Shown in pieces: positions 1-38,775 of a stretch of DNA of 38,775 nucleotides. The stretch spans positions 1 to 38,775 of the IMG/VR virus record IMGVR_UViG_3300042453_005517. One strand, given 5' to 3'. The notes under the pieces are model-generated. The model made no database searches and had not been told where the DNA came from. It was given only the letters and a program-made list of their open reading frames with translations. The position numbers and the translations under genes were made by a program. This stretch comes from a virus. The first letter of the stretch is position 1, and each line of letters starts with the position of its first letter.

Positions 1-2
1 AT

Positions 3-1355
3 TTAACTGGGGTCGGATGGATAGGATCGACCTTAATAGATATTATCTTGCTTGTAAGAGATGTAAGCACTACTGAAAAAGAACGAGTCGAGCAATCTGG
101 ATTTATAAAAAATATGTTTTTTGGTATAGCAGATTTCTTTAAAAAATACGGAATGACTATTGCGAAAAATATGCCATTAATAGGCTCACTTATATACTTT
201 TGGGAAGCCTATCAAGCAGGCTTTACTACGTTAGATGGCATAAAAAAGACAGTTACTGCATTTGCGAGTATTGCGGGTCTCGGGCCTTTAATTGAACCTG
301 CAATAAATGCTCTATTTTCTATTTTCACAGAGAAGGATGAAAAAGAACCTGCCCAGCAAACTACATTTTCTAAAATATTTACTGGTATAAAAAGTTTTTT
401 TAAAAATCGCGGACTTTCTGTTGCAAAATCTTTACCCTTTATAGGCTCACTTATATACTTTTGGGAAGCCTATCAAGCAGGTCTCACGACTCCTGATGGT
501 ATTAAAAAATTAATAACCTCGTTTGCAAGTATATTAGGAATTGGACCTTTAATTGAGCCAGCAATAAATGCTCTATTTTCTATTTTTACCGAGAAAGATG
601 AAGAAAGCGGCATTCGTAAAGCTACCGTTAAGCCATTTTTTCAAATAGTAAAAGAGTATGCATTGAGCCAATTAAAAAGATTACCAGCATGGCTTAGAAA
701 GCCCTTAGAATGGCTAGGGTTTGGAAAATTATCGGAAGAAGGAGAAATGGAAGGAGAGGTAAACGCGGCAGGAAGACTTACAGAAGAACAAAAAAGCAAA
801 CTTCCTCAATATTCTGACTTCGACCCCAAAAAATCAGTTCCAAAGAAAGGGCTTCCCGCGACTCCTGAACCCGCGCCAGTGGAGAATTTAATGTCAATTC
901 TCAGCCAAACTAATCAACCTAAAAATCAAAATTTAAATTCCGCTCAAAAACAATCTAACGAAACGAGCGTAGATAAAAATTGGGGAGAACTAAAAGATTT
1001 TCTCAAAAATCTTCCAGCTACGTCGACGGAAAAACAGCCTGATACTCCAAGTACAGCGCCTGCCGCGCCTGCTATCTCCCCGCCACTACCCAACATACCA
1101 CCGCCGGTTACATCTCTCCATATAGATACTACTGATCCCAATACCAATTCTTTAGTGTCGAATAGTAATGCTCAAGTAAAGCTATTGCAAGTAATAGCTG
1201 AAAAGGTTGGTGTACCAACACAACAGATACCTTCTGCTCCTATTGCTGCTAGCGGAAGTAGCACCCCTCTCATGGGTAATAGAGGCGGATCAATAAGCCG
1301 AATAAAAGATAGAGCCACGCTAGTGTCTTTTGATATTGCTGGTCAACTCGCATAA
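3..1355 (+). CDS. Probable tape measure protein, C-terminal part (5' end outside window)
   Basis: The reading frame is open from base 3 with no stop, so the TTG at 48 is not a credible start and the gene begins outside the window. The visible part has hydrophobic segments and two tandem copies of a module (123-341 and 384-602) with an 87-residue period, each containing the words IGSLIYFWEAYQAG and GPLIEPAINALFSIF. A Pro/Ser/Gln-rich, probably disordered stretch follows, then a short C-terminal domain. It stops two bases before a gp48-like gene, which in T4 directly follows tape measure gene 29. Repeats, hydrophobic helices and this position suggest the ruler protein packed inside the tail tube. 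The family is inferred from context; another tail-interior or membrane-active protein remains possible. Confidence 0.45.
   Translation, partial: LTGVGWIGSTLIDIILLVRDVSTTEKERVEQSGFIKNMFFGIADFFKKYGMTIAKNMPLIGSLIYFWEAYQAGFTTLDGIKKTVTAFASIAGLGPLIEPAINALFSIFTEKDEKEPAQQTTFSKIFTGIKSFFKNRGLSVAKSLPFIGSLIYFWEAYQAGLTTPDGIKKLITSFASILGIGPLIEPAINALFSIFTEKDEESGIRKATVKPFFQIVKEYALSQLKRLPAWLRKPLEWLGFGKLSEEGEMEGEVNAAGRLTEEQKSKLPQYSDFDPKKSVPKKGLPATPEPAPVENLMSILSQTNQPKNQNLNSAQKQSNETSVDKNWGELKDFLKNLPATSTEKQPDTPSTAPAAPAISPPLPNIPPPVTSLHIDTTDPNTNSLVSNSNAQVKLLQVIAEKVGVPTQQIPSAPIAASGSSTPLMGNRGGSISRIKDRATLVSFDIAGQLA
123..602 (+). repeat. Tandem intragenic duplication, 261-bp period
   Basis: Bases 123-341 and 384-602 align in phase with a 261-bp (87-codon) offset. 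Parts are identical at DNA level for about 40 bases (around 180-221 and 441-482) and again where both encode AINALFSIF. Retained synonymous identity indicates a recent duplication or gene conversion. Confidence 0.85.
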
Positions 1356-1357
1356 TT

Positions 1358-2527
1358 ATGAGTCTTTTTAAAAAGAAAAAATTAGATAAAGAGCCGGGAA
1401 TGCTTACGGGAGGAACTATTCTTGAGCCAGGCACGCCGGATTCAGCATCTGTAGTTTCATATAGATCCACATCAAAGACTCCCTCGATAAATCCTCCGGC
1501 TACATCAACACAGACTGCTACCACAAATAGAAAAATGCCCGGCAAAATAGATTTTGCTAAAAATTACGATAATTGGATTATTTCACCTATATTAAATGAT
1601 ATATATGAAAAAGAAATAAAAATACCAACTATTCAACTAAAAGAATATAGATTGCAAAGTAGCACCCTATGGGAACAAATGAAATATTTTGCTTACATAT
1701 TTAGCCAAGCCCCTACTAATGTTGAAGAGAATTTAAAGGATTTTTTAGGGAATGATAATTTTGTATCTAAAATAGCTGGGGGAATTCAAAGTATTTTTAA
1801 TGGAGCATACTCCGTTGTTGAAAATGTATTAGAAGTGTTAAGATTTGATACCCCTGATCTTGATAATCAACTCAACAAAGACCCATATGAGGGATTGTAT
1901 AACGCAATACCTACAAGGTTTGAATATACCTTTCCTTTGTATACTAAGGATATGAAGCGAAAATACTCGAGTTTTTCTGATACATACTCAACCGATGGTA
2001 AAGGCGCTCTAGCCGAATTTGCAGAGAATAAATTCGGTGTATGGAATGCAACAGCTAATTCAACCGCAAGAGTTCTTGTCGAGCCTGGTATATATACAGA
2101 AAAAACCCAATTTTATAATTTTGGTCAGAATCTAGAAAACATTTCATTCTCTTTCCCTCTATTAAATACTGTTTCTCAAGATCAAATAAACGAAAATTAT
2201 CAATTTTTATTTCTAATACTATTTCAAAATAGTATGTTTAGAAAAGATCGAGCCGCTTATATACCCCCCTGTTTGTATGAAGTTCTAGTACCTGGAATAA
2301 GATATATGAAATATGCTTATATAAGCGAAATACAAATAGATTTTCTCGGAACAAGGAGAATGATTGAAGTAGACTCAGGAATCGGCATATTTAAGACTAT
2401 AATTCCAGAAGCTTATAATGTTAGATTAACTATAAACGGTATGCATGAAGAGGCTGGAAATTTCCTTATAAGAGCTGAATCTGACACGATCGATAATATC
2501 GCAACCCGAGATGTAATAAACTACTAA
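1358..2527 (+). CDS. gp48/gp54-like baseplate tail-tube (tube cap) protein, copy 1
   Basis: This 389-residue protein is a clear paralogue of the next gene. Both share, in order, an LKEYR segment, a DPYEGLY/DPFEGLY segment, EPGIY, FSFPLLNT, an LFQNS..R.D segment, PPC.Y.VLVPGIR, Y.GTRR/FLGTRR and TIIPEAYN. In T4, gp48 and gp54 are adjacent paralogues that cap the central hub and start tube polymerisation, and they follow the tape measure gene; length (T4 gp48 is about 364 residues) and order fit. The first 50 residues are Pro/Thr/Ser-rich and probably disordered. The ATG lies two bases after the previous stop, with no Shine-Dalgarno sequence, so it is probably cotranscribed and coupled. Which of gp48 or gp54 it corresponds to is not decidable here. 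Confidence 0.6.
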   Translation: MSLFKKKKLDKEPGMLTGGTILEPGTPDSASVVSYRSTSKTPSINPPATSTQTATTNRKMPGKIDFAKNYDNWIISPILNDIYEKEIKIPTIQLKEYRLQSSTLWEQMKYFAYIFSQAPTNVEENLKDFLGNDNFVSKIAGGIQSIFNGAYSVVENVLEVLRFDTPDLDNQLNKDPYEGLYNAIPTRFEYTFPLYTKDMKRKYSSFSDTYSTDGKGALAEFAENKFGVWNATANSTARVLVEPGIYTEKTQFYNFGQNLENISFSFPLLNTVSQDQINENYQFLFLILFQNSMFRKDRAAYIPPCLYEVLVPGIRYMKYAYISEIQIDFLGTRRMIEVDSGIGIFKTIIPEAYNVRLTINGMHEEAGNFLIRAESDTIDNIATRDVINY

Positions 2528-2531
2528 GACT

Positions 2532-3638
2532 ATGTTTAAGCTTTTTTTTGACGAAGAAACAAAGGTACCGATGATTAAACCATCGGGTAGCCAGGGCCAG
2601 ACATTGCAAGCTGCTTATAGGCAAACAATGACCGGACCATCTTTTAAGCAATCCGCGCCTACTAATGTTACTGCTAGTACACCTCCTTCGAATAACGCTA
2701 CTACTATAGATATAGTTAAAGATTATGATTGGAAGGTTTCTCCTAATAATGATTTAATAGAGCAACCTTATATAATATTAAAAGAGTATAGGATTAATAA
2801 GAGCCCTATGGCATCAAAACTTCTTTATTTGCTGCAATCAGCAAAAACAGGATTTACAGGTAAGGCGAATATATTTTTTAATCTAAACAGTGTTGTTGGC
2901 GATCTGGTCGATCTGGTCGATCTGCAAAGTATAGATACAGTTCTAGATGATACTATTAGGAATATTGCGAATAGCGCTGGCGCAAATATTGAAAATTTAT
3001 CTCCACATCTAGATCCCTTCGAGGGTCTTTATTTTACAAAGGAAACTGACTTTACATATAAGATGCCATACTTTACAGAAAAAATGATACGTAAATCTGG
3101 AAGATGGGATAGAAACTATTCTGGAGATGCTAGTAATGTTGTAACAGATACTATTCAGCAAGGACTGGATTTTGTAGCTAAACACGGGGCCGGAATACCC
3201 GGTATAGGATCAGTTGCTGAGCCTGGCATTTATATAGAAAGAAGCCAATATTATCAGCCTACAGCTGGGGGCAATCCAATAGATTTTAGCTTTCCATTGT
3301 TAAACACTTTAAATCCAGAAAGTATTCAAAAAAACTTTGAGTTTATATGGCTTTTACTTTTTCAAAACAGCGTTATACGGCGCGATAAAACTTACGTGTT
3401 ACCTCCATGTATATATCGAGTGCTTGTCCCCGGTATACGGTTCATTCTCTACGCATATATCGAGAATATTTCAATTGAATATATAGGGACCCGCAGAAGA
3501 ATGCCAATAATTCACCCAGCTACTGGGCTTACAATAGAAACGATTATACCTGAAGCATATAATATATATATTACAATAGAAAATCTAACCACGGATAGCA
3601 GTAATTTTATGCTTTCATCCTTAACAGATAATTTGTAA
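2532..3638 (+). CDS. gp48/gp54-like baseplate tail-tube protein, copy 2
   Basis: This 368-residue protein shares the ordered motifs of the preceding gene (LKEYR, DPFEGLY, AEPGIY, FSFPLLNT, LLLFQNS, PPCIYRVLVPGIR, YIGTRRR, TIIPEAYN). The pair probably forms two successive hexameric rings between hub and tail tube, as T4 gp48 and gp54 do. Around 2902-2925 there is a tiny 9-bp tandem repeat encoding DLVDLVDL. The stop codon overlaps an AATAAATA element placed five bases before the next gene. The paralogy is seen directly; the tube-cap role is inferred from family resemblance and synteny. Confidence 0.58.
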   Translation: MFKLFFDEETKVPMIKPSGSQGQTLQAAYRQTMTGPSFKQSAPTNVTASTPPSNNATTIDIVKDYDWKVSPNNDLIEQPYIILKEYRINKSPMASKLLYLLQSAKTGFTGKANIFFNLNSVVGDLVDLVDLQSIDTVLDDTIRNIANSAGANIENLSPHLDPFEGLYFTKETDFTYKMPYFTEKMIRKSGRWDRNYSGDASNVVTDTIQQGLDFVAKHGAGIPGIGSVAEPGIYIERSQYYQPTAGGNPIDFSFPLLNTLNPESIQKNFEFIWLLLFQNSVIRRDKTYVLPPCIYRVLVPGIRFILYAYIENISIEYIGTRRRMPIIHPATGLTIETIIPEAYNIYITIENLTTDSSNFMLSSLTDNL

Positions 3639-3644
3639 TAAATA
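3637..3644 (+). promoter_or_regulatory. Late-promoter-like AATAAATA before the gp53-like gene
   Basis: AATAAATA ends five bases before the ATG at 3650 and overlaps the preceding stop codon. It is one of a set sharing the same spacing to a start codon; it has one mismatch to the T4 late element TATAAATA. Confidence 0.5.
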
Positions 3645-3649
3645 TTATT

Positions 3650-4015
3650 ATGCTGGATCAAAATAAACAAAATGACATATCTATTTTACCCACACTACCG
3701 AAAGATAGATATGAAAATATTTTCAATGTGTATCCTACAAATAAGGGGGATATAGAATATTATTTTTATAATATTCTTAAAAAGGTTACAATAAATGCGG
3801 ATAATATTGATCCTGCGGTTTTTAAGTATATTCAAGTAAATAGGAGACTTCCGTGGACAGCTATTAGCTATCAAGAATATACAACCCAGCATTTATGGTG
3901 GTTGATACTAGCAATTAATAATCGAAATAACCCTATTGTTCTTCCTCGGATAGGGGATGTATTAAGAATAATTAGACGGGAATACGTAAAAGATATCCTC
4001 AATCAACTTAGATAA
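3650..4015 (+). CDS. gp53-like baseplate wedge protein
   Basis: This 121-residue protein contains RLPWTAISYQEYTTQHLWWL, followed by ILAINNRNNP, a run typical of the gp53 / LysM-like module that binds neighbouring wedge subunits, and ends with a short basic segment after LPRIGDVLRI. In T4, gp53 (196 residues) joins wedges around the hub; this version is shorter and seems to keep mainly the core domain. It sits between the tube-cap pair and a probable hub gene, which fits a baseplate role. The ATG at 3650 is set by the AATAAATA element five bases upstream. Confidence 0.6.
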   Translation: MLDQNKQNDISILPTLPKDRYENIFNVYPTNKGDIEYYFYNILKKVTINADNIDPAVFKYIQVNRRLPWTAISYQEYTTQHLWWLILAINNRNNPIVLPRIGDVLRIIRREYVKDILNQLR

Positions 4016-4016
4016 A

Positions 4017-5453
4017 ATGGCAGAGCGATATACAACAATTACTCTTGATGGAGACCGAGAATTTGATTTTCTTTGCACTATACTAGTTGCTGGTCGAGGT
4101 ATACAGCTTTCTACAAGCACTATTTTATATTTAGAAGTTAGAGAATCTATATTTAACGGGTTCCCGGAAGGAATGCTTATTATTGATAATAATACCGGCT
4201 CTGCAGATAGTGTATTTTCATTCACGGGTGATAATATTAATGATTTAATTATTTTCTATTTAAAGCCTAAAAATGAAGGCACAGAAGAAAATTTTGCTAT
4301 CCAGGAAGTTTTTTCAATATATGAAGTAGAGGATGTTCCGGTTGGAGAATTCCCTCAAGGAGCAAAAAAAATATTATTTAGAAATACTCTCGCTAATGAG
4401 ATGAGAATTAAAAAAAATTCTCTTACAGTGCTAGATTTTCACGACGAAGATATATCTAATTTATCGGATAATGAAAGAGCCGTTAAAACTGGAAATGTAT
4501 TAAAAAAACTCTTCGGTAAAGACATAAAAAAAGATTACAATATACCTCGAACAGCGGATTTTCAAATCGATGATCAAGAGTGGGACGCGGGAAAATACTC
4601 TATATTTCCAAATTGGTGCGCTGGCACTGAAACGCTATTTGAGTCTATTCAAAAGGCATTTTTAAAGCATATAAGTGAAGAAGAGCCATTTGATAAATGC
4701 TATTTAAAGTATAACAGATTTGATAAAAAGCTTTCTCTAATATCAATGTCAAAGCTCTTAATGAAAAATATACAAGAGCCTAAAAAATATTTTTTAGAAA
4801 ATTTAGTACTCGGCACATTTGCAAATGGCGATAATGCCGATAACATAGCTAATGAAAATGCTCCAAGGCCGAAAGTTTCTTTAGCAGATACGTTAGCAGA
4901 TATTTCCAATATAAGATCTCTTAAATTTTTTGACCTAAGCTCGGAAATTTTTGAAAAAGATTTTGTCATTAATATACCCACTGTTGTTGATTTTGATAAC
5001 ACTACCAGGTTTAATCTCGGGGAAAAAAATATAAAGGATATTTTTGAAAAATATAAAAAATTCTATGTTACCCAGCCGTTTAAAGATAGAGTTGATAATA
5101 AAGAACCTCTACCATCTACAATATGGGAAAATACTAGAAAGAAAATAACGACCCAATATAACAAGGTTATAGTTACTCCTTATAAATCTTGGGACCATGC
5201 TTATGACGTAGAGGTAAATGCTAATATTTTAACTATGTTTTTGCTTAAAGGTCTAAACTGCACATTATCCCTAAGAGGATCTACCCATAGGACGATAGGA
5301 AAGTTTGTCGATATAGAACTAAAAGATACATTCGATACTAACAAATTTTCCAAGTTACCTGGTAGATGGCTGGTAACTGAGTGTTCTCATATTATTACAA
5401 AAGACCGGTATTGGAACAGTTTAAATTGCGTTAAAACATATAGAAATTTCTAA
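4017..5453 (+). CDS. Possible baseplate hub protein (gp27-like)
   Basis: This 478-residue protein opens with a beta-rich region (about 1-115) typical of tube-like hub domains, has a charged middle, and ends (about 390-478) with a compact beta segment containing GRWLVTECSHIITKDRYWNS, reminiscent of the C-terminal part of gp27 / late-control-D type hub proteins. No lysozyme or needle domain is visible, so this is not a gp5 equivalent. Position between a gp53-like gene and further structural genes supports a baseplate role. The hub call is an inference from fold-like features and order; no catalytic motif is available to confirm it. Confidence 0.4.
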   Translation: MAERYTTITLDGDREFDFLCTILVAGRGIQLSTSTILYLEVRESIFNGFPEGMLIIDNNTGSADSVFSFTGDNINDLIIFYLKPKNEGTEENFAIQEVFSIYEVEDVPVGEFPQGAKKILFRNTLANEMRIKKNSLTVLDFHDEDISNLSDNERAVKTGNVLKKLFGKDIKKDYNIPRTADFQIDDQEWDAGKYSIFPNWCAGTETLFESIQKAFLKHISEEEPFDKCYLKYNRFDKKLSLISMSKLLMKNIQEPKKYFLENLVLGTFANGDNADNIANENAPRPKVSLADTLADISNIRSLKFFDLSSEIFEKDFVINIPTVVDFDNTTRFNLGEKNIKDIFEKYKKFYVTQPFKDRVDNKEPLPSTIWENTRKKITTQYNKVIVTPYKSWDHAYDVEVNANILTMFLLKGLNCTLSLRGSTHRTIGKFVDIELKDTFDTNKFSKLPGRWLVTECSHIITKDRYWNSLNCVKTYRNF

Positions 5454-6463
5454 TGGAAAAATTTAAAACAAACCAGCATTATAATTTCTCGACCGGTTTG
5501 CCGGCCGAGTATTATGATGAATATATATCAAATACCAAAGAAGATGATGATATATTTTTAATAAATTTAAGTAGACTCTTTAGAAGTATAAATGGGGCCG
5601 AAAAACCATATGATGAAGCATTAAAATTTGCTAACTATCTTTTAGAAAATGGAGAGAATTTACTACCAAGTACGATAGAGTTTTATGTAGATAAGTTCAA
5701 AACGTTACCCACCGCTATACAGGGTCATATAATACAAAACACTAGACAGACTAATAATTATTTTCGCGACGATAACGGGTCAGATAAATTAGCGTTTTTT
5801 GCTAATGCGGAAGAATATAGAACAAGTTCATCATCAGTAGTTTCACAGAACCAATCTCCTGATATTACAATTTCTGAGCATATAAAAAATAAAATATCTC
5901 CAGTAGCTTTATCAAATACAATCTCCCTTTCAAAATTGTCGGAACAAATGATTAAAAAATCGCAAGCATCTCCTACAAGTTCGTCTACATATAATATAAT
6001 TTCCAACTCTACTCATAATAATTGCAGAACCATAACCCCGACAACGACCCATGTGGAGGCAGCAAAATTAGCTAAAGCTCAAATTGAAGCTAATTCATAT
6101 AAAACATATAAAGACTGTTATAGAGTAAAGCGGAGATATGTTTTTGAGTCTAATCCATACGTACTAGATAATAGACAAGACAATGTATCTGAGTTTATTC
6201 TTGATACAAACGAGGATATAGTAGGGAAAGGCAAAACTGCAGTATATACAACCGCAGGTAATATCCCGTTAAAGAACAGCTTAAAAGTTCAAGATTTATA
6301 TTCGGTAATGCCTCCTAGCAGAGAAGATGCAAATAAACTTTCAAAAACTGAAGAGGAAGAGAAGTCTCCGATAATAGGATCAACGGGTACAGATACGAGC
6401 AAGCAGAATCAAGAAGCCGGGGACAATCCTATCAAGACTTATAAAAAGGAACAACATAAGTGA
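5453..6463 (+). CDS. Unknown protein of the baseplate cluster
   Basis: The 336-residue product is not recognised. Residues about 1-100 look helical and charged. A low-complexity Ser/Thr/Asn/Gln-rich stretch follows (about 125-200), then a short domain containing CYRVKRRYVFESNPYVLDNR, and a very polar C-terminal tail ending in Lys/Gln/His. The ATG overlaps the previous stop by one base (TAATG), implying translational coupling to the probable hub gene. The stop lies in a hairpin shared with the convergent gene. A structural or assembly role is suggested only by location. Confidence 0.7.
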   Translation: MEKFKTNQHYNFSTGLPAEYYDEYISNTKEDDDIFLINLSRLFRSINGAEKPYDEALKFANYLLENGENLLPSTIEFYVDKFKTLPTAIQGHIIQNTRQTNNYFRDDNGSDKLAFFANAEEYRTSSSSVVSQNQSPDITISEHIKNKISPVALSNTISLSKLSEQMIKKSQASPTSSSTYNIISNSTHNNCRTITPTTTHVEAAKLAKAQIEANSYKTYKDCYRVKRRYVFESNPYVLDNRQDNVSEFILDTNEDIVGKGKTAVYTTAGNIPLKNSLKVQDLYSVMPPSREDANKLSKTEEEEKSPIIGSTGTDTSKQNQEAGDNPIKTYKKEQHK

Positions 6464-6477
6464 TTATTCTATCACTT
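6458..6477. terminator. Hairpin at convergent gene junction
   Basis: AAGTGAT and ATCACTT form a 7-bp stem around a 6-base loop, spanning the stop codons of both the plus-strand gene ending at 6463 and the minus-strand gene ending at 6464. There is no strong U-run. It could act as a two-way terminator or mRNA 3'-end stabiliser. Confidence 0.4.
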
Positions 6478-6916
6478 CAGCTTTAGTCTCAATAATATTG
6501 CTATTTGCAGAGTCCATCAAAGCTTTTATAGCTTCTTCCCGAGAAAGCAATAAACGCGCTCCAATTTCTTTATCAGTTTGCATCTGTTGACTTTCAATTT
6601 TCATCTTAGCTATTTCCTTTGATGATTGATTTTTCTCTCTAGATGTCATTATGCGTTGTAAAACATCTATCGAGGAAGCCGCAGATTTTATAAGCGATGC
6701 TAAAGCTTCTGTGCTTTCCGCGTCTGGAGCTGAATCGATAAAATCCTTCATGTTTTCAATCGACTCTACACTATCCTTAACTAAACGACCAGTATACTTT
6801 AAAAGAAAATCCTCGATATTTTCTTTAGATAACTCTACGTCTCCTTCACTTGTCTTTTTTTCGCGAGGAAAGTTAGAAAGTTGCTGCAATAAATCATCTA
6901 CAGAGTCCGTTTCCAC
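6464..6916 (-). CDS. Possible terminase small subunit (gp16-like)
   Basis: This helical, charged protein has about 150 residues. Its central region (SIENMKDFIDSAP, then EALASLIKSAASSIDVLQRI) resembles the oligomerisation core of T4-type small terminase subunits, where a helix, a short Ala/Pro turn and a second helix ending in coiled-coil residues occur in this order; length also fits T4 gp16 (164 residues). There is no ATG near the N terminus: in-frame choices are TTG at 6931 or GTG at 6916. GTG is preferred because GTTAAATA ends five bases before it, the spacing seen at other late genes, as expected for a packaging gene. It is isolated on the minus strand. Function is inferred from resemblance only; a generic coiled-coil protein is the alternative. 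Confidence 0.4.
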   Translation of the reverse strand: METDSVDDLLQQLSNFPREKKTSEGDVELSKENIEDFLLKYTGRLVKDSVESIENMKDFIDSAPDAESTEALASLIKSAASSIDVLQRIMTSREKNQSSKEIAKMKIESQQMQTDKEIGARLLLSREEAIKALMDSANSNIIETKAEVIE

Positions 6917-6921
6917 ATTTT

Positions 6922-6929
6922 TATTTAAC
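6922..6929 (-). promoter_or_regulatory. Weak late-promoter-like GTTAAATA before a GTG start
   Basis: Read on the minus strand, GTTAAATA ends five bases before the GTG at 6916. Six of eight bases match TATAAATA, with TAAATA intact. The spacing, rather than the match, is what draws attention. Confidence 0.3.
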
Positions 6930-6970
6930 AAACGATTTGATTTTTACCACTAATACATTACTTTTAATAT

Positions 6971-7453
6971 ATGATACTAAAATTAGTCAAAACTCATGAA
7001 AACGCTATTTTACCCTCTCAAAACAATAAAGCAACAAATGGGACCAGCGATACAGGCTACGATTTATATGCTGTAAAAGAAGTTATTATTCCTGGTTCTA
7101 CTAAATATTCAGAGCCTGGTAGTTATGATTTAGTCGATATTGGGTCAGCGATCGTTCCAGTTGGTCTAGAAATAAGCTTTATTGATCCCGGCTATTGGTT
7201 GAAGATTGAGGGTCGTTCCGGGCTCGGCTTTAAACACGGCATTCAGCCTCATAACGGCATTATCGATAATCAATACCGAGGAGATCTAGGGGTAAAGCTA
7301 TATAACCTCACGGGCAGAGACTATATCGTTAAACCTGGAGACAAGATCGCTCAGCTTGTTGCTTATAAGCTCGTTGAAATGGATATTACATTTACTGATA
7401 CAAAGGAAGAAACTAATCGCGGAGAAAAAGGGTTCGGTTCTTCTGGAAAATAA
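6971..7453 (+). CDS. dut: dUTP diphosphatase (dUTPase)
   Basis: The enzyme hydrolyses dUTP to dUMP and diphosphate, keeping uracil out of phage DNA and feeding dTMP synthesis. All five motifs of the trimeric family are present in 160 residues: GTSDTGYDLYA (24-34), GRSGLGFKHG (81-90), NGIIDNQYRGD (95-105, with expected catalytic Asp99 and Tyr102), PGDKIAQLV (about 122-130) and the glycine-rich C-terminal arm RGEKGFGSSG (150-159). Length matches the family. The ATG at 6971 lacks the TATAAATA-like element of the structural genes, consistent with a different (early or middle) expression class. It is followed after two bases by the clamp-loader gene, so the two form a replication mini-operon. Confidence 0.95.
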   Translation: MILKLVKTHENAILPSQNNKATNGTSDTGYDLYAVKEVIIPGSTKYSEPGSYDLVDIGSAIVPVGLEISFIDPGYWLKIEGRSGLGFKHGIQPHNGIIDNQYRGDLGVKLYNLTGRDYIVKPGDKIAQLVAYKLVEMDITFTDTKEETNRGEKGFGSSGK

Positions 7454-7455
7454 TT

Positions 7456-8379
7456 ATGAAACTTAACGATATTTGGTGCGAAAAATATAGGCCTAAAACT
7501 TTAGATGAAACTGTTTTAGGAGAAAATGCGAGAAGCCAGCTAAATGGTATTGTTTCATCTAAAACCATCCCTCACTTATTACTCGAAGGGCCCGCTGGAA
7601 TCGGGAAGACTAGTATTGCAAAAATTATTGTAAGCGATATTTTAAAATGTCAGTATATTTACATTAATGCGAGCGATGAAAGCGGTATCGATACTGTTAG
7701 AACAAAGATTATTGGATTCGCTAAAACTAAGAGTATCGACGGGAATATCAAGGTAGTTATACTTGATGAAGCTGATGGTATATCTGCAGATGGTCAGCGC
7801 GCTTTGCGTAATGTGATGGAGGAATACTCTCAATATACTCGATTTATACTTACCGCCAACTTTAAACATCGTATTATTGAGCCGCTACAAAGCCGGGTTC
7901 AGGAAATCGATATTGATCCGCCTCTTAAAGATGTAGCAAAAAAATGCTTTGAAATTCTTAAAAAGGAAAATATCACTGTAAGTGAAGAAGAGAGAATAAA
8001 ATTCGTAGATCTTATTAGAAAGTATTATCCCGATATTCGCAAGACGATTAATATCTTACAGAAATTTAGCAGCTCTGGATCGCTTAAAATTATATCTACC
8101 GAAAATATTGATCATATTGCAAATGAAGTGTATGCAAGAATTAGTAAGCCGCTCGATCTTAGAAAGTATATTATAGATCACGAAATTGATTTTCAAAACG
8201 ACTATCAAGCATTATTGAAAGCTCTTCTTGAGGTTATATATAGATGTGATCTTAATGATAAGATAAAGCAAGATTGTATACTTATTATTTCAGAGCATCT
8301 TTACAGATGTGCATTCTGCGTAGATCAGGAGATTAACTTCTCTGCTTGCTGTATACAGCTTAATAAAGTAATCTATTAA
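7456..8379 (+). CDS. Clamp-loader ATPase subunit (gp44 / RFC small subunit-like)
   Basis: This AAA+ protein is expected to load the sliding clamp for the phage replisome. Visible are the N-terminal WCEKYRPKTLDE signature, Walker A GPAGIGKT (45-52), Walker B VVILDEAD (100-107), sensor-1 region RFILTAN (129-135), and the SRC-motif position reading SRV (146-148), which keeps the arginine finger but replaces Cys with Val. A PDIRKTIN segment matches sensor 2, and a helical collar domain follows. At 307 residues it is close to T4 gp44 (319). The presence of a phage-encoded clamp loader implies that clamp and polymerase genes lie elsewhere in the genome. Its stop overlaps that of the convergent minus-strand gene. 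Confidence 0.92.
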   Translation: MKLNDIWCEKYRPKTLDETVLGENARSQLNGIVSSKTIPHLLLEGPAGIGKTSIAKIIVSDILKCQYIYINASDESGIDTVRTKIIGFAKTKSIDGNIKVVILDEADGISADGQRALRNVMEEYSQYTRFILTANFKHRIIEPLQSRVQEIDIDPPLKDVAKKCFEILKKENITVSEEERIKFVDLIRKYYPDIRKTINILQKFSSSGSLKIISTENIDHIANEVYARISKPLDLRKYIIDHEIDFQNDYQALLKALLEVIYRCDLNDKIKQDCILIISEHLYRCAFCVDQEINFSACCIQLNKVIY

Positions 8380-8912
8380 AAGCTAGGAGCGTATTTAGGA
8401 GGCTTAGGGCCTGGCTGCTTAAAGTCCTTCTCGCCTAAGCGGTGCGCGACACGCTCGAGTTTATTTTTGCCGTTATCAGCATGATTAGTTTGCTTAGTAA
8501 ACTCATCCTGAAAGTCCTTGACTAACTCCGGTTTGATAGTTATAATATTATCTCTCGTTAAAGCGGTCGGAACAGGATCTAGGTTAGGGTAGGTTGTTAT
8601 AACTTTGCAGCAAGAAGGTTCAATGGTGAATTTGCCAACGTATCTTCCTCCTCCGTAGTCAGCGCTTACAACCAATACCACATCTCCGGTATTATTCATT
8701 TGGCTACCAGGTTTATCAGAGGGGTATCTATTTACGATATCTACTACTTTAATATTGACGCCTTGATCAATAAGCTGTTTTAAGCCGTCTCTGATATTAT
8801 CAGACACTTTATTAAAATTAGTAATTTCTACTAAATCTCCGACTAGAAATCCATTTCTTTCAGTTCTAGTCAAAACAGACTCACATATATCTAAAAACTT
8901 TCGGGAGCTCAT
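8376..8912 (-). CDS. Unknown 178-residue protein
   Basis: Not recognised. An N-terminal helix (SRKFLDICESVLT) is followed by a beta-rich core: GFLVGDLVEI resembles the first strand of small SH3/KOW-like barrels, and GDVVLVVSADYGGGRYVGKF is another strand pair. The C-terminal tail is basic and Pro-rich (KQPGPKPPKY), which could bind nucleic acid. It converges on the clamp-loader gene (4-base overlap of stops) and diverges from the gp25-like gene with only 37 bases between starts. No late-type element at the usual spacing precedes it; a TATTAT sequence lies upstream. Any function assigned would be a guess. Confidence 0.7.
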   Translation of the reverse strand: MSSRKFLDICESVLTRTERNGFLVGDLVEITNFNKVSDNIRDGLKQLIDQGVNIKVVDIVNRYPSDKPGSQMNNTGDVVLVVSADYGGGRYVGKFTIEPSCCKVITTYPNLDPVPTALTRDNIITIKPELVKDFQDEFTKQTNHADNGKNKLERVAHRLGEKDFKQPGPKPPKYAPSF

Positions 8913-8936
8913 TGCTTATAATATTTAGTCGTTCTT

Positions 8937-8944
8937 CATAAATA
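8937..8944 (+). promoter_or_regulatory. Late-promoter-like CATAAATA before the gp25-like gene
   Basis: CATAAATA ends five bases before the ATG at 8950 and has one mismatch to the T4 late consensus. It would drive the gp25-gp6-gp7-like operon from a start site at the ATG itself. Confidence 0.6.
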
Positions 8945-8949
8945 TTTAC

Positions 8950-9435
8950 ATGGGAAATGTAAAAATTACAACTCTTCCAAAGGCTAGAAACTATACTCGA
9001 GATTTTGCATTTGCCGATCTTCATTTAGACTTAAATACCTCTTTTACAAATATTAATGAAGTTTATGCTATAGATGAGCAGAAAGATTTAGTAGTAGATT
9101 ATGATATAAAAGCGATAAAAAATTCTATTGTGAATATCATGACAACATCTCCAGGCGAAAAAATATTAAATCCTACCTTTGGCATTGATCTAAGAGACTA
9201 TTTATTTGAGCCTATCTCTGAAATTGTTTCAAATCAAATTGCAAATAGTATTGTTACTGGATTCGCTAGGCAAGAACCTAGAATTGTTTTTCGTGAAAAA
9301 CCAGTGGTCATACCGAATGCAGACGAGCAGAGCTATACTATAAATATGATCGTAGGGGTGCCTCTTTTAGAAATTAGCGATTTTTTATTTCAAGGTCTAC
9401 TTAACTTTGAAGGGTTTTCGGTATTAAATATATAA
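8950..9435 (+). CDS. gp25-like baseplate wedge / sheath initiator
   Basis: Proteins of the gp25/GPW family join the baseplate wedge to the first sheath ring. The 161-residue product shows the family layout: a segment that becomes ordered in the wedge (about 53-64), TTSPGEKILNPTFGIDLRDY (65-84), then LFEPI and a helix, and the conserved EPR motif at 109-111 in FARQEPRIVF, which anchors the wedge core. T4 gp25 is 132 residues; this one has an N-terminal extension of about 30. Two bases separate it from the gp6-like gene, as in T4, where gene 25 also precedes gene 6. It is the first gene of a late operon with a CATAAATA element five bases upstream. Confidence 0.88.
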   Translation: MGNVKITTLPKARNYTRDFAFADLHLDLNTSFTNINEVYAIDEQKDLVVDYDIKAIKNSIVNIMTTSPGEKILNPTFGIDLRDYLFEPISEIVSNQIANSIVTGFARQEPRIVFREKPVVIPNADEQSYTINMIVGVPLLEISDFLFQGLLNFEGFSVLNI

Positions 9436-9437
9436 TA

Positions 9438-11264
9438 ATGGATCAGAATTTACTCGAATACAACCTTCCAATTAACGCCTACGCTACGTTTGACGCGGTA
9501 TCGTTAAAGGAACTTATTAAGGAGAGGTTGACTGAAAACTCCCTTTTTACCGATCAAAACTTTGAGGGGAGTAATTTAGCTGCTCTTGCTGATATTTTCG
9601 CGTTTGCTTATCATATACTATTGTTTTACTATAACCAAACTGCCTCTGAAGCATTATTTGATCAAGCTGAACTGTACGAAAACATGAATAAGATTGTTAA
9701 GGCTATAGGTTATAAGCCTAGTGGTCCGCGAACTTCTATATTAAGTTTCGATGCTGCCGGTACCAGCGATTTACCAATTGGTGCCTATACAATAAAGAGA
9801 TACTCCAATGTTATTGTCAACGGATCTGTATTTTCTTTTACCGACGATATTTCCTTTGATAAGACTATACCTGGAAGGGAATCCTTAGCTACTCTATCGG
9901 ATAACGCTCTCTTATACCAAGGATCCTATTTTGAATATCCTGATTATACCGCAATAGGAGAGGACTACGAAACAATTACAGTTGTATTAGAGAGAATTGA
10001 GAATACATCTGTGGAATTTATAGACTTTGATAATATTGATATCTACGTCTATGACAGCGAAACGCAAACTTGGTCTGAATGGCGAGAAGTAGATTCGTTA
10101 TATCTTCAATCTTCAATAGATAAGGTCTATGAGAAGAGAGTTAACGAAAACGGTCGATATGAATTTAAGTTTGGTAATAATATAAACGGTAAGCGATTAA
10201 ATCCTGGAGATATTGTTTCTATTTTTTACTTGCTCGGTAATGGATCTACTATTGGAGCCGGAGCTTTGCAAGCTGGTTCTAATATTAATGTGTACAATAC
10301 ATCTAGATTTAGGGAATTAAATAGCGCTATATATGAAGAAAATAATACTACATTTATCAACGCTTCAAATAGTTCTTATATTGAGCTTTCAAATACAAAC
10401 AAATCTACCAATATTGTAGATTATGAAACTGTAGAGAGTGTAAAGCAAAATGCTCCAGCTCTTTTTAGCGCTCAGAATAGAGCAGTAACAATAAACGATT
10501 ATAAGGCGTTTTTATCATCCAAATTTAATAATATTTTACAATCTACAGAAGTTGTAAACAACGACAAATATCTATCTGATTTCATAAAGTATTACTATGA
10601 TATGGGTGTTGAAAATCCAAATAATAATAGCAATATACTAACTAGTCATTTTCTATTTTCCGACGCGTGCGACTTCAATAATATATATGTATTCTCAGTT
10701 CCGAGGCACGGGGCTATTGCTAATGAAACGAATCCAACAATGATGGCTGCGTCACAAAAGCAAGCAATAAAGAGCTATTTGGATACGGTGAGAATGGCTA
10801 GTAATGAAATTGTTATTATTGATCCTGTCTATATCGGATTCGATCTCGGAATAGACATTATTACTGACAAAATTAGAACTGTTGAGGAAATAAGAGAAAC
10901 ATCTACGCTTAATATCAGAATAGATACAACATCTAGATTAGCTCGTTCAAAGATAAAGGATTTAGTAAATAACATCTTTATAAACTATTTTGATACTTTA
11001 AATTGCTCTTTAGGGCAAAATATTAATTTAGCGGATGTTACTCGTGATGTTTTAGATATCGAGACCGTAGTGGAGATTACTACAAACTATACCTTTAATG
11101 GTCGCTCGTACGAAGTTCCCGGGCTAAGTATGGTTTATTGGAACCCCTTCTATCCCCAAGATGATCTAAACATAACTAACCAGACTGTAAAGCTGCCTTT
11201 CTATAAGTTTCCCTTCCTATACGAGGCCTCTAAATTTATTAACAAAATTAATATAATTAACTAA
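9438..11264 (+). CDS. gp6-like baseplate wedge protein
   Basis: gp6/baseplate-J proteins dimerise to form the inner ring that holds the wedges together. The 608-residue product starts with the expected pattern (FDAVSLKELIKERL, NFEGSNLAALADIFAFAYH, then a helix with YYNQTASEALF), continues with the beta-rich region ending in FGNNINGKRLNPGDIVSI (about 235-255), an inserted segment, and the C-terminal domain with PVYIGFDLGIDI (about 457-468) followed by an alpha/beta unit. Length is near T4 gp6 (660). It lies directly downstream of gp25-like and overlaps the gp7-like start by one base, conserving T4 order 25-6-7. Confidence 0.85.
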   Translation: MDQNLLEYNLPINAYATFDAVSLKELIKERLTENSLFTDQNFEGSNLAALADIFAFAYHILLFYYNQTASEALFDQAELYENMNKIVKAIGYKPSGPRTSILSFDAAGTSDLPIGAYTIKRYSNVIVNGSVFSFTDDISFDKTIPGRESLATLSDNALLYQGSYFEYPDYTAIGEDYETITVVLERIENTSVEFIDFDNIDIYVYDSETQTWSEWREVDSLYLQSSIDKVYEKRVNENGRYEFKFGNNINGKRLNPGDIVSIFYLLGNGSTIGAGALQAGSNINVYNTSRFRELNSAIYEENNTTFINASNSSYIELSNTNKSTNIVDYETVESVKQNAPALFSAQNRAVTINDYKAFLSSKFNNILQSTEVVNNDKYLSDFIKYYYDMGVENPNNNSNILTSHFLFSDACDFNNIYVFSVPRHGAIANETNPTMMAASQKQAIKSYLDTVRMASNEIVIIDPVYIGFDLGIDIITDKIRTVEEIRETSTLNIRIDTTSRLARSKIKDLVNNIFINYFDTLNCSLGQNINLADVTRDVLDIETVVEITTNYTFNGRSYEVPGLSMVYWNPFYPQDDLNITNQTVKLPFYKFPFLYEASKFINKINIIN

Positions 11265-14200
11265 TGAGTCTGGATACTGATTATATTGCTTTTTATACTA
11301 GAAATTTCACGGGAGCTAATTCTACGTCAGGCTATGCTCTCGATATATGTCCCTTTACGTTTATTCCAAGACTTTACTTAGATAGATATTCAAATGAAAG
11401 AATACTATGGGATTTTGGAGATGGAACAACTTCTACATCTCTATGCGCCACTCACTCATATTTGTTCCCTGGTCAATATACTGTAAAATTGTATGTATAT
11501 AAAGGCGAGGGCCAAGCAGTCACATCTACATATAATACTACCGTAAATGTTGAAAATTTTATAACCGATACAATTGCGCTTACGAGTAAATCAAATTATA
11601 TTCAAGAAGCAGGGTCTCTTGGCCATCCTGATGGCATTGATATTATCAGATATAATAGCTGGCAATCATATAACGCTCTCTCTGGTAAAAATTATACAAT
11701 TACTCTTTTTGCTAGCGGAGGGAATAGCGAATTTTTTGATTTAGATAGCTATAACTCTAGCAAATATAGTCATCTTGATCTTTCATATAAGTTTTTTAAG
11801 AAACAGGTTAATCCAACTAGCGAAGCAATTAATTATATTCCCATAGACTCTATTCAAACAGAAAATAATACTTTACTATACGCAAAAGTCAGTGGGGATA
11901 ATTTAGTTCTTTGCGATCCAGGAGAAGAAGGAAGCTCTTTTGTAGGCACTAAAGGAACTGCCACTGTTTATTTCGCTTCTGATCGGTATGATATTAATGA
12001 TGTATGGTATAGAAATAGAACCCCTGTTCTGGTTTTTACTAGTTTCGATACCTCTAATTTTGACGATTATATATCTTTTAATAATAACTATAAAGAGATT
12101 ATCAAGAATAATAAATTTTCTTATCTTAATCAAATAACTACTAATACCGGATTTACGATAATACCTCAGTTATCAGTTTCAAAATTAGTATTTTCTTTAA
12201 ACGGAATTGATGGGCTTGGAGATGAGGTAGTAACCTTTAATATTAGACCCTCTCAATATGCGGATACTAAAATACCTGTAGTTATTCGAGCTAAAAATAT
12301 TGAAAACTACCCAGCAAAATATTTACCGCTTCTCTCCGCAGTAAATACCCCCACGCGGAACTTTGAATTTAAATTGGTTGCTTTATCTGGCAATGGAGAT
12401 CTCGTTAGCTCTAGCGGCCAGCCAATAATTGCGACAAGCTATGTTAATTCTGCTAATAATATTGGAGGATATTGGAAAGGATATATAACATTTGATAATG
12501 ACTATGTGTCAATCAATTCGCTAAACAACATATACCTATCTGCTTACACAACAATTAACGAAACATATAACTATATACCATACCCAACCCCTCTAGGAAT
12601 AATACTAAACCCTTCTGGATCAAAAATAATAAGAGGTAATTTTATTCAAGATTATAAAAATAGTAACTCTTCTTTAGAGCTGGATTTAGATAGTGTATAT
12701 ATTTTTAATAGTGCAGTTTCATCTCTCACCGGCCTCAATTGCGTTCAAGTATTGCCAGAAGAAAATAAAGATACAGGATCTTATTATTCATTCTGGGTAA
12801 CAGATAAGGAAAACGGATATGTTATAAAATATGATGCTTTCGGAAATGCTCTATCGTCAATTAATTTGAAAGCGCCAACTCTTTCATCTGGCGCGACCTT
12901 ATCCCTAGCCAATCCCGGTCCATTTTATGTAGCTGCAGATAGCAATAAAAATATTTGGGTTTCTCTTTATAATTCGGTAAGCTCGTTTAAGATAAATTCC
13001 ATAACAGGTAAAATTGATTATGTTGCTGTTCCAAATTTAACAAATACGATATATTCTATATCTAGCTCTCATCTCGGCTATATCAATCTTAGCGCGTTTA
13101 TAGGTAAAAATACGATCCTACCAGCTGCTTTAGATACGGATAAGAACAATAACGTCTGGATCGCATACGCTAATCCTCTATCTAGCTATATCTATAAATA
13201 CAGCTCTACAGGAGGTATATTATCAAGCATATCCCTCACCGCAGGCTATTCTCCCACAGATATTGCGGTTGACACTAATAATAACGTCTGGGTTATAGGT
13301 CAACAATACTTTACAGCAACCACGGATATTTCTATCTTTAGAGATATTATTATATATCATAATGATTCGACCGGCTTAACGACTTCTGTGTACGAAACTA
13401 CAGGTAGAGCTGCAAATATAACTATTGATACTAATAATAATGCATATTTTACTGTTGGTAATAGCTCGGTTGTAAGAATTTTAAGCTCTAGCTTTACATC
13501 ATCTATAATAGATATTCAAAACTCTCCTGAACCTCCTGTGCCGTCGTCAATGAATATAACCGGTATAGCAGGCACCGCAAGCAAGGAAATAATTGTTTTA
13601 AATAACTCTTCAAATAAAGCGAGTATTATAGATACCGTAACTAATAGTAATATTAATAATTTTACTATAGCAGATCTAGATATATATTCTAATGGAGATT
13701 GGACTGGGTTTAAATGGATCGCAAAATATTCTCCAAGAAACTTTACGGTAAACGCTGTATTAACAGGTGTTAGCGATACATTTAGTGTATATAAGGTTGA
13801 AGATAGATATCAAATAGGTAAATTTGGAGAAGATTTTGACGCAACGCAGCTATATAAGGATTTGAGATATCAAGAAGCTCTTATTTATTATAATAATATG
13901 TTCGACGGGTTTATAGGAACTATTGTCGGGAATATTAGCTCATCCCCGAACACTATTGGCAAGAGAGTTTACGAAAAAGCTCAAAACTTTGTAGGTAACA
14001 CGGTAGATCCCGATACATGCAGTATAGATGCTCTTTATAGTTTATGTAAAATGCATGGTATCGAGGTTGATCAGTTCGATAGATTAAAATTTGCTACCCC
14101 TGCTAATATAAAGAGGATAATTGATTTACTCTCTATAAAGCAATCAAAGCTGTGGGGAACTAGAAACAAATTTAATAAAGATTTTGACATTAACGGGTAT

Positions 14201-14677
14201 GAGCCCGGTAATAACGATTACTATGGTAAGAATCTCGGTCCTGAGCTTAATGTTTTCTATACAATTTTAACAGCCGGTAGCGCATCAACTCCGATAGTCG
14301 CTCAAAGCAAATTTAGTAACGATTATATTTATATTAATACAGATATTTTAAGTTCTCAGTATATCCAATATATAGCCGGTACTGAGACCTATCATATGTC
14401 CGCGTTTAATGAGAACTGGGGCTGGCCTCTTGTTCTGCCAAATAATCCCACATATGAAGATTTAAAGCAAAATTACAGATTTTTTAACTATGTCCCCGGC
14501 ACGGAAAATACTCAGTACGAGGGGATAATAAACTGGAGTGATGTAATTACTAACTTGAGCGAAACAGCTAGTGCAAAAGGTACATGGATAGGCAAAGATC
14601 AAACAATGGAGGAAATAATAAGATACACATTAATGGACGGTCTTTGTGTTTTTTCTAGCAGCTCTTTTAGCTCTTAA
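11264..14677 (+). CDS. gp7-like baseplate wedge protein with PKD and beta-propeller modules
   Basis: The 1137-residue product has three visible parts. Near the N terminus is a PKD/Ig-like domain with the diagnostic WDFGDGTTS (about 49-57) and SYLFPGQYTVKLYVY. In the middle (about 500-800) are repeats of the form AVDTNNNVWVIG, ALDTDKNNNVWIAY and AADSNKNIWVSLY, which are NHL-like beta-propeller blades. The C-terminal third holds FDATQLYKDLRYQEAL, GTIVGNISSSPNTIGKRVYE and VDPDTCSIDALYSLCKMHGI, a wedge-like region. In T4, gp7 (1032 residues) follows gp6 and spans the wedge, so position and size fit. The TAATG overlap couples it to gp6. The gp7 equivalence is inferred; the PKD and propeller modules are seen directly. 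Confidence 0.6.
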   Translation: MSLDTDYIAFYTRNFTGANSTSGYALDICPFTFIPRLYLDRYSNERILWDFGDGTTSTSLCATHSYLFPGQYTVKLYVYKGEGQAVTSTYNTTVNVENFITDTIALTSKSNYIQEAGSLGHPDGIDIIRYNSWQSYNALSGKNYTITLFASGGNSEFFDLDSYNSSKYSHLDLSYKFFKKQVNPTSEAINYIPIDSIQTENNTLLYAKVSGDNLVLCDPGEEGSSFVGTKGTATVYFASDRYDINDVWYRNRTPVLVFTSFDTSNFDDYISFNNNYKEIIKNNKFSYLNQITTNTGFTIIPQLSVSKLVFSLNGIDGLGDEVVTFNIRPSQYADTKIPVVIRAKNIENYPAKYLPLLSAVNTPTRNFEFKLVALSGNGDLVSSSGQPIIATSYVNSANNIGGYWKGYITFDNDYVSINSLNNIYLSAYTTINETYNYIPYPTPLGIILNPSGSKIIRGNFIQDYKNSNSSLELDLDSVYIFNSAVSSLTGLNCVQVLPEENKDTGSYYSFWVTDKENGYVIKYDAFGNALSSINLKAPTLSSGATLSLANPGPFYVAADSNKNIWVSLYNSVSSFKINSITGKIDYVAVPNLTNTIYSISSSHLGYINLSAFIGKNTILPAALDTDKNNNVWIAYANPLSSYIYKYSSTGGILSSISLTAGYSPTDIAVDTNNNVWVIGQQYFTATTDISIFRDIIIYHNDSTGLTTSVYETTGRAANITIDTNNNAYFTVGNSSVVRILSSSFTSSIIDIQNSPEPPVPSSMNITGIAGTASKEIIVLNNSSNKASIIDTVTNSNINNFTIADLDIYSNGDWTGFKWIAKYSPRNFTVNAVLTGVSDTFSVYKVEDRYQIGKFGEDFDATQLYKDLRYQEALIYYNNMFDGFIGTIVGNISSSPNTIGKRVYEKAQNFVGNTVDPDTCSIDALYSLCKMHGIEVDQFDRLKFATPANIKRIIDLLSIKQSKLWGTRNKFNKDFDINGYEPGNNDYYGKNLGPELNVFYTILTAGSASTPIVAQSKFSNDYIYINTDILSSQYIQYIAGTETYHMSAFNENWGWPLVLPNNPTYEDLKQNYRFFNYVPGTENTQYEGIINWSDVITNLSETASAKGTWIGKDQTMEEIIRYTLMDGLCVFSSSSFSS

Positions 14678-14711
14678 ATAGCATTTTATATGTATCAAGC
14701 GTTTATTTGTC

Positions 14712-14719
14712 TATAAATA
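14712..14719 (+). promoter_or_regulatory. Perfect TATAAATA late-promoter element
   Basis: TATAAATA lies in a short intergenic gap and ends five bases before the ATG at 14725. It would sit within the coding region if the in-frame TTG at 14707 were used, which argues for the ATG. Confidence 0.75.
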
Positions 14720-14724
14720 CATAT

Positions 14725-17700
14725 ATGGCTGGCATTGTACAGGGTTCCATCTTAATAGAAAACTCTATAACTAATCCTAATTCTAATCCAAAATATTGGA
14801 TTGATAATGGAGAACCTTTATCATTTTTTGACTTTCTCAAGCACTCTAAGCATACAGCATCTCCTATCGAATTTAACGATAGATATAACGAATATCTACA
14901 TTCGTGGTATAGTTTAAAAGGAGAAGCAGCTGCTAGCGCTACTGCTAAAGTGAGAGACAGATATGTTGATTTATTAAAAGATATTTCGTTAAATTTTACC
15001 ACCGCGGAAGAAAAGCGATTCTTAAGTAATATCGATTTTAATAATCCTGAAGATCTTAATATTGCTATCCCCTTTTATAGCTCCAAAATAGCGGAAATAT
15101 GCCAATTCTATACAAAGAAAAGACAACAGGTACAGTATAAAATTCAAAACAATAAAATAAAAGGCACTATCAAGGGAATTGAAAAAAATATATTTGACAT
15201 AATTATCGATTATATTTTTATTGATGATAGCGATGAAACGTATAAAACAACAAATACAGCTCTTTCATCGATAATTAAAAATTTAAATATTGAAGTTGAG
15301 GAATTGTTTGATACCTATTCAGATTATTTCAATATCGATAGCGATTTAACGCCGGAAGATTACGAAGATGGAGGCGCTCTAAGAAATTCATATTTTACTA
15401 CTAATCTTATTGAATCTACGTCAAAAGTAGGAGATCTCTTCGTCAACTTCGATACAACTTTGAGGCGAGATATTTTCAGTAGACCTATAGTACTTAGCGG
15501 GTTTGGAAATCTCTTCTCACTAAGTATTGAGCCGTCATTTTTAGATCTCGTATCTAATGACAATATTCAAAATATAATTGAAGATGATTTGCCAGAAGCT
15601 AATTTAAAATTATCTCTTAAAAAGAAACTACTCGAAAAATATATAGGTACGGATATTTATTATCTATCTACAAACAGTACATCCACTGAGTATGTTTCAG
15701 GGGTTCTTTTTAAATCAGATAATCCATCGAAAAATTTAATTAATAGCAGATTTGCTACAATAGCAGCAGTTCCGAGCAATTCAAATAAATCGGCGAGAGA
15801 GATTGGTCTCTTCTTTACCCCTGATAAATTAGGGGTTTTACACTTTAAGACTGGAAAAAATAAATATAAAATTCGTCAAGACGGATTACTTCCAGATAAA
15901 ATATATGTCTTTCCGAACCCAGATATATACGGAAACATTAGTAATATCACTAGTACCGTCTATGATTACCCGCTATACTATATAATAGATAACTCTAATC
16001 AGGTTAAATCGAGTAGCTTTGGATTTGCTGTTAATGATGTATATAATACATCTTATGATCAGCTATTATATGCTTATTCTAGTAATCAGGAAAGATATAA
16101 TGCTTATACAAAAAGTATATCAAGCTTAGAAGGATTTAATTTTATCGTTAATAAAGGTATTATTACTGATTGGTTTCAAGATATATACGGAAATCAATTC
16201 GGGGTCGTAAAATCTACCGTAAGAAAAAATATTTCATACACAGAACCGGAACCAGCCGCGGTTATAAATAATCCGGATTATATTGTATTCGATGGATACT
16301 TATTTAAAGACGGTATCGAGGGTTACAATTTTAACTATTCTGTAAATACGGGATTGACATTTAATAATAGCTTGAGAACCGGGGTTACAGCTAGAACAAT
16401 AGATGAAATCGGAGGAGGTACTTTTAATACTGGTTATCCATTTGCGAGCGGAGAAATGTTTGCACTATCTAGCTCCCCGGTAAGGTCTCTTTATTTTAGA
16501 GAGTTCGACCCTTACATCGAAGCTATATATCCAACATCATTTGCAAAGGCAGTTGTTAATGGAGAATTATGCGATTGTATAGGGTTCATGTATGGAGATA
16601 ATACTTTCCTAGAAGACCCGGTTTTAGCTGATAGTGAATCATTTAGTGAATCTATAAGTAATTATTACAATACTTTGCTTGAATGCGGTCTTGATGCTGA
16701 ATTAACATTAAAAGCAGTGGCTAGTGGCGACGGTACGTTCTTAATAGATTTTCCATTATCAGCAGGGGTTGCTGAAACAAATGATGGGGGCAGCTTCTTA
16801 ACAGAAATTGTAATACAGCAAGACTATCCATTTATCAATAACGATTTAAGATATTACAGCGCGAATAATTCATATTCATCTACCATTGTAGATACAACTA
16901 CGAGCGAAGGTGTGGAGCTTTCTCTCGAAGCGCTGACCAATCTTGATGGGACTGCATTTGTTTATAATGTAGTTACAAACGCAGTTCTCCCTCTAAGCTC
17001 CGCGATGAGCGAGACCTTCTCCGGGTTGCCTTCTGCAGTGAAAGCAGAAGTATATTCATCAGTACAATGGCTTAATGTAAATTATGATTCTATTTTTGTT
17101 CAGACAAATAATTATTATATAATTGAAAAAATTGTATATGAAGATAATCAATTTATTTCTAGCAGCAAACCTAACGTATATTTTCCGTCGAATTCTAAAT
17201 TTGAGTTATTTAGCAAGCCATTCTTTATAGACAATAATACTGCTTATTTCTGCAAAACAACAATTCTTTCTACTACATCAGCTTCAAATGCTAAGGCTAT
17301 ATTACCGGAGATATACGAATATAGCATTCAAGATCATACAGCTAAAAAAATATACCCTAAAAATAACTCTTCTAATTTGACAGCGCTATACACTCTTAGC
17401 GGTCTTGGAGTTAATATCGTTAATATTAAAACACCTGATATTGTATATAATTCTAGAAATAATATAATATCAATAACAATGGTGGGAGAAGATATTAACG
17501 AATTAGGATATCTTATTAATTTTAAATATCGTAAAGTTGCAGAAAGTGTTGACAATCTTAGTATAAAAACATATAGATTAAATACCAACGGCATAACTCA
17601 CAACTTTTACGATTCCACTTTGACCACATTCCTTACATCTACATCACTTAGCGGGGGAATAATAAAAGATACAAATACAGGGACTCTTTATTTTAACTAA
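14725..17700 (+). CDS. Large virion structural protein, baseplate-associated, unknown family
   Basis: The 991-residue product begins MAGIVQGSILIENS. A helical, charged N-terminal region (about 25-215, with FFDFLKHSK and RDRYVDLLKD) precedes a long beta-rich, Asn/Ser/Tyr-rich remainder. No enzymatic motif or signal peptide was seen. ATG 14725 is chosen over TTG 14707, because a perfect TATAAATA lies between them, five bases before the ATG. It heads a late operon; the next gene starts inside its stop codon (TAATG). Position after the gp7-like gene and before fibre genes suggests a peripheral baseplate or long fibre-attachment component; T4 gp8 is much smaller, so no direct equivalence is claimed. 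Confidence 0.75.
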   Translation: MAGIVQGSILIENSITNPNSNPKYWIDNGEPLSFFDFLKHSKHTASPIEFNDRYNEYLHSWYSLKGEAAASATAKVRDRYVDLLKDISLNFTTAEEKRFLSNIDFNNPEDLNIAIPFYSSKIAEICQFYTKKRQQVQYKIQNNKIKGTIKGIEKNIFDIIIDYIFIDDSDETYKTTNTALSSIIKNLNIEVEELFDTYSDYFNIDSDLTPEDYEDGGALRNSYFTTNLIESTSKVGDLFVNFDTTLRRDIFSRPIVLSGFGNLFSLSIEPSFLDLVSNDNIQNIIEDDLPEANLKLSLKKKLLEKYIGTDIYYLSTNSTSTEYVSGVLFKSDNPSKNLINSRFATIAAVPSNSNKSAREIGLFFTPDKLGVLHFKTGKNKYKIRQDGLLPDKIYVFPNPDIYGNISNITSTVYDYPLYYIIDNSNQVKSSSFGFAVNDVYNTSYDQLLYAYSSNQERYNAYTKSISSLEGFNFIVNKGIITDWFQDIYGNQFGVVKSTVRKNISYTEPEPAAVINNPDYIVFDGYLFKDGIEGYNFNYSVNTGLTFNNSLRTGVTARTIDEIGGGTFNTGYPFASGEMFALSSSPVRSLYFREFDPYIEAIYPTSFAKAVVNGELCDCIGFMYGDNTFLEDPVLADSESFSESISNYYNTLLECGLDAELTLKAVASGDGTFLIDFPLSAGVAETNDGGSFLTEIVIQQDYPFINNDLRYYSANNSYSSTIVDTTTSEGVELSLEALTNLDGTAFVYNVVTNAVLPLSSAMSETFSGLPSAVKAEVYSSVQWLNVNYDSIFVQTNNYYIIEKIVYEDNQFISSSKPNVYFPSNSKFELFSKPFFIDNNTAYFCKTTILSTTSASNAKAILPEIYEYSIQDHTAKKIYPKNNSSNLTALYTLSGLGVNIVNIKTPDIVYNSRNNIISITMVGEDINELGYLINFKYRKVAESVDNLSIKTYRLNTNGITHNFYDSTLTTFLTSTSLSGGIIKDTNTGTLYFN

Positions 17701-18218
17701 TGACCACGAATACAATTACGGTGACAGGCAATACCCAATCTCTATCTGGGAACATATATTATAATGAGACTATCATAAAAGGACGTGGCGTTGTAAATTT
17801 TGATTTTACCGGGGTTGATACTACAGATAATACTATTTTAAGAACTAAAATAGATTATGGAGACAATTCTGAGCCTGAAATTATTTCGTACAGTGTGGGT
17901 CTTGATCATATAAATCAGCCTATAACATATTATTTTGCCTTGTACGGCACATATAGCCCGCTGCTTATAAAATCTCACACATATGATCCTCCCCTAAATA
18001 CATATTTTACATCTCTAACAGCTAAATTTTACTTAGAATTAGCCGATACAAGGCTTATTAATATTTTTTTCCCTATAAAGATCGCGCAACCCTCTTATTA
18101 TTCAGAGATGGAAAATATAAATATAGGAGCTACCCAGCTTATATGTACATCTGAAAGCGATGTTTTTTGTACACTGCACGATAAAACCGGGGATGTTATT
18201 AATATTGTTTTATCATAA
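17700..18218 (+). CDS. Small beta-rich (PKD/Ig-like) structural protein
   Basis: This 172-residue, beta-rich protein shows a PKD-like pattern: GRGVVNFDFTGVDTTDN, KIDYGDNSEP (about 57-66, comparable to the D-x-G-D-G turn) and a following strand with YGTYSPLLIKSHTY, as in the H.Y strand of PKD domains. The C-terminal third is another beta unit. It overlaps the preceding gene by one base (TAATG). It may be a decoration or linker subunit working with the large neighbours; the exact role is unknown. Confidence 0.65.
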   Translation: MTTNTITVTGNTQSLSGNIYYNETIIKGRGVVNFDFTGVDTTDNTILRTKIDYGDNSEPEIISYSVGLDHINQPITYYFALYGTYSPLLIKSHTYDPPLNTYFTSLTAKFYLELADTRLINIFFPIKIAQPSYYSEMENINIGATQLICTSESDVFCTLHDKTGDVINIVLS

Positions 18219-18230
18219 TCGGAAAGGTTG

Positions 18231-18238
18231 GATAAATA
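18231..18238 (+). promoter_or_regulatory. Late-promoter-like GATAAATA, overlapping a perfect TATAAATA
   Basis: GATAAATA ends six bases before the ATG at 18245. A perfect TATAAATA (18237-18244) overlaps it and abuts the ATG. Only the upstream copy fits the 5-6 base rule; use of the second would start transcription inside the gene. Confidence 0.55.
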
Positions 18239-18244
18239 TAAATA

Positions 18245-21200
18245 ATGGAGGTTGTTGATTTCTCTAGTAATACGAAGAGCTTGAGCGCAAAATACATTGA
18301 TTATCAAAATATTGATATCAAAAATTTTAGCTCAAAGCTCGAGCAGGGAATTACAGTATTTGACGCTGATATTTTTAATTCAGTTAAAGATGTCAAAGCG
18401 GGTGGCTATAGTGCTCTATACTTAACTGAGCAAAAATACGGGGAAGATATTCTTAAATTTAAAGATGTAATTACAAGTGCTGAAAACATTTTCATTACTG
18501 ATTTTATAATAAATTCTACAGGGCAAAATTATTATTTCTACATCAATACCCCTAGAACTATTGATGCAAACACTAAAACAACATGCAAATTTATACCGGA
18601 AGATTCGATAGAATCTCTTAATAACATATTTTTCGAGCTTCAACTTATAGATAGCAGATATTGCAGAGTTTATCATAGGGTAAATAATGATATTTTTTAC
18701 CTCACTGTTAATAGTGATCTTAATGTGTTCTTCACGAATTTAAAAAACAATATACCGACATCATTAAGTTCAATTGACGAATATGTTTTTTCATACATTT
18801 TAGATAAAGACCAAGATAAGCTCTCTCTATATAAACCTGTAAGCGGTAACAATTATAACCTTACACTTGGCGAGTATAAGAACTTCACCCTTACAAAGAT
18901 TTCTTCTGCATCCTTTATACCATTTAACTCTGCTAACACACTAAAGGTAAGATACAATGATAGAATATCTAGTATATCCCCAAAGCTTAATACATCGTGG
19001 GTAAGCTATAAGGATGTTAATAGTTTAGAGATTAATACCGCAAAAAGCGCGTTCAAAAATAAAAACAACTATCTCATATCTACTCAGTACAGCTTCGCCA
19101 CAGGAAATGATTTAGAGGTCAATATTCTCCCCTTAAAAAATCAATTAACAAAAGAAGGAATATCCCAAAGAGGGGATTATCTTCTTAATATTCCCAATAA
19201 ATCTTATCCTCAAACATCTTTAAGAGATTATACTAATATACATATAGGAAGTAATAGCGAGAGAGGTATCGAGGATATATCGTTAACATATAATTTTTAT
19301 AACACCGAATTCGTTTTTCAGCCCGACGAGTATACCGCATTTAAAGCTCCGGATTCTTTATACCCCTACACTCAAATAAATATCAATGATACCTTATTTG
19401 CGATAAACGGGGCAATGGGAGGAGATTCTCCGCATAGCTCCGACAAGATTTATACGAAAAATATACAAAGTAATTCCCCTAATACTGGTACATATTTATG
19501 TACATGGCTTTCGGGAGGAAACGAGATCGCGCCCGGCACTTGGGTTGATAGATACTTTAATACTTCTAAAATATCTCCTATCGAAGCTCTTACCGCCACC
19601 GCGGTTAAACTATATGATTTTACCTCTAACGTAGAAGAAAATATACAAAGTAATACTATCGCTGATGATAACTTTTTCGATATTAAAAGTGATTTAACAA
19701 TTTCGCCTAGTAAGGAGTATATATACCAACGCATCGGCCCTAACTATATCAAGTCCTTTGTTAATCATCTCGAAAACAATACCATTTTTAATAATTTAAC
19801 AGCTAGATCATTTAGAGGGAGCGTTGATATACCAACAAATTCAACAGAAACTTATAATTTCGAAAATAAGTATCATTATAATTTTATTGATGAAGATGTG
19901 AGTAGTTTTACCTTTTCATTCTGGCTCGAAACCGATTGGGAGCAGCCATTTGGATATCAATTGGCGGGTAATTTTAATAATAAGGGATTTGGTATATTTA
20001 ATGACGAAAAAATAACCCCATTTATTTTTATACCATACAAAGATTCGATATATGTGTATAATACTGATTTCGTGTTTTTAAACACTGTAAATTTCGGAGG
20101 CACTGTAAGGAATATTATAAGAATTAATCCGCTTGACGATATATATGTTATTGTTGGTAGAGTACCAGAAACTGAAGTGCCTGAATTGACAACAAATATA
20201 TCTAATGTAATATATAAGTTGAGATCAAATGGCACTGTCTTTGATGCAGACACTGTTGCTGAGATACCATCATATATTAATGTTTTTAATACAGAGACTG
20301 AAATATTTTTCTTAATTAATGAGAATGGGAGTGTTGCTGTATATAATATAATTGAAGAATCTTTAAGATTTGTTACAGTAACAATTCCTAAAGAATTCGG
20401 GGTTCAATTTGATATTAAATCCCTGGGACTAGACAAATTTAATAATCTAGTAGGGTTTAGAGGTGAAAAATGTGTAAAGTATGGGGATGATGATCATGTA
20501 TTTTTGCTCCGTAACGGGATTCTCGTAAAGGAATCTGATGATCATACAATGAGAACTATATTGCTCTCCAGTTCATCAATAGTATATGATTTCGCTGTAG
20601 ATACTGATGAAAATATCTATGTTTTACATAATAAGTTTATTAGTAAGTATAATAAACAACGAGATTTAATATATAAAATATCTATTTCAAAATATACAAA
20701 TATTTCTATAGATATGGTAAGAGAATATACAGATGAGGGGGTAAATCAATATCCGGTAATTATGTCTATAGATTCAGATGAAAATGTATTTTTATCAAAA
20801 ATCAATGAAAGTAGCGGATCCATATCTACTAAATCAATAGACAATATAAAAGGTAAATTTTATAGTTCATGCGATCTTAATACCATTCTTAATTTTTATA
20901 ATTTAACAAATTATACTCTATTTTTAAAAGATAATCAGCTCAAAAATAATAGTTTAAAATTTAGAATTGAAATACCTAACAAATATAACAATAGAGATAA
21001 TTTGCGCAATACTATATCTATTAATATATCGAAACTATCTATTGGGAAGCATCATTTCGCGTATAGATTAGATACTATCTCTGGAAATATTACGCTCTTC
21101 ATTGATGGGAAGATAGTGCAAAATGTAAATTTTGATCCTGCTGAATATGCTCTCGATAACACTCTTTATAATGTTTTTAATGTTGGAGCAGCAACATATT

Positions 21201-21580
21201 TCAACGGCACGATATTGAATAATTATATTAAGCAAAATGGCTATTATTTCTGCCGGAATATTATTATAGAGCAGCCAAGACTTTATAGTAAAGGCGTGGA
21301 CGATATAGATATAAAATTTTTAAATTTATTAAATTTAAAAATTGGCAATCTAGTCGCAAGCTTGCCTTGCGGTCAACGCAATCAAATTGAGCAAATACAG
21401 CGATTCTTTAAATGGCAAATACCTGGAAGCAAATCTAATAATATTAACATTAGGGTTAAGAGTAATGCTCTTACCAATTCTAATATTAATATTGTTTTAA
21501 AAGAAATAATACGTCGAGATATATCGAACAGCTTGCCTGCTTCTGTAAATATAAATGATATAATTTTTGAAAGTTACTAA
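18245..21580 (+). CDS. Very large tail/baseplate protein with lectin-like and propeller regions
   Basis: The 1111-residue product is beta-rich. Around 550-590 a segment with SSFTFSFWLETDWEQ looks like a LamG/concanavalin-like strand pair. Residues about 600-880 hold blade-like repeats (VYNTDFVFLNTVNFGG, AVDTDENIYVLHNKFISKYN, SIDSDENVFLSK). Around 935-965 GKHHFAYRLDTISGNITLFI returns to a LamG-like pattern, so the propeller-like part appears inserted within or between lectin-like domains. The end (LPCGQRNQIEQIQRFFKWQI) is a short helical tail. No catalytic site was seen. It starts a late operon and overlaps the next gene by one base. Probably a virion surface protein binding carbohydrate; the ligand cannot be read from sequence. 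Confidence 0.65.
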   Translation: MEVVDFSSNTKSLSAKYIDYQNIDIKNFSSKLEQGITVFDADIFNSVKDVKAGGYSALYLTEQKYGEDILKFKDVITSAENIFITDFIINSTGQNYYFYINTPRTIDANTKTTCKFIPEDSIESLNNIFFELQLIDSRYCRVYHRVNNDIFYLTVNSDLNVFFTNLKNNIPTSLSSIDEYVFSYILDKDQDKLSLYKPVSGNNYNLTLGEYKNFTLTKISSASFIPFNSANTLKVRYNDRISSISPKLNTSWVSYKDVNSLEINTAKSAFKNKNNYLISTQYSFATGNDLEVNILPLKNQLTKEGISQRGDYLLNIPNKSYPQTSLRDYTNIHIGSNSERGIEDISLTYNFYNTEFVFQPDEYTAFKAPDSLYPYTQININDTLFAINGAMGGDSPHSSDKIYTKNIQSNSPNTGTYLCTWLSGGNEIAPGTWVDRYFNTSKISPIEALTATAVKLYDFTSNVEENIQSNTIADDNFFDIKSDLTISPSKEYIYQRIGPNYIKSFVNHLENNTIFNNLTARSFRGSVDIPTNSTETYNFENKYHYNFIDEDVSSFTFSFWLETDWEQPFGYQLAGNFNNKGFGIFNDEKITPFIFIPYKDSIYVYNTDFVFLNTVNFGGTVRNIIRINPLDDIYVIVGRVPETEVPELTTNISNVIYKLRSNGTVFDADTVAEIPSYINVFNTETEIFFLINENGSVAVYNIIEESLRFVTVTIPKEFGVQFDIKSLGLDKFNNLVGFRGEKCVKYGDDDHVFLLRNGILVKESDDHTMRTILLSSSSIVYDFAVDTDENIYVLHNKFISKYNKQRDLIYKISISKYTNISIDMVREYTDEGVNQYPVIMSIDSDENVFLSKINESSGSISTKSIDNIKGKFYSSCDLNTILNFYNLTNYTLFLKDNQLKNNSLKFRIEIPNKYNNRDNLRNTISINISKLSIGKHHFAYRLDTISGNITLFIDGKIVQNVNFDPAEYALDNTLYNVFNVGAATYFNGTILNNYIKQNGYYFCRNIIIEQPRLYSKGVDDIDIKFLNLLNLKIGNLVASLPCGQRNQIEQIQRFFKWQIPGSKSNNINIRVKSNALTNSNINIVLKEIIRRDISNSLPASVNINDIIFESY

Positions 21581-23553
21581 TGTCCTTTAATCCGAGAAAC
21601 AAAAGATATAACTATACAGAGGGCGAGGTATATACTCTCTCTGGAAATAATTATGTTGGCTATTTTAATGTCGAAAATAAAGTCGCAAGAACGGGAAGAA
21701 CTAAAACAGCAGACTCTCAATTACTTGCCCCCACCTCTAATATTGCGGTTGATTTATATCAATATGAAATTGATAACAATTTAGTCTTTCCAGATAGATT
21801 AATTATAGATACGGTAGATCTTCCAAATAATTTAGAAGAAATTATAATACCCCCTAACGAAATAGTAACTAATAGAGTCTTTACCGCTCATTTAAAAAGA
21901 TTATATGAAAATACTCTTTTTCTATACTCACAACTAAGCATTGCATCAAATGATATTCCAAACGGATATCTCTACTGGATTGGTATTTCCGCAGCAAATC
22001 CTCTCTCTGCAAATCAACAAAAATGGAACCCCGGGTCGTTGATAACTACTAATTATCCGTATGGCGACGTTGGATATCCTCAGATAGATAGTAGTAAGAA
22101 GTGCATAACAGTAAAAAAATTAAATAACGCAGACTATATTTCATTTGCGGTATCTAATACTACCTTTTCTGTCATTTCAAGCAAAGCCGATAAAACAGCG
22201 ACTGCTGCAGTGTTCTCGACTAGCGCCATTGATTTAAATTCTGATAAAGTATATTCAAAAATAGAAGATATAGCTATTTCTAATAACCAATATGTATATA
22301 TTGTAGATAGCGGTAATAATGCTATTTATAAATACGATATATCTGGATATACAACAACTGATATAACGATTGCAGATCGTAAATTCTTAGTAGATATTAC
22401 GGGCCGACTCGGCGATACCAAAGATAAAAGCGGGTTTAATGAACCCACTGTAGTTGAAGCGAATAGTAGCCGAGTATATGTGTATGATAGCGGCAATAAA
22501 TGTATAAAGGTATATACAAGTGATTTTGCCTGGGTGAATACCTTTATTTTAAATGCGGATATAACGATTAAGGACATAGCATATAATGAATTTCATAATA
22601 CGGTTTTTGCTATAGCAGAAAAAACTAATTTCGATTATTCTCTGCTAGTTTTTGATTATAATGTAAAGACTCTCATTGAAGAGATCGATCTTGATGAAAA
22701 ATATGAAGAAATAATTGACGGCCAGTCTAACAAAATTTCTACAAGCAGGAAAGGAAGAATTGCATATACTTTAGACCCGAGAGAAGAATTAAGAGGTATA
22801 AGATTTTCAACGCAAGATTCAAATATTTTTTATATTTTTTCCAACTATAATATATATAAAAAGTTTCTTACTAAACCTCAAGCAACTATCGGTAAATGGT
22901 CTATATCGAAAGCAGGTATAGGTTGGGGATATATTTGGAATTTTATAGACGTAAATTGGAATAGTCTTTTTGTAACTTGGAACACAATAAGCGGGTCAGG
23001 AAGAGAAAATATCGATATTATTGATATGAGCATTATTCCTCGAGACGACAATTTTGACGATATTTTTGTACCCGCTAAAGCAGGGTCTCCCGAATCTTTT
23101 AAAATTCTATATTGTAATGAGTATACCTTATATGATACTGCTTTGCTCACTTCAAATATAAATGTATATAATACTACGCGATTCGGTACTCTAGAAAACG
23201 AATATATCAATGCCCTTACAATTAACAAAGAGATATATAAGCAATCATTTAATGTTCTTGCTCTAAGAAATCTCATTAAGGGTAAGTTTGTAGGTTCTTA
23301 TAATAATGCTGGCAATTTAACATATGAGCAGTACGATTATATAACAGATGAAGAAATTAATAGTATTACTATCGAGAGTATTGAAAATCTTTATGTTCAT
23401 GAAAACGAGCATGTATCTAGCGAGGTATTGAATAGAAGCTTACGAAGGCTCTATAATATACAAAAACAAATGCTTGAAATCATTAAAACAAGAGTAAAAA
23501 ATATTACCCCTACTCTCGCTTTAACAGGTTTAAATATCTTACGAATAGAATAA
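21580..23553 (+). CDS. NHL-like beta-propeller structural protein
   Basis: The 657-residue product has an N-terminal region (about 1-190) ending in helices with NRVFTAHLKRLYENTLFLYS, then a propeller-like region (about 220-440) with blades such as IEDIAISNNQYVYIVDSGNN, AIYKYDISG and SSRVYVYDSGNKCIKVYTSD, the NHL pattern of a strand, D-SGN turn and strand. The C terminus is helical (NRSLRRLYNIQKQMLEIIKT) and could trimerise or dock onto the baseplate. The ATG overlaps the previous stop (TAATG). It probably partners with the large upstream protein at the tail tip. Confidence 0.65.
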   Translation: MSFNPRNKRYNYTEGEVYTLSGNNYVGYFNVENKVARTGRTKTADSQLLAPTSNIAVDLYQYEIDNNLVFPDRLIIDTVDLPNNLEEIIIPPNEIVTNRVFTAHLKRLYENTLFLYSQLSIASNDIPNGYLYWIGISAANPLSANQQKWNPGSLITTNYPYGDVGYPQIDSSKKCITVKKLNNADYISFAVSNTTFSVISSKADKTATAAVFSTSAIDLNSDKVYSKIEDIAISNNQYVYIVDSGNNAIYKYDISGYTTTDITIADRKFLVDITGRLGDTKDKSGFNEPTVVEANSSRVYVYDSGNKCIKVYTSDFAWVNTFILNADITIKDIAYNEFHNTVFAIAEKTNFDYSLLVFDYNVKTLIEEIDLDEKYEEIIDGQSNKISTSRKGRIAYTLDPREELRGIRFSTQDSNIFYIFSNYNIYKKFLTKPQATIGKWSISKAGIGWGYIWNFIDVNWNSLFVTWNTISGSGRENIDIIDMSIIPRDDNFDDIFVPAKAGSPESFKILYCNEYTLYDTALLTSNINVYNTTRFGTLENEYINALTINKEIYKQSFNVLALRNLIKGKFVGSYNNAGNLTYEQYDYITDEEINSITIESIENLYVHENEHVSSEVLNRSLRRLYNIQKQMLEIIKTRVKNITPTLALTGLNILRIE

Positions 23554-23556
23554 ATA
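23549..23556 (+). promoter_or_regulatory. Late-promoter-like AATAAATA before the first fibre gene
   Basis: AATAAATA ends six bases before the ATG at 23563 and overlaps the preceding TAA stop codon. Confidence 0.5.
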
Positions 23557-23562
23557 GTCTAT

Positions 23563-24912
23563 ATGCCGTCGAATCTTACCGATAATTATGTTGCTAATAC
23601 ATATAAAGGTGTTCTCCATGCAAATGGTGAGGAACTACCTGATAATACGAAGGTTCAGGTGTATGATGGCGCGGGTAATAAAACTGCTATTATATTAGGC
23701 ATAGAGAGTATTGACTGTATATCCTTATCTGCTTACGGTTTAACCGCTAACGATTTTAAATATCCAGATATAGCGGGCAATCGATTTGATGTAATGTGTC
23801 AAGTTACGAGCGAAGCCCAGGGCGAAGTTAATACATTAGAGCTAAAAAATATAAAAGATATTTTTTGCGGCGCTAATGCAGGCCCTACATATACCCGTGA
23901 GGAAGAGAGTGTTGTACCGGTTGTACAAACCCAATGCGGCATTGTAACTAATATAGATGATGTTCCTATAGTAGATATAACTACTGCAGCAGGAGGAATG
24001 AAATTAGCCCAGTCGGGTAATTTTAGCATAGCAACCGCAAATATTGACGGGGGATTAGTAAAAGGACTAACTTTATCGCCAATCTCACAGCCTATAAATC
24101 CTAATTTACTGATTAACGCTCAAGGTGTTGTTAATCAGCGCCAAATTATATCAGGCAGCACACTTAATTACGAATGGAACCCCAATAAGTATTTTCTCGA
24201 TAGGTGGAAATCTGTTAACGGGTCTCCTGTATCATGGTCGTATAATATTAATAGAAATATAGCTACTATAACAGCTGCAGCTGGGGTTTCGCAAACAATT
24301 GAAAGTATTAATATTATACCCGGATCATATATATTATCCTGGACTGGTACCGCTATCGCCACGGTGAGAGAGGGTAACGTCGTAAAGGCTACAGGCACTG
24401 GAGGGAACGGGCCAGTAAAGGAACTGTTAGTAAATGTTGGCGGGGGCGGAAATATACAAATTACATTTACTAACGGAACGTTTTCTCTGCCAAAATTTGA
24501 AAGAGGGTCCATAAGAACAGAATTTGATTATAGAGATTTTGCAGCAGAATTATTATTATGCCAACGCTATTTTAGCAAAACATATGATTATATTACACGC
24601 CCAGGGCAATCAGCTATGGGCGCCATAGAGGTTCAACATCCTGAACCAATACAAGAACTTCATAATAATGGTTGGAGATTTCCAACTAGAATGAGAGTTA
24701 AACCTAAAGCTTGGGTTTTTAACCCTAGAACTGGAAATATAAATCAATTTTATTTTTGGCTAAGCCCTGGTGTTGATGGTGTTCGTCCCGCGGTCGTAAA
24801 TAATTGGTCTGATAGTGGAATTTCAACTTCAACAAACGAGGGTCAAATCCTTCCTGCAGGGGTAGACAATAGAGTCGTTTCAACACATTATGTTGTAGAT
24901 GCGGAATTCTAA
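23563..24912 (+). CDS. Tail fibre protein
   Basis: This 449-residue protein looks like a phage tail fibre. After a short N-terminal beta region it has a carbohydrate-binding-module-like domain (about 185-320) opening with INPNLLINAQGVVNQRQ and containing YFLDRWKSVNG, a pattern common in fibre and receptor-binding proteins. It continues with FDYRDFAAELLLCQRYFSKT, the usual linker seen after that domain in many phage fibres, and ends in a small beta tip. The region containing RPGQSAMGAIEVQH may form the receptor-facing tip. It is preceded by its own AATAAATA element and begins the fibre gene block. Confidence 0.72.
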   Translation: MPSNLTDNYVANTYKGVLHANGEELPDNTKVQVYDGAGNKTAIILGIESIDCISLSAYGLTANDFKYPDIAGNRFDVMCQVTSEAQGEVNTLELKNIKDIFCGANAGPTYTREEESVVPVVQTQCGIVTNIDDVPIVDITTAAGGMKLAQSGNFSIATANIDGGLVKGLTLSPISQPINPNLLINAQGVVNQRQIISGSTLNYEWNPNKYFLDRWKSVNGSPVSWSYNINRNIATITAAAGVSQTIESINIIPGSYILSWTGTAIATVREGNVVKATGTGGNGPVKELLVNVGGGGNIQITFTNGTFSLPKFERGSIRTEFDYRDFAAELLLCQRYFSKTYDYITRPGQSAMGAIEVQHPEPIQELHNNGWRFPTRMRVKPKAWVFNPRTGNINQFYFWLSPGVDGVRPAVVNNWSDSGISTSTNEGQILPAGVDNRVVSTHYVVDAEF

Positions 24913-24920
24913 AATAAATT
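24913..24920 (+). promoter_or_regulatory. Late-promoter-like AATAAATT
   Basis: AATAAATT ends six bases before the ATG at 24927, directly after the previous stop codon. It has two mismatches to TATAAATA. Confidence 0.4.
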
Positions 24921-24926
24921 TTTAAA

Positions 24927-26432
24927 ATGCCTAATATTCGTATAGTTAAATTAAAAGTAAGACGCGGATCTGACGCTCAGCGTCGCCTTATTGTCTTAGA
25001 GCAAGGCGAACTTGGATACACTACTGATACAAGAAGATTATTTGTGGGTAACGGGTCTCTCTCAGGAGGAGAAGTTGTCGGTACAAAAGTACACAATATC
25101 TTAAGTACATCCGATACAAGAAACCTTGTCAGCGAAGCATATCAAAACGATTTGGTGTATGAGAATAATTTCTTATATCAATTAACTGGGACAGATTATT
25201 CTAAACTTTCTGCATGGGGATTTGTGGGCGCACGGGTCGATAATGATTCTATAGAATACGATGGGAGCAGAAGGGTTAGTATAAAAGATGGTGGCGTATC
25301 GACCGCGATGTTACAATCGTCAGCGGTTACTATTAATAAGCTAAATTCAAATATTCTTTATATATCAGGAGGTCTCGGGTTTAATACAACAAATGGTATT
25401 AGCACTAATATAGATACAAATATATTTGAAATAACTAGTTCAAATATTATTACTATTAAAGATGGAGGCGTAACTGCTACAGAGATTGCATCTGGAGCTG
25501 TAACAGAGAGCAAGATTAATAGCAGCGCGCTTGATAAAGGCTTGACCGGCGGTAGTGGTAGTGCTCTTTCTGCTCTCGTCGACGGTACTACGATACAATT
25601 TAACACAAATGACGAAATATCCGTCGGCACAATTGATGCTACAAATATAAACCTGGGAACAGGCATGTCTATAGGGCCCAACGATACCTTAACCCATTTT
25701 ATTCAAGATGTAAATGATACTAATTTAACGGTAATCGATAATAGACTCAATTTAACTGAAAAACTTACATATAATAATAGACAATACAACTCTCCCAATA
25801 TAGTCGTAGATAAAGCCGGTCTTATTAGGAGTATTTCTAATAATATATGTTTGCCGTTATCTTCTAACAATCCTAGCTATGGAGGCTACGCATCCCAGCT
25901 ATCGGGGTCGGAGGCTAGAACAACTGTTGTTGCATCTACGGGGGTAGGAGCTGCAACCGTCAATCTTTCATCTGCAGGGTTTATGGTGGTAAGAATTGGC
26001 ACTCCTAATATTACTAATGGAGATACTAGAAACTTTATTAATGCAGAGTATGTAGCGATGCCGATATTTACAATACCGCAATCGATAATAAATCTCGTCG
26101 CTGGTGGTAGAGAGACCCTTCTTTACCCCTATACTTTCTTTGGATTTAGAGCATACAATGCGAGTGCAAACGGTCCCTTTACAGAAGGCGAATTGTCTAC
26201 AAGCGTACTTACCGGAGCCGTTTGCTCTGGATATGACGATTTTACCAATTATGCTGAACAATACGATATATATACAGCAAGCCCCTCTCTATCTATTGGT
26301 ACTGTTATTGCAGCTACGTTTAACTCTTTATCTACAGATGAAATAAGAACCCTATCCGGGTGGTGGGCGTTTAACAACACTCTTTATTTTGTTAATAGTA
26401 CAAACACAATAACTATAACTGGAAACTGCTAA
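24927..26432 (+). CDS. Tail fibre protein with shared N-terminal adaptor domain
   Basis: The 501-residue protein starts with an adaptor (about 7-60) reading RRGSDAQRRLIVLEQGELGY, then TDTRRLFVGNG. This resembles the N-terminal domain of Mtd-like and other phage fibres that fix the trimer to the tail, and it is shared with the next gene. The middle contains repeats of the fibre-shaft type (IKDGGVSTAMLQSSAVTINK and IKDGGVTATEIASGAVTESK), expected to form a trimeric stalk. The C-terminal domain (about 330-501) is beta-rich and unrecognised; it may be the receptor-binding head. No reverse transcriptase or template repeat was seen, so diversity generation is not supported. Confidence 0.72.
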   Translation: MPNIRIVKLKVRRGSDAQRRLIVLEQGELGYTTDTRRLFVGNGSLSGGEVVGTKVHNILSTSDTRNLVSEAYQNDLVYENNFLYQLTGTDYSKLSAWGFVGARVDNDSIEYDGSRRVSIKDGGVSTAMLQSSAVTINKLNSNILYISGGLGFNTTNGISTNIDTNIFEITSSNIITIKDGGVTATEIASGAVTESKINSSALDKGLTGGSGSALSALVDGTTIQFNTNDEISVGTIDATNINLGTGMSIGPNDTLTHFIQDVNDTNLTVIDNRLNLTEKLTYNNRQYNSPNIVVDKAGLIRSISNNICLPLSSNNPSYGGYASQLSGSEARTTVVASTGVGAATVNLSSAGFMVVRIGTPNITNGDTRNFINAEYVAMPIFTIPQSIINLVAGGRETLLYPYTFFGFRAYNASANGPFTEGELSTSVLTGAVCSGYDDFTNYAEQYDIYTASPSLSIGTVIAATFNSLSTDEIRTLSGWWAFNNTLYFVNSTNTITITGNC

Positions 26433-26433
26433 T

Positions 26434-28338
26434 ATGTCTATTGAAATCGATAGTAACACAATTATTAAACTTCTAGCTCGTCGAGGAAGCGATCTAGAGA
26501 GACAAAATATTATTCTTTCTGAAGGAGAGTTTGGATATGTTGTCGATCTAAAGAGATTATATATTGGAGACGGAACTACCCCTGGGGGTATTCCAGTAAG
26601 TGTAAAATTTCACAATACTACTACAAGTATAACCAATATACCCGAAACTGTTAAAATTAACGATTTGGTTTATAAGTCAGATACTAACGAGATTTATAAA
26701 CTTGCGAGCGGCACAGGATCTTCGCTCAGCGATTGGGAACTTATTTCAAGCCCAACTTTTGTAAACGTTGATAACACTACTATCGGCGCCTCAGCCTCTA
26801 ATGGAGAACTTTTTGTTAAAGAAATTAGCGGGGTACATATATCTACTACTGCAATTGGAGCTAATTTAGAAAAAGTCTCTAATAAAATTGCTCTTTCCGG
26901 GGCCATTGCTGTCGATAAAATTAAAATAAAGTCTGGAAACTACTTATCTCTGCCTAATGCAATAACTATTACAGACGAGAGTAACTCTGTTAATTATAAG
27001 TTCCCTATAATTGATGGATTTGATAAATATCATCTCGTTACTGATGGTAGCGGTAATTTGACCTGGGAGCCTGCATCAGTTGTTTCGTCCGGAACAGTAT
27101 TTATGTCTGATGCAGGCGCGCCTGTAGGATCTATAATTTTCTACGCGGTTAGCTCATTCACTGAGCCGGTAGGATGGCTCATATGCGATGGCAGATCAGT
27201 CGCCGGGGCAACATACCCTGATTTATCAGCAGCGATCGGAACCTTATATGGAGGCAACAGTGTAAATTTCAATCTTCCCAATTTAATGGGAGGAGGTATG
27301 CTATACGGGGTTAATCGCGGTATAGATGCAATAGGGTCTAATTATCCGGTCTTAACCGGGGTCACTTCGCAGGTATATCTCACCGGAACAGCCTTGACAG
27401 GGCTTTCTGCAACCCTTTCTGCTGTACAGACGATAGATACTACTACCAGCCTGGATGCTTACGGGGGCATATGGCTTATAAAGCATAGAAAAGATAATCC
27501 CATTACTACCCGCATAAATGTTCTTACTTCTCTTGGGTTATCAGCATATAATGTTACAAATTCCCAATCAACATCAGCAATAACACTTAGCGGCACATAT
27601 AATTTATCTATACCTCCTGGCGATATTGGTGTTGGCAATCCAGCGATTGTACAAGGCTATAGAAGAGCTCGAGTGCCGCAAATGTTTACATATTCCACAT
27701 CTGGTCAGCACGTTTATACGGTATCAGATAATGTTTATAGAATTAAAGTAACCGCTACAGGAGGCGGAGGAGTTGGTTATACCGAATATACCGGTCTCTA
27801 TTGTAGAGCTAACGGCGTTCAAGGCGGCGCAGGCTCGTCGATTGTTGCTTACATTAATGTTGAGCCCGGCGAGGTATATAGAGTGTATGTTGGTCCTCGT
27901 GGATCTGCACTTAGAACCCCTGCTCCAGTAGGCACTTGGGCCCTTTCAGCTGGAGCTGGAGGAACAACAAGCTTCGATTTAAGCGCTAATAATGGCACAC
28001 TTACAAATGTTATTTCAGCAGGAGGTTCATACGATGCCTATATAGAAGATAGCTTAGATTATAACGCGGATTGGTCTGGGACTGGTCGGGCCCGTGGTGG
28101 ATTTAAGAGCGGTCGAATTTATGTTCCAACAAATCCAGACGTTGTTAGCTATTATAATATTAAAGGAGGAGATGGCGGACAATTTTTTGAATTTAGCCCG
28201 GACGGTCCTGGAGCGTCCAGTATGTGGGGATCTGGCCCAGCGCCCGGCGGTGGCGGGTCGGGGTATGCCAAAAAAGACGCTATAGGCCAAGAAATTGCTC
28301 AAGCTGGAAACGGTATTGTTATTGTGGAAGAATTGTAA
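26434..28338 (+). CDS. Tail-collar fibre protein with glycine-rich tip
   Basis: The 634-residue protein shares its N-terminal adaptor with the upstream gene (RRGSDLERQNIILSEGEFGY, then DLKRLYIGDG). A phage tail-collar domain follows at about 231-300 (GSIIFYAV, EPVGWLICDGRSV, FNLPNLMGGG). The C-terminal 200 residues are glycine-rich, with VTATGGGGVG, NGVQGGAGSS, VGPRGSALR, SAGAGGTTSF, IKGGDGGQFF and APGGGGSGYA spaced between strands. Such Gly-rich repeats are known in receptor-binding tips, as in the polyglycine sandwich of gp38-type adhesins. It begins one base after the preceding stop codon and has no promoter-like element of its own, so it is cotranscribed. Probable host-receptor adhesin; the receptor is unknown. 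Confidence 0.75.
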   Translation: MSIEIDSNTIIKLLARRGSDLERQNIILSEGEFGYVVDLKRLYIGDGTTPGGIPVSVKFHNTTTSITNIPETVKINDLVYKSDTNEIYKLASGTGSSLSDWELISSPTFVNVDNTTIGASASNGELFVKEISGVHISTTAIGANLEKVSNKIALSGAIAVDKIKIKSGNYLSLPNAITITDESNSVNYKFPIIDGFDKYHLVTDGSGNLTWEPASVVSSGTVFMSDAGAPVGSIIFYAVSSFTEPVGWLICDGRSVAGATYPDLSAAIGTLYGGNSVNFNLPNLMGGGMLYGVNRGIDAIGSNYPVLTGVTSQVYLTGTALTGLSATLSAVQTIDTTTSLDAYGGIWLIKHRKDNPITTRINVLTSLGLSAYNVTNSQSTSAITLSGTYNLSIPPGDIGVGNPAIVQGYRRARVPQMFTYSTSGQHVYTVSDNVYRIKVTATGGGGVGYTEYTGLYCRANGVQGGAGSSIVAYINVEPGEVYRVYVGPRGSALRTPAPVGTWALSAGAGGTTSFDLSANNGTLTNVISAGGSYDAYIEDSLDYNADWSGTGRARGGFKSGRIYVPTNPDVVSYYNIKGGDGGQFFEFSPDGPGASSMWGSGPAPGGGGSGYAKKDAIGQEIAQAGNGIVIVEEL

Positions 28339-28357
28339 TAATATATTAAATCATTGT

Positions 28358-28528
28358 ATGGATGATATTTTTGAGATAACCACAGAGGATTTAGATATTA
28401 TTAAACAATTAATTGAAGTTACAACTAAAAACGGTCTTATTCTTCCAAATGGTTTGCAAGCTGTAGGTAGTTTATACAATAAAATCGAAAGTATAATATC
28501 CAATACTGAATCTACGAGCAATGATTAA
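28358..28528 (+). CDS. Small 56-residue protein between fibre genes
   Basis: The product MDDIFEITTEDLDIIKQLIE... is acidic and mostly helical, with a second amphipathic stretch (NGLQAVGSLYNKIESIIS). An upstream in-frame ATG at 28295 exists but lies inside the previous gene; ATG 28358, after its stop, is more likely. A poor TATTAAAT match ends six bases before it. Size and position resemble small chaperone or connector proteins sometimes found among fibre genes, but nothing identifies it. Confidence 0.5.
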   Translation: MDDIFEITTEDLDIIKQLIEVTTKNGLILPNGLQAVGSLYNKIESIISNTESTSND

Positions 28529-28531
28529 ATA
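28524..28531 (+). promoter_or_regulatory. Late-promoter-like ATTAAATA
   Basis: ATTAAATA ends five bases before the ATG at 28537, overlapping the stop codon of the small upstream gene. It has two mismatches to TATAAATA. Confidence 0.4.
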
Positions 28532-28536
28532 TAAGT

Positions 28537-30876
28537 ATGGCTCTCATCTCACTGCCAACAAATACAGTATGTAATACCGTTGCTCATAATGTAGCATTTA
28601 ACGCTAATTATGATATTGTTTGGTCTTTTGATTATTCTTTGAGCGGATCGCCTACCTCGCAGGGATCTTTTACAACATTTCTTTTTAACGGATTATCCGC
28701 TCTTAGTGGAGGCGGGGTTGGTCAGGGAGGAGCTTATTATGCTACAAATACCTATCAAACATCATTACAAACACTTAGCACTGGCCCTGTCTCCGGAGCT
28801 ATTATAGGTATAAATTTTGATACAACAGGATTATTCGCAACGAGCGGGGATTCAGTTGATGGGTTATATTCTCCTATCCCGGATAGTTTATCTATTAGAT
28901 ATGGAGGTACCAATTTTAACTATTTAACATCTGTTGCTCTTACATCGCTATATACTAATTTTGATTTACTTCTTAGCGCTCAAGAATATAATCGAGTCCG
29001 ATTTATTTTAACCGATGTTGGTCAAACGTTAAAAGTATCATATAAGGTTCAAGACGAATTCGTAGAAATTTTAAATATACCTGTATCTCTTGATATTGAC
29101 GATAATACAGTTTATAAAATTGGTATTGGATATACCTCGCCGATCAGCGGGGCCAATTCTAAACAAGCAAAGTTTTCTATTAAAAATTTTCACGTTGAGG
29201 GAAAAACAGAATCTCCAGATTATAACATAATTGAGACATCTAATAATAGTTTTGCAGTATATCCTGTTTGCGCACTACCAACAGTAGAAGCGCCGGATGA
29301 TCCTATAACCCTTAGGACCATTACTAGAATACCAGACGTTCCCTGTCCAATCGTCGATGATAGCAGTACTGAAAGAGGTATCTGCTTAGCAGACTTTATA
29401 CCTCTCTCGAGCAGCGATACTTTTGGAGTATCCGGATTAAAGTTAGCCGGGCTATATACCCTTACACTATCATCCCCTCCTGCTAGCCCTCCTACATTCG
29501 AATTTGACCCGCCTATCAATAATTGCTCAGTCGAATATTCGGATAGTATTTCTTTTGATGGTAATACTCGAAATATAGTAAATTTCCCATTATCCTACAC
29601 TACAATTATTGGATCTAATACAGGCCGGGTTGGTTTTGATTACAAGGTTTATAATCAATCGGTTAAATTTGAAGTTTATTATAATGGCATTAAAGTAGTA
29701 GATCCAGGATATGTTAATTTAAACAATAACGCAACGTATAATTTAAGAAGCGAGCTTGCATTGAGAGGTTTAACAACAGGGAGTGTCACAGCTCTCTCTG
29801 GCGATGTAATATATTTTAATAAAACCGCTTCAACCCCTACATCTGCAGAGGTAAAAGTGTATGGGCCGGTAGATGGAGCAGCATATACTTTTGCCTTATT
29901 ATGCCCTTCTCCTATTCCTTTAACTTATGCGTGCAACACTCTATTATCTGGGATTAATTTAACATCCCCGCTCTCAAGTGATTATGTATATAATACATAT
30001 TTAATAACTGTTGGGCCTACCTTGGGAACTGTAACGTTTGCATACAGTGCTGTAAGTCTCCCGGAGCGATTTCAAGTATTATACGATAACAATGTAGTTG
30101 CGGATACAGGTTGGGTAGGGTTGTCAACCCAACAGAATATAGACTGGCTTAACACCTATTTAATAAGAGTCGGGGAACCGACGGTAGATACGATTTACAA
30201 CGGAACCGGGACAGTCAATATCGCTAAGAGCACCTCTACCGAAACAATGGAAGTAAGAGTTTATGCTCCTCTTTATAATAGTAGGTGGTCTGCAAAACTA
30301 AATTGCCCTGCACCAACTACCACAACGACTACCACAACGACTACCACAACGACTACCACAACGACTACCACAACGACTACCACAACGACTACCACAACGA
30401 CTACCACAACGACTACTACTACCGGTACCACCTCATCGACTACACCATATACACCCCCCACTACTACCAGTACTACTACCAGTACTACTACCAGTACTAC
30501 TACCAGTACCAGCACTACTACCAGTTCCACTACATCCTCTACGACCGGTACCACCTCATCAACTACACCATATACCCCACCCACGACTACCTCATCAACT
30601 ACCTCGTCAACTACAACTAGTACTACCCCGCCGCCGTTTTTGTTAGAATATTCTAATAGCAGTAGCACAGCAGCTTGCGCGTTCTCTACGCCAACCAACT
30701 ACTGGACCTCGACAGACACTCTCGCTTTCGGCAGTATTATTTATTCAAACCCTGGCAAATCCTATGGAGTCGGGTCAGGATTTTATTCCGATGGCACCAA
30801 CTGGTACGATTACACAGATCCGAGTCAGGGCATCATCGATACAGGCAGTTGCCCCACTACCACCCCCGGGCCCTAA
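28537..30876 (+). CDS. Fibre-like protein with lectin-like domain and mucin-like Thr/Ser stalk
   Basis: The 779-residue protein has four parts. Residues about 1-235 form a legume-lectin/concanavalin-like domain (VWSFDYSL, RVRFILTDVGQTLKVSYK, KFSIKNFHVEG). Two homologous beta domains follow (about 328-455 and 466-590), each ending in an AEVKVYGP / MEVRVYAP strand and a CPSP / CPAP boundary. Residues about 590-700 are almost pure Thr/Ser/Pro, including about 34 consecutive Thr. A small Tyr/Ser/Gly-rich C-terminal domain ends the protein. The stalk resembles a mucin domain, extended and rich in O-glycosylation acceptors, and the next gene encodes a glycosyltransferase. Probable virion surface fibre; the glycosylation is inference. 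Confidence 0.65.
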   Translation: MALISLPTNTVCNTVAHNVAFNANYDIVWSFDYSLSGSPTSQGSFTTFLFNGLSALSGGGVGQGGAYYATNTYQTSLQTLSTGPVSGAIIGINFDTTGLFATSGDSVDGLYSPIPDSLSIRYGGTNFNYLTSVALTSLYTNFDLLLSAQEYNRVRFILTDVGQTLKVSYKVQDEFVEILNIPVSLDIDDNTVYKIGIGYTSPISGANSKQAKFSIKNFHVEGKTESPDYNIIETSNNSFAVYPVCALPTVEAPDDPITLRTITRIPDVPCPIVDDSSTERGICLADFIPLSSSDTFGVSGLKLAGLYTLTLSSPPASPPTFEFDPPINNCSVEYSDSISFDGNTRNIVNFPLSYTTIIGSNTGRVGFDYKVYNQSVKFEVYYNGIKVVDPGYVNLNNNATYNLRSELALRGLTTGSVTALSGDVIYFNKTASTPTSAEVKVYGPVDGAAYTFALLCPSPIPLTYACNTLLSGINLTSPLSSDYVYNTYLITVGPTLGTVTFAYSAVSLPERFQVLYDNNVVADTGWVGLSTQQNIDWLNTYLIRVGEPTVDTIYNGTGTVNIAKSTSTETMEVRVYAPLYNSRWSAKLNCPAPTTTTTTTTTTTTTTTTTTTTTTTTTTTTTTTTTTTTGTTSSTTPYTPPTTTSTTTSTTTSTTTSTSTTTSSTTSSTTGTTSSTTPYTPPTTTSSTTSSTTTSTTPPPFLLEYSNSSSTAACAFSTPTNYWTSTDTLAFGSIIYSNPGKSYGVGSGFYSDGTNWYDYTDPSQGIIDTGSCPTTTPGP
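30316..30411 (+). repeat. 12-bp tandem repeat cycling all four Thr codons (8 copies)
   Basis: Eight perfect in-frame copies of ACT ACC ACA ACG. Each unit uses each threonine codon once. They form most of the poly-Thr stalk. Confidence 0.95.
30421..30584 (+). repeat. Dispersed intragenic repeat encoding TGTTSSTTPYTPP
   Basis: Near-identical segments start at 30421 and 30544 (offset 123 bp), each about 40 bp. They flank the TTTS repeat, so the stalk seems built by nested duplications. Confidence 0.85.
30460..30507 (+). repeat. 12-bp tandem repeat encoding TTTS (4 copies)
   Basis: Four perfect in-frame copies of ACT ACT ACC AGT, followed by degenerate versions. This is an independent expansion within the same stalk. 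Confidence 0.92.
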
Positions 30877-30918
30877 CATCCTTGTAGATTATTTCTCTTT
30901 TTTGACTATATATTTTAT

Positions 30919-31755
30919 ATGAAACTAACAGTAGGGATGTCTACATATGATGATTATGACGGTCTATTTTTTTCAATACAGGCGCTACGAATGTATCAGC
31001 TCGATTTTTTAAAAGATAATTATGAAATCATCGTTATTGATAATAATCCAGATTCTCTCCACGGAAAAGAGGTAAAAAGCTTTGTCGAAAATTGGGTAAA
31101 AGGAAAATATATTCCATACACAGAAAAAAAGAGCACCTCTTCTCGTAACGAAATATTTAAACATGCTCAAGGCGAATATACTCTGTGTTTGGATTCACAT
31201 GTATTATTTGAACAAAATGGTATTAAGAATTTAATGTATTATTATGAAAAAAATCCAAATACCAAAAATTTAATACAAGGGCCCTTATGGTATGATGATC
31301 TGGCTAATATATCGACTCATTTTGATCCGGTCTGGAGAGATATTATGTATGGAATCTGGGCTACAAATAAAGAAGCGTATGATAAGGGAGAGCCATTTGA
31401 AATACCTATGATGGGACTAGGGATGTTTTCATGCAAAACTTCAGAATGGCAAGGATTTAACGAAAAATTTAAAGGTTTTGGAGGAGAAGAGGGATATATA
31501 CATGAGAAATTTCGTAGAGCAGGGGGCAAGTGTATTTGTTTGCCCAATTTAAGATGGAATCATAGATTTGGCCGACCTAATGGAGTGCCTTACCCTAATA
31601 TCCTTGAAGATAGAATATGGAACTACTTTGTAGGGTGGTTAGAAATTTTAAAGGACCCTGCTGATCCCTTCTTTCAAACAATTATAGACGCTTTCAAGAC
31701 AAAAGTGCCTGAGCCTGTTATTAACCAAATATTTGAAAAGGCCCAAACATCATGA
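30919..31755 (+). CDS. GT-A glycosyltransferase with DSH motif (GT2/GT27-like)
   Basis: The 278-residue protein begins with the GT-A nucleotide-sugar strand (KLTVGMSTYDDYDGL, then YEIIVIDNNPDS at 35-46). The metal-binding position reads LDSH (91-94): D-x-H, as in polypeptide GalNAc-transferases, rather than D-x-D. GGEE at 188-191 with a following amphipathic helix and AGG matches the acceptor-side GGE motif of GT27 and GT7-like enzymes. A WNHRFGRP segment is near the end. There is no signal peptide or membrane segment, so it acts in the cytoplasm. The donor sugar is unknown. It directly follows a Thr/Ser-rich fibre gene and overlaps the next glycosyltransferase by ATGA. No late-type element has the usual spacing; a TATATATT is near. 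Fold confidence is high; acceptor is inference. Confidence 0.82.
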   Translation: MKLTVGMSTYDDYDGLFFSIQALRMYQLDFLKDNYEIIVIDNNPDSLHGKEVKSFVENWVKGKYIPYTEKKSTSSRNEIFKHAQGEYTLCLDSHVLFEQNGIKNLMYYYEKNPNTKNLIQGPLWYDDLANISTHFDPVWRDIMYGIWATNKEAYDKGEPFEIPMMGLGMFSCKTSEWQGFNEKFKGFGGEEGYIHEKFRRAGGKCICLPNLRWNHRFGRPNGVPYPNILEDRIWNYFVGWLEILKDPADPFFQTIIDAFKTKVPEPVINQIFEKAQTS

Positions 31756-32675
31756 AATGTATATTGCCCTTATATATTACAGAATATAATTTATCGCCCT
31801 TAAAAAGTGAAGATGACGCTAATGAATACGGATTAACATTTAAACCAGACACAATCGATAATGATTATGCTATCTTTTGGGGAATACTCCCATATAAACC
31901 TAACTTTTGCAGAAAATACGGAGTTATGGAAACAGGCTTCTTTAATGAAGCTGCATATATAGATACAATAGGTAATTACCAAACTTCATCTCTAAATACC
32001 CTTGAGGCATATAAAGAGATAGATAATTTTGATTTAAATAGCAAAAAAACAGCTAAAGAAATTATTTTTAACTTAGCTCCAAATCAAAGATCAAAATACA
32101 ATGCAGAACATAGCGAGCCAAAGAATAAAAATCTTCAATGGAAGAATGTTGTTCTTGCTTTGCAAAATCCTAGCGATAGATCTATATATAGCGTTACAAC
32201 GCAGAAAGCATATTTCGAATTTGTGGAAAATTGCTGTAAGTATTACGGTAGTAAGCTATTTGTTAAGATGCATCCGTGGAATTCAGGAGAAATATATGAT
32301 CAATTTGCATTAATAGCAAAAAAATATAATTGCGAGTACGGTAAAGCTCCAATTTCAATTATCGAAAATTGTGAATTTGTTATATCTTTTAATTCCACAT
32401 TTGCTATCGACTGTCTTTTGAGAGAAGTACCCTATGTTCAATATGGTCTAGGCACCTTTTATAACACTTATGGTATAAATTATTCAAAACAAACCTTTCC
32501 TTCTACTGTAACTAATATAAAAAATGCCTCGAAGTTATGTGATTTCTTAATATATAAATATTGCTTCAATAAGCAAATGTCAAAAGATAAATACGCAAAA
32601 ATGATCCATCATTTTAGTAAGAGCAATGAAATGTTTCCGATGAATGATGATCTTTGCTATGCTTACAACTTATGA
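31752..32675 (+). CDS. Capsule-synthesis-type glycosyltransferase (KpsS-like, GT-B)
   Basis: The 307-residue protein has in its C-terminal half the pattern of capsular polysaccharide synthesis/export glycosyltransferases: FVKMHPWNSGE (about 170-180), then PISIIENCEFVISFNSTFAI (SFNST at 212-216) and LLREVPYVQYGLG. In that family the His-Pro and Ser-Thr segments line the nucleotide-sugar site. The N-terminal half is divergent. No membrane segment was seen. Its ATG overlaps the preceding stop (ATGA) and its own stop overlaps the next start, so the three enzymes are coupled. It may extend a glycan started by the upstream enzyme, or alter host surface polysaccharide. The substrate is unknown. Confidence 0.7.
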   Translation: MKCILPLYITEYNLSPLKSEDDANEYGLTFKPDTIDNDYAIFWGILPYKPNFCRKYGVMETGFFNEAAYIDTIGNYQTSSLNTLEAYKEIDNFDLNSKKTAKEIIFNLAPNQRSKYNAEHSEPKNKNLQWKNVVLALQNPSDRSIYSVTTQKAYFEFVENCCKYYGSKLFVKMHPWNSGEIYDQFALIAKKYNCEYGKAPISIIENCEFVISFNSTFAIDCLLREVPYVQYGLGTFYNTYGINYSKQTFPSTVTNIKNASKLCDFLIYKYCFNKQMSKDKYAKMIHHFSKSNEMFPMNDDLCYAYNL

Positions 32676-33211
32676 TTACAATACCAAAGCATCTAGGAGG
32701 CCATGCAAATATTACTCATATAGATAAAGGCTCCTTAGAATATATGAAGAGTATTTTAGGTATTACATCTTTAATCGACCTAGGATGTGGCCCAATGGGG
32801 CAAGTTAAATTAGCTAAAGAATTAAATATTGATGCAATTGGAATAGATGGTGATTGGAATTGTTCTCCAGATATAGTTCATGATTTTACTACCGGACCAT
32901 TTTCGGAAGAAATTAAAGCCGATGCTATATGGTCAGTCGAATTTCTCGAACATGTAGAAGAAAAATATTTAAACAATGTTTTAAAAATATTTAATTCTGT
33001 AAATTGTGCAATTTTAGCCGCTGCTCCGGTTGGCAAAGGAGGATATCATCATGTAAATTGCCAAAATCCTGAATATTGGTCTGAAAAAATGAATAGTATT
33101 GGATTTTATCTCGATATGAGCCATACCGCTGCAATTAGAAAAGCTAGCACAATGAAGCGAGAATTTATACGGGATAGAGGAATGGTATTTATTAAAAATT
33201 TAAAAATATGA
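32672..33211 (+). CDS. SAM-dependent methyltransferase (class I)
   Basis: This 179-residue, Rossmann-type methyltransferase has motif I LIDLGCGPMG (34-43), an acidic residue closing strand 2 (IGIDGDW), motif II/III DAIWSVEFLEHVEE with the EH pair usual in Methyltransf_11/23-like enzymes, and a later strand with AILAAAPVGKGGYHH. ATG 32672 is chosen because it overlaps the upstream stop as ATGA; the TTG at 32654 would extend further into the preceding gene. Its stop again overlaps the next ATG. Context with two glycosyltransferases suggests sugar O-methylation, a common glycan cap, but nucleic acid or protein methylation is not excluded. Confidence 0.8.
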   Translation: MITIPKHLGGHANITHIDKGSLEYMKSILGITSLIDLGCGPMGQVKLAKELNIDAIGIDGDWNCSPDIVHDFTTGPFSEEIKADAIWSVEFLEHVEEKYLNNVLKIFNSVNCAILAAAPVGKGGYHHVNCQNPEYWSEKMNSIGFYLDMSHTAAIRKASTMKREFIRDRGMVFIKNLKI

Positions 33212-33411
33212 AACTAGAGCAAGGTAAAATAGTTAAATGGGAAAACGATAAAAAAGAACAAATCGTTTGGATAGTTTGCGATGATGAAATATCAGGAGTG
33301 GTAATACACTCAGATAATTTAATAAATGTGGGAACTGTTACAAGCAATCTTGTAGATTATAATGTTACCCCGTTTGTCGGAACAGTCAATATCAGCTCAT
33401 CGGCCAATTAA
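33208..33411 (+). CDS. Small 67-residue protein of the glycosyltransferase cassette
   Basis: Not recognised. It is beta-rich and looks like one small barrel (GKIVKWENDKKEQIVWIVCD, then GVVIHSDN and VGTVTSN). It overlaps the methyltransferase stop (ATGA) and is the last gene before the next late promoter. Coupling suggests a function linked to the modification enzymes, but this is only positional. Confidence 0.6.
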   Translation: MKLEQGKIVKWENDKKEQIVWIVCDDEISGVVIHSDNLINVGTVTSNLVDYNVTPFVGTVNISSSAN

Positions 33412-33434
33412 CGCTCTATATATTCATTTTATAA

Positions 33435-33442
33435 TATAAATA
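33435..33442 (+). promoter_or_regulatory. Perfect TATAAATA late-promoter element
   Basis: TATAAATA ends six bases before the ATG at 33449, in the short gap after the modification cassette. It supports ATG 33449 over the in-frame TTG at 33446. Confidence 0.75.
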
Positions 33443-33448
33443 TTATTG

Positions 33449-36313
33449 ATGGATATTACTCTTAGAACAGATATAGGTGGGTATTTTAGCTATAGAATAT
33501 ATAGGGAGACCCCTGATAATATCGTATACGAATCTCCCGTACAGAAAAATCTAATTGTAAATTCTGGTCTCAAACATCTATATAGCCTATCTATTCCTGC
33601 AGTAATGCAGGTTCTTGATATTGGCAATTCGAATATACCCCCATCTCCATCGGATACTGGATTGAAGGGAGCGTCATTTAATAACTCAAATATTTTTAAC
33701 GATTTATTAGCACTATACGTCTCAGGAGGACCCGTAGAAGATAGCGCTACTTCAGAGTATACTGCATTCTTTAGGACAAAAACCACATCTTCTCCTACAG
33801 TATTAAAAGAGTTTGTAATAAAGCCTGGTATCAATCAGGATGCTTTTGCGAGACAAATATTCTCTCCAATAACTCTACAAGGCGGGGACGGAATAGAATT
33901 TACTTATAAAGTTATAGTAAATTGGCAGTGCGCTCCTGTAGATACTACGTTTAAATTATTTTATTCTAAAAATACAAGTGATAGTATTGATTCGTTTGAT
34001 TCTAATCAATTACCACTTATCTGGGAATCTGTTTCTGCAAACATTGGCAATAAACTATGGTCCAACATAGCATCAAATAACGGCACTATTGTCGCTGTCG
34101 CATCATCTACAACTGAAGCAAATATAGCTTACTCTACGGACACTGGGATGACTTGGCTATCTGCCTCTACCCCTGAAGCGAGGCCTCTTAATGATGTAGC
34201 ATATGGAGAGATATTAGATGGAACAGGCACACTTGTACCCGCGTTCGTCGCTGTTGGCGATAGAGTTTTATATTATAGCAACACTGGAACTGCATGGTTG
34301 ACAGCTACTCCGGCAAGCTATAATAATTGGACTAGTATTGCTTTCGGTCGACCGTCAAGAACCCCTACTGAAGCTAATCCAAGTCTGTATAACACAACTT
34401 TCGTTGCAGTTGCGAATAATGGATCATCCCGTATAATGACATCCAATGATAGAGCAAATTGGACGTCAGTATCTAGTAATATTACAAATTCAATAAATTG
34501 GTCTGCTATAACATATGGTAAATACTATGTTGCTATTGCTGATAGCGGGACTCATAGGATTGCATACTCTACTGATGGTAATACATGGCTATCCGCTGCT
34601 GCACCTGCTCTTAATGAATGGTGTGATGTAGCATATGATTTTGAAAATGATCTTTATGTGGCGGTAAGTAGAAATTCAACGTATTCTCCAATTATGTATG
34701 CTTCAGGCGGAGATATAACAAAATGGTATCCTGCAAGATCCCCGTATAGCGCCTCCTGGCATGGAATAACATTTGGAAATAGTATTTTTGTGGCAGTTGG
34801 AGAATGTGATTTACAGCCGAGATCTATTTATTCTAATGACGGCATTAATTGGTTTCCTGTAAATTTTATACCGTTTGATAAAACCTGGAAATCGGTAACC
34901 TATTCAAATAATACCTTTATAGCAGTAGCTTCTAGCTTAGGTAATATAGATAAACCATTTGCAAGATCAGAAGTTGTGCCTCGAAGTAGTGCTGAAATTG
35001 ATGTTAATGCTAAAATAGCATTAATCTCCATTCCGGATAGGGTATATAATCCTAATTTTTATATGTATACTTTAAGAGACTTTGAAATGCCTCTTACATG
35101 CTCTATCACCCCTGCGACTGCTAATGAATTATACTATAGCACAACTAGATTTGCAAATTCATTTGCCCAGGCAAGAAGTGTCTTGCTTTCTCCCAATACT
35201 GCTGTTGGGGTATATTCATTTGATAATACAACCGGGCACGGGGCTATCAAAAATTTATTAATTACAGACACCCTATCCCCATCAGGGTACTACACACCAG
35301 GTGTATGGGCTGTCGAAATTAATGCGGAAAATATAACAGACCCTATTGTATATACAGGTACTTTAGATGAAATTGTAACATTATCCCCTGAGCCAGGATC
35401 TATTACTCGAAGTATATCTTCCACAATTGGAGATATTATAGATAATAAATTACAATTCAATGTATTTCACATATGGGGCGAGGCTCAGCCGGGAATTACG
35501 ATCGATGGCGGCGGCGGCGGCGGCGGTGGCGGTGGTAGCGGTGGCGGCGGCGGTGGCGGTGGTAGCGGTGGCGGTGGTAGCGGTGGCGGCGGTGGCGGCG
35601 GTGGCGGCGGTGGCGGTAGCGGTGGTGGCGGTGGCGGTAGTGGTACTGTTGAAACTAAGCCATATGCTATTATAACAATTCCAAATTGGACTGTAATCGA
35701 TGCTAGAGATTATTCAAATGGGTTTTATGCTTCTCATCTTGATGCTCCAATCGGGTTATATAAAACTCCCAGCAATACCGATAGCGATACTGGAATTTTT
35801 GATTGCACGTCTACAAATTACTTAACTATAAGCTATTATTTAAATTTTTATATAAAAATAGCAAATATAAATAATGGTCCAAGTACTAGATTCGGTAAAA
35901 CAGACGTACTCGCGAGTGTTATGATAGATTCTCCAGCAGGATACGGCGGATCCTCGTCAATAATAAATTCTCTTCAAACTATTAACCCGGTAGCATCAGC
36001 AGCTACTGTATTGGACATAAACAACGCTCAAATAACTAACTCGGAAATCTTAAGCGAAATAAATTTAAGATCTGCTCAAACTGGAACATTTCCGCTAGTA
36101 GACGATGTTCAAATTATAAAGGATACTGGTAACTCAGCTAAACTTAAAATTATATTTTCTAAAAATGCACCCTATAAACCAGATTTTATAGAGGTGTTTA
36201 GCGAAGAAATAAAATCTAAGAATGATGGCCTATGCTCTAGTAGACCGGTAGGAGAAACTTATTATGTTGTAGAAAATAACAGTCAGCGATACCCAGTTAT
36301 ATACCCTGCTTAA
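33449..36313 (+). CDS. Large fibre protein with Asp-box propeller and poly-Gly linker
   Basis: The 954-residue product has an N-terminal domain (about 1-190) containing QKNLIVNSGLKHLYSL, a pattern seen in phage virion proteins. Residues about 190-515 contain repeats of a BNR/Asp-box propeller: YSTDTGMTWLSA, YSTDGNTWLSA, YSNDGINWFPV and looser YSNTGTAWLTA, each followed by a FVAVG/YVAIA strand. A beta domain follows, then a 46-codon Gly/Ser tract (about 687-732), then a C-terminal beta domain of about 220 residues. Asp-boxes are structural in sialidases and many non-enzymes; no catalytic Arg triad was identified, so enzymatic activity is not claimed. Probable host-binding fibre with a flexible or polyglycine-helix linker. 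Confidence 0.68.
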   Translation: MDITLRTDIGGYFSYRIYRETPDNIVYESPVQKNLIVNSGLKHLYSLSIPAVMQVLDIGNSNIPPSPSDTGLKGASFNNSNIFNDLLALYVSGGPVEDSATSEYTAFFRTKTTSSPTVLKEFVIKPGINQDAFARQIFSPITLQGGDGIEFTYKVIVNWQCAPVDTTFKLFYSKNTSDSIDSFDSNQLPLIWESVSANIGNKLWSNIASNNGTIVAVASSTTEANIAYSTDTGMTWLSASTPEARPLNDVAYGEILDGTGTLVPAFVAVGDRVLYYSNTGTAWLTATPASYNNWTSIAFGRPSRTPTEANPSLYNTTFVAVANNGSSRIMTSNDRANWTSVSSNITNSINWSAITYGKYYVAIADSGTHRIAYSTDGNTWLSAAAPALNEWCDVAYDFENDLYVAVSRNSTYSPIMYASGGDITKWYPARSPYSASWHGITFGNSIFVAVGECDLQPRSIYSNDGINWFPVNFIPFDKTWKSVTYSNNTFIAVASSLGNIDKPFARSEVVPRSSAEIDVNAKIALISIPDRVYNPNFYMYTLRDFEMPLTCSITPATANELYYSTTRFANSFAQARSVLLSPNTAVGVYSFDNTTGHGAIKNLLITDTLSPSGYYTPGVWAVEINAENITDPIVYTGTLDEIVTLSPEPGSITRSISSTIGDIIDNKLQFNVFHIWGEAQPGITIDGGGGGGGGGGSGGGGGGGGSGGGGSGGGGGGGGGGGGSGGGGGGSGTVETKPYAIITIPNWTVIDARDYSNGFYASHLDAPIGLYKTPSNTDSDTGIFDCTSTNYLTISYYLNFYIKIANINNGPSTRFGKTDVLASVMIDSPAGYGGSSSIINSLQTINPVASAATVLDINNAQITNSEILSEINLRSAQTGTFPLVDDVQIIKDTGNSAKLKIIFSKNAPYKPDFIEVFSEEIKSKNDGLCSSRPVGETYYVVENNSQRYPVIYPA
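35507..35644 (+). repeat. GC-rich poly-Gly/Ser coding tract
   Basis: Forty-six consecutive codons are Gly (GGC/GGT) or, rarely, Ser (AGC/AGT), in runs of 4 to 12 Gly separated by single Ser. The tract is strikingly GC-rich against an AT-rich background and is likely prone to copy-number change. Confidence 0.95.
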
Positions 36314-36552
36314 TCATTAAAAACTGCGCCTTCCCTCTCATGCTGTAAACGAAGAGTCATCGAGGGCATCATCTCATTTATATATGCAGAAAATGCACAA
36401 GGCTTGATCCATTCAAATGACTTATCTGGATTAATTCCTCGCTTTTCCGCGAAATCTGCAGAAATATTTACCGCTTCTATTAAACACATCCATCGAGCTT
36501 GTTCTTCGACAGACATTTCATTCCACTTTTTCTTACTTTGTTGTTTTTTCAT
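36310..36552 (-). CDS. Unknown 80-residue protein
   Basis: Begins MKKQQSKKKWNEMSVEEQAR. A lysine-rich N terminus is followed by helices (RWMCLIEAVNISADFAEKRG) and a tryptophan-containing segment (FEWIKPCAFSAYINEM). ATG 36552 is preferred over the TTG at 36558, because it overlaps the upstream stop as ATGA. It converges on the fibre gene with a 4-base overlap of stops. Last gene of a four-gene minus-strand operon; function unknown. Confidence 0.6.
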   Translation of the reverse strand: MKKQQSKKKWNEMSVEEQARWMCLIEAVNISADFAEKRGINPDKSFEWIKPCAFSAYINEMMPSMTLRLQHEREGAVFND

Positions 36553-36956
36553 ATACAAAAGGCTCTCATAAGAGTTTTAAACTTTTCTCCATCACAAGTA
36601 AATCCAGACATTTTAAGGATTTCCAATGTGTTTTGAATAGTTTTAATACTCTTTTTAATAATTTCTATTTTTTCTATATTATTATTATATTCGAGTTCCT
36701 TATGTAATAGTTCGTAGTAACAATTAAAAAAATGTATAAGAATTTCAGATGAATTAGCGTTCCTTGACACACTATTTCTATACATTTTACCTAACAGATG
36801 GGTATTGTACATTGGAGATTGTCTATCTACAATATTATCAAGAGATTCGGCAATCTCCTGGATAGTTTGCTTAACTCTAATCGGAACCTCCGTGCTTGTC
36901 GCTAGCTTGTCTGTAGATTCTTTATAAACTATTGATTTTGTAATATCAGTTTCCAT
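36549..36956 (-). CDS. Unknown 135-residue helical protein
   Basis: Not recognised. Predominantly helical and charged: VRVKQTIQEIAESLDN-like segments, a central region with HFFNCYYELLHKELEYNNN, and KIEIIKKSIKTIQNTLEILK, which could form a coiled coil. It overlaps the upstream membrane-protein gene by 11 bases and the downstream gene by 4, so translation is coupled. A structural, scaffold or regulatory role is possible; nothing decides it. Confidence 0.65.
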   Translation of the reverse strand: METDITKSIVYKESTDKLATSTEVPIRVKQTIQEIAESLDNIVDRQSPMYNTHLLGKMYRNSVSRNANSSEILIHFFNCYYELLHKELEYNNNIEKIEIIKKSIKTIQNTLEILKMSGFTCDGEKFKTLMRAFCI

Positions 36957-37365
36957 TTGTTATTTTACTATAAATTTGAGAGAGCTTATCTTGAGATACG
37001 TCCAGATCTACTGGGACGGTAGTCGCTAATGTGGTTGCTTCAATTTTTACGCTAACAGGCTTGTTACAAAATTGGCAATCGTAATTATTATTTTCGTTAA
37101 GTACAATGGGTATAAACTCTTCCATCTGCTTAGAACAAGGACATTTTAATAGAATACCCTGCTTACTTAACTCTGCAATGCGATTGTTTTTAATCTTTTC
37201 GAGCGAAACATCTCGAAAAGTATTAATAATATAAAATATTATAATTTGAACTGCAGTAGTTATAGCAAATGCTTGCCAATACATTTCTATAAAGACGAGT
37301 GACACAACTCCGCTAACCAGCAAAGTAATTAATATAGATCTTAAGATATAAAATATCGGAGCCAT
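36946..37365 (-). CDS. Membrane-anchored zinc-ribbon-like protein
   Basis: The 139-residue protein has two hydrophobic segments (about 4-26 and 32-50), then a charged region and a small four-cysteine module: C75-x-C77 and C97-x2-C100 (KCPCSKQ and YDCQFCNKP), spaced like a treble-clef or ribbon zinc site. The C-terminal tail is polar. Expected to sit in the host inner membrane with the zinc module on one face. Possible roles include membrane remodelling, exclusion or inhibition of a host function, but none is shown. A 21-bp palindrome lies immediately before the ATG. Second gene of the minus-strand group. Confidence 0.65.
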   Translation of the reverse strand: MAPIFYILRSILITLLVSGVVSLVFIEMYWQAFAITTAVQIIIFYIINTFRDVSLEKIKNNRIAELSKQGILLKCPCSKQMEEFIPIVLNENNNYDCQFCNKPVSVKIEATTLATTVPVDLDVSQDKLSQIYSKITNGN

Positions 37366-37386
37366 AGGATATACATAATATATCCT
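37366..37386. other. Palindrome abutting a start codon
   Basis: AGGATATA and TATATCCT form 8-bp arms around CATAA, ending at the base next to the minus-strand ATG at 37365. Without a U-run it is less like a terminator than an operator or translation-control hairpin. Confidence 0.45.
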
Positions 37387-37392
37387 ATATAA

Positions 37393-37761
37393 TCAATCTT
37401 TCAACGATAAATCATCTAATTTCGCAGAAACCTCAGCTACAACCATGTTTATTTTGTCGAGATCCTCGAGAATTTCATCAATAAGCCTATATTGCTTGGA
37501 TTTTACTGCAGGATTTCGCTTAACATTATTAAACATCATTTTTATTTCTAAAATACCCGCAAATATATCCCCTAACCTTGGAACAATATTAGCTATCTCA
37601 TACGGCAGGGTAGGAGGAGCATCTGTTCCTTTGTTATGCTTTTGTTGGTTACGTATATTTTCATCTCCTGCTGGTAATTTATACTTTAAATCATCTGCGA
37701 CTGATCCTCCCTTACCGATTCCCGTTGTATTGCGATTTTTATTGGAAATAAAATTATCCAT
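37393..37761 (-). CDS. Unknown 122-residue protein, first gene of minus-strand group
   Basis: Not recognised. The first 50 residues are polar, Gly/Asn/Lys-rich and probably disordered. A helical region follows (YEIANIVPRLGDIFAGILEI), and the C-terminal half is a heptad-like helix (YRLIDEILEDLDKINMVVAE, then VSAKLDDL), suggesting an oligomeric coiled coil. AATAAATA ends five bases before its ATG on the minus strand, so it is assigned to the late class with the tail genes. Could be a virion or assembly component. Confidence 0.65.
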   Translation of the reverse strand: MDNFISNKNRNTTGIGKGGSVADDLKYKLPAGDENIRNQQKHNKGTDAPPTLPYEIANIVPRLGDIFAGILEIKMMFNNVKRNPAVKSKQYRLIDEILEDLDKINMVVAEVSAKLDDLSLKD

Positions 37762-37766
37762 ACAAC

Positions 37767-37774
37767 TATTTATT
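37767..37774 (-). promoter_or_regulatory. Late-promoter-like AATAAATA, minus strand
   Basis: Read on the minus strand, AATAAATA ends five bases before the ATG at 37761. It faces away from the plus-strand TATAAATA at 37806, forming a divergent pair. Confidence 0.55.
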
Positions 37775-37805
37775 CAAAAAAGACAGTTAATTTACTCAAA
37801 AAGGA

Positions 37806-37813
37806 TATAAATA
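37806..37813 (+). promoter_or_regulatory. Perfect TATAAATA late-promoter element
   Basis: TATAAATA ends five bases before the ATG at 37819, in a 57-base divergent gap. Confidence 0.75.
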
Positions 37814-37818
37814 TACAT

Positions 37819-38253
37819 ATGAGTAACGTCTACGCAAATATTTTTAAGCTTAATCTTGAACAAGACCTCGCGGCTGGTCAAATAGATCCAGATGCAGAAG
37901 CTGAAGCAATGCAATCTACCCTTGACCCTGGAACTGATGCTAAGCAATTAGGTGCAGATGGAGGCCCTAATGCTGAGATAGCTGCGGCAGTAGCAAAAAA
38001 CAATCAAGCGATGAAGCAAGCTCTTACCGGGTGGATACAAAACCTTGAAGAGTTTGTTGAATTTTTAAACGGGCTAGATGGTAATTCTGTTCAGTCTCAA
38101 CTTAAGAACGCTGTCCCTGATACCATTATGGATAAGATCAGATCTTCCGAAATGAAGAAAATTTCTCGAGTATCAATGGAAGTAGCAGGGTTAAAAGAGA
38201 TTTTTAGAGGCTATCTTGCTTCCTCCGACGATGCAAAATATAAATTCGTATAG
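37819..38253 (+). CDS. Small acidic helical protein, probably late
   Basis: The 144-residue product has an acidic, Ala/Asp/Gly-rich first third (QIDPDAEAEAMQSTLDPG) and a helical remainder (AAAVAKNNQAMKQALTGWIQ, then NLEEFVEFLNGL and KKISRVSMEVAGLKEIFRGY). It is not recognised. Acidic helical proteins under late control are sometimes prohead scaffold or core components, but this is only a suggestion. It is monocistronic: its own TATAAATA lies upstream and a 12-bp stem hairpin follows ten bases or so after the stop. Confidence 0.7.
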   Translation: MSNVYANIFKLNLEQDLAAGQIDPDAEAEAMQSTLDPGTDAKQLGADGGPNAEIAAAVAKNNQAMKQALTGWIQNLEEFVEFLNGLDGNSVQSQLKNAVPDTIMDKIRSSEMKKISRVSMEVAGLKEIFRGYLASSDDAKYKFV

Positions 38254-38261
38254 TTGGCATT

Positions 38262-38288
38262 ATATCTCGTTGAATCTCAACGAGATAT
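38262..38288 (+). terminator. Strong hairpin after the small acidic gene
   Basis: ATATCTCGTTGA and TCAACGAGATAT form a perfect 12-bp stem with a 3-base loop (ATC), soon after the stop at 38253. No U-run follows, so it may terminate poorly on its own or protect the 3' end of the transcript. Confidence 0.6.
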
Positions 38289-38334
38289 CACTCACATAGC
38301 CCTTAGCGGATTGTTATAGATTACTATAATCTCC

Positions 38335-38342
38335 TATAAATA
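38335..38342 (+). promoter_or_regulatory. Perfect TATAAATA late-promoter element
   Basis: TATAAATA ends five bases before the ATG at 38348. Confidence 0.72.
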
Positions 38343-38347
38343 TATAT

Positions 38348-38775
38348 ATGGGAGAAGTAATATTTAGAACTAAATCGCCAAAGTTAGCAGGTTTAGAAGA
38401 AATAATAATAGCGGAGTATATAGAAGGAGCGGGGGTGAAGACTCTTGCTAACAAATATAATAACGGGCACGAAGGGGCGGTCAGAAAAATTCTTAAAGAA
38501 AATAATATTGCTTTAAGAAACCGTAAAGAGTGCTTAACTACCACGGTATATAAGGCTAATAAATCTAAAGGCCGTATTAAAATAAAATGCGATAATACTA
38601 TACAGGGTATTATCTCTCTATATTCTGCCGGAGAATCTCCTACTCAAATCGGTAAAAAATATAATATAAATCACGTTACCGTTAAAAATATACTCATTCG
38701 CAATAATATACCTACTAGAAATCAATCAGAAGCCGCTCGTCTAGATACAACAAATAAATTAAAAGAAGATACTAA
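38348..38775 (+). CDS. Tandem helix-turn-helix protein, N-terminal part (3' end outside window)
   Basis: The frame is open from ATG 38348 to the window edge, about 142 codons. Two similar units are visible: EYIEGAGVKTLANKYNNGHE followed by AVRKILKENNIALRN (about 23-58), and LYSAGESPTQIGKKYNINHV followed by TVKNILIRNNIPTRN (about 85-120). Each has the A/S-G...LA/IG-KYN...V-K-IL pattern of a recombinase- or transposase-type helix-turn-helix, with the recognition helix near TVKNIL. Such repeats occur in DNA-binding parts of homing endonucleases, recombinases and regulators; the missing C terminus would decide. A perfect TATAAATA five bases upstream supports the start. Confidence 0.7.
   Translation, partial: MGEVIFRTKSPKLAGLEEIIIAEYIEGAGVKTLANKYNNGHEGAVRKILKENNIALRNRKECLTTTVYKANKSKGRIKIKCDNTIQGIISLYSAGESPTQIGKKYNINHVTVKNILIRNNIPTRNQSEAARLDTTNKLKEDT

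Follow-up and report, generated by a model that had tools for sequence, protein, structure and literature searches.

Why does an octamer resembling the late promoter element of phage T4 occur at an almost fixed, very short distance from so many start codons in an uncultured virus? The DNA analysed (the window) is the whole 38,775-nucleotide stretch of virus record IMGVR_UViG_3300042453_005517, which is probably a fragment. Its gene content is T4-like and includes clamp loader gp44, dUTPase, baseplate proteins gp25 and gp6, and tail fibre-like genes. In a sequence-only reading, it was proposed that these octamers are promoters read by a gp55-type sigma factor and that they yield leaderless late mRNAs, with an AU-rich translation-initiation signal as the alternative. 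We find that the observation is real, and that the promoter and leaderless interpretation is supported as a sequence-based prediction. The same prediction extends to early-type genes, which the sequence-only reading missed.

Octamers at gene starts within the window

All 12 proposed sites are present. Each octamer ends 5 or 6 bases before the start codon, a distance referred to as the spacer. Nine match TATAAATA in at least 7 of 8 bases, and the other three, at 6916(-), 24927 and 28537, match at 6 of 8. The sites, together with other features of the window, are as follows.

3637..3644 (+), late box AATAAATA, spacer 5 to ATG 3650; also present in the relatives L002 and L058
6922..6929 (-), weak late box GTTAAATA, spacer 5 to GTG 6916; TAAATA and the GTG are kept in close relatives; 44 of 52 distinct upstream sequences have the box
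6937..6964 (+), candidate sigma70-type early promoter of the dUTPase gene: TTGATT, 16 bases, TACTTT, then 6 bases to ATG 6971
7456..8379 (+), gp44-type clamp loader (PHROG 168, E=5.5e-79), which abuts the gene before it and lacks a box
8937..8944 (+), late box CATAAATA, spacer 5 to ATG 8950 (gp25 baseplate wedge)
9438..11264 (+), gp6 baseplate wedge (PHROG 219), which abuts gp25
14712..14719 (+), late box TATAAATA, spacer 5 to ATG 14725; kept in the relatives L003, L005 and L010
18231..18238 (+), late box GATAAATA, spacer 6 to ATG 18245; same box in L003 and L010
23549..23556 (+), late box AATAAATA, spacer 6 to ATG 23563 (tail fibre-like)
24913..24920 (+), weak box AATAAATT, spacer 6 to ATG 24927
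28524..28531 (+), weak box ATTAAATA, spacer 5 to ATG 28537
33435..33442 (+), late box TATAAATA, spacer 6 to ATG 33449 (TTG 33446 is an alternative start)
37767..37774 (-), late box AATAAATA, spacer 5 to ATG 37761; divergent pair with 37819
37806..37813 (+), late box TATAAATA, spacer 5 to ATG 37819
38335..38342 (+), late box TATAAATA, spacer 5 to ATG 38348

Four of these octamers (14712, 33435, 37806 and 38335) are perfect, and a second, perfect TATAAATA directly abuts the ATG at 18245 (18237-18244). The octamer is not over-represented in the window as a whole (14 found, 14.2 expected), so any meaning must lie in its position. At spacer 5-6, matches in at least 7 of 8 bases precede 9 of 31 gene starts, compared with 6 of 1,060 other ATGs (P=1.5e-11), and the sequence-only reading thus passes a test that could have refuted it. 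Shine-Dalgarno-like sequence precedes only 2 of the 31 starts. No match to Rfam was found in the window.

Distribution of the box in related phages

Relatives were found by using gp6 (68 loci, with 80 more rows found later), and long contigs among them were retrieved whole or nearly so. Genes were called by open reading frame with ATG starts and without use of the motif. In 18 contigs comprising 1,354 genes, exact ATAAATA occurs 3, 5, 7, 0, 8, 121, 53, 25, 10 and 8 times at spacers 0 to 9, respectively, against a background of 0.95 per position. Seven of the eight occurrences at spacer 4 come from a single contig, G025 (L233-L237), which prefers spacer 4 to spacer 5. Although orthologues in related contigs are not fully independent, the pattern was first seen in 13 relatives and was then reproduced in four contigs retrieved afterward (G021-G024).

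The box is nearly absent from genes that abut an upstream gene, occurring in 2 of 395 such genes compared with 197 of 959 others (Fisher P=9e-30). Abutting genes are partly constrained by coding, but genes with a gap of only 4-8 bases, in which the box overlaps the end of the previous gene, still carry it in 30% of cases. In the window also, the box precedes genes with some gap or a divergent neighbour.

On the basis of similarity to T4, S-PM2 and HTVC008M proteins, the box is found upstream of genes for tail sheath (gp18), tube (gp19), protease (gp21), neck (gp13), gp54 and many gp25 orthologues, mostly at spacer 5. In contrast, uvsX, gp32, gp41, gp43, gp44, gp46, gp47, gp55 and uvsW have none. 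For gp25, 62 of 85 distinct upstream sequences have TAAATA at spacer 5-7, 17 of those 62 with a GTG start, whereas flanking positions are poorly conserved; because the start was chosen with the box in mind, this count is illustrative. The major capsid gene gp23 looks like an exception. It lacks the box and has a 70-100 base upstream region containing a conserved short hairpin-like sequence (GAGG...CCTGAA), which is a candidate structured leader (L080:7850-8101, L210 upstream of 196, L233 upstream of 1792(-), L221 upstream of 14513(-) and L227 upstream of 789(-)).

The late sigma factor gp55 is found in 11 records, with the T4-like core sequence conserved, and in all but one of the searched records of 70 kb or more, although it is not encoded in the window fragment itself. 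Sliding clamp gp45 was found in 13 contigs by an iterated profile search. The co-activator gp33, which is short and divergent, was not found by using a single T4 query.

Predicted transcription start sites

In T4, the late box begins at -13 (PMC2988020) and so ends at -6, and the sixth base after it is +1. This base is A in 12 of 17 T4 sites, which are leadered. In the spacer-5 class it is the A of the ATG, preceded by T in 85% of cases, and ATGGC is favoured, so the ATG looks like a true start. The drop between spacers 5 and 4 is the edge expected if a start inside the coding region is not tolerated. Shine-Dalgarno-like sequence is found in 0-14% of genes per contig, compared with 37-57% in the T4 stretches. 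The best explanation, in which we have high confidence despite the lack of RNA data, is that the octamer is a T4-type late promoter read by RNA polymerase carrying gp55, and that it is placed so that transcription starts on the first base of the start codon or at most a few bases before it. The actual start sites, the use of gp55 at these boxes, initiation by 70S ribosomes and a host competent for it are inferred. Genes further down each unit mostly abut or overlap the gene before them, and are probably translated by coupling.

It is possible, though unlikely, that transcription from such promoters starts a few bases upstream or at variable sites, so that the mRNAs carry leaders of 2-9 bases. 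Genes with spacers 6 and 7, and a few with the box at 8-14, would have short leaders, and start-site choice by RNA polymerase is flexible by a base or two. However, the commonest spacer, 5, leaves no room for a leader if the T4 geometry holds, and T at -1 and A at +1 fit an initiator there. Because gene calls are by open reading frame only, start codons might also be mis-assigned, with the real ones located downstream of a leader. This is very improbable, because orthologue alignments reach these starts, ATGGC is favoured, and GenBank starts in HTVC008M agree.

Promoters of early-type genes

Heads of transcription units without the late box show TATAAT peaking 5-8 bases before the ATG, with TTGAT or TTGAC about 28-32 bases before it. 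When scored as pairs with 16-18 base spacing, these elements peak with the -10 box ending 6 bases before the ATG (56 cases), with 9, 19 and 12 cases at 5, 7 and 8. Shuffled sequences give about 0.4 per position (0.45 at the peak), and abutting genes give 2 at spacer 6. Late-box heads have one such pair in all and none at this position, consistent with a late promoter that lacks a -35 element. This is the ordinary sigma70 layout with +1 on the ATG, so early-type genes should also start on the ATG. The dUTPase gene of the window (6971) fits this layout only weakly, as read by eye. About half of the unit heads in relatives match neither promoter consensus, some surely because of gene-call error, so the arrangement is not established for every unit.

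The octamer might instead be an AU-rich translation-initiation signal in a leadered mRNA, as in Bacteroidota that lack Shine-Dalgarno sites, in which A at -3, -6, -12 and -13 helps; such a signal is known from F. johnsoniae (PMC6847099). The absence of Shine-Dalgarno sites and the A residues that the box places at -6 and -12 are compatible with this possibility. However, position -3 shows no preference for A in the spacer-5 class (35% A), and the box is late-gene specific, matches the T4 promoter exactly and avoids abutting genes. Moreover, early genes carry on the same register a two-part sigma70 promoter with 16-17 base spacing, which an RNA signal would not need. The convergence of two unrelated promoter types on one base is the strongest argument against a translation signal, which we consider very unlikely.

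A GGAACT element located 3-5 bases upstream of TATAAT, which is again 5-7 bases before an ATG, is a candidate middle-class promoter. It occurs in the related contigs G003 (65194, 66800, 71307, 73465, 73971 and 75054, all +), G007 (47470(-)) and G021 (59314(-)). It is more likely than not that this clade has fused both its early (host sigma70) and late (gp55) promoters to the start codon, so that nearly all transcription units are leaderless and infection depends on leaderless initiation plus coupling, with this third, possibly middle class following the same rule. If confirmed, these viruses run most of their infection on a translation route usually treated as an exception. Such an arrangement would tie a known phage sigma factor to leaderless translation, would improve annotation of start codons and promoters, and hints at hosts that translate leaderless mRNA well.

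The host is unknown. Alignments of gp6 and terminase against 84,980 species genomes found no relative, no tRNA genes are present in the window or in four relatives, and the Pfam content of G021 gave no clear host marker. Bacteroidota are disfavoured because their TAnnTTTG -7 promoter element shows no peak, whereas TATAAT/TTGA peaks clearly. Phage-encoded translation factors were also considered as a cause, but a bS21-like ribosomal protein is found in only 4 of 13 records (G022, G024, G026 and G004, one of them below the family cut-off), and no IF3 was found.

Comparison with known systems

The terminase tree places the clade, which is deep, widespread and uncultured, apart from T4, cyanophages and pelagimyophages with full support, although long branches make its exact sister unsure. 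Isolates are at most about 38% identical in terminase. Literature searches found no report of leaderless T4-type late mRNAs, although this absence is weak evidence because only open-licence papers were covered.

T4 late promoters (gp55/gp33/gp45) have the same octamer (TATAAATA), no -35 element, A favoured at the sixth base after the box, and late-gene specificity, and the clade encodes gp55 and gp45. However, T4 boxes are located 12-35 bases upstream with a Shine-Dalgarno site between, whereas here the box ends 5-7 bases before the start and no leader is predicted. Late promoters of the marine cyanophage S-PM2 (NATAAATA) share the core motif and gp55 (PMC2984593), but in the S-PM2 stretch none is at spacer 5-7 and 12 are at 16-49. 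None of the boxes in the T4 stretches is at spacer 5-7 either.

The cultured Pelagibacter phage HTVC008M has eight genes with the box at exactly spacer 5 and without a Shine-Dalgarno site. Its strategy is mixed, in that 42-51% of its genes have Shine-Dalgarno-like sites and other late boxes are leadered. HTVC008M lies with the cyanophages in the terminase tree and not in this clade, which suggests that the arrangement arose more than once. Prediction of late promoters was reported to fail in pelagimyophages (PMC7029224), and promoters fused to start codons may be the reason. Bacterial leaderless mRNAs, such as those of mycobacteria, similarly have ATG or GTG at +1, with a preference for exactly +1 over +2 to +5 (PMC4633059). 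However, these involve host genes and host sigma factors, whereas here a phage has a phage-encoded sigma factor.
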